Shown one piece after another: positions 1 through 64,000 of a stretch of 64,000 nt of DNA. The stretch's first letter is position 1; each line of letters opens with the position of its first letter. Source of the stretch: Ignavibacteria bacterium (GTDB lineage Bacteria; Bacteroidota; Ignavibacteria; Kapaibacteriales; UBA2268); the NCBI GenBank assembly GCA_026417135.1, contig JAOADV010000002.1:1-64000 (forward strand), read 5' to 3'. The notes below the pieces were generated by a model. That model saw only the letters and a list, made by a program, of their open reading frames with translations. It had not been told where the DNA came from and ran no database searches. The translations under genes and the position numbers were made by a program.

Positions 1-575
1 GCGTAGAAGGTGGCAGTGCTCTTGCTGGTAGATTCACGATACAAGGGCTTACGGTTGATGATGTAAACGGGGAGATGACGTTGCGATTAGTAGCAACTGG
101 GACGAACATATTGAACCAAAGTGGACAGATATTGAGGTTCAGTTTCGATTCGTATTTACCGACGGAGGCAGTAGGTACGGACTATTCGAAGTTAGAATTA
201 GACGTCGAGGCACAAGGAACGCAGTGCTTATTGGTTAGCGATATAGGCAGCGAAGTGAAGTTGGAGCCGGTCTGTGTTTACGATTTAAGGTGGATAGCGA
301 CATTAGGGAAGGAGTATTACTTAAAGGAGATAAGGCCTAATCCCACGAGCAGTAGCATACTTGAAGTAGAGTTTGGAGTAGCATTTGATGGGTGGACGGA
401 GATAGCGATAATCAATGCACAAGGTGAGATAGTCAAGCGAGTAGTAACGGGCGAGATGAAAGCTGGGGATTATGTAGTGCGAGTCGATGTTAGCGATTTA
501 TCGAACGGAATGTATATCATAACAATGCAAAGCCAAAGCTACCGAACAAAACAAGAATTTGTATTGACGAAGTAA
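1..575 (+). CDS. C-terminal part of a secreted protein with a T9SS type-A sorting domain (partial, 5' end outside window)
   Basis: The reading frame is open from base 3 to the stop at 573-575, so the gene starts before the window. The last ~80 residues form a type-A T9SS sorting domain: an IRPNPTSS entry motif, a beta-rich stretch with IAIINAQGEIV, then LSNGMYIITM and a terminal EFVLTK. Such domains carry cargo across the outer membrane through the type IX translocon and are then removed. The upstream part is beta-rich and unrecognised. Codon choice looks different from the neighbouring genes, with more G-ending and ACG/GCG-type codons, which may reflect a special protein class or transfer. 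The function of the passenger cannot be judged from this fragment. Confidence 0.85.
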   Translation, partial: VEGGSALAGRFTIQGLTVDDVNGEMTLRLVATGTNILNQSGQILRFSFDSYLPTEAVGTDYSKLELDVEAQGTQCLLVSDIGSEVKLEPVCVYDLRWIATLGKEYYLKEIRPNPTSSSILEVEFGVAFDGWTEIAIINAQGEIVKRVVTGEMKAGDYVVRVDVSDLSNGMYIITMQSQSYRTKQEFVLTK

Positions 576-586
576 CTAAATCTCAT

Positions 587-614
587 CCCCTTGAATGTTT
601 GAGTTTCCGAGGGG
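587..614 (+). terminator. Weak hairpin between convergent genes
   Basis: CCCCTTG at 587-593 can pair with CGAGGGG at 608-614 (7 bp, one G-U). No T-run follows, so it is at best a weak or factor-assisted terminator for the T9SS cargo gene. The remaining bases to 724 are AT-rich with nothing else recognised. Confidence 0.25.
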
Positions 615-724
615 AGGGGGCGTTAACAAGTAGAGAATAAACTAAAAGTAAAGAAGAACCTACTTTTCATTTCAATTGAGATAATTGAAATTTTAAAAAG
701 TCGATTTAAATTTAGATTTATTAA

Positions 725-1600
725 TTAGTATTTTAATTTCACCTCGAAAATATAGGGCCAATATTTGCCTGTTAAAAATATTCTTTTGTTTTGCTTATCG
801 TAAGCAATACCATTGATGACGTCGACATCGTCATTAGGCTTCAAAAAATTGCGAAGAGAAGAAACATCTATCCAAAATTTTACTTTGCCGTTTAGCAGGT
901 CAATTACTGCAATTAAGTCCTTCATCCATATGTTTGCCCAAATATCACCTTCGATATTTTCGAGTTCATTTAGGTTTGCAACGGGTGCAGATTTGTCGGT
1001 AACCATTAATTTGCCCTCGATTTGAAAAGTCTCTGGGTTTACGATTTTAAGTATATTTGTTCCGTCGCTTTGAACAAGAAATTTTTCATCTAAATTTGTT
1101 AGACCCCACCCTTCTCCAAGAAAGTCAACTCTTTTAATGTAGTTAAAAGTCTGGGGGTCGAGTATTAATATTTGATTGTTCTGCCAAGTTAGTAAAAATA
1201 TTTTGTTATCGTGTATAGCCATACCTTCGGCGAACAAGTGATTTTCGAGCTGAATTTTTTTTTCAACTTTTCCAGTCGCTGGGTTGATTTTTCTTAAGGA
1301 AGATTTTCCATACTCTCCAGTGGACTCATACAGAAAACCGTTGTGAAATACTAAACCTTGTGTGAATGCATCGTTGTCGTGTGGAATTTTTCGAATTACT
1401 TCAATTTGATAAATCTTGGTGTTTTCGACACTCTCGACTTTTGGCTTTTCGGTTATTTTTATGTTTTCTCTTTTTTCATAGGGAATTTCTTCTTTTTTTG
1501 TGCAACTGAAGAAAAAAAGAATTATACAGAATAAAGCAAAGGAATGTAAAATTTTGGCCAATTCTAATTTATCTTTCGCCGATGAATATGGTTGAACCAT
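725..1600 (-). CDS. Glutaminyl-peptide cyclotransferase (beta-propeller type), predicted lipoprotein
   Basis: Converts N-terminal glutamine of secreted proteins to pyroglutamate. The sequence matches the plant/bacterial beta-propeller glutaminyl cyclase family: IPHDNDAFTQGL, STGEYGKSSL, an ENIEGDIWANIW segment and a final NGIAYD...FLTGKYWP. A hydrophobic stretch followed by FFSC (lipobox) suggests it is anchored by lipid in the envelope. The ATG at 1600 lies inside the upstream methyltransferase gene (32-base overlap). A TTG at 1561 (residue 14) just after that gene's stop would give a cleaner signal peptide and may be the true start. Pyroglutamate capping of exported proteins is known to be widespread in Bacteroidetes, and the T9SS cargo next door fits this. 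Confidence 0.85.
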   Translation of the reverse strand: MVQPYSSAKDKLELAKILHSFALFCIILFFFSCTKKEEIPYEKRENIKITEKPKVESVENTKIYQIEVIRKIPHDNDAFTQGLVFHNGFLYESTGEYGKSSLRKINPATGKVEKKIQLENHLFAEGMAIHDNKIFLLTWQNNQILILDPQTFNYIKRVDFLGEGWGLTNLDEKFLVQSDGTNILKIVNPETFQIEGKLMVTDKSAPVANLNELENIEGDIWANIWMKDLIAVIDLLNGKVKFWIDVSSLRNFLKPNDDVDVINGIAYDKQNKRIFLTGKYWPYIFEVKLKY

Positions 1601-2576
1601 AAGTAGTTTTAATAATTTTTATGTCGGAAAACCAAGCTTCTTTTAAAAGTAGAACAATTTCGGTTTGTGTAAGTAAGTCACCTTCGGATGTTAGAAGTAG
1701 TAAATTCATCGATTCGATAGCTGCAATTTTGGGATTTACTCTGTCGTTGTCAAACAAGGTTTCTTGGACAACGATTTTGCCTTTTCTCTTTAATGCGTCG
1801 AAAACTTTATTCAATAGATTCAAGCATTGTTTAAATGAAAGCAAGCGAAGTACATTCGATACAATAACAAGGTCGTAATCTTTTCCTATATCGTCGGTCA
1901 TAAAATTTCCAGCTTTTATGTTGACCAATCCGGTAAAACCTTTTCTTTCGACGTAGCTTTGAGTGAATGGAATAATTTCTTCGAAGTCGAATAATGTCAA
2001 GTCAATATTAATGTTCTTTTTCAAGAGTTCAAGTCCGAAAGTTCCCGGTCCGCAACCTAAATCCAGTGCTTTAATTACTTTCGATAAATCGAGATAACTA
2101 ACAAGTTCTGGAGCTTGATAGTTTGCGCGCCAATTTATTATAAACATTAAGCCTTCTATGACTTCTGGTGGTATTTTGGATAAAGAATGTTCGTTTTTAT
2201 TGAATCCTTCTTTAATTACTCTTGGGAGTTGGAGCCAACTATTGATTAAAAACCAAAACAGTTTGAAGTTCCCAAGATATTTTTCGTTACCTTTGACAAG
2301 ATACATTTTCCCTTCTTTGGTATTTGAATACTTTGTCCCCGATTTTTGCAACACTCCCAAAGAGACTAAGAAATTAAGCAATCGTGTGGTTCCACGAACA
2401 GGTGCATTGATTATTTCGGCAATTTCATCGGCTGATTTAAAGTCTTCCCCAAGGGCATTGAATATTTCTAATTCAATGGCAGCGAGAAATGCAATGCTTT
2501 GCTGAAACTGGGAAGCAAGGTCTAAAAACTTTTCTGCTGTCGTATCGACAAAGTAGCTAACTTCTACTTTTTTCAT
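1569..2576 (-). CDS. SAM-dependent O-methyltransferase with N-terminal winged-helix dimerisation domain
   Basis: Residues ~20-100 look like the dimerisation/winged-helix domain of the acetylserotonin O-methyltransferase class (AAIELEIFNALG...SADEIAEIINAP). Residues ~171-180 carry the SAM-binding motif LDLGCGPGTF, and YDLVIVSNVLRLL follows as motif II. Length (335 aa) is normal for this family. The substrate is unknown; relatives methylate hydroxyl groups on small aromatic or polyketide molecules, and BchU of green sulfur bacteria belongs to the same fold. No pigment genes are nearby. The 3' end overlaps the start assigned to the glutaminyl cyclase, so the two are probably cotranscribed. Confidence 0.75.
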   Translation of the reverse strand: MKKVEVSYFVDTTAEKFLDLASQFQQSIAFLAAIELEIFNALGEDFKSADEIAEIINAPVRGTTRLLNFLVSLGVLQKSGTKYSNTKEGKMYLVKGNEKYLGNFKLFWFLINSWLQLPRVIKEGFNKNEHSLSKIPPEVIEGLMFIINWRANYQAPELVSYLDLSKVIKALDLGCGPGTFGLELLKKNINIDLTLFDFEEIIPFTQSYVERKGFTGLVNIKAGNFMTDDIGKDYDLVIVSNVLRLLSFKQCLNLLNKVFDALKRKGKIVVQETLFDNDRVNPKIAAIESMNLLLLTSEGDLLTQTEIVLLLKEAWFSDIKIIKTTYGSTIFIGER

Positions 2577-2608
2577 ATAACTATATAAATAAGTTTAGTA
2601 ATTTCGAA

Positions 2609-3409
2609 CTAACGTTCAAGTATGTTTTTAAGTTCCTTAACTACGATAACAATGTCTGGCGGGTTTTCTCCGACTATTTCTTGCAAGTCACCGACAGTAT
2701 AATCCTTTTCAAGAAAAATTCTGTCTTTCCAGCGAGATAATTTGTTGACGACTTTTTCTAAGGAAGGGAATCGCAAGTCGACAAGCTCAAGTATTTTGTC
2801 GGTTGGTGGTTCAATAATCTGCACAATTTCTTCTTGAACAATTTTTTTCTTCTTTTTCTCTCTAATTTCTTTCTTTACAGTTTGAGTTTTCTTTGTCTTG
2901 TAGTAAGTGTCGTGGGCGTTGACAAGGATTGAAAATTTTACATTTCTGTTGAATTTTAAAACTTCTTCTAATTCGAGAATCTTACTTTCAATTTCAGAAT
3001 TAAGATTAGCAGAGTTCTTCTCGAATCCATCGTATTTAAAGGCTTGTAATCCTTCTTTAAGATGTCTGACTGTGAAATTTCTTTCAAATTCTGCATACTT
3101 GTTGGTATCGGGAATCGAAAATTTTTCTGTTTTTCTTATCACGTCCCATTCGTATAATATTACTTCGATAGTCTCGCCACTATTAAACACTTGTTGATAA
3201 AAACCAGTCAGTGGGTTCGACTTTATTTTGAACTTTTTCCCACTACTCGTTCTAAATTCAATAGTTACTGGAACTGGATTACCAGTATATTCGTCTGTTA
3301 CCTTTCCTTGTAAAATTACTTGCACGTTCTGATTGTTTAGGAACTGAGAAATTAAAATATTGGGGTTGATTGTAAATGTCATTAAAAGAAAAATAAAAAG
3401 TGGCTTCAT
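2609..3409 (-). CDS. Secreted hypothetical protein with carboxypeptidase-regulatory-like domain
   Basis: The start is set at the ATG at 3409, which opens a signal peptide (MKPLFIFLLM...NPNILISQ). The frame is open further upstream, but that part is atypically Phe-rich. Residues ~30-110 (LQGKVTDEYTGNPVPVTIEF...SNPLTGFYQQVF) look like a CarboxypepD_reg/CNA-B beta-sandwich, common on Bacteroidetes envelope proteins. A lysine-rich stretch (KKEIREKKKKK) then leads to a C-terminal part with FSILVNAHDT and IVVKELKN that may be a degenerate OmpA-like peptidoglycan-binding fold; this is weak. Probably periplasmic or outer-membrane associated. Function unknown. It is divergent from the M28 peptidase gene. 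Confidence 0.65.
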   Translation of the reverse strand: MKPLFIFLLMTFTINPNILISQFLNNQNVQVILQGKVTDEYTGNPVPVTIEFRTSSGKKFKIKSNPLTGFYQQVFNSGETIEVILYEWDVIRKTEKFSIPDTNKYAEFERNFTVRHLKEGLQAFKYDGFEKNSANLNSEIESKILELEEVLKFNRNVKFSILVNAHDTYYKTKKTQTVKKEIREKKKKKIVQEEIVQIIEPPTDKILELVDLRFPSLEKVVNKLSRWKDRIFLEKDYTVGDLQEIVGENPPDIVIVVKELKNILER

Positions 3410-3552
3410 AATCGAAATTATTCTTTTGAAGAAATATAGGAATAACAAATTAAAAAAGATTTTGAAAAAGATAAAACAAAAACACACAAATTTCTCGGTG
3501 GATTTAAAAAGCCTTGTTGTTTTTTGTTAATTTAGAACTTTTTAGATACGAA

Positions 3553-4899
3553 ATGATGCGAATTATTTTAGCTTTAGTTTTTTTGCTTTTTCTGGACTTT
3601 GAACCCTCTTTGACAAGAGGTGGAATAGATATTATATATTCAAATTTGAAAAGAATATACAACCACGGAATCAAGAATGAAACTTCTTGGAGAAAATTAG
3701 TATCACTATGCGATGATTTTGGACCAAGGCTCAGCGGTAGCGAGAATCTTGAAAACGCTTTGGATTGGATAGAAAGCGTTCTGAAAACGGAAGGTTTCGA
3801 TAGTGTTTGGAGCGAAGAAGTTTTAGTGCCAAAATGGGTGAGAATTTATGAGGATTGCGAGCTTATTTATCCTCGGCGAAAGGTTCTACCAGTTATGGCT
3901 TTTGGTGGCAGCGTTTCAACTCCATCGAATGGTATCTTCGCAGAAGTCCTTGTAGTTAAGAGCTTTGATGAACTTCTGCAAAAAAAGGAATTAGCAAAGG
4001 GTAAAATTGTTGTCTATAATCCTCCGTATGAAGGATATGGAAAAACCGTTCAATATCGTTGGCTCGGAGCTATCCGTGCAGCAGAAGTTGGCGCAATTGC
4101 AGCGCTTTGTCGACCAATTTCACCACTTTCGTTAAACAATCCACATACAGGGGTAATGAGTTACAATGATACAGTCCCCAAAATTCCTTTTGCTTCATTG
4201 ACCGAAGAAGATGTTCTACTTTTACAACGTTTTCAAGATAGAGGTATAACTCCAAAAATTTATTTGAAGATTGAAACACGTCACGATGGACTTTTCCCTT
4301 CGAGAAATCTTATTGCCCAAATAAACGGTAGTGTTTTACCTAATGAAATAATTGCTTTTGGTGGACACCTTGACTCATGGGATGTTGGTTCGGGTGCCCA
4401 CGACGATGCTGGCGGCTGTATCATTACTTGGGAGTCTCTTCGTTTGATTAAAGAGCTCAATATTAAACCAAAGCGAACATTAAGGTTAGTGTTTTGGGTT
4501 AATGAGGAAAATGGATTAGCGGGTGGAGAAAAATATGCAGAGCTCCACAAATCGGAACCTCACACATTGCTTTTGGAATTCGATGTAGGGGTTTTCCCGC
4601 CTAAAGGAATTGGTTTTACTGGACCGGACACTACTTGGACGAAAGTTAAGTCCTTCGAAAAGTATATCCAGGATTTTTATCCTAATGTCGTGGTTTTTAA
4701 AGGTGGTGGTGGGGTAGATATTTCACCGATGATGAGGGAAGGATACCCAGGTGCATCTATTAGTACTGATGATGGTGGAAAATACTTTTGGTTTCATCAT
4801 TCCCATAAAGATACCCCCGACAAAATCGACTTGAAAAATCTGAATGATTGTATAAATCTTACTGTTATGTTTATTTATTTGTGTTCGGAACTTTTATAA
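3553..4899 (+). CDS. M28 family zinc metallopeptidase (carboxypeptidase Q-like), exported
   Basis: The start is taken as the ATG at 3553 (a second ATG follows at 3556), which begins a signal peptide MMRIILALVFLLFL; an upstream TTG frame extension is less likely. A PA-domain insert precedes the catalytic domain. Zinc-ligand motifs of M28 are visible: GGHLDSWDVG, AHDDAGG, the Glu pair in WVNEENGLAGG and HHSHKDTPDK near the C-terminus. The enzyme should be a periplasmic or secreted di-zinc aminopeptidase/carboxypeptidase clearing dipeptides. About 448 aa is the usual size for the M28 group with a PA domain. It sits 11 bases before the biotin-carrier gene, so they may share a transcript without an obvious functional link. 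Confidence 0.88.
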   Translation: MMRIILALVFLLFLDFEPSLTRGGIDIIYSNLKRIYNHGIKNETSWRKLVSLCDDFGPRLSGSENLENALDWIESVLKTEGFDSVWSEEVLVPKWVRIYEDCELIYPRRKVLPVMAFGGSVSTPSNGIFAEVLVVKSFDELLQKKELAKGKIVVYNPPYEGYGKTVQYRWLGAIRAAEVGAIAALCRPISPLSLNNPHTGVMSYNDTVPKIPFASLTEEDVLLLQRFQDRGITPKIYLKIETRHDGLFPSRNLIAQINGSVLPNEIIAFGGHLDSWDVGSGAHDDAGGCIITWESLRLIKELNIKPKRTLRLVFWVNEENGLAGGEKYAELHKSEPHTLLLEFDVGVFPPKGIGFTGPDTTWTKVKSFEKYIQDFYPNVVVFKGGGGVDISPMMREGYPGASISTDDGGKYFWFHHSHKDTPDKIDLKNLNDCINLTVMFIYLCSELL

Positions 4900-4910
4900 G
4901 GAAATAGTTT

Positions 4911-5429
4911 ATGGAAAAATATGTTGTAAGATTCGAGGGAAAATCTTTTGAAGTTTTACTCGACCCTAAAGACCCAAAGAAATTCAAAGCCAATGGAGTC
5001 GATGTTCAAATCGAATTGTTAAAGAAAATCCCACCAAATATTTATTTCTTCTTAGTTAATAACAAAGTTGTTCTTGTAACTGCTAAAAATCAAGATAATG
5101 GTTCAATAAAGGCAACTATTGATGGTTTTGAGCTTGAAGTCGAAGTAACTTCCGAAGCAAGTGAAATATTGAGAAACTTTATCAAAGAAAGTGGCGACGA
5201 AAAGTTGAAATATGCAAAGATTAAAGCTCCAATGCCCGGTTTAGTTGTAAAAGTGCTTTTTCAAGAAGGTTCTTTTGTTAACAAAGGAGACAAAGTTGTA
5301 ATTATCGAGGCTATGAAAATGGAGAATGCACTATCTTCTCCGATTTCGGGTAAAATACAAAAGGTTTTGGTCAAAGAAGGCGATGCTGTTGAAAAGGATG
5401 CTTTGCTTATGGAAGTAACAGCGGATTAA
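4911..5429 (+). CDS. Biotin/lipoyl-attachment domain protein (biotin carboxyl carrier subunit)
   Basis: The C-terminal ~75 residues form a biotinyl domain with the EAMKMEN motif; Lys136 is the predicted biotinylation site and the paired half is SPISGKIQKVLVKEGDAV. The first ~95 residues are a beta-rich region typical of the stand-alone carrier subunit of acyl-CoA carboxylases or decarboxylases in Bacteroidetes-like bacteria. The partner carboxylase and carboxyltransferase genes are not in this window, so the carrier is an orphan here. The AMKM context favours biotin over lipoate. Confidence 0.85.
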   Translation: MEKYVVRFEGKSFEVLLDPKDPKKFKANGVDVQIELLKKIPPNIYFFLVNNKVVLVTAKNQDNGSIKATIDGFELEVEVTSEASEILRNFIKESGDEKLKYAKIKAPMPGLVVKVLFQEGSFVNKGDKVVIIEAMKMENALSSPISGKIQKVLVKEGDAVEKDALLMEVTAD

Positions 5430-5477
5430 ATTTTTATTTACCTTCTACGTCAGATTACGTGTAAATTTCTTTTGCTG

Positions 5478-6893
5478 ATGAATGTTGTTTGGTTTCAAAT
5501 TTTATTGATATTTCTTTTTGCATTATCTTGTTCCAGTCCAAAAAGGGTCAAAGACTTTGAACTTCAAAAAGAGGTTTGGGATACCCCCGATACGAATGTA
5601 TTTAAAAGTTATTTAAAAGGAACGGTAACCATTGATTCTGTCGACCCTGCCAATCTTCATTATGATATTTGGAGAATAGACATCGATAAGTATCCCGATA
5701 CAGTTAAACTCTACACAAGAGTTTTCGATGGAAAAGGGAATTTTGTTTCGCAAATGGCAAAGCCATATTGTAAAAGTGAGCATATATACTTTAATTTTTT
5801 GGAGGAATATCTCGGCAAAGTTTACAATATTAGAAGGGTCGTTATCGATACCTTTTTTGTAAGGGAATACGGGGCTAATGATTCTATCCCTTATAATATT
5901 GCTTTAACAATTGATTATAGCGGTTCGATGAGCGGGGTTATGAATGCCATATTTGATGGTGCAGAGATGTTTATTTCTATGAAATATCCTTTCGATAGAA
6001 TCGCGTTTGCTTCGTTCAACAAAAATTTTACCTTAAAAATTCCTTTCGAAACAGATAAGAATAAACTATTGAACGAGTTCCGAGCAAAGAAATTAGAAGG
6101 CTTTGGGCTATATTCGGGTGTTTTCGATGCAATTTATAAAAGTATTTTGCTTTTCAACGAATTGCCTAATGATGGAAATCCTCGGCTTGTTGTTGTTTTT
6201 TCGGATGGTGATGACAACTATTCAAAGGCAAAAATCGGCGAGATAATACAATTAGCTAAAGAAAAAAAAGTTCACATTTTTACCGTCGCCTTTGGTTATT
6301 CGTTGGATGATAATTTAAAGGATTTAGCTTTCAATACTGGTGGAAAGTTTTATAAAGCCTATTCCAAAGACGATTTGAAGTTGATTTTCCTCGATATTTA
6401 TATGAGCCTTAGAAATTATTATCTAATATCCTATAAACCTCCAAAGTTTTGGGGTTTTCATCGTGTTGTTTCTTATCTGGATATACCAGGCCGGAAAGAT
6501 ACTCTTTGGGCAGAAGGATTTTACGATACATCTGAAATGTGGAAAGATGAAGGGGAAAGTTTTGTTCGCCCTATTTTCTTTGATTTTGATAAATGGGAGA
6601 TTAAACCCGAGTCGTATCCGATAATCGAGGAAATTGTGGACCAAATGTTTGCTCGACCCAAATTAAGATTAGAAATACAAGGACATACCGATAACATTGG
6701 TACCGTTGAATATAACCAAGCACTATCGGAGCGTCGTGCAAAAGCAGTTTATGATGCTTTAGTTTCGAGAGGTGTCGAGCCGAAAAGGCTCCGCTGGCGT
6801 GGTTTTGGAATGTCGCAACCAATTGCTACTAACGAAACCGAAGAGGGACGAGCAAAAAACCGCCGTACGCAATTTGTTATACTTGCTAAGTAG
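5478..6893 (+). CDS. VWA domain plus OmpA-like lipoprotein
   Basis: The ATG at 5478 begins a lipoprotein signal (MNVVWFQILLIFLFALSCSS). Residues ~130-330 are a von Willebrand A domain with an intact MIDAS motif DYSGSMS and a later VFSDGDDN. The C-terminus is an OmpA/MotB peptidoglycan-binding domain (FFDFDKWEIKP, EIQGHTDNIG, LSERRAKAVYDAL, RRTQFVI). The layout suggests an outer-membrane lipoprotein that holds the cell wall and presents a metal-dependent protein-binding domain. An inverted repeat (ATTTAC...GTAAAT) lies in the 48-base gap before it. Followed 10 bases later by a small lipoprotein gene and then the subtilase, suggesting one transcript. Confidence 0.85.
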   Translation: MNVVWFQILLIFLFALSCSSPKRVKDFELQKEVWDTPDTNVFKSYLKGTVTIDSVDPANLHYDIWRIDIDKYPDTVKLYTRVFDGKGNFVSQMAKPYCKSEHIYFNFLEEYLGKVYNIRRVVIDTFFVREYGANDSIPYNIALTIDYSGSMSGVMNAIFDGAEMFISMKYPFDRIAFASFNKNFTLKIPFETDKNKLLNEFRAKKLEGFGLYSGVFDAIYKSILLFNELPNDGNPRLVVVFSDGDDNYSKAKIGEIIQLAKEKKVHIFTVAFGYSLDDNLKDLAFNTGGKFYKAYSKDDLKLIFLDIYMSLRNYYLISYKPPKFWGFHRVVSYLDIPGRKDTLWAEGFYDTSEMWKDEGESFVRPIFFDFDKWEIKPESYPIIEEIVDQMFARPKLRLEIQGHTDNIGTVEYNQALSERRAKAVYDALVSRGVEPKRLRWRGFGMSQPIATNETEEGRAKNRRTQFVILAK

Positions 6894-6903
6894 GTGAATT
6901 ATT

Positions 6904-7251
6904 ATGAAGTTTTTCTATTACTTTATACTTTTTCTAATTGCGATATCGGGACAATTTTGTGTGAAAAAAGATATAGAAAAAACTTTCGACCAGAAGTTCG
7001 AACCAAAGCTTAAGATTTTAATGAATAATCCAGAATATTTGGGTGGTAATAAAAAGATACGTTGTATTTTGGAGATGTATAGAAACTTGGATTTCATCAT
7101 TAAAGATAAGTTAGAGGCTGTTGGCTTAAAAGTGATTACCGAAGCAGGAAACATAATTGTTGTCGAAGGTGATGTTGTTGCCTTGCGGAAGGCTTCAAGA
7201 TATGATTTTATTCACCGTATTGGTTTATCACAAGAATATAAGTTTGAATAA
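6904..7251 (+). CDS. Small exported protein resembling a subtilase propeptide (I9-like), possible lipoprotein
   Basis: 115 aa with an N-terminal hydrophobic segment ending in GQFCVKKD, a possible lipobox. The C-terminal ~50 residues (LEAVGLKVITEAGNIIVVEGDVVALRKASRYDFIHRIGLS split over the segment) have the same pattern as the propeptide-like segment of the next gene (ENYGCEILVEVGDIVAVNIP..LEDLIDDPKVLRLS). That pattern is the ferredoxin-like prodomain/inhibitor fold found in front of S8 proteases. It could act as a separate intramolecular-chaperone-type or inhibitor protein for the protease downstream. The similarity is by eye only. No close family is recognised. Confidence 0.6.
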   Translation: MKFFYYFILFLIAISGQFCVKKDIEKTFDQKFEPKLKILMNNPEYLGGNKKIRCILEMYRNLDFIIKDKLEAVGLKVITEAGNIIVVEGDVVALRKASRYDFIHRIGLSQEYKFE

Positions 7252-7268
7252 TTATTTTCATTGAAGTT

Positions 7269-9464
7269 ATGTATAAAGTAAAATTTTATTTAACAGTTTT
7301 TTTCATTTTTTTCTACTTCTTTTCAGCCTTTGCGTTCGATAAACTTGACGCTTTTAGTATTTACAAGCTTAATTATTTTAAATCTTTAAAGGATATAAAA
7401 GACAAGGAGTTAGTATTTAAGTCCTTAAATTATCCATATCTTGCTAAACAAGATAAAATATATCTCGCTGCTTTACTACAGATAAGTGGTCCGTCCAAGT
7501 TTCTCGAAAATTATGGTTGTGAAATATTGGTCGAAGTTGGTGATATCGTTGCTGTGAATATTCCCATTGACCGTTTGGAAGATTTAATCGATGACCCAAA
7601 AGTTTTACGCTTGTCTGCTTCGAAAATGTATAAGCCTAATTTAGATTCTGTAAGAAAAAAAGTTAACATCGAAAAAGTTCATTTAGGGGAGAATTTACCA
7701 AAGAAATATCTTGGCGAGAATGTAATTATCGGAATATTTGATACTGGTATCGACCTATACCATCCCGATTTCAGTGATGAAAATGGAACTCGTGTCTTGT
7801 ATTTGTGGGATATGTCCGACGATTTTTCTGGTGGCAGTCCACCACGAGGTTATACTTGGGGAAGAGAATATACAAAGGCTCAAATCGATAGTAATATTTC
7901 TTCTGTTGTGCAGAAAGACTTTTTTGGGCACGGGACGAGTGTTGCGTCTGTCGCCAGCGGAAATGGAAGAGGAAAGATTAATTATTTGGGCATAGCTCCA
8001 AAAGCTAGCTTGATAATTGTCAAGGGGACAACAGAACCACACGAATTGGATTTTACTGACCAAAATCTTATTGCTGGTTGTAAATACATTTTCGAGAAAG
8101 CAAAGGAACTTGGCAAACCTTGTGTTATCAACCTAAGTTTAGGTTTCGTATTAGGTTCACACGATGGAGAAGACCTTGTATCGAAGGCTATAGATAATTT
8201 GATTTCTGAAGAAAAGGGACGAGCAGTTGTTGCTTCTGCTGGTAACTTGGGTGATTTTAACATACATAGTGGTGGCATTCTCAAAATTGGCCAAAGGAAA
8301 GAATTACTATTTGTGCCTGTTAATCTTTGCGACATTTTACCTTGGCTTTGCCCAGATATCCCTAACTATTTTCTTATTGGTGCAGAAGTCTGGACAGAAA
8401 CTGGAGTAGTAGATTCTGTTTATGTTGGTATTTATCGAGACAACCGATTTATTGCCGAAAAAGCCTTTGCTTTTAGCGACCTTGCAACTAATGTCCAACT
8501 TTTTGATGATAAAGACTCGGTTGCTGGGTTGATTTCTTTTGCAGCTACTCAAAATTACAATGGAGATAACATTACAGTATTCATTAACAATGGTGGTTTC
8601 GAAGAGATTGACCTTACAAAATATTACTGGTCAATTGTATTTGTTCCTAAAAAGAGTGGGCGTCTCGATTCTTGGTGTGCTTTTCCAATTGGCGAACAGC
8701 ATCCTTTTAAGACTCGTTTTTCTCGTTTCGTTAGCGATAGTCTTATGACAATTGCTGCGCCAGCGACTGCGAAACTGGTTGTAAGTGTTGGAGCATTTGT
8801 ATCGAAAAATCGATTTATCGATATTTGGGGAAATATTAATGACCAATCAGATAATCTTCCAATGAACTCTTTGGCTGGATATAGTAGTCTTGGCCCTTCA
8901 CGCGATGGTCGTGTCCTTCCAACAATTGTTGCACCCGGCTCAATTGTATTTTCGGCTTTAGCTAGTTCGGTAGAAGAATTTATTGATTCAACAAGTCTCG
9001 ACCCAAGTGGCATATATTTTGGAGTTGAAGGAACAAGTTTCGCTGCGCCTGTTGTTTCTGGTGCAATTGCTTTGCTTTTGGAGCAAAGACCCAATATATC
9101 AGTAAGTGAAATTATTGAGCTTGTAAAGCGTGCTGGTCGTTCGGATATTCATACCGGACCTACTCCAAACTATAAAGCTGGATGGGGAAAATTAGATGTT
9201 TACCAATTACTCGGCTTTATAAACTCTGTTAATGAGCTTACGGAGCACAAAAAGGTCGCAGTTTTCCCAAATCCTACGAGTGATTATGCAACAATTTTCT
9301 CCGATGAAGAACTTGTTGAGTTTGTAGTGTTAAATTCACTTGGTCAAAAGATTTGCTCTGGTTATAATCATAAAATAGATTTGGCTATTTATCCTTCTGG
9401 TGTGTATTTTGTTCAGGTTCAAACTAAAAATGGTTCATATCTAACTACATTAATTAAACTTTAA
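7269..9464 (+). CDS. Subtilisin-like (S8) serine protease with T9SS type-A sorting domain
   Basis: 731 aa. An N-terminal signal peptide (FFIFFYFFSAFA) is followed by a propeptide-like segment (~30-115). The catalytic triad is complete: Asp158 in IFDTGIDLYHPD, His221 in FGHGTSVASVASG and Ser590 in EGTSFAAPVVSG. The oxyanion Asn lies in AVVASAGNLGD. A large insert between His and Ser is beta-rich, as in Bacteroidetes secreted subtilases. The last ~75 residues are a T9SS type-A sorting domain (VFPNPTSDYATI...YPSGVYFVQV...TTLIKL), so the enzyme is likely exported to the cell surface or medium. Eighteen bases after the propeptide-like lipoprotein gene. Confidence 0.93.
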   Translation: MYKVKFYLTVFFIFFYFFSAFAFDKLDAFSIYKLNYFKSLKDIKDKELVFKSLNYPYLAKQDKIYLAALLQISGPSKFLENYGCEILVEVGDIVAVNIPIDRLEDLIDDPKVLRLSASKMYKPNLDSVRKKVNIEKVHLGENLPKKYLGENVIIGIFDTGIDLYHPDFSDENGTRVLYLWDMSDDFSGGSPPRGYTWGREYTKAQIDSNISSVVQKDFFGHGTSVASVASGNGRGKINYLGIAPKASLIIVKGTTEPHELDFTDQNLIAGCKYIFEKAKELGKPCVINLSLGFVLGSHDGEDLVSKAIDNLISEEKGRAVVASAGNLGDFNIHSGGILKIGQRKELLFVPVNLCDILPWLCPDIPNYFLIGAEVWTETGVVDSVYVGIYRDNRFIAEKAFAFSDLATNVQLFDDKDSVAGLISFAATQNYNGDNITVFINNGGFEEIDLTKYYWSIVFVPKKSGRLDSWCAFPIGEQHPFKTRFSRFVSDSLMTIAAPATAKLVVSVGAFVSKNRFIDIWGNINDQSDNLPMNSLAGYSSLGPSRDGRVLPTIVAPGSIVFSALASSVEEFIDSTSLDPSGIYFGVEGTSFAAPVVSGAIALLLEQRPNISVSEIIELVKRAGRSDIHTGPTPNYKAGWGKLDVYQLLGFINSVNELTEHKKVAVFPNPTSDYATIFSDEELVEFVVLNSLGQKICSGYNHKIDLAIYPSGVYFVQVQTKNGSYLTTLIKL

Positions 9465-9543
9465 ATAAAGTGAAGCCGTATTATACTAATTAAGTTAGTT
9501 TAAGTTAATTCTTAATAAACCAGTAAATTAAATTTTCGGTAAA

Positions 9544-9604
9544 AAGGTTTAGTTAGAATTTGAATTTGCAATTGAAATTCTTGTGTAAAATTAAGGTTTA
9601 GTTA
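9544..9604 (+). repeat. Pair of 12-bp direct repeats upstream of queF
   Basis: AAGGTTTAGTTA occurs at 9544-9555 and again at 9593-9604, 49 bases apart start to start. The second copy ends just before the GTG start of queF and includes the only Shine-Dalgarno-like AAGG. The pair could be an operator or simply AT-rich drift. The rest of the gap from 9465 is AT-rich with no recognised preQ1 riboswitch. Confidence 0.4.
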
Positions 9605-9607
9605 AAA

Positions 9608-9964
9608 GTGGAAATAGAAACTTTTTTAAATCCGAATCCAGAAAGGGAGTATGTAATAATACATCGTAACCCAGAGTTTACATCAGTTTGCCCAAAAACT
9701 GGGTTGCCCGATTTTGGAACAGTAACCATAAAATATATTCCAGATAAAGTTTGCTTAGAATTAAAATCTTTAAAGATGTACTTTCTTCAATATAGAAATA
9801 TGGGTATTTTTTACGAAGCTGTAACAAACAAGATTCTTGATGACCTTGTATCTGCTTGTAATCCACTCGAAATGGAAGTTAAAACTGATTGGTCCACTCG
9901 TGGTGGTATGAATTCGACTGTAGTTGCAAAATATGTTAGGGAAGGTAGAGAAAGCAAATTATGA
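9608..9964 (+). CDS. queF: NADPH-dependent 7-cyano-7-deazaguanine (preQ0) reductase QueF
   Basis: Reduces the nitrile of preQ0 to preQ1 in queuosine biosynthesis. This is the short unimodular form (118 aa). It has the nucleophilic cysteine in [14 protein letters not shown], the QueF signature around [15 protein letters not shown] and the C-terminal WSTRGGMNS. The start is GTG at 9608. It overlaps queD by four bases (ATGA), so the two are translationally coupled. Confidence 0.95.
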
Positions 9965-10401
9965 AACTAAGAATTGCGAAAGAATTTACTTGGCAAATGA
10001 GTCATCGACTTCCTTTTCATAAAGGTTTATGTAGTAATATTCACGGTCACACATACCGAATTAGAGTTTCTTTGGTTGGTGTTCCAGATGATTTTGGAAT
10101 GCTTATTGATTTTTATGAGTTGGAAAGAATCGTTAAACCATTGATTGAACAACTGGAACATTCTTTTGTTGTTGACAAGAATGATGAAGTAATGATTGAT
10201 TTTTTGAAAAAAAATAATTTCCGTTTTGTTATTGTTCCAGAAACTACAACCTCCGAAAATCTTGCAATTTGGATTTCCAACCAGATAGCCGAAAAGCTTA
10301 AGGAATATAAAAATATTGAGCTTTTAAGTGTTCGCTTTTACGAAACCCCAGATTCATTTGCAGAATATGAATTAGCCTTACGCAAGAATGAAGTCAAATA
10401 G
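9961..10401 (+). CDS. queD: 6-carboxy-5,6,7,8-tetrahydropterin synthase QueD
   Basis: T-fold enzyme of the PTPS family. The zinc-binding histidines are visible in MSHRL and IHGHTY; the [10 protein letters not shown] and LEHSFVVD segments carry the catalytic region and [12 protein letters not shown] the substrate-anchoring glutamate. It makes 6-carboxytetrahydropterin, an early precursor of preQ0, and so belongs with queF to queuosine synthesis. queC and queE are not in the window. The motif variant SNIHGH has Cys in GLCSNIHGH at the position expected for QueD rather than eukaryotic-type PTPS. Confidence 0.93.
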
Positions 10402-12250
10402 GCTTGTATTTTATTCATTGCTAACTTTATCATTCCTTTTCCCTTTTTTAATTTATTTTCTGACAACTAATCGGTCGCTTGATTTTACCGACAATGGCGA
10501 ATTAATGGCAGTTTGCTGTACCCTTGGAATACCACACCCAACTGGTTACCCCTTGTTTACTATACTTGGTTACCTTTGGTCCTTGCTACCTATTTTCCAT
10601 TCCAAAATTTTTCAGATGAATCTTTTATCCGCTTTTTGGACTGCTTCGGCATCCCTTGTTTTTTTCTTAGCGGTAGTCTCTTTTTTACAAATTCTTGGAA
10701 CTCATAATTCTAGTAAAAAAGTCAGTAAAAATATCGGAATTGTACCCTCAGCCAAAGAGATACAGATTTATCTGCTTTCTTTCTTATCGACTTTATCGTT
10801 TGCTTTTGCTCGAACAATTTGGGGCGAAGCAACCTCGCTTGAAGTTTACTCCTTGCAGATACTTTTGTTCAACTTAATTTTTTTAACCTCGTTCAAAGCT
10901 ATTCAAAATCAATTTCAAGCTAAGTGGGTTTTCTTGCTTGCTTTCCTATTGGGATTAGGATTTTCAAATCATTTAACTACTGTTTTGATTCTTCCAAGCC
11001 TTTTGTTTTTAGTATTCTTTCGCAAAGATGATAATAAAATTTATTTTAATATACCAAAGATAAAATCTTTGTTACTTCTTTTAATCCCTTTTGTCGTTGG
11101 ATTAAGTTTTTATCTGTACTTACCGATTAGAAGTAGCGCATTTCCTCTTTTCAATTGGGGTTGGGTTTCGAGGTCTTTCGAAAAGTTTTTATATCACGTT
11201 TCTGGGAAGCAATATAGGGTCTGGATGTTCAGCTCCGCCGAGACAATAGGTGAAAATTTTCAGAAATTCTTATCGAGCTTGCCTTATGAATTTGCTTACG
11301 TTGGGTTAATTGTTGTGTTTATTGGCTTTGTGTTTTTGACTATTCGTAACAGATATTTGCTCTATTTATTTCTATTGGCCTTGTTGTTTTGTTTAGTTTA
11401 CTCCCTCAATTATCAAATTCACGATATACAAACTTATTTTTCCCTTGCTTTTATTTCGCTGTTTTTTGTCTTTTCTGCCGGACTATTTTTTATCTGGGAA
11501 CGATTTAAAAAATATGCTTTTACGGGATTTATCGTACCAATTTTACTTCTCATAATGAATTTTAACGAGAATGATGAATCCAAAAACAATCTTGTTGTTA
11601 CATATACCAAAAATATTGTAGATAATCTTGAACCAAAAGCGATAATTATTTCTGCTCAATGGGATTACTTTTGTTCAGCTTTTTGGTACTTACAGCAAGT
11701 CGAAGCATATAGAAAAGATATTGTACTTATTGAAAAAGAATTGTTGCGTCGAACTTGGTATCTTGAACAATTAAAAAGATGGTATCCCGATGTTGTTAAA
11801 AAATCAGAAAAAGAAATGGAACTGTTTTTGGAGCAGTTGGAGCTTTTTGAATCAGAAAAACCATACAATGTCCAACTTATTCAGTCGAGATTTGAAGACT
11901 TACTAAGTAGTTTCGTCGAAAAAAACATCGACGAAAGGCCAGTATATATAACTTTCGATATCCTACAGAATGAATACGACAGAAGACCATTTTTAAAATA
12001 CGAACAAATTCCACAAGGCTTTGCATTAAGGCTCTTGGGGGAATACAAGGAGATTCCCTCGGAGATAAAAGGAATTGAAATTGAGGCTTTCGAAAAGCAC
12101 TTATTGAATGATAATTATTTAATAAAAGGTATTATCCAATCTGCATTAAACAATTTAGTTTACCTTGAAAGCTATTACAGAACAAGAAACCTCGTTGAAA
12201 AAAGTGAGAGAATAAGAAAATATATTGAGAAACTGAGCAAGGTTAGGTGA
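10388..12250 (+). CDS. DUF2723 family multi-pass membrane protein (GT117-like)
   Basis: 620 aa with many hydrophobic helices in the first ~400 residues and a soluble C-terminal part. The N-terminal region carries the DUF2723 hallmark TDNGELMAVCCTLGIPHPTGYPLF and, later, a WGEATSLEVYSLQ segment. DUF2723 proteins are related to GT-C protein O-mannosyltransferases and to TMEM260, so a lipid-linked sugar transferase role in the inner membrane is likely but unproven here. It overlaps the end of queD by 14 bases; the link to queuosine is probably just gene packing. It converges on the glycosyltransferase at 12258 with only seven bases between stops. Confidence 0.8.
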   Translation: MKSNRLVFYSLLTLSFLFPFLIYFLTTNRSLDFTDNGELMAVCCTLGIPHPTGYPLFTILGYLWSLLPIFHSKIFQMNLLSAFWTASASLVFFLAVVSFLQILGTHNSSKKVSKNIGIVPSAKEIQIYLLSFLSTLSFAFARTIWGEATSLEVYSLQILLFNLIFLTSFKAIQNQFQAKWVFLLAFLLGLGFSNHLTTVLILPSLLFLVFFRKDDNKIYFNIPKIKSLLLLLIPFVVGLSFYLYLPIRSSAFPLFNWGWVSRSFEKFLYHVSGKQYRVWMFSSAETIGENFQKFLSSLPYEFAYVGLIVVFIGFVFLTIRNRYLLYLFLLALLFCLVYSLNYQIHDIQTYFSLAFISLFFVFSAGLFFIWERFKKYAFTGFIVPILLLIMNFNENDESKNNLVVTYTKNIVDNLEPKAIIISAQWDYFCSAFWYLQQVEAYRKDIVLIEKELLRRTWYLEQLKRWYPDVVKKSEKEMELFLEQLELFESEKPYNVQLIQSRFEDLLSSFVEKNIDERPVYITFDILQNEYDRRPFLKYEQIPQGFALRLLGEYKEIPSEIKGIEIEAFEKHLLNDNYLIKGIIQSALNNLVYLESYYRTRNLVEKSERIRKYIEKLSKVR

Positions 12251-12257
12251 AATAGAA

Positions 12258-15200
12258 TTATTTCAAGTTCCCACTTAGAGTTGCCAAATTTTCTTTTGCA
12301 ATCTGATTTTCTGGGTCAATTGAAAGAATTTTGTTGAATAGTTGAATTGCTTCATCTGTTTCTCCACCTAAGGATTTTATGATGGCAAGATCATTTAGTG
12401 CATCGATATTATTTTCATCGATTACTAAATAATTTTCGATAATGTTTTTAGCTTCTTCGATTCTGTTGTTTTCAAATAAGTCTTGAATTTTTAATTTTGG
12501 GTATTCACAAAATGAATCGGCTTCGAGACTTATATTGGACTTTGTTTTATTGTCCGAAAGAATTTTTTTACTATGTAAATTTTCAGGATAACCAATAAAA
12601 TTTATGAATGGGGATTTAAGAACTACTTTATTTTGTAAAAGTAAAACAAGTTCTTTGATTTTTCTTGCTTGAGAAATTTTTCCTATAGTTAGAAAATGAC
12701 AATATTTTAGGCTCAAATATTCTTGGATAATTTGTAAGGTTTCGTAAGGAACTTTCAAGATTAATTGCCACGCAATTGCTTCAAGGTTTGATTTTAAAAA
12801 TGTATCAAGATTGCTTTCAACTGCTATGCATATTTCGTTGATAACTTTTTCGTTCTGGTTGTGAAATTTTGCTATGAATTTTGTAAAGTTTTCAAGGTTG
12901 ATTGTATTTATATTAAAGTTAGATATAAGATTAGTCAACAAAATTGCAAGCGAGAACTCTGATATTGTTTTGTTTTGAAATTTTAATAAATTCTCGACAT
13001 AAGCCGGCTCAAGATTTATCAGCGTAATTGGTTTTTCGGATGTCCTACTTTCTCGAATTTGGGGATTATTAGATTCACAATTAAAATTAAAATTTTCAAT
13101 CGAATCATATTGTAAAGGGAAATGGTATAAAACAAATGGGATAGGGAAAAGTCTTTGGTCGGGAAAACCAGCTTGGGGGTTGGTTGAATAATTAAAATCA
13201 AAATTTAATGATTTTTTCCATCCTTTTAATAATAAAAAATTAAATATTTGGTTACTATCGGTTTTATTATCCAAGTAGTAAGCATATTCTTTGCTTAAGT
13301 CATAGTCGGGCAATTCTGAGAATATTGTATTGTATCCTAAAGAGTCGACTAAGAAAATGGATTCTTTCAAAGAGACCCATGAAAATGGAGATTCTAAAAA
13401 TTCATTTAGGTCGAGACTAATAAACCAATCATAATCAAGTTCACGAGCCAAATCTATTTTTTTCTTCAAAATCAGCTCTAGTTGATTTTTTGTTGTTGTA
13501 GAATTTTTAATTTGTTCGTCGAATTGTTCAATTTGAACTAATCCTTTGTTCAAGAATTTCGATATATTTTGAATTTTTACTTCATCGTATTTGCTATAAA
13601 GTAAATAAGTATCAATACCTTGTTCAATTAAATTTGTTATCGAGTACTCAGAGAAATTTTCTAAATCTGAGGTAGAAATCAATGCCAAAACTCGGAAGTT
13701 TTTAAGTTCGACTTTTTGGTCTAAATTGACAAATTCGGGTATGTAATTAGTTAAATTTTTGAATGGTGTATTAAAGTTCTTGTTTGAATTTACAGATTTA
13801 GCCCATTCAAATTGCTTCTCGGTAAATAAGAGTGGATGGTATTGAATAATTTGAGATTTATTTATGATATCTTTCTCTAAATCTTCTTGAAACCTGCTTC
13901 CTTTTCTCACTCTGTGAAAAAATAAAGGCTCGGGGATTCTCTTTCCAGTAAAACCTTTTTCTATTGCGGAAATCCAAAATTCCCAGTCTTCGTAACCAAT
14001 GCCTTTTTTATATCCACCAACTGTTTCCCAAACAACTTTTCTATACAAAGTTGAATTTCCAATGTAATTGAATTTAGTTTCTATTAGCGGATCCCAATCT
14101 AAAGATGGGACATACTGCTCAGAAAAACCAAAATGTTTTTGGTCTGTGTAAGCAATGTGAACTTCCAGATTTTTCTCAAGTAGATTGACTGTTTTTTCTA
14201 GAAACTGGGAATGGAGTAAATCGTCGGCGTCGAGAGGTAAAATGTATTCACCAAGAGAATGAGTAATTCCATAGTTTCGAGCAATAGATACTCCTTCGTT
14301 AGTCTTTTCCAAATATTTGATGTTTTTGTTTGAATACTTTTGGATTAAATTAAATGCAACTTCGCGTGTATTGTCAGTGCTTCCGTCATTGACTATTATA
14401 CATTCCCAATTTTGAAAAGTTTGATTAATAATACTTTCAACAGCTTCGGAAAGGTATGGAGCTAAATTATAACAAGGGATAATAATCGAGACCTTGGGTT
14501 TTTCATCTGTAATTTTCTCCTTTGAATATTTTATCTTTTCATAGTTTTCTTTGGTAGAGTAAATTTCTATCAATGGAGTAGAAATTTCAACGCTGTTGAT
14601 TGAGTTTAGAAAAGATAATGGGCTTTCGACTAGAGATTTGATTGTAACTGTGGTTAAAAAAGCTTTCTTTGCGAGCAATGGGAAAAACTCATTTCTTGGG
14701 AATTTAGGTATAATTTGAAGATAATCTTTAAATGAATATTTGTGTCTTTCGAGCTCCCGTTGATTAAGAGTTTCGTCCTCAAATTTGACTTCGTAAAAAT
14801 TGAAAAAAGCTACGACCACATTAGAGTTTTGATTAAAACTATCTATACCATATTGGGTAAAACTAGGAAATAGGCGATTGTGGTCAAATAGTATTGAAAT
14901 AATTTTCCCACTCGATTTTTGCACTCCTAAAGTTATTTTTTCGTGAGTAGTTAACTCTTGGTCTATCTCAATAAATTTTACTCTTTTATCAAATCGAAAG
15001 TAGTCGTTTAAAAACGATAAATCTTTTTTGGGAGTAATAATTAGTATCTCCAAATTCAAAAAAGTTTGGTTCAAAATTGTGTTCGTTGTAAGAATTGTCT
15101 TTTGAGGTGAAGAGTTGTGTATAACAATAAAGGACACATCTGGATTTTTTGGTTCAATCGAGTAGAAATCAAAATGTCGATTTAAATAATAATTTGTTCT

Positions 15201-15944
15201 GTAAAAATTTTCGAGAGCAATTTTGTTAGCTCTAATTTGATAAAATGTTCTAACTTCACTTGTTTCGACTCGGCAAGCTTCTGAATTTTCACGTTCGAGG
15301 CCCATTTGATTATAAAAATATAATCCTAAAAGAAGGGGAATGTGTTTGAAAGTATATTTTTCTGAAATTCGTAGCCACCATTCGTAATCTCCAGCTATTT
15401 TTAAGTCTTGGCGAAAAAATCCAAACTCGTTGTGTAATGTCCTTCGCCACATTGGTTGATGTCCAACGTAAGTAACATAGAGTAAGTGTTGTCGGTCGAA
15501 ATGTGGATAGGAAGTGTATCCGGTTGGAGTGCAATTTTGGAAGGTTTGGTTTTCGATATTTGTAATTATTTGGTTAGGATAAACTAATGCCACATTGGGA
15601 AATTTTTCGAGTTCATCAGAAAGTATTTCTAATGCTTGTGGGTGATGACGGTCGTCTGTATTGGCATTAGTTAAGTATTTCCCCTTGGCTGTTTCGATTC
15701 CTCTATTCCAAGCAGAATAAAGAGGTTCTCGCTTTTCAGTTCGGATATATTTTATGTTGGGGAAATTCTTGATATATGTTCTAACAATTTCTGCTTCGTT
15801 TTGTTGGGATGCAGAATCGATAACTATTATTTCTAACAGATTTTTTTTGTAAAGAGTTTGGCTTATTAAATCATCTAAGCAACCTTTGATGAACTTTTCG
15901 GAATTGTATGTTGAAACCAACGCCGAAACTAAGAAATCATCCAT
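12258..15944 (-). CDS. Very large multi-domain GT2-type glycosyltransferase with C-terminal TPR
   Basis: About 1228 aa from the ATG at 15944, which overlaps the upstream gene by eight bases; a TTG 33 bases further upstream also keeps the frame. Residues ~1-215 are a GT2 domain (VSALVSTYNS, IIVIDSAS, TNANTDDRH). Around ~268 a second GT-A-like segment (VSFIVIHNSSPQ) lacks a clear DxD and looks degenerate. Around ~482-700 is a full GT2 domain (VSIIIPCYNLAPYL, IIVNDGSTDNT, LPLDADDLL, YEDWEFW). Around ~748-870 is another GT-A-like part with SLDLNEFL. The final ~75 residues are TPR repeats (NIDALNDLAIIKSLGGETDE, AIQLFNKILSIDPENQ). It probably adds several sugars in sequence, with TPRs contacting a partner or acceptor protein. 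Confidence 0.8.
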   Translation of the reverse strand: MDDFLVSALVSTYNSEKFIKGCLDDLISQTLYKKNLLEIIVIDSASQQNEAEIVRTYIKNFPNIKYIRTEKREPLYSAWNRGIETAKGKYLTNANTDDRHHPQALEILSDELEKFPNVALVYPNQIITNIENQTFQNCTPTGYTSYPHFDRQHLLYVTYVGHQPMWRRTLHNEFGFFRQDLKIAGDYEWWLRISEKYTFKHIPLLLGLYFYNQMGLERENSEACRVETSEVRTFYQIRANKIALENFYRTNYYLNRHFDFYSIEPKNPDVSFIVIHNSSPQKTILTTNTILNQTFLNLEILIITPKKDLSFLNDYFRFDKRVKFIEIDQELTTHEKITLGVQKSSGKIISILFDHNRLFPSFTQYGIDSFNQNSNVVVAFFNFYEVKFEDETLNQRELERHKYSFKDYLQIIPKFPRNEFFPLLAKKAFLTTVTIKSLVESPLSFLNSINSVEISTPLIEIYSTKENYEKIKYSKEKITDEKPKVSIIIPCYNLAPYLSEAVESIINQTFQNWECIIVNDGSTDNTREVAFNLIQKYSNKNIKYLEKTNEGVSIARNYGITHSLGEYILPLDADDLLHSQFLEKTVNLLEKNLEVHIAYTDQKHFGFSEQYVPSLDWDPLIETKFNYIGNSTLYRKVVWETVGGYKKGIGYEDWEFWISAIEKGFTGKRIPEPLFFHRVRKGSRFQEDLEKDIINKSQIIQYHPLLFTEKQFEWAKSVNSNKNFNTPFKNLTNYIPEFVNLDQKVELKNFRVLALISTSDLENFSEYSITNLIEQGIDTYLLYSKYDEVKIQNISKFLNKGLVQIEQFDEQIKNSTTTKNQLELILKKKIDLARELDYDWFISLDLNEFLESPFSWVSLKESIFLVDSLGYNTIFSELPDYDLSKEYAYYLDNKTDSNQIFNFLLLKGWKKSLNFDFNYSTNPQAGFPDQRLFPIPFVLYHFPLQYDSIENFNFNCESNNPQIRESRTSEKPITLINLEPAYVENLLKFQNKTISEFSLAILLTNLISNFNINTINLENFTKFIAKFHNQNEKVINEICIAVESNLDTFLKSNLEAIAWQLILKVPYETLQIIQEYLSLKYCHFLTIGKISQARKIKELVLLLQNKVVLKSPFINFIGYPENLHSKKILSDNKTKSNISLEADSFCEYPKLKIQDLFENNRIEEAKNIIENYLVIDENNIDALNDLAIIKSLGGETDEAIQLFNKILSIDPENQIAKENLATLSGNLK

Positions 15945-18900
15945 ATTTTTTGTCCGAACCTTTAAAAAACTTTTCAATTTCTTCTAATTCTTCAATCCAA
16001 CTTTCAAATTCAATTTCATCAAATGGTAAATTTTTTTGATAATTTAGATTTTTATATTCATTTGTTACTTTAGAAATGATTGGTGCTAAGAAATCACCTC
16101 CGCCTTTTTCAAATAATTCAACCAACGATATTGGTATCGATTGGTGTTTGGTATTAATTTTATACATCGAGGCAAAATTATTCTCCCTCTCGACAATTAA
16201 CTTTGCTTCTTGATTGTATTTATCCATCCATTTACCCGTTTTAGAATTTGGCTGGAATCTGAAAACAGCAAGAGGAACTGAAATAGTATAGAGATTAGTA
16301 AATCTAAAAAATCTACACCATAGCTCGAGGTCACTTGCCATAGAGTAATTAGTCTCAACATAAGAACCGGACATTTCCCAAAGACTTCTTCTCCAAAAGG
16401 TACCTTCTTGTTGAATAAATGGGGAATCATATTTGCCTGAAAGAATTTTTTCATATGAATAAAATTTTTCTCCCCAATTTGTTTGGAGAAAGTTTTCTAC
16501 GGATAGACTTGTTATTTTTGAATTTGTTAACCAAAGACAATTGTTAAATGTTGCAAATACCTCTGCAACAAAAAAAAGTGAACCTGGAAGATAAAAATCG
16601 TCTGCATTTAACCAGGCCAATATTTCACCAGTTGCTCTGCTAAATCCTTTATTTATAGCATCGTATTGTCCATTGTCTTTTTCCGAGACCCAACCAGAAA
16701 GATATTTGCTATACTTTTTTATGATTTGTACACTCTTGTCCGTGCTCCCACCATCAATAATGAAATATTCCAAGTTTGGATAATTTTGAGATAGGATGCT
16801 CTCGATACATTCCTGGATAAAATCTCCTTGGTTTAGATTAGGGGTAATGATTGATATTTTGGGGTAGTTCGGATTGTTTTTCTTTTTTAAATAGTTGATT
16901 TTAGAATATTTCGATACATAAGTTGATTTTGTAACTTGAAATGCAAGGAAAGTTATTTCTTTATCATTGTTGATTTCCTTTATTAAAAAAGTTTTTTTAT
17001 TTGTGAAATAATTTTCAAAATAACTTTCAAAAGATTGGTCTAAAAATTTCCCCAAAAATTTTTTTAAATAATCTATATTAACTTCATTTATTTCAAATTC
17101 AATGAAAAACCAAATTTTTTGATGCTTTTTTAATGATTTGGACAATATCTCGACTAATTTTTCTAAGTTGTTATGTTCCTTAGAAGAATCTGTTAATTTA
17201 AAATAGGCAAAACCTAAGTAAAAATGATATTCTGAAACTTGAATTTCAAGTTGGTCTGGTGAAATACAAATCGATTCAACATTTTCAAATAGATTACTTT
17301 TTTCTCTAATATTTTTATTTTCAAAATCGACCAAAAAAATATTTTGATTAATCAGTTTACTCAAATCTGGTAAGTTTGGAGAACCTATTTCGCTCAAAAT
17401 TATAATGTTAGATGGAAAATAACTATTAGCGAAAATTATATGTGTTACAATTAGATTGAAATATTCATTTAAAGGCAATTTGTTGTGTATGACCGTCTTA
17501 TTTAAGATTTTTTCATCTAAACCACTTAAAAAAGGAATTAGCTCTTTAGAAAGTAGGAAAAGTTTTTTGTTTAAGAGTCCAGTATCGATTTCATTTTTGA
17601 TGTTATTTCTAATAAAATTAAAATAATTCTCAAAATTATCTTGTTCATTGCGAACAATTAGTTTTGTATAAAGTTCTAAATAATTGTATGCTTGAATAAT
17701 ATCGCAGTAGTTAGACTGAGCAAATTTGGAAATTTGATGGTTGTTCTTATTCTTCTCTTCTTTGAAGAAAAGAATGCCTTCAATTAAATTCTTAAGATCG
17801 AATGGCTTTGCTAACCAGCCATTTTTCTTATTTTCAATTATATCCCCAACACCTCCTATGTCGAAAGCTACGACTGGCGTACCACACAAAATAGATTCAA
17901 TAACTGTATTTGGTAAATTGTCTTCTGTTGACATAAAAAGAAACATGTCTACGGCTGAATATACCATTGCCATTAATAAAGGTTCGTTTATATAACCTAA
18001 ATAAATAATACGATTTTGATTATTATTCTTAATATAATTTACATTTCCAAAAATGGCAAATACAATGTCTTCTCCGAAAGAGTGTTTTGGAAATTCATTT
18101 AATAATTCCTCAAATAAGTGAAAGCCTTTTCTTTTCGTTTGATACTCTGCCCCAAAAAGTATGATATATGCATCGTTGGGTAGATTTAAGTTTCTTCGGA
18201 AAAAAGACCTGTCGTATGTTTGGTATATACCAATTGGGAATCCATTTGGAATCACAAAAACATTTTTATCGGACAAAAGTTTACTTTCTTTTACTCTTCG
18301 AGCTAACCATCTACTTGGAGTTACAATTGTCAAGTCGAGCTTTTTATAAAATTCCTTCTTGATTTTGAATTGTTGATTGCTTAAATCGTTTTCAAGATTT
18401 GAAGCAAGTTGTGGACACTTTTTGCATTCGCTTTTAAAAAGTTCGCACCCTGAAGTGTAGTGACAACCGCCTGTATAAGGATTTTCATCGTGTAATGTCC
18501 ATACTATTTTTTTGTTTCGAAAAATATCTACATCAAAATTAAAATCTACAAGAGTCGAAACCCAATGAAAGTTAATAATGTCGGCATTTTCAATATGTTC
18601 GTTATTTGTTAGGTCGGAAAGACTGGATATAGGTGTAAAGATTTCTAAGTCTTTTGGTCGGTTAGGGTAGAGTTGCTTTAAAGTTGTATGCCAGTTTTTT
18701 TCAAAGTCAGCCCACTTCCAATTTTCAGCAAACTCTTTTCTTTTAACTCGGTAAACAGATTTTAAACTGGTATCTTTATGTAAGGTCAAAAATTTGGAAT
18801 CGACTCCCAACCGTAGTAATGCTAAGTGGAGCCGAAGTGCAGCAATACCAGCACCTCCTCGGTCCCAAAATGATAAATGCACAACTTTTGGGAAATTTGC

Positions 18901-19911
18901 TTCAAAATTCTCTTTAATCATTATTGGTAATTTTTCAACATCTTTGTTGATTGGTTCAACGAGAGCGAAAATTTGTTGCGGTTTAACGGCTTCCATAAAT
19001 AATGAATCAGGTTTTCTTGTAGTTCCATCAGGGTTAATGTCTAAATAGTAAGAATTGAAATTTGGTATTCTGGATTTTGTTGCTGTAACTACTTCAATTT
19101 CAATAAATCCTGCATCTTTCAAAAGAAGGCCTAATGAATATCTATCGTACATCCATTGATGAACTTCACCAGAAAGACGAAATTTTCCTATTTCTGAAGG
19201 ATTTTCCTTTTTCTGGAATTTCCTTTTTCGATATTCCTCTGGGGTTATAGTTTCACCTCTTTCTCTTATTTGGTAAATGTTTATTTTAGCTTCGTTACCT
19301 ACTCTTTGGTATATAAATTCTTCGCCTGGGAGAGGATATTGTTTCCAGTATTCGAGCATTTCGCCACCGGACTTGTTACGGACCATTTGGTCAAAAAGCT
19401 CTAACAAAATCCAATGGTATTTTATACTTGCCTCGACATCGCCTTCTAAAGCTTTATTAAGATTTTCAAGATAAAGTTTTACAATTTCTTCGAGATTTGG
19501 AACAACTACTCTAATTATTCCACCAGGTTTAAGTACACGATAACATTCTTTAATGAATATAGGAGCATAAGCCTTAGGAAAGTGTTCTAATAAATGTGAA
19601 TGATAAATTACATCAGCTGTATTATCTTCAAACGGTATTCCGTTCAATAGGTCGTATTGAATAACATTTTCACCAGTTTTGTTAAAGTCGATATTAATCC
19701 AATCTTTGTGAAAGTGGTTACCGCAACCTAAATTCACTAGCTTTGGTTTCGATTTTAATGTATCGGTTATTGTCTGAAGATTTAGAATTAACTCCAAGGT
19801 GATAGCATCTTGGTCGGATGGATTGTTTATCAAGTATTTGTTGAATTCAACCTTAGGGTCGAAATTAATTCTTTGTTCAATCTTTTTCAAAATTTCAATA
19901 ATTGAACTCAT
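15937..19911 (-). CDS. Fused methyltransferase - GT4 glycosyltransferase - GT2 glycosyltransferase
   Basis: 1324 aa, starting at ATG 19911. Residues ~55-200 are a class I SAM methyltransferase (VNLGCGNHFH, HSHLLEHFP, YRVLKPGGIIRVVVPN). Residues ~339-735 are a GT4/GT-B glycosyltransferase (HLSFWDRGGAGIAALRL, ADIINFHWVS, NVFVIPNG, IESILCGTPVVAFDIGGVGD). A long AT-rich middle part (~735-1010) is unrecognised. Residues ~1016-1280 are a GT2 domain (ISIITPNLNQGDFI, FIIDGGSTDKS, AWLNADDFY). Three catalytic activities on one chain suggest stepwise building and O-methylation of a glycan. It sits between two other giant glycosyltransferases on the same strand with minimal spacing. Confidence 0.83.
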   Translation of the reverse strand: MSSIIEILKKIEQRINFDPKVEFNKYLINNPSDQDAITLELILNLQTITDTLKSKPKLVNLGCGNHFHKDWINIDFNKTGENVIQYDLLNGIPFEDNTADVIYHSHLLEHFPKAYAPIFIKECYRVLKPGGIIRVVVPNLEEIVKLYLENLNKALEGDVEASIKYHWILLELFDQMVRNKSGGEMLEYWKQYPLPGEEFIYQRVGNEAKINIYQIRERGETITPEEYRKRKFQKKENPSEIGKFRLSGEVHQWMYDRYSLGLLLKDAGFIEIEVVTATKSRIPNFNSYYLDINPDGTTRKPDSLFMEAVKPQQIFALVEPINKDVEKLPIMIKENFEANFPKVVHLSFWDRGGAGIAALRLHLALLRLGVDSKFLTLHKDTSLKSVYRVKRKEFAENWKWADFEKNWHTTLKQLYPNRPKDLEIFTPISSLSDLTNNEHIENADIINFHWVSTLVDFNFDVDIFRNKKIVWTLHDENPYTGGCHYTSGCELFKSECKKCPQLASNLENDLSNQQFKIKKEFYKKLDLTIVTPSRWLARRVKESKLLSDKNVFVIPNGFPIGIYQTYDRSFFRRNLNLPNDAYIILFGAEYQTKRKGFHLFEELLNEFPKHSFGEDIVFAIFGNVNYIKNNNQNRIIYLGYINEPLLMAMVYSAVDMFLFMSTEDNLPNTVIESILCGTPVVAFDIGGVGDIIENKKNGWLAKPFDLKNLIEGILFFKEEKNKNNHQISKFAQSNYCDIIQAYNYLELYTKLIVRNEQDNFENYFNFIRNNIKNEIDTGLLNKKLFLLSKELIPFLSGLDEKILNKTVIHNKLPLNEYFNLIVTHIIFANSYFPSNIIILSEIGSPNLPDLSKLINQNIFLVDFENKNIREKSNLFENVESICISPDQLEIQVSEYHFYLGFAYFKLTDSSKEHNNLEKLVEILSKSLKKHQKIWFFIEFEINEVNIDYLKKFLGKFLDQSFESYFENYFTNKKTFLIKEINNDKEITFLAFQVTKSTYVSKYSKINYLKKKNNPNYPKISIITPNLNQGDFIQECIESILSQNYPNLEYFIIDGGSTDKSVQIIKKYSKYLSGWVSEKDNGQYDAINKGFSRATGEILAWLNADDFYLPGSLFFVAEVFATFNNCLWLTNSKITSLSVENFLQTNWGEKFYSYEKILSGKYDSPFIQQEGTFWRRSLWEMSGSYVETNYSMASDLELWCRFFRFTNLYTISVPLAVFRFQPNSKTGKWMDKYNQEAKLIVERENNFASMYKINTKHQSIPISLVELFEKGGGDFLAPIISKVTNEYKNLNYQKNLPFDEIEFESWIEELEEIEKFFKGSDKKYG

Positions 19912-19913
19912 TT

Positions 19914-21986
19914 TTACAATTTTTGAAAAATTCCCAAAATCGTGTGTCCTTTGATAAAATTAGGTGATTCGTTGGCAAATTTAATTAAATATTCAATAAT
20001 TTCGCTGCTATTAAATGTTTTGGTAATTAAATTTTTGAACCATTCGAAATGATAAGCTTGAAGTGGTTCTGTCTGAATGTCGACGCATTTAATTGGTAAA
20101 ATTATTTCGAGGTTTTTTAACGACAATTCTGTCCAGCGAGTCATATGATGAGGGGGTAAATCTAATAGGTTAAATTTGTCCAACGAAATGAAAGAATTCT
20201 GGTTTGGGACACTTATTAATAAGTAGCCATTTTCTTTCAAAATTTTCAGAGCATTTAAAATAAATTCTTTGACATTTGATATGTGTTCGAGAGTTTGAAA
20301 CAAACAGATATAATCGTATTTAAATTTTGTCTGGTTTGAATGTTCTTCTATTGTTTGATTGTAAATTTTCAAATTTGCGTCTATCAAGTTTTTCTGACTT
20401 TCTGGATTAATTTCAAGTCCAAAAACATTACAGTTTTTTTGAAGCAGTTTTTTTAAGAATTCACCTTTACCACAACCGATTTCAAGAACATCAGATTTTT
20501 CTTTAATCATTTGAAAGGCTCTTTGATGTTCCCATTTAAAATCCATATAATACCAAGGCAATTTGCTTAGTTGGGAGTAAAAATTTTCATCCCCGAATAT
20601 AGTGTTTGGATGAAAGAATTGTATCTTTGTGGTTGGACATTCGTAAAGTTCTACTTTTTCGCAGTTTATGAAAATTTTACTTACATCAACTCCGAGTAAT
20701 AATTGGTAACCCTTAATAATTTCTGAAACTTGGAATGTGTTTAGTAATCTTGCCATTTCCCCTGTAAATGGGCTAGTAACAATTGATTTTGTAGATGTAT
20801 CTTTTGTTTTGAATCCCTCTACATATGGAGAAGAAACCAAGTCGGCAGTTTGGTTGAGATTATTAAATTTTTTTCTAAGGTGTCTTTCTATTAATTCTAC
20901 AAATTCTTTGGCACGAACTTCCATCGAATGTTTCTCAAGAAATTTGAGATAGCCATTTTGTGCGATTTCTTCCCTCTTATGTTCATTTTTGAGATAGTAA
21001 ATTATTTTCTCAAAAAGTTCCTCTTCGTCTTTAAATGTTTCTATTTCTTTTCCAGGTAAATAATATTTAGAAGTTTCTACATTTTCATTGGTAAGTAGAA
21101 AACTACCTACGCTGGTTATTTCAATAGTTCTGAAATTGCCGCCTTTGCCAAAATCGACATCAACATTTAAACAAATTTTAGATTGTTTTAAAATTTTAAA
21201 CATATCGAGACCATAAACTGGTCCTTTATTGAAAATTGCAATACCTGTGGGAAGTTCAAATGTAGGAACTCCGGAAAGAAAAAATGAAAAATTTATCGAG
21301 TCATATTCTTCGTAAAAAGAATGAAACTTTTTTACCAAAGAATTAAGTGTGTGCAACCTTTTTTTATGTTCCCTAGAAATTTGTCCAACAAAAGTGAAAT
21401 CATAGATTTTTGCTTCATCTTTTAAAATTGTGTAGAAAAAACTTGGTGCTGCAGGATGAAAAAGTTCGATATTTTTTGCCCCAATTTTTTTTGCTTGAAC
21501 TAAATTGTCTGGATTATTTGAAATAATCAGATCATAATTGGACCAATCAATATTTTTGGGGATGCTTGCTGACCTCCATCCTACTAATAGTTTGGGAATG
21601 AAATTTAAGTTATTAAAAAAAGGTTTATGAAAATTGATTGTGTCAGCAAAAAATAGTATATCGGGTTTAGCTAGTAAAATCTGGTTTTGAACTAATTTAA
21701 AGTCGATACCTTCGAAATTAAAAGTTGGTATTGGTTGAAAGTAACTTGATAAGCCATTTTCGTTTGTCCAAGCTTTTTGAAGATAGTAATTATTTGCGAT
21801 TATTATTTGAATTTCAAACCCATAATTTTTCAAATAAGGTGCAAATAAGACACTGCAGCCAAATCCATCTTTTATTAAATAATCAAGTTGGCTTTCGTAA
21901 TCTAAGTTTGCAACAAATGGAAATTTTTCGTAGAAATATCTTAGATACTCAGGATAGAAAGTCAGTATTTGAACTAATTTAGTCAT
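19914..21986 (-). CDS. Fused CgeB-like glycosyltransferase and SAM methyltransferase
   Basis: 690 aa. The first ~370 residues resemble the CgeB/Glyco_trans_1_2 family of GT-B proteins: DIIFFAD-like segment, DLIISNNPDNL, IELFHPAA, DFTFVGQISREHKKR and a GGNFRTIEI...SYYLPGKEIETF-type tail. Residues ~470-620 are a class I methyltransferase (DVLEIGCGKGEFLKKLL, LFQTLEHISN, ENGYLLISVPNQNS). The linker contains a YECPTTKIQFF segment. The start overlaps the end of asnB by eight bases and the stop lies two bases before the next gene, so it is part of one long transcript. The substrate is unknown. Confidence 0.78.
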   Translation of the reverse strand: MTKLVQILTFYPEYLRYFYEKFPFVANLDYESQLDYLIKDGFGCSVLFAPYLKNYGFEIQIIIANNYYLQKAWTNENGLSSYFQPIPTFNFEGIDFKLVQNQILLAKPDILFFADTINFHKPFFNNLNFIPKLLVGWRSASIPKNIDWSNYDLIISNNPDNLVQAKKIGAKNIELFHPAAPSFFYTILKDEAKIYDFTFVGQISREHKKRLHTLNSLVKKFHSFYEEYDSINFSFFLSGVPTFELPTGIAIFNKGPVYGLDMFKILKQSKICLNVDVDFGKGGNFRTIEITSVGSFLLTNENVETSKYYLPGKEIETFKDEEELFEKIIYYLKNEHKREEIAQNGYLKFLEKHSMEVRAKEFVELIERHLRKKFNNLNQTADLVSSPYVEGFKTKDTSTKSIVTSPFTGEMARLLNTFQVSEIIKGYQLLLGVDVSKIFINCEKVELYECPTTKIQFFHPNTIFGDENFYSQLSKLPWYYMDFKWEHQRAFQMIKEKSDVLEIGCGKGEFLKKLLQKNCNVFGLEINPESQKNLIDANLKIYNQTIEEHSNQTKFKYDYICLFQTLEHISNVKEFILNALKILKENGYLLISVPNQNSFISLDKFNLLDLPPHHMTRWTELSLKNLEIILPIKCVDIQTEPLQAYHFEWFKNLITKTFNSSEIIEYLIKFANESPNFIKGHTILGIFQKL

Positions 21987-23700
21987 AAAAATTGTATCTG
22001 TCTTTTTCTATAAACATTTTATACCAAATAATAAAATTCATTTTTGACCAAATATCGAGACTCAATTCCCAATCTTTTGCTGTCCAAGACTTATTTTGAA
22101 ATTTAGAAAAAGTAAGTTCTCTTAAGGCTTTCCCATCCCAAAAAGGATTTGAGTTCCAAAGGCTATGATTAAAAATTTTAAAAATTAGAGGTTGCAGTAT
22201 AGAGTTGAACCATTCTATCATTGGAGCATTAAAGCCAATTTTTGAGCGACGCATTCTTATCTTTTCAGGCAATATTCCTTTCATACTATCTCGTAATATT
22301 CTTTTCGTAAAACCAAAACCTACTTTTGAGCTTAATGGAAGAGAAAAAGTGTAGCATACCAATCTCCAGTCCATAAAAGGCATTCTTACTTCAACTCCAT
22401 TTGCCATTGATAATCTATCGAAGTTTCGTAAAATGGATGGTAAAATGTCGAAATGAAAATCATTGTATAGTCTTTCGTTGAGAAGTTGATAACTTACGTC
22501 GAAGTATGAAGTGGTGTAACCTCCCAATAACTCATCCCCTCCGTGACCATCCAGAGTAACGATAATTTGATTTTCTCTCATATTTTTATACACTAAGTAT
22601 ACTGGATATCCAATACCATTATAAACCTCTTCCATAATCCAAACGCTATCGAGAATGTCATTTAATGTGGAATTTAAGTCTACCTTTGAATAATGATATT
22701 TTAAATTTAAATTTTTAATTACTTCCTTAATATAACTTTCTTCGTTCAAGAGCGAATTTGGAAAGATAGCTGAAAAAACAATGTGATTTTCAGTATTTGT
22801 TCTTTCTAAATTTAATCTCGGGGTGGATTTTATAATTTCTTGGATGCTACAAACAATGGAGGAAGAATCTAAGCCTCCACTTAATGTGCTTCCTAATTTT
22901 ACGTCGCTTCTAAGCCTAATTCTTATGGCATCGAAAAATAGCTCTTTATAAAATTCAACTTGTTCTTCATATTTATTTGGAACGGAGGTTAAGTGATTTA
23001 ATGTATTCCACCATCTTTCTTGAACTAATCTACCCTTTTTATCAACGAGTAATTTGCATCCAGGGAGCAGTTTTTTAACGTCCTTTATCATAGTCTCTTC
23101 GGTTCTACCTTCGTAATTTTGTGGATTTTGTATAAGAAATTTGGCGGCTTGTTCATTGAATGAAATGTTAAAATCTTTCAAAGATAAAAATGCTTTTATT
23201 TCTGATGCGAAATAGAACTTGTTGCCTTGTTTTGCATAATACAATGGCTTGACGCCAAATCTATCGCGAGCAAGGAATAAGGTTTTTTTCGTTCTGTCCC
23301 AAATAGCGAATGCCCACATTCCATTGAACTGGAAAAGACAATCCTCTCCCCAAAAGTCGTAAGAAGCAAGTATAACTTCTGTATCGGTTTCAGTTTTGAA
23401 TTGGTAACCTTTGGAAATCAAGAATTTTCGTATTTCTAAAAAATTAAAAATCTCGCCATTATAAGTTATAAGATATCTGTCTGTTTCATTAGTTTTTAAA
23501 CTTCCGTAGAACATAGGACATTTACCCCTTTCTGTGGGGTCAAAGATTGAAAGCCTTCGATGACCAAATCCAATGTTTTGTTCAATCCAAATCCCGTATC
23601 CGTCGGGGCCCCTATGAGTAAGCGAGTTAGTGAATTCAATTAGACACGAATAGTTTACAGATTCGCCGTCAAAATTTATAATTCCAACGATTCCACACAT
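21979..23700 (-). CDS. asnB: Asparagine synthetase B-like glutamine amidotransferase
   Basis: 573 aa with both domains of AsnB. The N-terminal class II glutaminase has the processed nucleophile Cys2 (MCGIVGIINF), LTHRGPDG and ITYNGEIFNF. The synthetase domain has the PP-loop SGGLDSS at ~274-280 and DGHGGDELLGGY. In glycan clusters such proteins amidate sugar uronic acids or related carboxylates using glutamine, rather than making free asparagine. Here it lies between an aminotransferase and glycosyltransferases, which supports that role, but true asparagine synthetase activity cannot be excluded from sequence alone. Confidence 0.85.
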   Translation of the reverse strand: MCGIVGIINFDGESVNYSCLIEFTNSLTHRGPDGYGIWIEQNIGFGHRRLSIFDPTERGKCPMFYGSLKTNETDRYLITYNGEIFNFLEIRKFLISKGYQFKTETDTEVILASYDFWGEDCLFQFNGMWAFAIWDRTKKTLFLARDRFGVKPLYYAKQGNKFYFASEIKAFLSLKDFNISFNEQAAKFLIQNPQNYEGRTEETMIKDVKKLLPGCKLLVDKKGRLVQERWWNTLNHLTSVPNKYEEQVEFYKELFFDAIRIRLRSDVKLGSTLSGGLDSSSIVCSIQEIIKSTPRLNLERTNTENHIVFSAIFPNSLLNEESYIKEVIKNLNLKYHYSKVDLNSTLNDILDSVWIMEEVYNGIGYPVYLVYKNMRENQIIVTLDGHGGDELLGGYTTSYFDVSYQLLNERLYNDFHFDILPSILRNFDRLSMANGVEVRMPFMDWRLVCYTFSLPLSSKVGFGFTKRILRDSMKGILPEKIRMRRSKIGFNAPMIEWFNSILQPLIFKIFNHSLWNSNPFWDGKALRELTFSKFQNKSWTAKDWELSLDIWSKMNFIIWYKMFIEKDRYNFYD

Positions 23701-23707
23701 AAAATCT

Positions 23708-24838
23708 TCACAAATAAAAACTTCTTTTCTTGTAAAATTTTTTTATAGTTCCAACAATGTATTTTATTTGGTTTTCTTTCAATTCAGGATACATTGGCAG
23801 CGAAAGAATTTCATTTTGAAGTTTAAATGCAACGGGAAAATCTTCTTTTTTGTGACCCATATATGAATAAGCTTTAAGAAATGGCAAAGCTATAGGATAG
23901 TGGATTCCCGTTGTAATTCCACACTCACTTAAAAAATTAGTCAATTCTTTACGTCTACTTGACCTTATGACATAAAGGTGATAAACATGAAAAGATTCTT
24001 GTTGTTCTGTTGGAGTAACAACTTCGCTCACTTCTTCAAAAAGTTTGTTATATAAGTATGCGTTATTTCTTCTCTTATCATTCCATTCCTCAAGATATTT
24101 CAATTTTACGTTTAAAATTGCTCCTTGCAATCCATCCATCCGTGAATTTGTACCTTCGAATAGATGGTCGTATTTATCTAAACGCCCGTGATTCCTGAAC
24201 ATTTTACATTTTGTGGCAAGTTCTTCGTCATTTGTTACTATTGCTCCTGCGTCGCCAAAGGCACCAAGATTTTTACCAGGGAAAAAACTATAACAACAAA
24301 CGTCGCCAAATTCAACAAGATGTTGATTGTTAAACTTTGCGCCATGCGACTGAGCACAATCTTGAATAATTTTTAGGTTGTGTGCTTTAGCGAAGTTGAC
24401 AATCTTTTGCATATTTGCAGGTTGTCCATATAAATGCACTACAATGATTGCCTTTGTCCTTTTGGTGATTTTTCGAGATGCATCGTCGAGATTAATAAGA
24501 TAAAAATTTGGGTCGACGTCGACGAAAATTGGTTTAGCCCCACATAGTGTAACTGCTTCTGAAGTAGCTATGAATGTATTTGCTGGAACAATTACTTCGT
24601 CATTTTTTCCAATTCCACAACATTTCAAAGCAATGGTTAGTGCATCTGTTCCGTTGCCAACAGCTACGCAATATTTACTGTTACAAAATTTTGCAAAATT
24701 TTGCTCGAACTCTTCGACGTATTTCCCCAAAATAAACGAAGAATCATTAATCACACTCTGTATTACTATGTTAATTTCATTTTTAAGGTATTTAAACTGA
24801 GCTTTTAAATCGACAAGGGGTATATTAAGTTTTCTCAT
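23708..24838 (-). CDS. DegT/DnrJ/EryC1/StrS family PLP-dependent sugar aminotransferase
   Basis: 376 aa. It opens with the family motif IPLVDLKAQFKYLKNEI. The PLP contacts are visible: NGTDALTIAL, IQDCAQSHGAKF and the Schiff-base lysine Lys189 in SFFPGKNLGAFGDAG. These enzymes transfer an amino group to a nucleotide-linked keto sugar, giving amino sugars such as those on bacterial flagellins and surface glycans. It lies seven bases upstream of asnB. The Gfo/Idh dehydrogenase in this cluster could supply a keto-sugar substrate. Confidence 0.9.
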   Translation of the reverse strand: MRKLNIPLVDLKAQFKYLKNEINIVIQSVINDSSFILGKYVEEFEQNFAKFCNSKYCVAVGNGTDALTIALKCCGIGKNDEVIVPANTFIATSEAVTLCGAKPIFVDVDPNFYLINLDDASRKITKRTKAIIVVHLYGQPANMQKIVNFAKAHNLKIIQDCAQSHGAKFNNQHLVEFGDVCCYSFFPGKNLGAFGDAGAIVTNDEELATKCKMFRNHGRLDKYDHLFEGTNSRMDGLQGAILNVKLKYLEEWNDKRRNNAYLYNKLFEEVSEVVTPTEQQESFHVYHLYVIRSSRRKELTNFLSECGITTGIHYPIALPFLKAYSYMGHKKEDFPVAFKLQNEILSLPMYPELKENQIKYIVGTIKKFYKKRSFYL

Positions 24839-24851
24839 ACACTACTTTTAC

Positions 24852-25250
24852 TTAATTGATAAAAAATTTTTTATTTAAATTGGATAATAACATTGGAATT
24901 ATCCGATATTTCAAAATTGAGGCTATTAAAGAATTTATTAAAAATAGATTCATTAACATAGGAATTAAGCCATTCCTTTTGAAGTAATTTTTTAATATCA
25001 GAAAATAAATATAAGATTTTGGGTATTGAAAACAAAAAACAGGTTCTTTTGAGTTTGGTTGCTTACACAGAGCCCATAAATTAATAATTAAATAATAGGG
25101 TAAAAAGTGGACTTTTTGGGGGATATAGATAGTTATACCATCGGTTTCAAATGAGCTATTGGTCGATAGTATTTGAATTGCTTTAACTTTGATAAAATGG
25201 GAGAAAAAATTTAAGAATTTTTCGTTTGTCTCTTTCCGAAAGATAGTCAT
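24852..25250 (-). CDS. Unrecognised small ORF, possibly a gene remnant
   Basis: 132 aa filling an otherwise empty 467-base gap between the aminotransferase and the epimerase. It has an ATG and no overlap with another gene. The sequence is rich in Ile, Leu, Phe, Asn and Lys with hydrophobic stretches such as LMNLFLINSLIASIL, and no domain is recognised. It may be a small real protein of the glycan cluster or the decayed tail of a larger enzyme. No good ribosome binding site is seen. Confidence that it is expressed is low. Confidence 0.35.
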   Translation of the reverse strand: MTIFRKETNEKFLNFFSHFIKVKAIQILSTNSSFETDGITIYIPQKVHFLPYYLIINLWALCKQPNSKEPVFCFQYPKSYIYFLILKNYFKRNGLIPMLMNLFLINSLIASILKYRIIPMLLSNLNKKFFIN

Positions 25251-25305
25251 ATCTTAAAAAGTTTAATACATACCACACAACGAAAGCTTTTTGAGCAAAT
25301 ATTAT

Positions 25306-26322
25306 TTATTTCTTGTGATTTACTTTTAAAATTTCATTCCAGCGATGTAGATTTTTCTTAGCCCATAAATATTCTTTTTCAATTCCTTCTTCGAAACTTA
25401 TTTTTGGCTTCCAATTTAATTCATCTTGAGCTTTTTTATTATCCAGCCACATCATCTTTAAGTCGTTAGGATTTCTTTGCTTTCCTTCAATGTATTGTGA
25501 AAAGCCACCCTCTTCGAGTTCTTCATTTACGACAGAACCATCGAAAAATGTTCGACTTATATAATGGGCTACTTCCGAGATTGTTCTGGGAATACCACTT
25601 GAAACGTTGTATACAGTTGATTTGAGGTCAGATTTAGTCACGACAATGTTGTGAAGTTCAACTAAATCTTTAACATACAAAAAGTCCCTTATTGTCTTTC
25701 CACCAGCAAAAATTACTGGAGGCTTTCTTTCGATTACTCTTTTTAAAAAAATTGGTATAGACCTTCGATACCATTCTTTTTCTCCGTAAATAATGGAATA
25801 GCGAAGTGAAATAGTTGAAATAGCGTACAATTCAGAGTAAAGTCTACAATATTCTTCTGCGGCTAATTTACTGATTCCATAAGCCCAATTGGGATTTCTT
25901 GGTGAGTTTTCACTAGTAAGTGTATCCTTGTGCCCATAGACACAAGCGGAAGATGCAAAAATAAATTTTGGAACATTATTTTTGACACAAGCATTGAGAA
26001 GATTTAAAGTTGCTACGGTGTTGATTTCTAAATCTAAAAAAGGGTCGGAAGTTGAAAGTGAAATTTCAAGTTGCGCAGCGTGGTGGGATACTACGTCGAT
26101 TCCTCGAGTAATTTTGTAAATAAGGTCAATATTTCTGATATCTCCTTCAATGAATTCGATATCATCAGCAATTTCTTGTAAGTTGTCAAAACTTCCGCTG
26201 GACAGATTATCCAAGACTTTAACCTTTGCGCCATTAAAAACTAATGATTCGACAATGTGTGAACCAATAAAGCCAGCACCACCAGTAACTAATATTTTTA
26301 ATCCTTGAATTTTCATATTCAC
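25306..26322 (-). CDS. NAD-dependent sugar-nucleotide epimerase/dehydratase (extended SDR)
   Basis: Rossmann glycine motif TGGAGFIG at residues 13-20, SSACVYG, and the catalytic Tyr148/Lys152 pair in WAYGISK. The overall pattern (DNLSSG, EGDIRN, FLYVKDLV) is that of UDP-glucose 4-epimerase-like and related UDP-sugar enzymes. The start is GTG 26322 (GTGA overlap with the upstream HAD gene) or ATG 26316. Probably makes an activated sugar for the glycosyltransferases downstream; exact substrate not predictable. Confidence 0.87.
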   Translation of the reverse strand: MNMKIQGLKILVTGGAGFIGSHIVESLVFNGAKVKVLDNLSSGSFDNLQEIADDIEFIEGDIRNIDLIYKITRGIDVVSHHAAQLEISLSTSDPFLDLEINTVATLNLLNACVKNNVPKFIFASSACVYGHKDTLTSENSPRNPNWAYGISKLAAEEYCRLYSELYAISTISLRYSIIYGEKEWYRRSIPIFLKRVIERKPPVIFAGGKTIRDFLYVKDLVELHNIVVTKSDLKSTVYNVSSGIPRTISEVAHYISRTFFDGSVVNEELEEGGFSQYIEGKQRNPNDLKMMWLDNKKAQDELNWKPKISFEEGIEKEYLWAKKNLHRWNEILKVNHKK

Positions 26323-26882
26323 AATTGTAGATTTTGAATATATTCAAAATTTAAATGGATAAAACTTGCCGCTAATTCATCCTTCGACGAATCACCAATA
26401 AAAATGACTTTATCTTTATTTAATGAAAATTTTTGTAAAGCTAAGTTCAAACCTATAGGATTTGGTTTGGGATAATTTGTTTTTTCTAAACTAAATATTA
26501 AATCCGGGTCAAAAGGCATATTTAATTTTTCTAATGAATAGACAATAGTAGGGTAAAGATTGTTAGAAACAATTGAAACTTTTTTAAAGTGGTATAGTGA
26601 ATTGTAAAGTGCTATGCCTTTAGGATTTGGTTCTATTTTAGCTTTATCTTCAAATTCTGCAAGCACTTCCAAGTATAAATTCCAACTTTCCCAGTTATTA
26701 TTTTTATCGCGTTTTAGGATTAGGTTTTCCAAAGAAGTTTCGCTTAAGGAATTGAAGGTTTTGGGGAACTTTTCTAACAAAGTCTCTTTAAAGTATGACC
26801 AGTTGAGGTTAACGAAAAAAAGAGTTCCATCAAAGTCAAATATAATTCCCTCGAAATTATCAAGTATGTGGTTTAGATTCAT
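26319..26882 (-). CDS. HAD-superfamily hydrolase (phosphatase-like)
   Basis: 187 aa. The catalytic DxD is in IIFDFDGTLF (Asp16/Asp18), motif II is VSIVSNN, the motif III lysine is in NYPKPNPIGL and motif IV is VIFIGDSSKDELAA. This matches phosphoglycolate phosphatase-like HADs. In glycan loci such enzymes remove phosphate from sugar phosphates. It overlaps the epimerase start by four bases and lies 19 bases after the ATP-grasp gene. Confidence 0.82.
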   Translation of the reverse strand: MNLNHILDNFEGIIFDFDGTLFFVNLNWSYFKETLLEKFPKTFNSLSETSLENLILKRDKNNNWESWNLYLEVLAEFEDKAKIEPNPKGIALYNSLYHFKKVSIVSNNLYPTIVYSLEKLNMPFDPDLIFSLEKTNYPKPNPIGLNLALQKFSLNKDKVIFIGDSSKDELAASFIHLNFEYIQNLQL

Positions 26883-26901
26883 AAAATCTAGCTTTTAAAT
26901 T

Positions 26902-27861
26902 TTAATTTGTTTCTAGAAAAATGTCTGAAAAATAACGTATCATAATAAGTTCATCTTCAAAATCTTTGATTGGTTCGAGTTTTTCACCCATAAAATATTC
27001 AACTATCATTTCTGGTATATTTGCACCAGATTTTACTGAAAGGGTTAATCCACCAGCTGCGAACCTTGGGTTCATCTCAATTATATATATGTTTTTATTT
27101 GCATCTTCAATCATTTGAATGTTGCATGGGCCGTTGAAATTTATTTTTTTTATCAATTCTCTTGCAATTTCCATTAGGTTATTTTTTTTGACTGTTTTCC
27201 CAACTATACTTTTACCATCTTTAACGAGGATTCGAATTCTTGGAATTGCAACTATTGTTTCTCCTTTGATAGCAAGACAATCGACTGTGTATTCGGTCCC
27301 AGAGATAAATTTTTGGATAATAGAGTTTTTATATTTTTGTGTATAATAATTTAGGTCTAAATAATCCTCAATTTTATAAACATTTTTTGTGGAGCTTCCA
27401 GAAATAGGTTTGATTAAAAGGGGAAATGTGAAATTTTCGTCTAAAGTTTTTGTATCGATAATTTCAGGGAATAGGAAGTTATTATTTTTTAGAAACTTAT
27501 AAAAATTTAATTTATTATCGCATATATCAATAATGTCTGGTGAAGGGATTAAAATATTTATTTTTTCATCTTCAAACAGTTTTAAATTTTTGGAGAAGAT
27601 AATTATTTCTTTTGAAAAAAGAGGAAATAAAATATAAATATTATGTTTTTTACAAAGCTCTAAAATTTTGGGGATGTAATTAGGGTCGTTGATTTGTGGT
27701 ACTAAATACCATTTATCAGAAAGATAAAGACCTGCAGAGTACTGGTTCATATCGACAGCAACAATAGTGAACTGGTATTTTTTAGAGCTCCTTAGTGCAT
27801 AGATTAAATTTACTGCTGTCGCAACTCCAGCAGAGGTAATTAAGACATTAACCTTTTCCAT
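26902..27861 (-). CDS. ATP-grasp family ligase
   Basis: 319 aa. The first ~110 residues are a pre-ATP-grasp Rossmann-like domain (VLITSAGVATAVNLIYAL, FTIVAVDMN). The ATP-grasp core shows FPLLIKPISGSSTKNVY, IIQKFISGTEYTVD and the metal-binding NIYIIEMNPRFAAGG. It resembles the carbamoyl-phosphate-synthase large-subunit-like ligases seen in surface glycan clusters, which join a carboxylate to an amine. It could attach an amino acid to an amino sugar, but the substrate is inference. Its start overlaps the Gfo/Idh gene by 14 bases. Confidence 0.82.
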   Translation of the reverse strand: MEKVNVLITSAGVATAVNLIYALRSSKKYQFTIVAVDMNQYSAGLYLSDKWYLVPQINDPNYIPKILELCKKHNIYILFPLFSKEIIIFSKNLKLFEDEKINILIPSPDIIDICDNKLNFYKFLKNNNFLFPEIIDTKTLDENFTFPLLIKPISGSSTKNVYKIEDYLDLNYYTQKYKNSIIQKFISGTEYTVDCLAIKGETIVAIPRIRILVKDGKSIVGKTVKKNNLMEIARELIKKINFNGPCNIQMIEDANKNIYIIEMNPRFAAGGLTLSVKSGANIPEMIVEYFMGEKLEPIKDFEDELIMIRYFSDIFLETN

Positions 27862-28852
27862 TCTTTAGTAATTTATCAACCTTACATAGGATTTTTACAA
27901 TTTTTAGGGCATTTTCACCATTGGTAATAGGTTCTTTATTGTTTTTTAAGCAATCTACAAAATGATTAGCCATTACTTTTAAAGGTTCTCTAAATTCAAA
28001 ATATGGGATTACTACGTCTCCATTCCTTTGTAAGAGTTGAAAATGCCCAAAATTTTCTATTGGTGGTAGCTCTTTTGGAAATAATTTTTCGAAACCTTTA
28101 TTAAATATCATAATTTTTGCGTCGGTGGATACATCATCGTAAATCAACATTTTTTTTGTTCCAACAATTGTTAACCTTCTTACCTTTAAAGGATGAAGCC
28201 AGCTGACGAAAATTGTGGCAAAAATTTTATCAGGATAAAGTAGGTTACTAATAACAATATCTTCAATTCCATCTTGCAAGTAAAACATACCTTGCGCTTT
28301 TACAACAGTCGGGTTACTTTCTAATAGAAACTGCAAAACTGATAAATCGTGAGGGGCAAGATTCCACCAAACGTTAACATCGTTGCGCACTATTCCCAAA
28401 TTTAATCGTTCAGAAAACAAATACAAAAGGTCTCCTAATTCACCGTTCGATATTATTTCTTTAATTTTTCTGACAGCATCGTTGTATACAAAGGTATGGT
28501 CAACCATTAATTTTACATTGTTTTCTTTGGAAATTGCAATTAGTGATTTTGCATCTTCTACATTAAGAGCTAATGGCTTTTCTACCAAAACATTAATTTT
28601 TTTTTCTAAGAAATACTTAGTTAATTCAAAATGTGTAGATGGGGGAGTAGAAATTACAACTGCATCGACACCTCTGTCTACAATTTCTTGTAATGAGCTG
28701 ACCTTTTCATTATTAGGATTTGTTCTTAAATGCTTATAGATTTTATTTTCGTCTATATCGTAGAGAAAAGTTTTGTTTACATCAGCTAATTGATTAAATA
28801 TTCTTACGATGTTACTTCCCCAATAACCTAGACCAATAATTGCAATTTTCAT
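27848..28852 (-). CDS. Gfo/Idh/MocA family NAD(P)-dependent sugar dehydrogenase
   Basis: 334 aa. N-terminal Rossmann motif IIGLGYWGSNIVRIF, DAVVISTPPSTHFEL and the family-typical EKPLALNVEDAK; the C-terminal alpha/beta domain contains VNVWWNLAPHDLSVL. It probably oxidises a sugar nucleotide, giving the keto sugar used by the DegT aminotransferase. It is the first gene of the glycan run below the flagellar genes, separated from the FlgM-like gene by 73 bases that contain a small hairpin. Confidence 0.87.
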   Translation of the reverse strand: MKIAIIGLGYWGSNIVRIFNQLADVNKTFLYDIDENKIYKHLRTNPNNEKVSSLQEIVDRGVDAVVISTPPSTHFELTKYFLEKKINVLVEKPLALNVEDAKSLIAISKENNVKLMVDHTFVYNDAVRKIKEIISNGELGDLLYLFSERLNLGIVRNDVNVWWNLAPHDLSVLQFLLESNPTVVKAQGMFYLQDGIEDIVISNLLYPDKIFATIFVSWLHPLKVRRLTIVGTKKMLIYDDVSTDAKIMIFNKGFEKLFPKELPPIENFGHFQLLQRNGDVVIPYFEFREPLKVMANHFVDCLKNNKEPITNGENALKIVKILCKVDKLLKNGKG

Positions 28853-28884
28853 TCTCTTAAAAGTAAAATATTAGGAAAAGAAAA

Positions 28885-28913
28885 GAAAAAAAATTTGTGC
28901 CAAATTTATTTGG
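28885..28913 (-). terminator. Possible terminator after the FlgM-like gene
   Basis: On the minus strand CCAAA (28913-28909) and TTTGG (28904-28900) form a 5-bp stem with a 4-base loop. A CACAAA spacer and a run of T follow. The stem is short, so it may only partly separate the flagellar genes from the glycan genes. Confidence 0.35.
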
Positions 28914-28925
28914 TAGGTATGGATG

Positions 28926-29177
28926 TTAAATTTTGTTAAAAATTTTTTCAGCTGTTTTTTGGATAATTTCTAAATTATTGTAAAAACCACTTTCAATTTT
29001 GCTTTTAATTTGTTGCAATCTACGAGCTTCTTCGGATATCTCGAGTTTGTCACCTATTTCATTAGTTTTTTCAAAATCTTTTTCTTTGGTTCTTGGTTTA
29101 TGTGATGGTGGGTTTGAAGATAATTTTGGTATTATCTTTTCGATGTTAACGTTAAGTTCTACATTGTTAGTGTTCAT
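28926..29177 (-). CDS. flgM: FlgM-like anti-sigma-28 factor
   Basis: 83 aa. The C-terminal half (LEISEEARRLQQIKSKIESG, then FYNNLEIIQKTAEKIF) has the pattern of FlgM, whose C-terminal helices bind sigma-28 and keep it inactive until the hook is complete. The N-terminal half is polar and probably disordered, as in FlgM. A GAGGG ribosome site precedes the ATG and the start overlaps the upstream gene's stop by four bases. It lies in a flagellar operon, and a sigma-28 promoter precedes the flagellin 3.7 kb upstream. Assignment rests on pattern and context. Confidence 0.6.
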   Translation of the reverse strand: MNTNNVELNVNIEKIIPKLSSNPPSHKPRTKEKDFEKTNEIGDKLEISEEARRLQQIKSKIESGFYNNLEIIQKTAEKIFNKI

Positions 29178-29545
29178 ACTTCCCTCTGAATGTACAAAAG
29201 TAGTTTTTTCTGTTTATTTATGTCTTTTATTTTCTCGGTTTGAAGTTTAAAATTTTCTTCGATTATGTCGAGATTTTCCTTTTCCTTTACAAGAATTTTT
29301 CTTAATCTATCGCTAAAATGGTTAGTATTATTACGGAAATAAAGTTGGACATTGTCGTCTTTGGACATTTCGGTAAATTTTTCAAAAAGTTTATCCCGTT
29401 CGTTTAGGACTTCAATTATCTTATCGGCTCTTTGAGAGATTTTATCCTTTTCAACGAGTAGCTCACTTATTTGGAGTGTAGAAGCTTCAATCATTTTCAA
29501 AAGCGATTCTACACTTTTAGAGTCAAACCTTTGCGTTTGCAACAT
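29174..29545 (-). CDS. FlgN/FliT-like flagellar export chaperone (coiled coil)
   Basis: Start set at the ATG at 29545 because GGAGG stands six bases before it; the longer frame would run deep into flaG. The 123-aa product is almost wholly helical and charged (SLLKMIEASTLQISELLVEK, IIEVLNERDKLFEKF, KENLDIIEENF), as expected for the FlgN/FliT chaperones that keep hook-associated proteins soluble before export. Position between flaG and the FlgM-like gene supports this, as flgM and flgN are often neighbours. Overlaps flaG by 23 bases. Confidence 0.55.
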   Translation of the reverse strand: MLQTQRFDSKSVESLLKMIEASTLQISELLVEKDKISQRADKIIEVLNERDKLFEKFTEMSKDDNVQLYFRNNTNHFSDRLRKILVKEKENLDIIEENFKLQTEKIKDINKQKKLLLYIQREV

Positions 29546-29948
29546 TTTTGTCCTCCAAGATAGCAGCAACATATCGTGCAATTTGAAGAGCAACATCAGG
29601 CGGTATTTGTTGGACAACTTCTTTTGTTTCTTGGTTAATTAACTTGAAAATCAATTTTTTTGTTTCCTTATCTCTTGTAAATTCTACCATTAAATTTTCC
29701 TCCCCGATAATCTCTTCTAATTTACGGGCTATTTTGTCGAAATCAACTGGCTTTTTGGATTGTTGATTAGTATCAACTTGGCTAATAGTCTTCACGAATT
29801 TATTAAGATTATCCAGGCCCTTTTCAATGGACTTGGCATTATTCAAATCTTTTTCATTCCTTGATTCCAAAACGCGGGAGGTAGTTTTAAATTCTGGCAA
29901 ACTGGTTTGAAGCTCGTTGATTGGTGTTCCTTCAATTGGAGTAATCAT
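29523..29948 (-). CDS. flaG: FlaG family flagellar protein
   Basis: 141 aa. The C-terminal ~70 residues carry the FlaG pattern LMVEFTRDKETKKLIFKLIN followed by QETKEVVQQIPPDVAL. The first half is polar and variable. FlaG influences filament length in several bacteria and its gene commonly sits beside fliD and fliS, as here. A strong GGGAGG precedes the ATG at 29948. Fifteen bases separate it from fliD. Confidence 0.85.
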   Translation of the reverse strand: MITPIEGTPINELQTSLPEFKTTSRVLESRNEKDLNNAKSIEKGLDNLNKFVKTISQVDTNQQSKKPVDFDKIARKLEEIIGEENLMVEFTRDKETKKLIFKLINQETKEVVQQIPPDVALQIARYVAAILEDKNVANAKV

Positions 29949-29963
29949 AAATACCTCCCAAAC

Positions 29964-31430
29964 TTATCTAATAAAATTAGTAAGCAATGTATTTGCTGTA
30001 CTATAAAAAGACGAAAATTGAGATTGAGCTTTTAAATATGCTTCGAGACTTCGGAAATAGTCGTTTTTATAGTTTTCAGCTTGAATTTCAAGTTTGGCTT
30101 CGAATTCGGCAATTTTCCTTTGCACCTCTTGAACCTGAGTTTGAGCGTTTGTGGCTTTACTTGTTATGAAATTTGTGTCCGTTAATATTGGGGATAAGAC
30201 ATTTTTTAATTTTTTGACAAAGCTATCGCTCGAAACGAAAATATCCGAAACCTTAATTGAATTTGATTTTAAATTTTCTTCAAGTTTGGAAATATTCGAC
30301 AAAGTTAAGGTGCCATCGGGGTTGGTTCTAATTCCTATCTCGCTTAAGAAACGTGGATTTCCTGGTTCAGCACTTGTTATTTCTTGCGATGGGATAACCC
30401 TTAATGATGTTATTAAATTCCTTAAGAATGGTTCATCTTTTAATAGGTTTTTGTTTGCATTCAAAAATTGTAAAGTTTCATTAAAAGCATTTAGTAATGA
30501 ATTGATATGGGATTGCACTGCAGAAATGTCAACTTCAGTTGTAAGTGTAATGGGTTGGGCATTACTATCTTGAACTTTATTTAGATTAATTGTAAGTCCA
30601 GAAATTACATCGGATAATGAATTTGAACCACGGATAATTGGAATACCGTTAATTTCCGCTTCAGAATCGAGCTGAGAAATATCGGAGATTTTAAAATGTG
30701 CATATTGATTTCCCGATTGCGTTGGGGTTCGAATGTTAGCATTTGGGTCAACATTATCGAAACCAAGTGCATTTAATACTCCACTACCATTATCGTTAAA
30801 AGTAATTCTATTTTCAGAACCAGTATTTTTTGCTGTAATTGTGAGTCTAACAGTTGTGTTAGTGTCTTTAACAACAGAAGCATAAGCGTTTATATCATTT
30901 GTGTTGTTTATTGCAGAGGCAATTATTGAAAGAGCCTGTTCGTTTGTAGTGCCTACATTGATAGTAACGTTAACCGTTTTTCCATTAATAATAAAATTCA
31001 AGTTCGAGCCATTGACAGAGAATTGTGCAGAGGAGGAAAGTTTTGCAGAAATTAACAAGTCATTACTTGCTAATCGGTTAACCTTAACCGAATTTGTTCC
31101 TAGATTTGCTTCAGTTGTTGCACTTGCAGTAACATAAGATGAGTCGGAAGAGGTTACTTTTCTTGTAACAAAGTAATCGGATGAACTAGATAGAGAGAAT
31201 TTATCGATTTGTGTTTGCAAAACGTTCAATTTTGAGCGGAGTGAGTTTAAGAAGGAACTTTTTCTTTCTAATGTTGATTTTCTATTTTTTAGTTGGTCTA
31301 ATTTTCCAGATTGAGTTCGTTTATAAGCTTCGATAAGCAAATCGGCTTGGGTTCGAGCGCTACTCGAAGATGGAACAAGGGAGTTAAGAGCGTTTGTTAG
31401 TGCATTTAATCCCGATGTTAAATCAGCCAT
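29964..31430 (-). CDS. fliD: Flagellar filament cap protein FliD (HAP2)
   Basis: 488 aa. The N-terminal segment (LIEAYKRTQSGKLDQLKNRK, then SFLNSLRSKLNVLQTQI) and FVTRKVTSSDSSYVTASATT match FliD, followed by the FliD D1-D3 folds and a helical C-terminus with QVQEVQRKIAEFEAKLEIQA. FliD forms the cap under which flagellin polymerises. AAGG precedes the ATG. It lies directly after fliS in the same orientation. Many Ser/Thr/Asn residues in the middle may be surface exposed. Confidence 0.92.
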   Translation of the reverse strand: MADLTSGLNALTNALNSLVPSSSSARTQADLLIEAYKRTQSGKLDQLKNRKSTLERKSSFLNSLRSKLNVLQTQIDKFSLSSSSDYFVTRKVTSSDSSYVTASATTEANLGTNSVKVNRLASNDLLISAKLSSSAQFSVNGSNLNFIINGKTVNVTINVGTTNEQALSIIASAINNTNDINAYASVVKDTNTTVRLTITAKNTGSENRITFNDNGSGVLNALGFDNVDPNANIRTPTQSGNQYAHFKISDISQLDSEAEINGIPIIRGSNSLSDVISGLTINLNKVQDSNAQPITLTTEVDISAVQSHINSLLNAFNETLQFLNANKNLLKDEPFLRNLITSLRVIPSQEITSAEPGNPRFLSEIGIRTNPDGTLTLSNISKLEENLKSNSIKVSDIFVSSDSFVKKLKNVLSPILTDTNFITSKATNAQTQVQEVQRKIAEFEAKLEIQAENYKNDYFRSLEAYLKAQSQFSSFYSTANTLLTNFIR

Positions 31431-31441
31431 TCTTTATTCCT

Positions 31442-31798
31442 TTATTTTTCAATATTGAATGCCTGATTCCAAGCATTTCTAAGTTCTTGAACAATTTGAA
31501 TAGCTTCATCGTATCTTTTATGGAAAACGAGCCTTTGAATATATTCATAAAGACGATAAAGGCGAGTTGCAGTTTCTTCGTAATCAAAATTCAAAGCCCC
31601 GATAAGTTCAGCGAGGACACGATTCATCTTGTGTAAATCACCTTTTTTAGCACTGATTATGAAAAGGTCATACATTTTTAGAATAACCTTTTCCTTTGGC
31701 CAGGAAAGTACCTCTTGTTCAAGATATTGTGGGATGTGGCCATCTTTTTTAATACCATAAGCTTTCGAAACAGGTTCTTTAACGTTTTGGTTTATCAT
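31442..31798 (-). CDS. fliS: Flagellin-specific export chaperone FliS
   Basis: 118 aa, four-helix-bundle type. The typical FliS core is visible as WPKEKVILKMYDLFIISAKK, then ELIGALNFDYEETATRLYRL and YEYIQRLV. FliS binds the C-terminal D0 helix of flagellin and prevents premature assembly. The N-terminal ~28 residues (PVSKAYGIKKDGHIPQYLEQ) are somewhat longer than in enterobacteria. No strong ribosome site is seen. It starts 59 bases beyond the flagellin terminator, so it may have its own promoter or be reached by read-through. Confidence 0.88.
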   Translation of the reverse strand: MINQNVKEPVSKAYGIKKDGHIPQYLEQEVLSWPKEKVILKMYDLFIISAKKGDLHKMNRVLAELIGALNFDYEETATRLYRLYEYIQRLVFHKRYDEAIQIVQELRNAWNQAFNIEK

Positions 31799-31856
31799 AA
31801 ATTGCTCATTTAAAGATTAAAATTACAAAAAACAAAATTTATACCAAAATAGAAGC

Positions 31857-31885
31857 AAAGGGATTCCCTTCCTGGGAACCCCTTT
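31857..31885 (-). terminator. Flagellin transcription terminator
   Basis: A 12-bp stem with a 5-base loop: 31857-31868 pairs with 31874-31885. Read on the minus strand it is AAAGGGGTTCCC-AGGAA-GGGAATCCCTTT, with one G-U pair, followed by a moderately T-rich stretch. On the plus strand it is followed by TATTTTTAA, so it could work in both directions. It lies 52 bases after the flagellin stop. Confidence 0.75.
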
Positions 31886-31909
31886 TATTTTTAAATATTT
31901 GTGGCCACA

Positions 31910-31942
31910 AGGTAACATAGTAGCTAGCCTAGGCTATTACCT
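31910..31942 (-). repeat. Inverted repeat at the flagellin 3' end
   Basis: A perfect 12-bp palindrome TAGCCTAGGCTA (31925-31936) lies immediately after the flagellin stop codon. It is flanked by AGGTAA (31910-31915) and TTACCT (31937-31942), the latter covering the stop itself. It could stabilise the flagellin mRNA end or serve as a protein-binding site. No function is known. Confidence 0.5.
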
Positions 31943-32893
31943 AAAAAGCTGCAAGAACGCTTGCGGTTGCTGATTAGCTTGCGTCAAAGATATAAGCGAA
32001 GCTTGCAGCAAGAATTGTTGTTTGATTAATTCGAGCTGTTCAAGAGCGACGTCGGCATCTTCGATTCGTGAGATTGCAGCGTTGTAATTGGTAATCTGCG
32101 ATTTTAATAAGTCTTCGTGTGAACCAATTCTGTTTTGAATGGCACCAAGATATGATGCGACTTTGTTAACGTTGTCGATAGCTGTTGCAAGACTTGTTAA
32201 GGTAGTAGCTATTTCCGATGCTGCAAAAATTCCTAAATTAGTTTCGGAAACATCATTAAGACTTTGTAGGCTTAAACCGGGAACCCCAGCAAAGCTTGTT
32301 GTAAATCCAGCGGGAGAAACTGCAGCGTTCGTTGCATTTAGGTTGAAATCGTTCGAGGCAATGTTGAAATCAGTATTCGAGGTTGTTAAGTCAACGCCTA
32401 TTGAAAGAATTGAGTTATCGGCGTAAAATCCAATAGCCCAAGTTCCAGAGTAGTTACCCCATAGGAGCTGCTTCCCACCGAACACTGTTGAATCGACTAC
32501 GAATTGAATTTGTTGTGCCAAACGATAGGATGCTTTTGCAAGAGCAACTTTTTCTGCTGTGCCCAAAGCACCAGTAGATGCTTGCGAAGCTGCGTCTTTA
32601 ATTTGGGTTAACAGATTTGTAATGTTGTCAAGAGCATCTTGTGCTATAGCTGTGACATTCATTGCTTCTCCCGCGGCAAGTAGTGCTTTTTTCAACGCAC
32701 CGTTACGGGCTTGCAAAGCACGGGACGTAATGTAGCCTGCTACATCATCGGCAGCAGTGTTGATTCGTTTACCAGTCGAAAGTCGCAACTGGCGCAGAGC
32801 GATGTTGTTGCTTGCAGCCTGCAACGCGTTATATGCGTTTTCTGCAGGTGTGTTGGTTCGTATCCTCGAACCTTGTGCAATTGCTGTTGGCAT
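31937..32893 (-). CDS. fliC: Flagellin
   Basis: 318 aa. The conserved N-terminal D0/D1 helices (ALQAASNNIALRQLRLSTGK, TAADDVAGYITSRALQARNG, AIAQDALDNITNLL) and C-terminal D1/D0 helices (YLGAIQNRIGSHEDLLKSQI, SRIEDADVALEQLELIKQQF, ASLISLTQANQQPQ) are both present. The short central part (GNYSGTWAIGFYADNS to VSPAGFTTSFAG) is rich in Ser, Thr and Asn and would face outward; it is a candidate for glycosylation by enzymes of the adjacent cluster. GGGAGG precedes the ATG, and a sigma-28 promoter lies 70 bases upstream. Only one flagellin gene is seen in the window. Confidence 0.95.
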   Translation of the reverse strand: MPTAIAQGSRIRTNTPAENAYNALQAASNNIALRQLRLSTGKRINTAADDVAGYITSRALQARNGALKKALLAAGEAMNVTAIAQDALDNITNLLTQIKDAASQASTGALGTAEKVALAKASYRLAQQIQFVVDSTVFGGKQLLWGNYSGTWAIGFYADNSILSIGVDLTTSNTDFNIASNDFNLNATNAAVSPAGFTTSFAGVPGLSLQSLNDVSETNLGIFAASEIATTLTSLATAIDNVNKVASYLGAIQNRIGSHEDLLKSQITNYNAAISRIEDADVALEQLELIKQQFLLQASLISLTQANQQPQAFLQLFR

Positions 32894-32962
32894 AATGTAC
32901 CTCCCTGTTTGTTGTTAAACATTTGGGCATCCTGCCAGATTTCGTCCTTATAATCAATTTAA

Positions 32963-32989
32963 TTATCGACATTTTTCGTAAAAAATTTA
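32963..32989 (-). promoter_or_regulatory. Sigma-28 (FliA-type) promoter of the flagellin gene
   Basis: Read on the minus strand: TAAATTTT (32989-32982), an 11-base spacer, then GTCGATAA (32970-32963). The known sigma-28 consensus is TAAAGTTT-N11-GCCGATAA, so the spacing is exact and 14 of 16 bases agree. It lies 70 bases before the flagellin ATG. The rest of the 231-base gap to the tRNA genes is AT-rich; the divergent tRNA promoter lies near 33080-33111. Confidence 0.88.
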
Positions 32990-33079
32990 ATTTAGGTTAC
33001 CAACTTCTTTTTGCGCAAAGTTTCTAATAGTAATTAAAAATAAATCAATTTCAAATAAAAAAATTTTTTGAAAATAATA

Positions 33080-33111
33080 TTTGGAAATTTTGTTTATTTC
33101 TGTTAATTTTG
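33080..33111 (+). promoter_or_regulatory. Bacteroidetes-type sigma-A promoter for the tRNA-secE-rpoBC block
   Basis: TTTG at 33080-33083, a 20-base spacer, then TAATTTTG at 33104-33111. This fits the Bacteroidetes primary-sigma consensus TTTG-N19-21-TAnnTTTG. The predicted transcript would start a few bases before the tRNA-Tyr at 33125. Confidence 0.7.
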
Positions 33112-33124
33112 TAATCTGTTCAAA

Positions 33125-33207
33125 GGGCAGGTACCGAAGCGGTCAAACGGGGCAGACTGTAAATCTGCTGGGGTATCCCTTCGGAGGTTCGAATCCTTCC
33201 CTGCCCA
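33125..33207 (+). tRNA. tRNA-Tyr (GTA)
   Basis: Acceptor GGGCAGG/CCTGCCC with A as discriminator, anticodon stem GCAGA/TCTGC around loop CTGTAAA (anticodon GTA), a long variable arm typical of type II bacterial tRNA-Tyr, and a GGTTCGAATCC T-arm. 83 bases. CCA is not encoded. Confidence 0.96.
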
Positions 33208-33216
33208 CTTGGAGGT

Positions 33217-33289
33217 GCGGGAGTAGCTCAGTTGGTAGAGCATCAGCCTTCCAAGCTGAGGGTCGCGGGTTCGAATCCCGTTTCCCGCT
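33217..33289 (+). tRNA. tRNA-Gly (TCC)
   Basis: Acceptor GCGGGAG/TTCCCGC, D-arm GCTCAGTTGGTAGAGC, anticodon loop CTTCCAA (anticodon TCC, position 32 C), T-arm GCGGGTTCGAATCCCGT. 73 bases, CCA not encoded. Nearly identical to the next tRNA-Gly. Confidence 0.96.
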
Positions 33290-33304
33290 CTTGTTTATTA
33301 TTAT

Positions 33305-33377
33305 GCGGGAGTAGCTCAGTTGGTAGAGCATCAGCTTCCCAAGCTGAGGGTCGCGGGTTCGAATCCCGTTTCCCGCT
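33305..33377 (+). tRNA. tRNA-Gly (CCC)
   Basis: Identical to the previous tRNA-Gly except at two anticodon-loop positions: loop TTCCCAA gives anticodon CCC with position 32 T. 73 bases, CCA not encoded. A tandem duplicate with a changed anticodon. Confidence 0.95.
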
Positions 33378-33388
33378 CTGTAAATTTT

Positions 33389-33461
<73 letters not shown>

Positions 33462-33466
33462 CGGAA

Positions 33467-33539
33467 AGGGGTGTAGCTCAATTGGCAGAGCGGCGGTCTC
33501 CAAAACCGTAGGCTGAGGGTTCGAGTCCTTCCACCCCTG
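33467..33539 (+). tRNA. tRNA-Trp (CCA)
   Basis: Acceptor AGGGGTG/CACCCCT with G as discriminator, anticodon stem with loop CTCCAAA (anticodon CCA), T-arm GAGGGTTCGAGTCCTTC. 73 bases. It lies directly before secE; the tuf gene often found between tRNA-Thr and tRNA-Trp is absent here. Confidence 0.96.
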
Positions 33540-33557
33540 CTACTTGTTGAGGTATTT

Positions 33558-33740
33558 ATGTTTGGAAAGATAAGAAAATATCTGAACGAAGTTGCCAAAG
33601 AGATGAAGAAAGTCTCGTGGCCAACTCGCGCTCAACTTCGTGAGTCGACGTATGTTGTAATTATCGCTATGTTAATATTTACATTGTTTATTTACTTGAT
33701 TGATTTAATAATGGTTAAAATTTTAGAGTTTATCTTTTAG
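33558..33740 (+). CDS. secE: Preprotein translocase subunit SecE
   Basis: 60 aa, the short one-helix form. A basic amphipathic start (KIRKYLNEVAKEMKKVSWPT) contains the SecE signature KKVSWPTR, followed by one membrane helix (YVVIIAMLIFTLFIYLIDLI). It clamps the SecY channel in the inner membrane. GAGG precedes the ATG. It lies 18 bases after tRNA-Trp and seven before nusG, as in many bacteria. Confidence 0.95.
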   Translation: MFGKIRKYLNEVAKEMKKVSWPTRAQLRESTYVVIIAMLIFTLFIYLIDLIMVKILEFIF

Positions 33741-33747
33741 AAAAGTT

Positions 33748-34329
33748 ATGGCAGAACCGCAGAATCAAAAATTTGACGAAGAAGGTAATCCCTTAGAATT
33801 TCGTTGGTATGCACTTAGAACATACACTGGACACGAAAATAAAGTTAAGCTTACTTTGGAAGCCGAAATTAAACGCTTGGGCCTGGGTAATAGAATAACA
33901 GAGATAATTATTCCCCAAGAAACTGTTTTCGAAGTTAAACACGGGAAAAGGAAGACCAAGATAAAAAACTTTCTTCCCGGCTACATAATTATGCATGTTG
34001 CACTTGACAAAAAATTGAAAGATTACATAAATTCCCTGCCTTCTGTTGTTAGTTTTGTTGGGACGAAAACTTTTCCTGTTCCACTAACTGATGCCGAGGT
34101 TAGGAGGATTAAGGGGAGAGTGGAGGAAAGAAAAAACGTTGAAACCATCGGAACGGAATTTCAAGTTGGAGACCCAGTAAAAGTTATCGATGGACCATTC
34201 ACAGGCTTTCAGGGAACTGTAAAAGAGGTTAATTACGAAAAACAAAAATTAAAAGTAGAAGTTGGAATTTTGGGGCGAAAAACCCCTGTCGAATTGGACT
34301 TTAAACAAGTTGAAATTGGTGGAATTTAG
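33748..34329 (+). CDS. nusG: Transcription termination/antitermination factor NusG
   Basis: 193 aa. N-terminal NGN domain (FRWYALRTYTGHENKVKLTL, PGYIIMHVAL, SVVSFVGTK) and C-terminal KOW domain (VGDPVKVIDGPFTGFQGTVK). It binds RNA polymerase and couples it to the ribosome or Rho. Length is normal for the family. Confidence 0.97.
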   Translation: MAEPQNQKFDEEGNPLEFRWYALRTYTGHENKVKLTLEAEIKRLGLGNRITEIIIPQETVFEVKHGKRKTKIKNFLPGYIIMHVALDKKLKDYINSLPSVVSFVGTKTFPVPLTDAEVRRIKGRVEERKNVETIGTEFQVGDPVKVIDGPFTGFQGTVKEVNYEKQKLKVEVGILGRKTPVELDFKQVEIGGI

Positions 34330-34366
34330 ATTGTAAAACATTTTTTGAATAAAATATTTTAAGTTT

Positions 34367-34792
34367 ATGGCAAAGAAAGTTGTAGGCTCGTTCAAACTTC
34401 AATTAAAGGGTGGCGAAGCAACAATGTCGCCACCAGTAGGTCCGGCTTTTGGGCAACGCGGTCTCAATGGAGTTGAGTTTGTTAAACAATTTAATGCAAG
34501 AACCGCTAAGCAAAGTGGTGTACTGCTACCTGTTGTTGTTACTTATTATTCCGATAAGAGTTTTACTTTTGTCGTTAAATCACCGCCTGCTTCAGTTCTT
34601 ATTATGAATGCTTTGGGCATCTCGAAAGGGTCTGCCCAACCACATAAAGACAAGGTTGGACAACTTAGTCGCGAGGAACTCGAAAAAATTGCTAAAATTA
34701 AAATGGATGATTTGAATTGCGATACTTTAGAATCAGCAGTGTCGATGATAAAAGGAACTGCAAGAAGTATGGGTGTTACTGTTATTGATTAA
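34367..34792 (+). CDS. rplK: 50S ribosomal protein L11
   Basis: 141 aa. The thiostrepton/GTPase-centre proline pair is in [20 protein letters not shown], and the C-terminal rRNA-binding domain carries [14 protein letters not shown] and [14 protein letters not shown]. The start is the ATG at 34367. Precedes rplA with a 13-base gap to its ATG. Confidence 0.97.
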
Positions 34793-34805
34793 TTTTAGGT
34801 GGATT

Positions 34806-35504
34806 ATGAAGAAAAAAGGTAAAAGATACAATCAAATAATTAAAACATACAATCCGAAAGCAGTTTATCCATTTCACGAGGCAATAGATATAGTCAAAAA
34901 AAACGCAATTGCTAAATTTGATGAAACTTTTGAAGTTGCTATGCAATTGGGTGTTGACCCAAGGAAAGCTGACCAATTGGTAAGAGGAACTGTAACGCTT
35001 CCGCACGGAACTGGACGGAAGGTTCGTGTTCTCGTTCTTTGTAAGTCACCAAAAGACCAAGAAGCACTTGATGCTGGTGCCGATTATGCTGGATTTGATG
35101 AATACATTGAAAAAATAAAAGGAGGTTGGACGGAAGTTGATGTTATCATCGCCACACCAGATGTAATGGGTGAAGTAGGTAAACTTGGCAAAATTCTCGG
35201 TCCAAGAGGTTTGATGCCCAATCCTAAAAGTGGGACTGTTACAACTGATATTGAAAAAGCAGTCAAGGAAGTCAAGGCTGGAAAAATTGAGTATAGAGTC
35301 GATAAAACTGGAAATATACACGCATCGGTTGGAAAATGTTCGTTTACAAAGGAACAATTAGCCGAAAATATTGTGTCTCTTTTTCAAAGTGTTGTGAAAG
35401 CACGTCCAGCAACTGCAAAAGGGAAATACATTAAAAGCATACATTTCTGTTCAACAATGGGACCTAGTGTAAAGGTCTCCGAGGCGTCGTTTCAAAATGT
35501 TTAA
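34806..35504 (+). CDS. rplA: 50S ribosomal protein L1
   Basis: 232 aa from the ATG at 34806; AGGTGG eight bases before supports it over an upstream in-frame codon inside rplK. L1 motifs are visible: [29 protein letters not shown] and [16 protein letters not shown]1 forms the mobile stalk at the E site, and in many bacteria it represses its own operon. Confidence 0.97.
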
Positions 35505-35599
35505 TATTTTCAAGGAGAGCTATTACGCACTTATAAACATAAGCGGCTTGCTTCTCGATTTTTTATCGAAGTCGCTTTATACTAAAAGAGGTTAGGAGT
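35505..35599 (+). ncRNA. Candidate ribosomal protein L10 leader
   Basis: The gap between rplA and rplJ holds a hairpin: AAGCGGC (35541-35547) pairs with GTCGCTT (35571-35577), and an inner TCGAT/ATCGA stem closes a T-rich loop. In many bacteria a structured leader at this place binds L10-L12 and represses rplJ-rplL. The primary sequence was not checked against the known L10-leader model, so the call rests on position and folding. Confidence 0.5.
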
Positions 35600-36124
35600 A
35601 TGATTACGAAACAACAAAAGAAAGAAAGGGTGTCTGAACTCGTCGATAAGTTTAAAAAAGCTACATCTTATTACTTTATTGATTTTACTGGAATGAATGT
35701 AGAGAACACTCTTCAGTTTAGGCGTGAACTGAAGAAAAATAAGATGGAGTTTAAAGTTTCGAAGAACACTCTTATTCGACGAGCTCTCGAAGAATTTGCA
35801 AATTTGAAGTCCGTTGGAGAGCAATTACGAGGACCAACGGGTATAGTATTTGCTTTTCAGGACCCTATCGAACCTGCAAGATTATTGAAGGAGCGAATCG
35901 AAAAGTTTCAACAACCAGTTTTTAAGAAGGCTGTTGTTGAAGGTGCAGTATACGAAGCTGACCAATTAAAACTACTGGCGTCTTTACCTTCGAAAGGTGA
36001 TGTCGTCGCAGGAATTATGGGAAGTATAAGTTCCCCAATTTCTGGAATCATTAATTCAATTGCATTTACTATTTCTGGACTTGCCTCTGTAATTGAGGAA
36101 GTTGCAAAAAAAAGAACAAGTTAA
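35600..36124 (+). CDS. rplJ: 50S ribosomal protein L10
   Basis: 174 aa. The N-terminal rRNA-binding domain ([42 protein letters not shown]) is followed by the helical tail ([20 protein letters not shown]) that binds L7/L12 dimers. GGTTAGGAG precedes the ATG. It is the base of the L12 stalk. Confidence 0.97.
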
Positions 36125-36149
36125 TAATCAACAATTAGGGAGCATAACT

Positions 36150-36539
36150 ATGTCAACAATTATTGAAGAATTAGTCGAAAAAATTTCAAATTTGACCCTT
36201 GTTCAAGCTGCGGAATTGAAAAAAGCTTTAGAGGAAAAATTTGGTGTTACCGCTTCTGCTCCAGTTATGGTTGCAGGTGGTCCCCTCCCAGGAGCTGCAC
36301 CTGCAGAAACCCCAAAGGAGGAGGAAAAAACCGAATTTAATGTCGAGCTAACAGAAATGGGTCCGAATAAGATTAATGTGATAAAGGTTATTCGGGAGTT
36401 AACGGGGCTTGGTCTTAAAGAAGCTAAAGAATTAGTCGAGGGTGCACCTAAAATGGTAAAAGAAGGTGTTAACAAAGAGGAAGCAGAAGATATTAAGAAA
36501 AAGCTCGAAGCACAAGGTGCAAAAGTTACTCTTAAATAA
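36150..36539 (+). CDS. rplL: 50S ribosomal protein L7/L12
   Basis: 129 aa from the ATG at 36150 (AGGGAGC upstream); the longer in-frame extension into rplJ is not plausible. N-terminal dimerisation helices ([20 protein letters not shown]), an Ala/Pro/Gly hinge ([20 protein letters not shown]) and the C-terminal factor-binding domain ([33 protein letters not shown]). Recruits translation GTPases. Confidence 0.97.
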
Positions 36540-36549
36540 CATAAATAGT

Positions 36550-36585
36550 GGAGCTGGGTTTTTCGAAATCCAGCTCCTAATTTTT
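36550..36585 (+). terminator. Terminator or attenuator after rplL
   Basis: A 12-bp stem with a TTCG tetraloop: GGAGCTGGGTTT (36550-36561), TTCG, AAATCCAGCTCC (36566-36577), followed by TAATTTTT. One G-U pair. It likely reduces transcription into rpoB relative to rplL, as the rplL-rpoB attenuator does in E. coli. Confidence 0.85.
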
Positions 36586-36642
36586 AAATATTTAAGATTT
36601 GGAGAAGTTTTCTTTTAAAGAAAATGAAGGTTTGAATTTAAT

Positions 36643-36685
36643 AAGAAAAAACCGCACTTGGTTTTTTCTTAACTTTTTCTTTTTT
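36643..36685 (+). terminator. Second hairpin between rplL and rpoB
   Basis: A perfect 11-bp stem AAGAAAAAACC (36643-36653) and GGTTTTTTCTT (36660-36670) with the 6-base loop GCACTT, followed by AACTTTTTCTTTTTT. It ends about 23 bases before the rpoB ribosome site. It could be a second attenuator. Confidence 0.6.
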
Positions 36686-36707
36686 GTTTATAAACAGTGG
36701 AGGTGTC

Positions 36708-39700
36708 GTGGTAAAAATTAATAATTTGGATAACATTGCTAAGGAATTCAATCTGTCGGTTTTAAAAGGTAAAGATAAAGATGGAACTATAAGACTTTTG
36801 GAGAGGATAAATTTTGGTAAAACACATCGTTTTTGCGAATTTCCCGACTTACTTGATGTTCAATTAAAGTCCTACGAAGAATTTTTGCAAGAAAACGTTC
36901 CACCCGAGGAACGTAAAAATGTTGGGTTACAGTTTGCATTTAACTCGAACTTTCCTATTGAAGATACCTCTGGGGTTTATCAACTTGAATTTATAAGCTA
37001 TTCAATTGAAAAACCAAAGTACACAGAAGAAGAATGTAGAGAAAGGGAGTTAACTTACTCGAAGGTATTGAAAGTGAAATTGCGTCTTTCGAGTAAGGCT
37101 GCTCCAGATTCTGAAGATTACATCGAAGCGGTCGAACAGGAAGTTTACCTTGGCAACATTCCAGCAATGACACCTCGTGGTACTTTTATTATTAACGGAA
37201 CTGAAAGAGTAATTGTTTCGCAGCTGCATCGTTCTCCCGGTGTTTTCTTCGATGATACTATGCACCCAAATGGTACAAGAATATATTCTGCAAGAATCAT
37301 CCCCTTCAAAGGTTCTTGGTTGGAATTTATTACTGATATTCACGAAGTAATGACAACTTACGTTGATAGAAAGAAAAAGTTCTTGACGACTACCTTTTTG
37401 CGTGCTTTGGGTTTTTCGTCGGACCAAGAAATAATACAATTGTTTGGTTTAGACGAAATAGTTACAAAAGAAACTTTGTCTGAATCGCATATTGGCAGAA
37501 AGCTTTCAACTGATGTTGTGGATTTGATGACTGGCGAAATTATCGCAACACGCGATATGATTTTAACCAAAGAACTGATTGAGAAAATTAAATCTACTCA
37601 AGTCTTGGATGTTCGGTTATATAAACCATACGACCCGAGCGAAGAGCCTGTAATTGCTAGAACATTATCGAAAGACCCAACCCGAAATCGCGAAGAAGCT
37701 TTATTTCATATATTTCGCCAACTGAGAACCACCGAACCTCCCGATGTTGAAACTGCTGCTGCACTCATAGATAAGCTTTTCTTCAATCCAAAACGGTACG
37801 ACCTTGGTTTCGTTGGTCGATTCAAAATAAACAAAAAGCTGGGCTTAGACATTGACCCAGAATTAACCGTACTGACTAAAGAAGATATAATAGCAACTAT
37901 TAAACATTTATTGTATTTGCACGACAATAAACTGAGTGGCGACGATATTGACCATCTTGGTAATCGAAGGGTTCGAACTGTCGGCGAACAATTGACTACA
38001 CAAGTGAATCTTGGTTTGGCTCGTATGTCCCGCACAATTCGAGAGCGGTTAAGTGTCCGTGATTCTGAAAATCTTACCCCCCAAGACCTAGTTAATGCTA
38101 GGACGATGAATTCAGTATTGAACCAATTTTTCGGTACCAATCAATTGTCGCAATTTATGGACCAAACCAACCCCCTTGCTGAATTAACTCATAAGCGTAG
38201 GACTTCGGCACTTGGTCCGGGTGGTCTGAGTCGAGAAAGAGCTGGGTTCGAAGTACGTGACGTTCATTATACGCATTATGGACGACTTTGTCCCATCGAA
38301 ACGCCAGAAGGTCCAAATATTGGATTAATCTCTTCCCTTTCTTTGTTTGCAAGAATTAATGATAACGGCTTTATTGAAACTCCTTATAGAAAGGTTGTAG
38401 ATGGAGTTGTTACTGAGGAAATAGAATATTTAACCGCTGAAGATGAAGATGAAAAAGTTATAGCAACAGTTCACACTCAAATCGACGAGGATAGTCGAAT
38501 AGTTGAAGAAAAAATCAATGCCCGACACTCTGGTGATTTCGTCGTTGTTTCTCCTGAAGAAATTAATTATTTGGATGTTGCCACGGAACAAATTGCAAGC
38601 GCAGCTGCCGCTTTGATTCCTTTCCTTGAACACGACGACGCTAACCGTGCATTAATGGGTTCGAATATGCAAAGGCAAGCTGTTCCTCTTTTACGCCCCG
38701 AGGCACCAATTGTCGGTACTGGTATCGAGGCAAAAGTTGCAAAAGACTCACGGACGCTTGTTTTTGCCGAAGGTGATGGTGTGGTAACCTATGTCGATGC
38801 AACTAAGATTAGAATAAGATATAACGACACTCGAACGGAGGAAGAAAAGCTTTATGACTTCTCTTTCGAGGAAGAAAAAGAATATAATCTTGTAAAATTC
38901 TTCCGAACGAACCAAGACACTTGTATTAATCAAAAACCAATTGTTAAAGTAGGGGATAAAGTTTCCAAAGGAACACCAATTGCTGATGGAGCAGCTACTA
39001 ACTTCGGGGAGCTTGCTCTTGGAAGAAATGTATTAGTTGCGTTTATGCCTTGGCGAGGATATAATTTCGAGGATGCAATAGTTGTTTCTGAACGACTTGT
39101 TGCTCAAGATGTTTTTACATCTGTACACCTCGAAGAATTTTCTCTCCAAGTTAGAGATACTAAAAGAGGGGTCGAAGAATTTACACGCGACATTCCCAAT
39201 GTTTCGGAGGAAGCTACGAAAGACCTTGATGAAGACGGTATTGTGCGGGTTGGTGCTAAAGTAAGGGAAGGCGACATTCTTATTGGGAAAATTACTCCAA
39301 AAGGTGAAACAGACCCAACTCCCGAAGAGAAGCTGCTTCGTGCAATATTTGGCGACAAAGCAGGAGATGTAAAAGATGCTTCTCTTAAAGCACCTCCGGG
39401 ATTAAAAGGAGTTGTTATCAATACTAAGTTATTTTCCCGAAGACAGGTAAGATTCGACGGCGACCAAGAAAACAAGAAAAAAATGGAAAAGTTGAATAAA
39501 CTTGAAGGTGAAAAATACTACGAATTAGCTAAAGAAGCAGTCGAGCGACTTGCGAAAATACTCGATGGTTATAAAGTTTACGGATTAAAACTTGTAAGTG
39601 GAGAAATTGTTTTTCGAAGTGGGCAAAAAGTTACAGCACAAGAAGTACTCGATTATTTTGCTCATCAACCAATAAAAATCGAAACGATTGCTACCGATAA

Positions 39701-40565
39701 CCCCATCATCGCCAATAAACCACGGGAAGAAATTCTTAGGAAGATGTTAGAAAATTATAAAGAGAAAAAAAATCAAATAGCACAAACTTTTAGAGCCTTA
39801 AAAAATAAACTTGCAACTGGGGATGAACTCCAGCCCGGAATTGTCAAGATGGCAAAGGTGTACATTGCTAAAAAGCGTAAGCTTATGGTCGGGGACAAAA
39901 TGGCAGGCCGCCACGGCAACAAAGGAATTGTTTCGATTATAGTACCTATCGAGGATATGCCTTTTCTTCCCGATGGAACACCAGTTGACATTGTACTCAA
40001 TCCTTTGGGCGTCCCATCTCGTATGAATCTTGGTCAATTACTTGAAACGGCTCTTGGTTGGGCTGGCCAAAAACTTGGGGTAAGGTTCGCTTCTCCAATT
40101 TTTGATGGTGCAAAATGGGAACAAGTAAGTGAATTGCTTAAGCTGGCTGGATTGCCTCCAGATGGTAAGACAATTCTTTATGATGGTAGAACAGGCGAGC
40201 CTTTCAACGAAAAGGTTACCGTTGGGGTTATTTATATGATGAAGTTAGTTCATATGGTTGAAGATAAAATTCACGCACGTTCGACTGGTCCCTATTCTTT
40301 GATAACACAGCAACCATTAGGTGGTAAAGCTCAGTTTGGTGGCCAACGACTTGGAGAAATGGAAGTCTGGGCACTCGAAGCGTATGGTGCTGCACATACT
40401 CTTCAAGAAATGCTTACAATTAAATCTGACGACGTTGCTGGTAGGACCAAAGCTTATGAAGCTATTGTTAAAGGGGATAATTTCCCCGACCCAAATGTTC
40501 CTGAATCTTTTAATGTCTTAATTCGTGAACTTCAAGGTCTTTGTCTTGATGTAATTATTGATTAA
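36708..40565 (+). CDS. rpoB: DNA-directed RNA polymerase subunit beta
   Basis: About 1285 aa from a GTG at 36708 placed four bases after GGAGG; an upstream TTG frame extension would swallow that ribosome site. The rifampicin region reads [20 protein letters not shown] then [14 protein letters not shown]; the Asp, His and Ser positions linked to resistance are wild type, but the residue before SAL is Thr instead of the usual Ile or Leu. The catalytic-core motifs [12 protein letters not shown] and [10 protein letters not shown] are intact. Ends in LCLDVIID, 36 bases before rpoC. Confidence 0.96.
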
Positions 40566-40601
40566 AATTCTTAAAATTTATATACGGAGGTGTGGTAAGC
40601 T

Positions 40602-43600
40602 ATGCAACCAAGACCAATTCCAAAAAAGGGTTTTCGGAAAGTTATGATTAAGCTTTCCTCGCCAGACGCAATTTTAGAGCGATCGCGAGGAGAAGTTACT
40701 AAACCCGAAACTATCAATTATAGGTCTTATCGACCAGAAAAGGATGGATTGTTTTGTGAAAAGATTTTTGGTCCAGTTAAGGATTGGGAATGTGCTTGCG
40801 GAAAATATAAGAGAATAAGATACAAAGGGATTGTTTGTGACCGGTGTGGTGTAGAAATTACGCAAAAGACAGTGCGAAGAGAACGGATGGGACATATTAT
40901 GCTCGCAAGCCCCGTAGTTCATATATGGTTTTTAAGGAGCCTCCCAAGCAAAATTTCTGCCGTTTTGGGCATTCCTACAAAGGATATTGAAAAAATCGCA
41001 TATTATGAAACTAATATTGTTATCAATCCTGGGAAGTTCGATTTCCAGAAATGCGACTTTATGGGTGAATATTCCTTGATTTCCGAGTTAGAGTATCAGA
41101 ATATTATCGACGGTTTGTCCGATGAGGAAAAGAACTTGGACGACGAAGACCCAAATAAGTTTGTAGCAAAGATGGGTGGCGAAGCTATCAAAGAGTTGCT
41201 TAAAAGAGTAGATGTAGAGGAAATTTACTATAAGCTTCGTGAAAAGATGCGCGAAGAAACGAATCCTCAGAAAAAACACGATATTCTAAAAAGGTTAAAG
41301 ATACTCGAGGCGTTTTTACCAGATGAAAAAACGGGAGAAGTATTGAACAAACCCGAATGGATGGTTTTGGACGTTATTCCAGTTATTCCCCCAGATTTGC
41401 GTCCATTAATTCCTCTTGAAGGTGGTCGATTTGCTGCTTCCGATTTAAACGATTTATATAGGAGAGTTATCATTCGGAATAATCGACTCAAGAGACTGCT
41501 GGATATAAAAGCTCCGGGAGTAATTGTACGCAATGAGCAAAGGATGCTACAAGAAAGTGTCGATGCACTTTTCGACAGCACCCGTAAAGTATCTAAGACC
41601 GAAACAAGTAGGCCTTTGAAATCCCTTGCAGATGCTTTGAAAGGTAAGCAAGGGAGATTCCGTCAAAATCTGCTTGGTAAAAGAGTAGACTATTCTGGAA
41701 GGTCGGTTATTGTAGTCGGACCCGAACTAAAAATGCACGAATGCGGTTTGCCAAAGGATATGGCAGTCGAGTTATTCAAACCCTTTATCATACGGAAGTT
41801 GATAGAACGTGGACACGTAAAGACTGTCAAAGCAGCTAAGAAAATGGTTGAAAGAAAAACAACCGAGGTTTGGGACATTTTAGAAAATGTCATCGAAAAT
41901 CATCCAGTTCTTTTGAATAGAGCTCCAACCTTGCATCGTGTGGGAATTCAAGCTTTTCAGCCTCGCTTAATCGAAGGTAAAGCAATACAATTACATCCTT
42001 TAGTATGTACAGCTTTCAACGCTGACTTCGATGGCGACCAAATGGCTGTCCATGTTCCTTTAAGCTTTGAGGCACAACTCGAAGCACTTCTTCTTATGCT
42101 TGCTCCACATAATATTATGCATACCCAAAATGGCGACCCAATAGCAGTTCCTTCGCAGGATATGGTTTTAGGCATTTATTATATTACCAAGACCAAGTCT
42201 GGTGGGAAAGGCGAAGGTAAAATTTTTGCTTCTCCCGACGATGTAATTGTTGCTTACAATAGTGGCATTGTTGACCTACATTCAAAAATAAAAGTCCGTA
42301 TCGATGGAAAATTTATCGAAACAACAACTGGGCGGATTATATTTAACAAAATAGTTCCAAAAGAGCTTGGATTTATTAATGAATTATTAACCAAGAAAAG
42401 GTTAAGACAAATTATTGGTCAATGCTTCCGAGTAGCAGGTCTGGCAACAACTGTCGAATTTCTCGATAACCTAAAACAAATAGGCTTCGAGTATGCTACA
42501 CGCGGAGGGCTTTCTGTAAGTATTTCCGACGTTATCATACCGAAGGAAAAGTACGAAATTATAGAATCGGCAAAGAAGCGGGTCGAAGAAATTGAGTCCG
42601 CATATCAAAGTGGTGTTATAAGTTTCGGGGAACGTTACAACAAGATTATCGATACATGGTCGAATGCTACAAATCGGGTTGCCGATAAACTTTACAGTGA
42701 AATTTCTAAGGTATCGCAAGGGTTCAATACATTTTGGATGATGCTCGATTCCCAAGCTCGTGGTTCGAAGGAACAAATCCGACAACTTGCTGGAATGCGT
42801 GGTTTAATGGCTAAACCGAGGAAATCTCTTTCTGGTTCAACTGGTGAGTTAATAGAGAATCCTATACTTTCAAATTTTAAAGAAGGCTTAACAATTCTTG
42901 AATATTTTATATCGACACACGGTGCTCGCAAAGGTTTAGCTGATACTGCTTTGAAAACTGCTGACGCTGGTTATCTTACTCGACGACTCCACGATGTTGC
43001 GCAAGATATTATTATTACCGAGCAAGATTGCGGGACTATCCGTGGTGTTTTGATGACCGCTTTAAAGGAAGGTGAAGAGGTAAAGGAGACACTCTACGAG
43101 CGAATTTTAGGACGGGTAGCTCTGTGGGATGTTGTCGACCCAATTTCCGAACAAGTTCTTGTAAAAGCTGGAGAAATGATTGACGAAGATATTGCACAGA
43201 AGATAGAAGAATCCGCTGTCGACGAAGTTATGATTAGAAGTGTACTAACTTGTGAATCTCGTCACGGGGTTTGTGCTAAATGTTATGGAAGAAATCTTGC
43301 AACATCGAAACTTGTCGACGTTGGCGAAGCTGTTGGTACTATTGCATCGCAGTCAATTGGGGAACCTGGAACTCAGTTGACATTACGGACTTTCCACACT
43401 GGAGGAACAGCTTTGTTAATTGCAAGCCAGTCCACCGTTACAGCTAAATTCGATGGAGTTTTGAAATTCGAAAATGTTCGAACTGTTTCTTACGAGGGTG
43501 ATGAAGGAAAAGTTGATGTTGTTGTTTCTCGAAGTGGTGTAATAAATATTATAGACCCAGAAAGCAATCGAGTTCTTACAAAATACGATGCAATGTATGG

Positions 43601-44909
43601 TGCTTTATTAAAAGTTAAAGACGGCGAACAAGTTCAAAAAGGGCAACTTATTTATGAATGGGACCCATACAACGCTACAATAATCACAGAGGTGAGTGGA
43701 AGAGTTAGGTTCAAAGATATGATACATAATGTAACCTTCCGAGAATTAAGTGATGAGCAAACTGGGCATATTACAAAAGTGGTTATCGAAAGTAGAGATA
43801 AAACAAAGCAACCTACAATAGAAATTTTAGACGAAGATGGTAAAGTTCTGCGAGCCTATTCAATACCAGTTAAAGCACAACTCCGTGTCGAAGAAGACGA
43901 ATATGTCGGAGTTGGTACTGCATTAGTCAAAATTCCAAGAGATTTAGGGCGAATGCGTGATATAACTGGTGGATTACCTCGTGTAACAGAGTTGTTCGAA
44001 GCAAGGGCACCTCAGAATCCGGCTTTTGTTTCGGATATTGATGGGATTGTAACTTTTGAAAAGGTTAAACGTGGCCAAAGAACAATAATTGTTCAATCTC
44101 TTGATGGAAAGACACGGATGGAATACAATATTCCTTTTGGGAAATACATTTTGGTTCAAGATGGAGATTTTGTCCGAGCTGGGGACAGATTGACAGATGG
44201 AGATATTAATCCTCACGATATTCTCCGAATTAAAGGACCAAATGCTGTACAAGAATATTTGGTTAACGAAATTCAAGAAGTTTATCGTATGCAAGGAGTC
44301 AAAATTAATGATAAACACATTGAAATAATAGTTCGACAAATGTTGCAAAAAAATAGAATAATCGACCCAGGTGATTCTCGGTTTATTGAAAATGATTATG
44401 TTGACCGTATCAAGGTGCTCGACGAAAATGAAAAGTTGAAGAAGCAAGTTGTTATAACCGATAAAGGCGATTCAAAATTCAAAGTTGGCCAAATAGTTAA
44501 CAAAGATAGGTTTCGCGAAGTTAACCAAGAGTTGCGTAAGAAAGGCAAGAAGGTTGCTCAGTCTCGTCCAGCAGAACCTGCCATTGCTGAGCCAGTTCTT
44601 CTTGGGATCACTCAAGCTTCTCTAACTACAGAAAGTTGGTTATCAGCAGCATCTTTCCAAGAAACAACACGCGTTCTTTCCGAAGCAGCTGTCGAAGCAA
44701 AAGTAGATTTTCTTTATGGTCTTAAGGAAAATATAATTCTTGGACAGTTGATACCCGCTGGGACTGGGTTACGCCACTATCAAGATATGAATGTGAAAAG
44801 TGAAGTTGGTAATTTGTTTTCAGATGAACTTGGAATTACACCATTAGTTACTCAAAAACCAACTCCGATTGTTACGAAGAAGGAAAGAATTTCTGAATCG
44901 ATGAATTAA
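40602..44909 (+). CDS. rpoC: DNA-directed RNA polymerase subunit beta'
   Basis: 1435 aa. Zinc site 1 is [20 protein letters not shown] near residue 65; the catalytic magnesium loop is [14 protein letters not shown] near 475; zinc site 2 is [13 protein letters not shown] near 890, followed by [18 protein letters not shown] precedes the ATG. A strong terminator follows 22 bases after the stop, ending the secE-rpoC transcription unit. Confidence 0.97.
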
Positions 44910-44931
44910 TAGCTTGTTTCTATTTTTTTTC

Positions 44932-44963
44932 AGACAAGAGGGTTTTACCTCTTGTCTTTTTTT
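44932..44963 (+). terminator. Rho-independent terminator after rpoC
   Basis: Perfect 10-bp stem AGACAAGAGG (44932-44941) and CCTCTTGTCT (44948-44957) with loop GTTTTA, followed directly by a run of T. It separates rpoBC from the translation-factor genes. Confidence 0.93.
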
Positions 44964-45009
44964 AAACTATTGATTTTGTTTTATTGTATCACAGCATTTG
45001 TTTATAAAA

Positions 45010-47085
45010 ATGTTTGATGTAAGCAAAGTTAGGAATATTGGAATTGTTGCACATATTGATTCGGGAAAAACAACACTAAGTGAAAGAATTTTATACTATA
45101 CTGGAAAAATTCACGAGATTGTCGAAGTAAAAGACAAAAGTGGAGACGGTCCAACTCTTGATGCAATGGAATTGGAGCGTGAAAAAGGCATTACTATCCA
45201 GTCCGCAGCAACTTTTTTTGAATGGAAAAATTACTCGATGAACCTAATAGATACACCCGGACACATCGATTTCACTGTCGAAGTTGAACGAGCTTTAAGA
45301 GTGCTCGATGGGGCAATTTTGGTTCTTTGTGGGGTTGCGGGTGTCCAAAGTCAGACAATTACCGTCGACCGACAAATTCGTAGATATGGAGTTTCCAGAA
45401 TATCTTTTATCAATAAAGTTGATAGGTCTGGTGCAAATCCCGATAAAGTCATTCAACAGATGAAAGAGAAACTTGGATTGAGACCAGTGTTAGTAACTAT
45501 GCCTATTGGTTTGGAAGAGGATTTTTTAGGTGTAGTTGATTTAATCCGTATGAAGGCGGTGTATTTCGAAGGGTTAAATGGGGAATTTATAGTCGAAAAG
45601 GAAATTCCTTCGGACTTGTTGGACGAAGCAGAATTACGAAGGATTCAGATGCTTGAAGTTTTAGGAGATTTCGATGATAACATAGCCGAAAAATATCTCA
45701 ACGACGAACCAATATATGAAGAGGAAATTGTTGGTTCACTTCGCCGAGCTACTATATTGAATTTGGTAACCCCGGTTTACGTCGGTTCTGCCAAGAAAAA
45801 CAAGGGGATACAACCTTTGCTCGACGGTGTGGGCTTTTTTCTTCCAAGCCCAGCCGAGAAATCTAACGAGGCTTACGATTTAGATAATAATGAACAAAAG
45901 GTATTTTTGGACTGTGTCCCCGATAAACCGTTTGTAGGCTTAGCTTTTAAACTCGAGGATGGACCTTATGGTCAACTAACTTATTTGAGAATTTATCAAG
46001 GGAAAGTAAAAAAAGGCGACTTTATTTATAACACAAGAACTGGAAAAAAGGTTAAAATTCCTAAGATTGTGAAAATGCACTCCCAAGAAATGCATAATCT
46101 TGACGAAGCGGAAGCTGGCGACATCATTGCTATGTTTGGAGTAGAATGTTCGAGTGGCGACACTTTCACAGATTCAACCGTAAATTATTCTTTAAGTCCA
46201 ATTTTTATCCCAAACCCTGTAATCGAACTTTCGGTTTCACCAAAAGAGAAATCTATGTTGACAAATTTTTCGAAGGCATTAAATAGATTTCAAAAGGAAG
46301 ACCCTACTTTCTTTGTTTCGAGGGACGAGGATAGTGGAGAAACTGTGATAAAGGGTATGGGAGAATTACATTTGGAAATTTATCTTGAAAGAATTCGTAG
46401 AGAATACAATTGTGAAGTTGTTACTGGAAAACCTAAAGTTGCATACCGAGAAACAATAACAAAGCGAGCCGATTTTAACTATCTCCACAAAAAACAAAGT
46501 GGCGGTGCTGGTCAATTTGCAAGAGTTGCTGGGTTTGTCGAACCTATCGATAACAGTGAATTCGAATTTGTTAATCAAATTGTTGGTGGAGTAATACCTC
46601 GTGAGTATATTCCCGCGTGCGAAAATGGTTTCAAAGAGCAGTTGAAAGAGGGAGTTCTTATCAAACAACCTGTAATAAACGTAAGAGTTGTATTAAACGA
46701 CGGCCAAACACATCCAGTCGATTCTTCGGAGCTTGCTTTTAAACTTGCATCGAAATATGCAATAAAGGAAGCATTAACCAAGGCTGGGATTGTTATTCTC
46801 GAACCAATTATGAAGTTGAGTGTTACGGTCCCTGCTGAATTTCAAGGTATTGTCGTTGGCCAAATAAGCCAACGAAGAGGAGTTGTTACCAATACGAATG
46901 TGGAAGGTAGTCTTGCCAATGTTGAAGCCGAAGTTCCATTGCGAGAAATGTTTGGATATTCATCGGATTTGCGTGGAGCTACCCAAGGAAAAGGAGAATT
47001 TACAATGGAATTTCTAAAATATTCGCCAGTGCCTCATTCTGTGCAAAAAGAAATTGTCGATGAATACACTAAAATGAAAGTTTAA
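45010..47085 (+). CDS. fusA: Elongation factor G, EF-G1 type (spdEFG1/mtEFG1-like)
   Basis: 691 aa from the ATG at 45010. The G1 motif is AHIDSGKTT, with Ser where canonical bacterial EF-G has Ala, and [20 protein letters not shown] plus [16 protein letters not shown] match the spdEFG1 and mitochondrial EF-G1 group. The domain IV translocation loop is complete ([13 protein letters not shown] near 494), and [19 protein letters not shown] and the C-terminal [20 protein letters not shown] are present. This is probably the main translocase. It stands alone between the rpoC terminator and rpsL rather than in the usual str position. Confidence 0.9.
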
Positions 47086-47171
47086 CTATTGTAGAAGCTT
47101 TTGCAAAAAAAATTAAGATTTTATAAAAAAAGAAAAATTTTTTCGCTTATTTTTTGAATTAAATTTTTTTG

Positions 47172-47179
47172 TAATTTTG
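47172..47179 (+). promoter_or_regulatory. Possible -7 element upstream of rpsL
   Basis: TAATTTTG matches the Bacteroidetes -7 element TAnnTTTG and is the same octamer as in the tRNA promoter. The nearest TTTG upstream (47153-47156) is 15 bases away, shorter than the usual 19-21, so support is partial. It lies 46 bases before the rpsL GTG. Confidence 0.4.
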
Positions 47180-47224
47180 TAGTCTCTTTTTTTGTCATTT
47201 TATAATACATATTGGGGTATAATT

Positions 47225-47611
47225 GTGCCAACTATAAGTCAATTAGTAAGGAAGCCGAGGGCAAAAGTTAAGAAAAAGAGCAAGAGTCCAGCTCTTTCGA
47301 GTTCGCCGCAAAGACGGGGTGTTTGCACTCGTGTTTACACAACTACACCCAAGAAACCTAATTCTGCATTAAGAAAAGTAGCAAGGGTTAGATTAAGTTC
47401 AGGCTACGAGGTAACAGCATACATTCCCGGCGAAGGGCATAATTTGCAAGAACATTCCATTGTTTTTGTGCGTGGCGGCCGTGTCAAAGATTTGCCCGGG
47501 GTTCGTTATCACATTATTCGTGGTGCAGCAGATACGCAAGGAGTTCAGAATAGAAAACAGGGTCGTTCCAAGTATGGTACAAAACGACCAAAGCAAACAA
47601 TTTCTAAGTAG
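47225..47611 (+). CDS. rpsL: 30S ribosomal protein S12
   Basis: 128 aa from GTG 47225, which gives the standard beginning [12 protein letters not shown]; an upstream TTG in frame is not credible. The decoding-centre segments are [18 protein letters not shown] and [13 protein letters not shown]; the lysines whose change gives streptomycin resistance are present. First gene of the str operon. Confidence 0.97.
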
Positions 47612-47634
47612 TAAAAGAAAGATTTGAATAATAT

Positions 47635-48102
47635 ATGAGAAAGAAAAGAGCAGAAAGGAGAAAAGTTGACCCCGACCCAAAATATCACGATGTTTTGGTT
47701 GCACAATTTGTAAATACTGTTTTGAGGAGGGGAAAGAAAAGTTTAGCGCGCCGCATAGTTTATGGGGCTTTCGATATTTTAGCTAAGAAAACTAAACAGG
47801 AACCTTTGGATGTTTTTAGAAAAGCTGTTTCGAATGTAGCACCTCTTGTAGAAGTTCGTTCAAGACGAATTGGTGGTGCAAATTACCAAGTTCCAGTAGA
47901 AGTTAGAGAAGAAAGAAGAATATCGCTTGCTTTACGATGGCTAAGGATGTTTGCAAAGCAGAGAAAAGAAAAATCTATGAGTGCCAGACTTGCTGCAGAA
48001 ATCATTGCCGCTTCGAATGGGGAGGGAGCATCAGTAAAAAAACGGGACGATACTCATAGAATGGCCGAGGCTAATAAAGCTTTTGCTCATTTTAAATGGT
48101 AA
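47635..48102 (+). CDS. rpsG: 30S ribosomal protein S7
   Basis: 155 aa. Typical S7: [39 protein letters not shown] (with V for L), [10 protein letters not shown], and the terminal [20 protein letters not shown]. Nucleates the 30S head and contacts the E-site. Starts 23 bases after rpsL. Confidence 0.97.
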
Positions 48103-48147
48103 ATATTTATGTTCGTTCTTTGTCAATTGTTGTGCTGTTAGTGTGTT

Positions 48148-50202
48148 ATGCCCCGCAAGGTTGAAATAGAAAAAATTCGAAACATAGGAATTATGGCACA
48201 TATTGATGCGGGGAAAACCACTACAACAGAAAGATTTTTGTTCTACACAGGCTTTTTACATCGACCTGGCGAAGTTGATGAAGGAACTGCCTTTATGGAT
48301 TATATGGAACAGGAGAAAGAACGAGGAATTACTATAACATCGGCTGCGACAACTTTCTTTTGGCGTGAACATCAAATAAATTTAATTGATACTCCAGGCC
48401 ACGTGGATTTTACAGCTGAAGTTCAGCGCTCCTTGCGAGTACTCGATGGTGCAATTGCGATTTTTTGTGGTGTTGGCGGGGTCGAACCTCAATCGGAAAC
48501 AGTGTGGCACCAAGCAGAAATGTATAACGTTCCTCGTATTGCTTATATAAATAAAATGGACCGCCTTGGGGCAGATTTCTTTAGAGTAGTCGAAATGATG
48601 AAAGAAAAGTTAAATGCGAAACCGATAATCATAGAAATTCCAATTGGCGCCGAAGACTCTTTTATTGGGGTTATAGATTTAATTGGTGAAAGGGCAATAT
48701 ATTTTGATGAAGAAACCAAGGGGTTCAAGTATGAGTATAAAGAAATACCACAAGAATATTACGAGTCAGCTAAATTTTGGCGTGAAGTAATGATTGAATC
48801 CGTAGCTGAGCTAGACGACCAACTTTTGAGTTATTATTTGGAATATGGAACACTTTCGAAGGAACAAATAATTTCTGCTTTAAGGGTTGGAACTCTTTCT
48901 AACAAAATTGTTCCAGTTTTGTGTGGCTCATCGAAGAAATATATTGGGGTTCAACCATTGTTGGACGCTGTGATTGATTTTTTGCCTTCACCCAAAGACA
49001 TTGGAGTTTTTTGGGGTTACGACCCAGATAAGGACAATAAGAGAATTTCGAGAAGTGCCAGTGACGATGACTATTTTTCCGCCCTTGCTTTTAAGATATT
49101 ATCCGACCAATATCTGAAAAAATTGACTTTTGTGCGAATATATTCTGGAAAGCTAACCGTTGGACAAAGTGTTTTGAATTCTAATGTTGGGAAAAGAGAA
49201 AGGATACAAAAAATTTTAAGATTGTATGCAAACCGAAAAGAAGAAATTAGCGAAGTATATAGCGGAGAAATTGTAGCTTTCCCGGACTTGCGACTCACTA
49301 AAACGGGTGATACTCTTTGCGATGAAAAACATAAAATACTTTTTGAAAAAATTCAATTTGCTGAAACCGTTATTAACCAAAGAATCGAGGCAAGGACACA
49401 GCAGGAGCGCGAACGTCTATTGGAGTGTTTACAAAAATTTGCCGACGAAGACCCTACGTTCCAGTTTAAAAGCGATGACGAAAGTGGTGAAATAATAATA
49501 TATGGCGTCGGAGAACTTCAGCTCGAAATTATCGTTGATAGATTAAGAAGAGAACATAATCTTGAAGTTAGGACTGGTAAACCACAAGTTGCTTATCGCG
49601 AGACTATTACCAGAAGTGTCGAACAAGAGTACCATTTTGAAAAGCAAGTGGCAAGCAAAAATAATTTTGGTTATGTTAAAATTTTAGCTAAATCTTCGCC
49701 GAGGGGAAAAGGTATCAACATTCAATTTCAAATCGATGAAAATATCTTGCCTAAAATCTTTTGGAAAGCAATCGATGAGGGAATAAGGGAAGGTTTGCAA
49801 ATTGGATTTCTTGGCTATCCTGTTACTGACGTGGAAATAAATGTTATCGATTCGAAATATGACGGTGAATTTTACACAGAGTTAGGTTATAAAATTGCTT
49901 CTTCTTTGGCTATTCGAGAAGCCTTGCGAAAGGCAAATCCGATATTACTCGAGCCTATAGTTAATATCGAGATAGTTTCTCCCGAAGAGTATGTCGGTGA
50001 TATTATTGCTGATTTAAATTCCAGAGGTGGAAGAGTCGAAGATGTTGGACATCGTGGAAATTATCAAGTTATTAAAGGTAAAGTTCCTTTGTCCCGAATG
50101 TTTGGTTATGTTACCCAATTACGCTCTTTAAGTCAAGGACGTGCATCTTATTCGATAGAATTTTCTCACTATGACAGTGTTGTAGAACAAAAATCTTTCT
50201 AA
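48148..50202 (+). CDS. Second elongation factor G, divergent (EF-G2/recycling-like)
   Basis: 684 aa in the classical fusA position between rpsG and tuf. The GTPase domain is intact ([31 protein letters not shown]) and all five domains are recognisable by eye. Domain IV, however, has [13 protein letters not shown] near residue 497 where translocating EF-Gs have KQSGGRGQYG, and the insert is shortened. Paired with the EF-G1-type gene this fits the split known from Borrelia and mitochondria, where one factor translocates and the other recycles ribosomes with RRF. The recycling role is inference. Confidence 0.85.
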
Positions 50203-50267
50203 ATAATTTGATTTTTGAATGAAAATAGATATAAAATTTTTTTATGAACTAATTTAAGGAGTAAAAG

Positions 50268-51479
50268 ATGGCAAAAGAAAAATTCGACAGAACAAAGCCT
50301 CACGTTAATGTTGGAACAATCGGACACGTTGACCATGGAAAAACTACTTTAACCGCAGCGATAACTATGGCACTTGCAAAAAAGGGAACCAAAACTCAAC
50401 CACGCCCTTTCGACTCGATTGATAATGCCCCAGAAGAAAGAGCACGTGGGGTTACAATTAATGCATCGCATGTTGAGTATGAGACAGAAAAAAGACATTA
50501 CGCCCATGTTGACTGCCCCGGGCATGCCGACTACATTAAGAATATGATTACTGGCGCAGCTCAAATGGATGGTTCTATTCTTGTAGTTGCTTGCGACGAT
50601 GGGCCAATGCCTCAGACACGCGAACACGTTCTTCTCGCACGACAAGTGAATGTTCCGAGTATTGTTGTTTTTATGAACAAAATTGATATTGCAGACCCAG
50701 AGCTTGTTGATTTAATTGAGATGGAAATTCGCGAGCTGTTAAGTAAGTATGATTTTCCGGGAGACGAAATACCAGTGATTCGTGGTTCAGCCCTCTTAGC
50801 GATGCAAGCTGGAATGGATCCCAACGTTACTGCTGATGATGAGCGATTAAAATGCATTTATGAATTGATGGATGCTGTCGATTCTTATATTCCAACTCCA
50901 CAAAGAGATGTAGATAAGCCTTTCCTTATGCCAGTGGAAGATGTTTTTTCTATTACTGGCAGGGGTACAGTAGGGACTGGACGTATTGAACGAGGTGTAA
51001 TTCGTTTGAACGAAGAAGTTGAAATCGTAGGTTTTGGTTTGCAAAAGAAGACAACTGTTACTGGAATTGAAATGTTTCGAAAGATACTCGAAGAAGGTGT
51101 TGCCGGCGATAATGTTGGCTTGCTTCTTCGTGGAATAGATAAAGATGAGTTAGAACGAGGTATGGTCATTGCAAAGCCGGGGACTATTACTCCTCATCGA
51201 AAGTTTTTGGCCCAGGTTTATGTGTTAAAGAAGGAAGAAGGTGGCCGTCATACCCCATTTTTCTCTGGTTATCGACCTCAATTCTATTTCCGTACAACCG
51301 ATGTTACTGGGGTTATTCAATTACCAGCTGGTGTCGATATGGTTATGCCCGGCGATAATTTGGATAACATAACAATCGAGTTGATAACAACAATTGCAAT
51401 GGAAGAAGGTCTTCGTTTTGCTATTCGAGAAGGTGGTAGAACTGTTGGAGCTGGAGTTGTTACAAAGATTTTGGAATAA
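50268..51479 (+). CDS. tuf: Elongation factor Tu
   Basis: 403 aa. GTP-binding motifs [21 protein letters not shown] and NKID are intact; [14 protein letters not shown] is the switch I end and PGHADY switch II. Slightly longer than most EF-Tu because of a short insert around [12 protein letters not shown] in the G domain. Delivers aminoacyl-tRNA. AAGGAG precedes the ATG. Followed by rpsJ without a visible terminator. It is the only tuf in the window. Confidence 0.97.
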
Positions 51480-51519
51480 TTCCTTTTCCATATTATGCGA
51501 GGTATAATTAGGTGATTAG

Positions 51520-51831
51520 ATGGCGGTAACACAGAAAATACGAATTAAGTTAAAATCTTACGACCACTATTTGATTGACAAATCTGCAGAAAGAATTGTT
51601 CGTACGGTTAAACAAACTGGTGCTGCTGTTTCTGGACCGGTTCCACTGCCTACTCGTCGAACGATTTTCACTGTAAATCGCTCGCCACACGTCGATAAAA
51701 AATCACGCGAGCAGTTCGAAATGAGAGTTCACAAGCGTTTAATTGATATTTATAGTTCCTCGCAAAGAACAATTGATGCACTTATGAAATTGGAGTTGCC
51801 TGCGGGCGTTGATGTTGAAATAAAAGTATGA
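51520..51831 (+). CDS. rpsJ: 30S ribosomal protein S10
   Basis: 103 aa with [40 protein letters not shown] and the terminal [11 protein letters not shown]. First gene of the S10 operon. S10 (NusE) also joins NusG in transcription-translation coupling. Confidence 0.97.
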
Positions 51832-51837
51832 TGAAAG

Positions 51838-52464
51838 ATGGGAGCTGCAATTTTAGGTAGAAAGTTGGGAATGACGAGCTTCTTCAATGAAAAGGGGGAA
51901 CAAGTGCCTGTAACTGTTATTGAAGCTGGTCCTTGTCCTGTTGTTAAGATTAATACAAAAGAGCGGGACGGATATGATTCTGTTCAAATTGGTTTTGGGT
52001 TTAAGTCTAAAAAGCGCGTAAACAAACCAGAGAGCGGTCATTTCAAAAAGGCTGGTATTGACCCAGTGCGTTGGTTACGCGAGTTCAGAGTATTGGACAC
52101 AAGTCTCAAACCTGGTGATATTCTCTTTGTTGGAGATTTATTTAAGAAAGGAGATAAAGTTAAGATTTCTGGGACAAGCAAAGGACGCGGTTTTCAAGGG
52201 GTTGTTAAAAGACATCACTTCGGTGGGGTAGGAATGACTTCGCATGGTCAATCCGATAGAGTTCGGGCACCCGGTTCAATTGGCGGTTCTTCTTTTCCTT
52301 CTCGAGTGTTCAAAGGAATGAGAATGGCTGGTAGAATGGGGGGTAAGCGAGCAACAATTAGGAACCTCGAAGTAGTAGAAATTATACCCGAAGAAAATTT
52401 AATTTTTGTAAAAGGTGGAGTTCCCGGGCCAATTAATGGATTAGTAGAAATTGTAAAATTGTAG
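51838..52464 (+). CDS. rplC: 50S ribosomal protein L3
   Basis: 208 aa. ILGRKLGMTSFFNEKGEQVP at the start and the tunnel-lining loop GTSKGRGFQGVVKRHHFGG, then SHGQSDRVRAPGSIGGSSFP and GKRATIRNLEVVEI. Seven bases after rpsJ. Confidence 0.97.
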   Translation: MGAAILGRKLGMTSFFNEKGEQVPVTVIEAGPCPVVKINTKERDGYDSVQIGFGFKSKKRVNKPESGHFKKAGIDPVRWLREFRVLDTSLKPGDILFVGDLFKKGDKVKISGTSKGRGFQGVVKRHHFGGVGMTSHGQSDRVRAPGSIGGSSFPSRVFKGMRMAGRMGGKRATIRNLEVVEIIPEENLIFVKGGVPGPINGLVEIVKL

Positions 52465-52471
52465 GAGAAAT

Positions 52472-53098
52472 ATGTTTGTCGACGTATATTCAAAAGATGG
52501 TGAGATTATAGAACAAATCGAAGTACGCGACGATATTTTTGCAATCGAACCACACGAGCACGCTATGCATATGGCTGTTGTTGCGTTTTTAGCAAATCAA
52601 CGACAAGGCACTCATAAAACAAAGATTCGCTCGGAAGTAAGTGGAGGTGGTCGAAAACCTTGGAGACAAAAAGGTAGAGGAACTGCACGTGCTGGTTCGA
52701 TTCGTTCGCCCCTTTGGGTTCACGGCGGAACCATTCACGGACCTAAACCTCGAGATTACTCGATGAAATTGAATAGAAAACTGAAAGTATTAGCTCGTAA
52801 AAGTGCATTGACCTTGAGATTGCGGGAAGGAAATATTTTATTTGTCCAAGATTTTGCAATGGAAACACCCAAAACAAAAGTGTTTTACGATGTTATGAAG
52901 AATTTGAAAATTTCTGGTGAAAAAACACTTGTTCTTTTACCGGAAAATTTCAGAGTGCATTATTTATCCGCGAGGAACATCGAGAATGTTTCTGTAATGT
53001 ATGCTGATAAAGTCTCAACTTATCATATTTTATCACACAAAAAGATTATGATTTTTAAAAGTGCATTAGATGAACTTCAATCTACTTTTAGCAATTAG
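52472..53098 (+). CDS. rplD: 50S ribosomal protein L4
   Basis: 208 aa. The exit-tunnel extension is VSGGGRKPWRQKGRGTARAG with RSPLWVHGGTIHGPKPRDYS following. The globular part ends in LDELQSTFSN. In E. coli L4 represses the S10 operon; no leader could be assigned here. Confidence 0.97.
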   Translation: MFVDVYSKDGEIIEQIEVRDDIFAIEPHEHAMHMAVVAFLANQRQGTHKTKIRSEVSGGGRKPWRQKGRGTARAGSIRSPLWVHGGTIHGPKPRDYSMKLNRKLKVLARKSALTLRLREGNILFVQDFAMETPKTKVFYDVMKNLKISGEKTLVLLPENFRVHYLSARNIENVSVMYADKVSTYHILSHKKIMIFKSALDELQSTFSN

Positions 53099-53101
53099 AG
53101 G

Positions 53102-53410
53102 ATGGTTGCTGGTATGTTAGAAATTATTAAAAAGCCGATTATTACCGAAAAGGCTATGCGTTTGGGCGACAAAAGACAATATGTTTTCGAGGTTGACCCG
53201 AATGCAAATAAGTTGCAAATAAAAAAGGCAATCGAAGAGTTATTCGAGGTCAATGTTGTTTCTATAAGAACCGTTAGAGTTAAGGGAAAAATTCGACTTC
53301 GATGGACAAGGCGAGGGGTTCATCGTGGAAAAACTCCTTTACGCAAGAAAGCTTATGTTACTTTGAAAGAAGGACAATCTATTGAACTTGTAACGGGTGC
53401 GGGAACTTAA
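53102..53410 (+). CDS. rplW: 50S ribosomal protein L23
   Basis: 102 aa. IIKKPIITEKAMRLGDKRQY and VFEVDPNANKLQIKKAIEEL are typical, with the extended loop after RTVRVKGKIRLRWTRRG. Two starts are possible: ATG 53102 and ATG 53114 (four codons later). The GAGG ribosome site ends at 53101, too near for 53102, which favours 53114. L23 lies at the tunnel exit and docks trigger factor and SRP. Confidence 0.95.
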   Translation: MVAGMLEIIKKPIITEKAMRLGDKRQYVFEVDPNANKLQIKKAIEELFEVNVVSIRTVRVKGKIRLRWTRRGVHRGKTPLRKKAYVTLKEGQSIELVTGAGT

Positions 53411-53424
53411 ATTAGAGGTAAACA

Positions 53425-54264
53425 ATGGGAATAAGAGTTTTAAAGCCAATTACTCCGGGAACGAGGCACTATTCGATAGATACATTCGCTGATGTTACTT
53501 CGGAAAAGCCATACGAACCTTTACTAAGACCACTTAAGAGCACAGGTGGGAGGAACAATACTGGACGCATTACTTCGCGCCATCGCGGCGGAGGTCATAA
53601 ACGGCGATATAGAATTATTGACTTTAAACGCGACAAAAGGGATATGTATGCAGTTGTCGAAACAATTGAATACGACCCAAATAGGAATGCTCGAATAGCG
53701 TTGGTTAAATACGAAGATGGAGAGCACCGCTATATTTTAGCTCCCGATGGACTCAAAGTCGGCGATAAAGTTATTTCGTCCCCAGACGCCGACTATAAAG
53801 ATGGTAATGCACTACCATTGAAAAAGATTCCAGTTGGCTTGTTTATTCATAATATTGAATTGAAGCCTGGGAAGGGCGGACAAATTGCTCGATCCGCTGG
53901 TGTTTTTGCCCAACTTGTTGGTGTCGATGAAAAGTATGCTCAAGTAAAATTACCATCAGGGGAAATTAGAAATATCCTTAACAATTGCTATGCTACAATT
54001 GGGAAAGTCAGCAATGCTGACCACATAAATATTATGCTTGGGAAAGCTGGGCGCTCGCGTTGGTTAGGAATTAGGCCACAGACAAGGGGAATGGCAATGA
54101 ATCCTATAGACCATCCAAATGGTGGAGGCGAAGGTCGTTCCAAGTCTGGTGGCGGTCGTCAACACCCACGTTCGCCCTGGGGGCAACTTGCAAAAGGTTT
54201 GAAAACGCGAAAGAAAAAGAAACTTTCGAATAAATTTATCATTCGTTCAAGAAAAGCTAAATAA
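53425..54264 (+). CDS. rplB: 50S ribosomal protein L2
   Basis: 279 aa. [20 protein letters not shown] in the N-terminal extension and the peptidyl-transferase-near C-terminal part [20 protein letters not shown], followed by [12 protein letters not shown]. Length is standard. AGAGG precedes the ATG. Confidence 0.97.
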
Positions 54265-54276
54265 GAAGGTTTGAAT

Positions 54277-54570
54277 ATGGCAAGGTCTTTAAAGAAAGGG
54301 GTTTATGTTTTTTATAAATTGTTAAAAAAGGTCGAAGCTCTTAATCGTACGCGGAAAAAACAAGTTATCAAAACTTGGGCTCGTGCTTCGACGATTGTCC
54401 CCGAATTTGTTGGGCATACTTTTGCTATTCACAATGGAAACAAGTTTATCCCTGTGTACATAACAGAAAATATGGTTGGGCATAAGTTGGGCGAGTTTGC
54501 ACCAACAAGAACTTATCGAGGACATTCTGGTCATAGAAAAGAACAGAAAGTGGCTGCTAAAAAGAAATAG
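54277..54570 (+). CDS. rpsS: 30S ribosomal protein S19
   Basis: 97 aa from ATG 54277, which gives [11 protein letters not shown]; an in-frame TTG two codons earlier is ignored. Core motifs are [40 protein letters not shown] and the tail [13 protein letters not shown]. Confidence 0.97.
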
Positions 54571-54579
54571 GAGGAATTC

Positions 54580-54978
54580 GTGGAAGCAAAAGCAATAAAA
54601 AGACATATAAGGATTTCGCCAAGGAAAATTAGATTAGTTGTAGATTTGATTCGCGGTAAACGAGCAAGCGAAGCTCTCGCAATTTTAAAATATACTCCTA
54701 AAGGTGCAACGAAAGAGGTAGAAAATGTTCTTCGCTCAGCAATTTCAAACTTGCAAAACATAAAAGACCGTGGAAATGTTAACCCCGAGAATGTGATTGT
54801 AAAAAAAGCTTTTGTCGACCAAAGCGTTACACTGAAACGAATTCTTCCAGCACCTATGGGTAGAGCTTATCGATTGCGAAAGCGTTCTGGACATATTACT
54901 ATTGTTGTCGAGGAGTTACCTGAAGTAATTAAACAGCCAAAACAAAAGAAAGGAGAGAAAAGTGGGGCAGAAAACTAA
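54580..54978 (+). CDS. rplV: 50S ribosomal protein L22
   Basis: 132 aa with a GTG start at 54580 preceded by GGAGG. IRISPRKIRLVVDLIRGKRA and the tunnel beta-hairpin (LKRILPAPMGRAYRLRKRSG, HITIVVEE) are present; the C-terminus adds a short lysine-rich tail (KQPKQKKGEKSGAEN). It overlaps rpsC by 17 bases. Confidence 0.96.
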   Translation: MEAKAIKRHIRISPRKIRLVVDLIRGKRASEALAILKYTPKGATKEVENVLRSAISNLQNIKDRGNVNPENVIVKKAFVDQSVTLKRILPAPMGRAYRLRKRSGHITIVVEELPEVIKQPKQKKGEKSGAEN

Positions 54979-55603
54979 TCCAATTGGGTTACGTTTGGGT
55001 ATAATCCGAGGTTGGGACGCTAATTGGTTCGAGGAAAAGTCTTTTTCCGAAAAATTGTTGGAGGATTTTAAAGTTCGCAATTATATTAAAAATCGTTTAC
55101 GCAAGGCTGGGATTTCGAGAATTGTAATCGAAAGAACGACTAAGCTTTTGCGCATTACTATACATTCTTCGCGTCCAGGTTTAATCATTGGCCGCTCTGG
55201 TCAAGAAATAACTAAACTTGAAGAAGAAATTAGACGACTAACAAACAAGGAAGTCAAAATACTCATTTCTGAAATAAAAAAACCCGAGCTCGATGCGATT
55301 CTTCTTGCGGAAAATATAGCAGTTCAAATTGAAGGGAGGGTTTCCTTTCGCAGAGCTATGAAAATGGCTGTAAGTAGTGCTATGAAGATGGGAGCAGTTG
55401 GAATTAAGGTGCAATGTTCGGGTCGGCTTGGTGGTGCCGAAATGGCACGTTCGGAAATGTATAAAGATGGAAGAATACCTTTACATACCCTTCGTGCTGA
55501 TATTGATTATGGGTTTGCAGTTGCTCAAACTATATATGGAAGCATTGGAGTAAAAGTTTGGGTCTGTCGGGGGGAGATTCTTGGTAGACCTCAACTTGCT
55601 TAA
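54962..55603 (+). CDS. rpsC: 30S ribosomal protein S3
   Basis: 213 aa from GTG 54962 (MGQKTNPIGLRLGIIRGWDA). The KH domain GLIIGRSGQEITKLEEEI and the C-terminal domain (VQCSGRLGGAEMARSEMYKD, GRIPLHTLRADIDYGFA) form part of the mRNA entry helicase. The ribosome site is inside the end of rplV. Confidence 0.97.
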   Translation: MGQKTNPIGLRLGIIRGWDANWFEEKSFSEKLLEDFKVRNYIKNRLRKAGISRIVIERTTKLLRITIHSSRPGLIIGRSGQEITKLEEEIRRLTNKEVKILISEIKKPELDAILLAENIAVQIEGRVSFRRAMKMAVSSAMKMGAVGIKVQCSGRLGGAEMARSEMYKDGRIPLHTLRADIDYGFAVAQTIYGSIGVKVWVCRGEILGRPQLA

Positions 55604-55619
55604 TAGGAGGAGATGATTT

Positions 55620-56039
55620 ATGTTATTACCAAAAAGAGTTAAACATAGAAAAACGCAAAGGGGACGCGTTCGTGGAGTTGCAAATAGGGGAACAACCGTT
55701 GCCTTTGGGTCTTATGGACTTAAGGCTTTGGATGGAGCTTGGATTACTAATCGTCAAATCGAGGCAGCAAGAATTGCAATTAACCGGTATCTTAAACGAG
55801 AAGGTAAGCTTTGGATAAGAATTTTTCCGGATAAGCCCGTTACTAAAAAACCTCTCGAAACAAGAATGGGTAGCGGAAAAGGTTCTCCTGAATTTTGGGT
55901 AGCTGTTGTAAAGCGAGGCAAAATTTTATTCGAAGTTGAAGGTGTTACCAAAGACCGTGCCCAAGAAGCCTTAAGATTGGCAGCACAAAAACTACCTATT
56001 AAAACGAAATTTGTTCAACGTATTGATTTAGAGCAATGA
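55620..56039 (+). CDS. rplP: 50S ribosomal protein L16
   Basis: 139 aa. [19 protein letters not shown], then [40 protein letters not shown] and [26 protein letters not shown] precedes the ATG. The ATGA overlap with rpmC couples the two. Confidence 0.97.
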
Positions 56040-56248
56040 AACCGAGAAAAGCGAAAGATTTACGAGAGCTTACCGAAAGCGAGCTTTTGCAAATGTTGAG
56101 GGATACAACCGAAACACTTGCCCGATTACGTATTCAACATTCGCTTAGTCAATTGCAAGATACTGCTTCGCTTAAAGTATTGAAAAAAGATTTAGCAAGA
56201 ATTAAAACCATTCTTTCAGAAAAGCAAAGGGCGAGAAAAAATGGATGA
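56036..56248 (+). CDS. rpmC: 50S ribosomal protein L29
   Basis: 70 aa of helical hairpin: [20 protein letters not shown] and [20 protein letters not shown], then [15 protein letters not shown]. Overlaps rplP by four bases and rpsQ by eight. Confidence 0.94.
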
Positions 56249-56648
56249 GCAAGAGAAAAATCTGAGTGCTGAAAATGAGGCAACGATAGTCGGTGAACAA
56301 GAAAAAATGGAAGTCGAAACAACTATTCCTGAAACTTCTACGACTGTTGGTAAAGGTGGAACTGCAATCAAAGCGGAAACAAAGCGAGAAAAAATTAAGA
56401 CTGGACATCGAAGAATTCTCGAAGGGCGTGTAGTTTCTAATAAATCAGATAAAACAATTTTGGTTTTGGTTGAAAGATATGTAAAGCATCCATTGTACAA
56501 AAAGTATTTTAAGCGTTCGAAAAAGTTTATGGCACACGACGAAAAGAACGAATGTCTAGTTGGAGATTTAGTTCGAATTATGGAATGGAGACCTCTAAGT
56601 AAAAGAAAGAGATGGTTGCTTGTCGAAATATTAGAGCGAGCTAAATAG
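56241..56648 (+). CDS. rpsQ: 30S ribosomal protein S17 with an N-terminal extension
   Basis: 135 aa where S17 is usually 80-90. The S17 core starts near residue 57 ([60 protein letters not shown]). The first ~56 residues are extra: an acidic stretch ([20 protein letters not shown]) then a Thr/Gly/Lys part. The ATG at 56241 overlaps rpmC; no in-frame ATG exists nearer the core except at residue 23. The extension is probably flexible and its role is unknown. Confidence 0.92.
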
Positions 56649-56656
56649 GAGGTTCT

Positions 56657-57025
56657 ATGATACAGGAAGAAACAAATTTGGTGGTTGCGGATAATTCAGG
56701 TGCAAAAAAGATAAGGTGTATAAGGGTACTTGGTGGACACGAAAAACGATATGCAACAGTGGGTGATATAATTGTTGTTTCCGTTAAATCTGCTCTTCCT
56801 AATTCTTCTGTTAAAAAAGGCGAAGTTTGTAGAGCTGTTATTGTCAGAACAAAAAAAGAGATAAAACGGAAAGATGGGTCCTTCATTCGTTTCGACGATA
56901 ATGCTGCAGTTATTTTGAACAATCAAGGTGAGCCACGTGGCACTCGGGTCTTTGGACCTGTTGCTCGTGAGCTACGAGAAAAAAATTTTATGAAAATCGT
57001 TTCTCTTGCCCCAGAAGTTTTGTAA
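56657..57025 (+). CDS. rplN: 50S ribosomal protein L14
   Basis: 122 aa. [40 protein letters not shown] and [20 protein letters not shown], then [27 protein letters not shown] precedes the ATG. Lies under the factor-binding side of the 50S. Confidence 0.97.
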
Positions 57026-57035
57026 TGGTGGAAAA

Positions 57036-57356
57036 ATGAAATTGAAATTAAAAAAAGGTGACTTAGTTCAAGTTATATCGGGCAACGACAAAGGTGCTGT
57101 CGGTCGAATTTTGGAGATATATCCCGATAAGATGAGAGTGCTTGTCGAAGGCGTTAATGTTAGAAAGAAGCATCAACGACCTACCCAGCAAAATACTCGT
57201 GGAGGTATTGTAAGTAAGGAAATGCCTATTCATTACTCTAATGTGATGATTTTGGACTCCGATAAAAATCCAACGAGGATAGGCATCCGAATCGAGGAAC
57301 GTGATGGGAAAAAGATTAAAATTCGTTACTCAAAGAAAAATGGAAAAGATTTATAG
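57036..57356 (+). CDS. rplX: 50S ribosomal protein L24
   Basis: 106 aa from ATG 57036 with GGTGG upstream; the longer frame starting inside rplN is rejected. KOW motif [20 protein letters not shown], then [16 protein letters not shown] and [18 protein letters not shown]. Assembly initiator of the 50S. Confidence 0.96.
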
Positions 57357-57375
57357 ACACTTTTAGGTATAAAAT

Positions 57376-58032
57376 ATGGCAAAAGTTACAAAAAAGAAAC
57401 CAGCACAGCAAGCTCCAAGTTCGAAAAAGATTGAGTTTAAGCCAGAAGGTAGAAGACTGGAAGAAGTAAAAGATAAAGAAGTGCCAGTCCCACGACTTTA
57501 TGAATATTACAAGCAAACGATTATACCTAATTTAATGAAAAAATTTAATTACAGATCTCCAATGCAAGTGCCTCGGCTAGAGAAAATTGTCTTGAATATG
57601 GGTATAGGTGGTGCCACCCAAGACCAGAGATTGCTTTTAAATGCATTGAACGAGTTAGAAATTATTGCTGGTCAAAGGCCTGTCATTTCAAAAGCAAAAA
57701 AGTCCATTTCGAATTTTAAGCTTCGCTCTGGAGTGCCAATTGGTTGTTTCGTCACACTTCGAAGAGCAAGGATGTATGAATTTTTGGACCGTTTTATCAA
57801 TATCGCTGCCCCACGAATACGAGACTTCCGTGGCTTTTCGGATAAAAGTTTCGATGGTCACGGTAATTATTCTGTTGGAATTCGTGAACAAATAATTTTC
57901 CCAGAGATAGATGTTGATAAAGTGACGAGAATATCGGGATTAGATATTACCTTCGTTATTCGTTCCAAGTCCGACGAAGAATCTTATGCACTTTTGAACG
58001 AATTCGGTTTTCCATTTCAACGAAAGGATTGA
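57376..58032 (+). CDS. rplE: 50S ribosomal protein L5 with an N-terminal extension
   Basis: 218 aa where L5 is usually ~180. The L5 core starts near residue 39 ([53 protein letters not shown]). The first ~38 residues are an added basic/charged tail ([20 protein letters not shown]). L5 binds 5S rRNA and contacts the P-site tRNA. The stop overlaps the region just before the rpsN start. Confidence 0.95.
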
Positions 58033-58034
58033 TA

Positions 58035-58304
58035 ATGGCAACTAAAGCTATAACAGCAAGAAATCTAAAACGAATAAGAATGGTTGAAAAGTTTCGCTCG
58101 AAGCGCGAAGCTTTGAAAGCTTCTGGCGATTATGTAGCTCTACAAAAGTTACCCAAAAACAGTTCAAGTGTACGAGTAAGAAATAGATGTGGGGTTACTG
58201 GTCGTGGGCGTGGCGTTTACCGAAAATTTATGCTATGTCGGAATGTGTTGCGGCAGATGGCACTCGAAGGTAAGATACCCGGTCTTCGTAAAGCAAGTTG
58301 GTAA
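58035..58304 (+). CDS. rpsN: 30S ribosomal protein S14, zinc-free form
   Basis: 89 aa from ATG 58035, two bases after the rplE stop. This is the longer C-minus type: the short form's paired CxxC zinc motifs are absent, and only isolated Cys remain in [17 protein letters not shown] and MLCRNVLRQ. Ends in the standard [11 protein letters not shown]. Confidence 0.95.
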
Positions 58305-58323
58305 TAATATCTTGAGGTAATAT

Positions 58324-58719
58324 ATGCCAGTTACTGATGTAATTGCGGATTTTTTGACAAGAATTAGAAATGCAGAAAATGCAAGGAAGAAATTTGTCGA
58401 TGTACCTTATTCTAAGATGAAGTGGGCAATTTGTGAAATTTTGAAAGACCAAGGATATATCGATGATTTTGATAGGATTGAACAAGGAGTTCAAGGAGCG
58501 ATAAGGATTATTCTTCGCTACTATAATAAACAGCCAACCATTCGGCAATTGAAACGTATTAGTAAACCGGGACGCCGAATTTATGTTGGGGCAAGTGAAA
58601 TTCCGCGAGTAAAGAATGGTCTTGGAATTGCTGTGATTTCGACTTCCCGCGGTTTAATGACAGATAAAATGGCTCGCAAACTAAATTTGGGCGGGGAACT
58701 ACTTTTTACGGTATGGTAA
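58324..58719 (+). CDS. rpsH: 30S ribosomal protein S8
   Basis: 131 aa. DVIADFLTRIRNAENARKKF, ISKPGRRIYVGASEIPRVKN and GLGIAVISTSRGLMTDKMAR, ending in GGELLFTVW. S8 binds 16S helix 21 and in E. coli represses the spc operon. Confidence 0.97.
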   Translation: MPVTDVIADFLTRIRNAENARKKFVDVPYSKMKWAICEILKDQGYIDDFDRIEQGVQGAIRIILRYYNKQPTIRQLKRISKPGRRIYVGASEIPRVKNGLGIAVISTSRGLMTDKMARKLNLGGELLFTVW

Positions 58720-58738
58720 ATTTTTTCGAGGTTGTAAA

Positions 58739-59278
58739 GTGTCGAGAATAGGAAAAAAGCCAATAGTGATACCCGGAAATGTCAAAGTGGAAGTTAACAA
58801 TGGCTTGATTTTGGTTAAAGGACCAAAAGGCGAGCTTTCATTTCCGTTGTCTGAAAATATTGAATACCAATTCGAAGGTAATACTTTAACTTTTATTCGT
58901 AAGAGTGATGATAAAAAGGTTCGGGCTGTGCACGGATTAACAAGAGCAGTTGTTTCTAATATGATTACTGGAGTTGTCGAAGGGTTCACTAAAACTTTGC
59001 AGATCGAAGGGATTGGCTATAAAGCCGAGATGAAAGGAAGGAACTTGTTGTTATCGTTGGGTTATTCACACCCCATTTTGTTGATTCCACCTGATGGTGT
59101 GCAAATAGAAACCCCTTCTGTTAATACAATCTTAGTCAAAGGAATTGATAAACAACGGGTGGGCGAAGTTTCTGCTAAAATTAAAAAATTGCGACCTGTA
59201 GAACCATATAAAGGTAAAGGAATACGTTATCTCGGTGAATATGTTAGGAGAAAGGCGGGTAAGCTCGCTTCAAGATAG
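58739..59278 (+). CDS. rplF: 50S ribosomal protein L6
   Basis: 179 aa with a GTG start at 58739 (MSRIGKKPIVIPGNVKVEVN). The C-terminal repeat ends in KIKKLRPVEPYKGKGIRYLG and EYVRRKAGKLASR. Located near the sarcin-ricin loop. Confidence 0.97.
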   Translation: MSRIGKKPIVIPGNVKVEVNNGLILVKGPKGELSFPLSENIEYQFEGNTLTFIRKSDDKKVRAVHGLTRAVVSNMITGVVEGFTKTLQIEGIGYKAEMKGRNLLLSLGYSHPILLIPPDGVQIETPSVNTILVKGIDKQRVGEVSAKIKKLRPVEPYKGKGIRYLGEYVRRKAGKLASR

Positions 59279-59305
59279 TTTAGTCCAATAAAGTGGTTAA
59301 AAAAG

Positions 59306-59677
59306 ATGGAAAGATTAAAATTAAAGAAAGTGCGTAGGTTAAGACGAAAGATGAGAGTTCGTAAGAAAATATTTGGTACAGCCGAACGACCTCGACTAAC
59401 GGTATATAGAAGTTTGAAGCATTTTTATGGTCAAATAATCGACGACAATTTAGGAAGGACGCTTGTATCTTGTTCGACTTTGGAAAAAGAGCTTAAACAG
59501 AAATTGGCAGAAAGTATGAAAAAAGTTGAACAGGCAAAAATGGTCGGCAAGATTTTAGGCGAGAAAGCACTTAGGCTTGGTATAGATAAAGTTTGTTTCG
59601 ATAGAAACGGATATCTTTATCACGGACGTGTGCGGGCATTTGCCGAAGGTGCAAGGGAAGCAGGATTGAATTTTTAA
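59306..59677 (+). CDS. rplR: 50S ribosomal protein L18
   Basis: 123 aa. Basic N-terminus ([20 protein letters not shown]), then [20 protein letters not shown] and the C-terminal [29 protein letters not shown]. Binds 5S rRNA. Confidence 0.97.
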
Positions 59678-59698
59678 AATATTTTTAGGAAGTTAAGT

Positions 59699-60202
59699 AT
59701 GGGGAAAATAAAAGCTTCGGAACTTGAATTAAAAGAAAAGTTAGTTTATGTAGGGCGAACTGCCAAAGTTGTAAAGGGCGGACGACGTTTCGGATTTACT
59801 GCTATTGTTGTAGTAGGTGATTATAATGGTCACGTTGGTGTTGGGATGGGAAAGGCTGCCGAGGTTATTGATGCAGTAAATAAAGCAACAGAAGCTGCGA
59901 AAAAGAATATTGTAAAAATAAGTTTAAACGAAAATACTGTTCCACATGAAGTTCTCAGTAAATATGGTGCTTCGAAGGTTCTAATCAAGCCAGCCACTCC
60001 CGGGACTGGTGTTATTGCTTCTGGTGGCGTTCGCGCTGTATTGGAGCTGGCTGGGGTACGCGATGTTTTGACAAAAAGTTTAGGTTCTTCAAATCCGCAT
60101 AATACAACTAAAGCTACTTTAAAAGCCCTTTTGATGATGGAAGACATTGGTCAAGTTGCTGCACGAAGAAAGATTACCCCACAAAAAGTTCTTTTTGGTT
60201 AA
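59699..60202 (+). CDS. rpsE: 30S ribosomal protein S5
   Basis: 167 aa. [40 protein letters not shown] and [20 protein letters not shown], then [20 protein letters not shown]. Lines the mRNA entry site with S3 and S4. Confidence 0.97.
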
Positions 60203-60214
60203 GTCGGGATTTAT

Positions 60215-60406
60215 ATGAAAAAAGTAAAAGTTACGCAAATAAAAAGCATAATTAAAACTAATAAGAGACAAAAAAGAACAATAGAAGCTTTGGGTTTGGG
60301 CAGGCCAAATTATTGGAATATTTTGCCTGATAATCCTCAAACCAGAGGAATGATAAGAGTGGTACATCATTTAGTGAAAGTTGAAGAAATCGAAACAAAA
60401 GATTAG
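60215..60406 (+). CDS. rpmD: 50S ribosomal protein L30
   Basis: 63 aa: KKVKVTQIKSIIKTNKRQKR, TIEALGLGRPNYW and TRGMIRVVHHLVKVEEIE. Twelve bases after rpsE and seven before rplO. Confidence 0.94.
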   Translation: MKKVKVTQIKSIIKTNKRQKRTIEALGLGRPNYWNILPDNPQTRGMIRVVHHLVKVEEIETKD

Positions 60407-60413
60407 GTGGTAA

Positions 60414-60875
60414 ATGAAACACATAGGGAATATTCAACCTGCTCCATTTTCAACGCATAAAAAGAAGCGTGTTGGGCGAGGAGCTGGCTCGGGGCACGGT
60501 AGTACTGCTACACGGGGAACAAAAGGGCAACAGTCGAGGACTGGTTACCGAAGAAAACTTGCTTTTGAAGGTGGTCAAATGCCACTTGTACGAAGAGTAC
60601 CAAAATTCGGTTTTACTTCCAGAAATAGAATTGAATATCAAATAGTAAATTTGTCGAAAATCGAGGATTTTTTTCAACGTGGAAAGTTGGAAACTTTGGA
60701 ACTTGACCCAAAGATTATGTTTGAGTCTGGATTAATTTCCCGTAGTAAACAACCAGTTAAAGTCCTCGGTGTTGGAGAAATTACAAAGCCATTTTCGATT
60801 GTAGCACATAAATTTTCTAAATCAGCTGTAAAAAAAATTGAGTCTGTTGGTGGTAAGGTAACTATATATGGCTAG
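60414..60875 (+). CDS. rplO: 50S ribosomal protein L15
   Basis: 153 aa. The glycine/arginine-rich N-terminus ([40 protein letters not shown]) inserts into 23S rRNA; the C-terminal globular part has [20 protein letters not shown] and [16 protein letters not shown]. Overlaps the secY start by eight bases. Confidence 0.97.
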
Positions 60876-62217
60876 TTTTTTACAAACAATACAAAATATT
60901 TGGAAGATAGAAGAGCTCCGTCAAAGGTTGATTTTCACTCTTCTGGCTATTGTAGTAGCAAGAATTGGTGCACATATCACATTGCCCGGTGTCGATACTC
61001 AACTTCTTGAAGTTTTTAATCAAACTGCTACTCGCGATTTGTTTGGTCTTTTCGATTTTTTCGTTGGTGGGGCTTTTTCTAATGCTGCTATTTTTGCCCT
61101 TGGCGTAATGCCATACATTACTGCTTCTATTATTATGCAACTTGCTGGAATTGTGATTCCCGAAATTCAAAAAATGCAGAAGGAAGGCGAAGAAGGTCGA
61201 AGGAAAATCAACCAATATACACGGATATTAACAGTTCCAATTTGTTTGTTTCAAAGTTGGGGAATGAGTATTCGCCTTATTAACCTTCAAGCTAATGGTT
61301 TACCGGTTGTTCCGAACCCAAGTGTTTTCTTCATTTTTACCACTATGATTTTGTTGACTGCTGGGACGATGTTTTTGATGTGGCTGGGCGAAAGAATAAC
61401 TGAACGAGGAATTGGGAATGGAATTTCTATTATTATATTCATAGGAATTATAGCTGGTTTACCCGGGGCACTGTATCAAGAATTCTCCCAAGTTTTCGTT
61501 CTCGGCGAAAGACCTTGGCCCGTTGAAATAATTATTTTAACATTTTGGGTGGCAATTATCGTTTCCATTATTTTTATTTCTCAAGGTGCACGACGAATAC
61601 CCGTTCAATATGCAAAACGGCAGGTTGGACGGAAATTAGTCGGAGGAGTTACACAATACATCCCTTTGCGGGTTATCACTGCTGGTGTTATGCCGATAAT
61701 TTTTGCACAGTCTATAATTTTTATACCGCAAACCTTTTTTAACTTTTTCCCAACAAGTGAATGGCTCCACAGCCTTGTAGTTGCTTTTAGCGAAAGGTCT
61801 TTTATTTATGCAATTGTTTATGCGACCCTGGTCGTGCTTTTCACTTACTTTTACACTGCTGTAATTTTCAACCCAAAGGATATTGCAAACAATATGAAAA
61901 AGCAAGGAGGTTTTGTTCCCGGTATTAGGCCCGGACAACAAACGGCTGAGTATATTGATTCTGTTCTTACTAGGATTACACTTCCAGGTTCTATCTTTTT
62001 GGCGATAATTGCTGTTATACCTACTTTTACAATGAATGTGCTGGGAGTAACAACTGCCTTTGCATCCTTTTTTGGTGGAACCTCGATTTTAATTGTTGTT
62101 GGGGTTTTGCTCGATACACTTCAACAGATAGAATCGTTCTTGTTGATGCGTCACTACGATGGATTTATGAAGAGTGGTCGTATACGCGGTCGTGCTGCAA
62201 GCGTAGGAGGAATATAG
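60868..62217 (+). CDS. secY: Preprotein translocase subunit SecY
   Basis: 449 aa with ten predicted membrane helices. LPGVDTQLLEVF lies before the plug region, FALGVMPYITASIIMQL is helix 2, and GERITERGIGNGISIIIFIG and RRIPVQYAKRQVGRKLVGGV are the typical helix 5/loop segments. Inner-membrane protein-conducting channel, with SecE from 33558. The stop is followed by map, with no adk between. Confidence 0.97.
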   Translation: MASFLQTIQNIWKIEELRQRLIFTLLAIVVARIGAHITLPGVDTQLLEVFNQTATRDLFGLFDFFVGGAFSNAAIFALGVMPYITASIIMQLAGIVIPEIQKMQKEGEEGRRKINQYTRILTVPICLFQSWGMSIRLINLQANGLPVVPNPSVFFIFTTMILLTAGTMFLMWLGERITERGIGNGISIIIFIGIIAGLPGALYQEFSQVFVLGERPWPVEIIILTFWVAIIVSIIFISQGARRIPVQYAKRQVGRKLVGGVTQYIPLRVITAGVMPIIFAQSIIFIPQTFFNFFPTSEWLHSLVVAFSERSFIYAIVYATLVVLFTYFYTAVIFNPKDIANNMKKQGGFVPGIRPGQQTAEYIDSVLTRITLPGSIFLAIIAVIPTFTMNVLGVTTAFASFFGGTSILIVVGVLLDTLQQIESFLLMRHYDGFMKSGRIRGRAASVGGI

Positions 62218-62220
62218 TAT

Positions 62221-63039
62221 ATGAGAAATGTCGAGGAAAAAGGACCTTCTCCCAAGAACTTTGGTCATTTTATAAAGACTGATGATGAAATTCACCTTAT
62301 AGAGAAGGCTTCGAGAATTGTTGCCGAAACATTAAGTCTTTTGGAAAAATATATAAAGCCTGGAATTGAAACAATAGAATTAGATAAAATTGCCGAGGAT
62401 TACATTTTGTCGAAAAATGCACTGCCTGCGTTTAAAGGTTATCGTGCGGATAATAGGGAATACAACTTTACACTTTGTATATCAATTGATGAAGAAGTTG
62501 TTCATGGAATTCCAAGCAATAGAAAATTGAAAGAGGGAGAAATTGTTTCGATAGATTGTGGTGTTCAAAAAGATGGATTTTATGGTGACTCTGCAGTAAC
62601 CTATCCAGTTGGGAAAATACATTCTGAAAAAAAACGTCTCTTAGAAGTTACCCAAAAAGCATTGGATTTAGCTATTGAAGTAGCTATCGAAGGCAACAAA
62701 GTATATGACATTTCGCGCACTATCCAAAGTTATGTTGAAAAGAATGGGTTTTCGGTCAACCGTGAACTTGTTGGGCATGGAATTGGAAAGAATTTGCACG
62801 AAGAGCCACCAGTTCCAAACTTTGTGCCGCCATTACTTGCAAGGAAGAAATTTCCCAACTTGAAGCTTTACAAGAATATGACATTAGCTATCGAGCCGAT
62901 GGTCAATATGGGAGATTACAAGGTGAAAACACTCGAAGATGGATGGACAGTCGTTACTGCCGACGGTTCACCATCGGCACATTTTGAACATACCGTAGTT
63001 GTCGATAATGGCAAGGCAATTGTATTAACATATAGATAA
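62221..63039 (+). CDS. map: Type I methionine aminopeptidase
   Basis: 272 aa. Metal-binding residues sit in VSIDCGVQKDGFYGDSAVT (two Asp), GHGIGKNLHEEP (His), AIEPMV (Glu) and the final AHFEHTVVV (Glu). Removes initiator Met from new proteins. The N-terminal ~25 residues form a short extension before the catalytic pita-bread fold. Confidence 0.96.
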   Translation: MRNVEEKGPSPKNFGHFIKTDDEIHLIEKASRIVAETLSLLEKYIKPGIETIELDKIAEDYILSKNALPAFKGYRADNREYNFTLCISIDEEVVHGIPSNRKLKEGEIVSIDCGVQKDGFYGDSAVTYPVGKIHSEKKRLLEVTQKALDLAIEVAIEGNKVYDISRTIQSYVEKNGFSVNRELVGHGIGKNLHEEPPVPNFVPPLLARKKFPNLKLYKNMTLAIEPMVNMGDYKVKTLEDGWTVVTADGSPSAHFEHTVVVDNGKAIVLTYR

Positions 63040-63049
63040 CTAAAAACCT

Positions 63050-63268
63050 ATGGCAAGGAAAGGAATGATAGAAATGGACGGTATAATCGAGGAGGCGTTA
63101 CCAAACACTCAGTTTATCGTTCGTTTCGAAAATGGTCATAAGGTGCTTGCTCATATTGCTGGGAAGATGCGAATGAACTATATCAAAATCCTGCAAGGGG
63201 ATAAAGTCCGTGTCGAAATTTCACCATACGACCTTACACGCGGAAGAATTATTTATAGATATAAGTAA
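63050..63268 (+). CDS. infA: Translation initiation factor IF-1
   Basis: 72 aa OB-fold: [40 protein letters not shown] and [20 protein letters not shown]. Ten bases after map. Standard length and conserved throughout. Confidence 0.97.
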
Positions 63269-63281
63269 ATTTAGGTGTTTT

Positions 63282-63398
63282 ATGAAAGTTAGAGCTTCTA
63301 TAAAGAAGAGGTCGCCAGAAGATAAAATCGTTCGCCGAAAGGGTAGGATTTATATTATCAACAAAAAAAATCCAAGATATAAGCAAAGACAAGGTTAA
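63282..63398 (+). CDS. rpmJ: 50S ribosomal protein L36, zinc-free form
   Basis: 38 aa from ATG 63282, 13 bases after the infA stop. The beginning [20 protein letters not shown] and end [14 protein letters not shown] match L36, but the three Cys and one His zinc ligands of the usual form are replaced (KKRSPEDK instead of KKRCxxCK, INKKN instead of ICKN). This is the C-minus type. Confidence 0.94.
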
Positions 63399-63412
63399 AA
63401 GGGGTTTGCAAA

Positions 63413-63793
63413 ATGGCTAGAATTGCTGGTGTCGATTTACCAAAATCAAAAAGAGGCTTTGTGGGGTTAACCTACATCTATGGTGTGGGGAGAACTACTG
63501 CAAGGGAAATTTTACAAAAAGCTGGGGTCGATGAGTTCAAAAAAGTTGGGGAATGGACCGATGAGGAAATTGCTCGCGTTCGCCAAATAATTCAAGATTA
63601 TAAGGTTGAAGGTCAGCTTCGAAGCGAAGTTCAAATGAATATTAAACGCTTGGTTGATATTGGTTGTTATCGTGGGTTACGTCATCGACGTGGGCTTCCC
63701 GTTCGAGGGCAAAGAACAAGAACTAATGCTCGAACAAGAAAAGGAAGAAGAAAGACTATTGCTGGGAAGAAGAAAGCAACTGGTAAGAAGTAA
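63413..63793 (+). CDS. rpsM: 30S ribosomal protein S13
   Basis: 126 aa. [40 protein letters not shown] and the basic tail [32 protein letters not shown]. Forms inter-subunit bridge B1 and contacts tRNA. Starts 14 bases after rpmJ. Confidence 0.97.
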
Positions 63794-63820
63794 TTTTGTC
63801 TTAATGTTAAAGGAATAAAT

Positions 63821-64000
63821 ATGGCAGCACCTAAAAAAAGAGCAAAGAAGAAGCAAGTTAGCGAAATACACGGACGAGCATTTATTCTTGCTTCTTTTAA
63901 TAATACAATTATAACTATTACAGATATGTATGGAAATACGCTTTGTTGGTCGAGTGCGGGAAAGGTTGGTTTTAAAGGCTCAAAGAAGAGTACTCCTTAT
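63821..64000 (+). CDS. rpsK: 30S ribosomal protein S11 (partial, 3' end outside window)
   Basis: The first 60 codons from ATG 63821 with AAAGGAA upstream. Basic start [20 protein letters not shown], then [20 protein letters not shown] and [18 protein letters not shown], typical of S11. The frame is open at the window end. Next gene of the alpha operon. Confidence 0.95.

Follow-up and report, generated by a model that had tools for sequence, protein, structure and literature searches.

Results

Layout of the locus

The DNA analysed here, referred to as the window, is a 64,000-nt stretch of a genome of 2.24 Mb. The open reading frame list and its translations revealed a single minus-strand run at positions 12258-32893, in the order flagellin, FliS, FliD, FlaG, a FliT-like protein and a FlgM-like protein, followed by nine glycan genes and an orphan ORF. 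The initial annotation read this run as a candidate flagellin glycosylation island joined to flagellar genes. All of the genes that it named lie on the minus strand within the run, and Pfam supports each of them. The short gaps and overlaps that it described were also found, as intergenic spacing ranged from -95 to +73 bp with the sole exception of a 138 bp gap after fliC.

The flagellar block begins with flagellin (FliC; 31937..32893, minus strand, as are all genes of the run), the presumed acceptor, which matched Pfam Flagellin_N and Flagellin_C and is 90-97% identical in the four congeners. It is followed by the flagellin chaperone FliS (31442..31798; Pfam FliS), the filament cap FliD (29964..31430; Pfam FliD_N and FliD_C; 66-70% identical within the genus) and FlaG (29523..29948; Pfam FlaG; 62-68%). 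Two small proteins, both present in all four congeners, close the block. The first (29174..29617, start codon uncertain) is probably a FliT-like chaperone; a FliT match was obtained for the equivalent ORF of sister-genus locus L038 only, at an E value of 2e-4 that lies under the Pfam cut-off. The second (28926..29177) is probably a FlgM-like anti-sigma factor, with a FlgM match over 20 positions at an E value of 0.0055, also under the Pfam cut-off.

Glycan genes

The first six glycan genes encode putative sugar-nucleotide enzymes. A GFO/IDH/MocA sugar dehydrogenase (27848..28852; Pfam) is proposed to be a sugar-nucleotide 3-dehydrogenase; its top NCBIfam model was archaeal UDP-GlcNAc 3-dehydrogenase, at 170 bits against a cut-off of 450. 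Next come an ATP-grasp ligase of the PRK12767 type (26902..27861; Pfam ATPgrasp_Ter and PylC-like_N; PDB 2pn1), which scored 236 bits with NCBIfam PRK12767, under the cut-off of 390, a HAD-family phosphatase (26319..26882; Pfam HAD_2) and an NAD-dependent sugar-nucleotide epimerase/dehydratase of the SDR type (25306..26322; Pfam Epimerase), whose nearest PDB entries are UDP-glucose 4-epimerases. Between the epimerase and the next enzyme lies the orphan ORF of 132 amino acids (24852..25250; 25% G+C). It matched no Pfam or NCBIfam model, BLAST found no relative among the loci compared, and it is possibly a remnant or not a gene.

The DegT/DnrJ aminotransferase (23708..24838; Pfam) is proposed to be a sugar 3-aminotransferase. 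Against PDB it scored 394 bits with 7b0d, an entry named glutamine--scyllo-inositol transaminase, 342 with QdtB, 269 with WbpE and 109 with the WecE-type 4piw. We take QdtB and WbpE to be sugar 3-aminotransferases. The last of the six is an AsnB-like glutamine-dependent amidotransferase (21979..23700), at 395 bits with NCBIfam TIGR01536, over the cut-off of 267. A second full-length AsnB-family gene lies outside the island in all five genomes of the genus, and thus the island copy appears to be an extra one.

Three large proteins complete the run. The 690-aa protein (19914..21986) combines a glycosyltransferase with a methyltransferase (Pfam Glyco_trans_1_2 and Methyltransf_23), and the 1324-aa protein (15937..19911) has a methyltransferase-GT4-GT2 arrangement by Pfam. 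The 1239-aa protein (12258..15977) is a multi-GT2 glycosyltransferase with three GT2 stretches and a C-terminal TPR (Pfam TPR_19). The active-site motifs expected for these families were found in all nine of the glycan proteins scanned.

Borders and composition

A distance of 7 bp separates the low end of the run from a conserved border in convergent orientation (9608..12250, plus strand). This border is made up of presumed queF-like and queD-like genes, named from their sequence, and a gene that Pfam identifies as a TMEM260-like membrane protein and that overlaps queD. G+C was 0.29-0.34 in the glycan genes and 0.32-0.34 in queF, queD, the TMEM260-like gene, FliS and FliD. As the neighbouring genes are low in G+C too, the low G+C of the glycan genes argues only weakly for a foreign origin. 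The Pfam scan of the window island proteins detected no mobile-element families.

A terminator-like stem of 12 pairs, the longest of the scan, lies at 31885-31857 in the gap after fliC. As terminator-like sites were about as numerous as in shuffled sequence (10 against 10.4), this stem is at most a hint of separate transcription of fliC. The promoter scan gave 79 sites where 80.2 were expected, which is no excess.

Fixed borders and exchanged contents in the genus

The initial annotation had suggested comparing gene order next to flagellin in related genomes. Glycan genes meet the flagellin block in the four other genomes of the genus, the junction itself being unseen in G001 and G004. Each of the five genomes has the block of six flagellar genes as well as the queF border, with glycan genes at them, and queF, queD and TMEM260 are mutually adjacent at the island's end in G001-G004. 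Block, glycan genes and border share one contig in three of the five genomes. In G001 and G004 the genes are split over contigs, and island continuity in these two is therefore deduced.

The contents differed from genome to genome. The G002 island, on one contig, encodes a methyltransferase, a methyltransferase-GT4-GT2 protein, a two-GT2 protein and a 1668-aa GT4/GT2 protein. That of G003, also on one contig, encodes a two-GT2 protein, a GT56 protein, a formyltransferase, a DegT aminotransferase and a methyltransferase. The flagellar-side contig of G004 carries GT56, methyltransferases, a hexapeptide protein, a GH109-like oxidoreductase, a WbqC-like protein, DegT, a 307-aa protein with a weak GH130 match and, at the contig end, a GT2 fragment; its queF-side contig carries a methyltransferase, a methyltransferase-GT4-GT2 protein and GT2 proteins. 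G001 shows a GT2 protein alone, at the queF border on a separate contig, because its flagellar contig ends just past the FlgM-like gene. Thus, the same borders enclose variable contents in all five genomes (two of them split).

Sequence identity followed the same division. Within the genus the flanks were well conserved (FliC as given above, FliS 79-81%, queF 83-88%, TMEM260-like protein 62-66%), and island proteins had shared segments that were 41-61% identical or were absent. The 1324-aa protein has relatives in the islands of G002 (47%) and G004 (44%), and the methyltransferase half of the 690-aa protein was found again in these two genomes. No ORF in the other four islands was matched by BLAST to the window's ATP-grasp ligase or AsnB. 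The sugar genes have been exchanged: the window DegT groups with 7b0d, QdtB and WbpE, whereas the DegTs of G003 and G004, which are 70% identical to each other and match WecE-type 6blg/4piw at 531-557 bits, accompany GT56. As the contents differ between species, every species probably has a flagellar sugar of its own.

The sole part found in all five islands is the second GT2 module of the 1239-aa protein (13737-14537). Its alignment showed 50-57% identity, with DADD and GYEDW motifs invariant. The closest solved structure was chondroitin synthase, at 140 bits, and GmaR, a flagellin transferase of Listeria, came far lower at 48 bits. This ranking indicates that the GT2 profile does not single out flagellin transferases.

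Association with flagellin outside the genus

In a class-wide survey we collected 79 named flagellin loci from the best 80 of 162; 39 had FliS and FliD, and 27 of these had at least 5 kb of sequence downstream. Among these 27 loci, at least two glycan-profile matches were found downstream in 3/3 genus loci compared with 0/24 others, where the profiles were built from window genes and missed families such as RmlD and GT56. One non-genus locus (L148) had a lone methyltransferase match, and in sister locus L044 an RmlD-family gene about 3.6 kb beyond the FlgM-like gene went unflagged by the profiles. Pfam analysis of a few non-genus neighbours identified FKBP and DinB in L040, a methyltransferase in L045, and SSB, MlaD, GidA and the RmlD-family protein in L044; it gave no match in L038.

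Homologues of the 1324-aa protein were sought in 395 genomes of the phylum, with two first-look candidates scored per genome. At E values of 1e-50 or less they were found in 31 genomes including the window's own, and nine were in the same class or family. Seven of the nine class genomes had a flagellin match; the homologue stood beside flagellin in three and not in six. These three are the top-scoring homologues outside the genus, with flagellin on the same contig at 23.7 kb (G271), 6.5 kb (G393) and 10.1 kb (G313), and GT-like or glycan-like genes lie between homologue and flagellin in each. Of the 21 more distant genomes, eight were tested and none gave a flagellin match. The shared GT2 module was matched in 19 of 294 class genomes, 15 of them outside the genus. 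Ten of the 15 had a flagellin match, with the module near flagellin in two (3.6 kb in G147 and 21 kb in G073, with weak flagellin scores) and away from it in eight; the remaining five had none, and thus flagellated cells are not the only ones to carry this module family. The binomial figures for these counts, 1e-4 for 3/9 and 0.025 for 2/10, assume target sizes and ignore shared ancestry, which is likewise ignored in the Fisher value.

These gene-neighbourhood results suggest that flagellin is the acceptor, as both the locus survey and the proximity of 1324-aa homologues support it. Proximity of the GT2 module to flagellin, at 2/15, is a weak test of the acceptor.

The ATP-grasp ligase was followed in the phylum as well. 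There were 17 other homologues at an E value of 1e-30 in 296 genomes, the best 28-33% identical; a search for named ATP-grasp relatives among genome contigs gave 29 pattern matches, and none was confirmed. In five wider stretches around these homologues and in L107, the HAD gene follows the ATP-grasp gene in L102 and L103 but does not do so in L105, L106 or L107 (L104 left out). L103 has ATP-grasp, HAD, FemAB and DegT genes together.

Discussion

From the gene order in the genus and the absence of Wzx and WbaP from the islands we infer, in agreement with the initial annotation, that the locus is a flagellin glycosylation island with species-specific contents. We consider this the best explanation and believe that it is probably correct. 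It is carried by the gene identities at family level, by fixed borders around exchanged contents, by islands free of Wzx and WbaP matches, and by homologues that lie beside flagellin in other families; the acceptor, the linkage, the identity of the sugar and the order of steps are what we infer from these.

Known systems

Glycosyltransferase and sugar-biosynthesis genes inserted in the filament locus are familiar from other bacteria. The Geobacillus report describes flagellin glycosylation islands whose borders are fixed while their contents are exchanged, in thermophiles like the one considered here, within a flagellar locus that has fliC, fliS, fliD, flaG, fliT and flgM (PMC5109656). Variable glycosyltransferase and sugar genes fall into five types there, and horizontal exchange is described. 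The Geobacillus island lies between flagellin and flaG, whereas ours lies past the FlgM-like gene, against queF-queD-TMEM260; and half of those strains are without an island, whereas glycan genes are present in all five genomes here. The main text of the Enterobacteriaceae study likewise describes inserts between fixed flagellar genes that are highly variable between and within species, with exchange of sub-clusters, and that encode formyl-, methyl-, acetyl- and aminotransferases (PMC4875605). Insertion there is between fliC and fliA, unlike here, and asparagine, ATP-grasp, WecE and carbamoyl are unmentioned in that main text.

A parallel in sugar chemistry may be the type B (peptidylamido-glycan) flagellin locus of Clostridioides difficile. 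The two reports on type B describe glycosyltransferases beside fliC, an ATP-grasp ligase (CDR20291_0245) needed for synthesis beyond the trisaccharide, and an aminotransferase for Fuc3N, a 3-amino sugar that bears a taurine-Ala-Gly unit as its acyl group (PMC5207245, PMC5207246). An ATP-grasp ligase and a putative 3-amino-sugar aminotransferase also stand beside flagellin in the window, the likeness being one of family. The window island has AsnB, HAD and a GFO/IDH/MocA dehydrogenase instead of the further type B genes; by Pfam, neither a FemAB-like acyltransferase nor an ornithine-cyclodeaminase-like enzyme occurs in it. The Maf transferase and NeuB-type synthase of the nonulosonic acid system were found in none of the 10 island ORFs at a Pfam E value of 0.001.

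Alternative explanations

It is also conceivable, but unlikely in our view, that the genes serve to make an O-antigen, capsule or exopolysaccharide of the cell surface, with the export genes at another place in the genome, and that they came to lie next to flagellin by chance and have kept this order within the genus. Wzx-like and WbaP-like proteins do occur elsewhere in 5/5 genomes, GT2-module homologues occur in genomes without flagellin, and G003 and G004 have GT56, which we take to be the family of WecF, the lipid-linked enterobacterial common antigen transferase. Distant ATP-grasp homologues adjoin WbaP in L102 and L105; together with the L103 set, this suggests that the sugar enzymes themselves are not diagnostic. 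However, no island of the genus contains a match to PF01943 (Wzx) or PF02397 (WbaP), and export families were absent from the island proteins scanned with Pfam (all nine glycan proteins of the window, 4 in G002, 5 in G003 and 10/12 in G004). None of the 10 window island ORFs matched a flippase, a polymerase or ABC exporter, or an initiating phosphoglycosyltransferase. The WbaP gene of G002, a complete genome, is 33 kb distant from fliC and on the opposite side from the island. The initial annotation had named as counter-evidence a glycan run that sits with O-antigen export genes at a distance from flagellin. We did not find this arrangement in the genus, and the recurrence of homologues next to flagellin across other families of the class also argues against an accident.

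It is very improbable that the target of the island is not flagellin but some other protein that is secreted or exposed at the surface, modified for instance via the TMEM260-like protein (Pfam: protein O-mannosyl-transferase TMEM260-like), because the gene for this protein, which does abut the island in 5/5 genomes, is convergent and overlaps queD, and thus belongs to the other transcription unit, and its conservation is flank-like rather than island-like.

A model for flagellin glycosylation

Returning to flagellin as the acceptor, we propose a model for the island. The first part concerns the sugar. The dehydrogenase, DegT aminotransferase, epimerase, HAD phosphatase, ATP-grasp ligase and AsnB would act in the cytoplasm to give a modified amino sugar. 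As the DegT protein is nearest to QdtB and WbpE, and in view of the best model of the dehydrogenase, 3-oxidation combined with 3-amination of a sugar nucleotide is plausible. We propose that the ATP-grasp ligase couples the amino sugar to an amino acid or to another carboxylate; together with AsnB it could add an amino acid and an amide, with an aminoacyl or amidated 3-amino sugar as a possible product. The amidated or amino-acid-ligated, O-methylated amino sugar suggested earlier from these genes is a plausible guess that fits the families.

The second part concerns transfer. The large modular glycosyltransferases would attach a short glycan to Ser/Thr of newly made flagellin before its export by the flagellar secretion system, and the methyltransferase domains may methylate this glycan. 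The best candidate for an initiating transferase, acting on a flagellin that hardly varies, is the GT2 module common to all islands, and the exchangeable genes may determine a species-specific outer sugar.

A more specific version, which we offer tentatively and hold to be doubtful as a whole, is that the genus has a serotype-like flagellar coat, in which the conserved GT2 module begins the glycan on a flagellin that barely differs between species and an exchangeable cassette sets the outer sugar. In this species that sugar might be a 3-amino sugar to which the ATP-grasp ligase attaches an amino acid as acyl group and AsnB an amide, in convergence with C. difficile type B; sister species might carry formylated or otherwise acylated Fuc4N.

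This type of island is already known from Geobacillus and Enterobacteriaceae; the lineage is new. Our results would add the Kapabacteria, which are uncultured and related to Chlorobi and Ignavibacteria, to the bacteria with flagellin glycosylation islands. Our literature search found no paper on flagellin in Kapabacteria or Kapaibacter, or on flagellin glycosylation in Ignavibacteria. If the reading is true, bacteria that are not animal or plant pathogens rapidly exchange the surface sugars of a filament that is itself conserved, which would point, in our opinion, to phages or grazers rather than immunity as the selecting force. The five genomes of the genus are a small natural set for asking which transferase starts the glycan.

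Flagellin in the genus

The account of motility in 'Ca. Thermonerobacter thiotrophicus' (Mushroom Spring, MS-B_bin-24), taken here as a congener, includes flagellar motility genes that are transcribed in situ. We considered Ser/Thr enrichment of the flagellin centre and rejected it, as the Ser/Thr fraction was 0.235-0.286 in the genus compared with 0.188-0.263 in island-free genera, and the genus values were not different, which counts against the glycosylation reading. At single positions, residue 122 is Ser in 5/5 genus flagellins and in 1/5 outsiders, and residue 193 is Ser in 5/5 and 0/5, respectively.

Borders of the island

The flagellin gene at the upper end of the putative flagellin glycosylation island is immediately preceded by five tRNA genes (Tyr, Gly, Gly, Thr and Trp; window 33125-33540, plus strand). 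Farther along the window, beyond this tRNA cluster, lie open reading frames of 1293 and 1435 amino acids, candidates for rpoB and rpoC on the strength of their lengths. At the lower end, queD is overlapped by a gene for a TMEM260-like membrane protein (window 10388-12250, plus strand; Pfam, protein O-mannosyl-transferase TMEM260-like), and this gene is retained at the island border in all five genomes of the genus.

Other flagellar genes in genome G000

A second flagellin, 64% identical, is encoded on contig C5 (locus L052), where neither FliS/FliD nor glycan matches were found nearby. Contig C13 carries the gene for FlgK together with that for a probable FlgL, a member of the flagellin family (L053:12940-15379).

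Related genes in other genomes

In G393, a genome of the same class outside the genus, the flagellin-adjacent glycan run includes a radical SAM/SPASM protein of 1134 amino acids (L229:6314-9718). A relative in the order has a lone flagellin (L059, G040:C8:14000-33999), and the same 20 kb contains epimerase-like and glycosyltransferase-like open reading frames (weak matches) on the opposite strand. Locus L103 (9677-12402), from a distantly related genome within the phylum, has consecutive genes for ATP-grasp, HAD and FemAB proteins followed by DegT, a set that resembles the enzymes of the Clostridioides difficile type B flagellin glycan locus (PMC5207245, PMC5207246). Giant modular glycosyltransferases appear to be common in the class; single open frames with island-like glycosyltransferase modules reach about 4531 amino acids in G290 (C79:1568-15163; L233) and about 3744 in G021 (C17; L232:1494).
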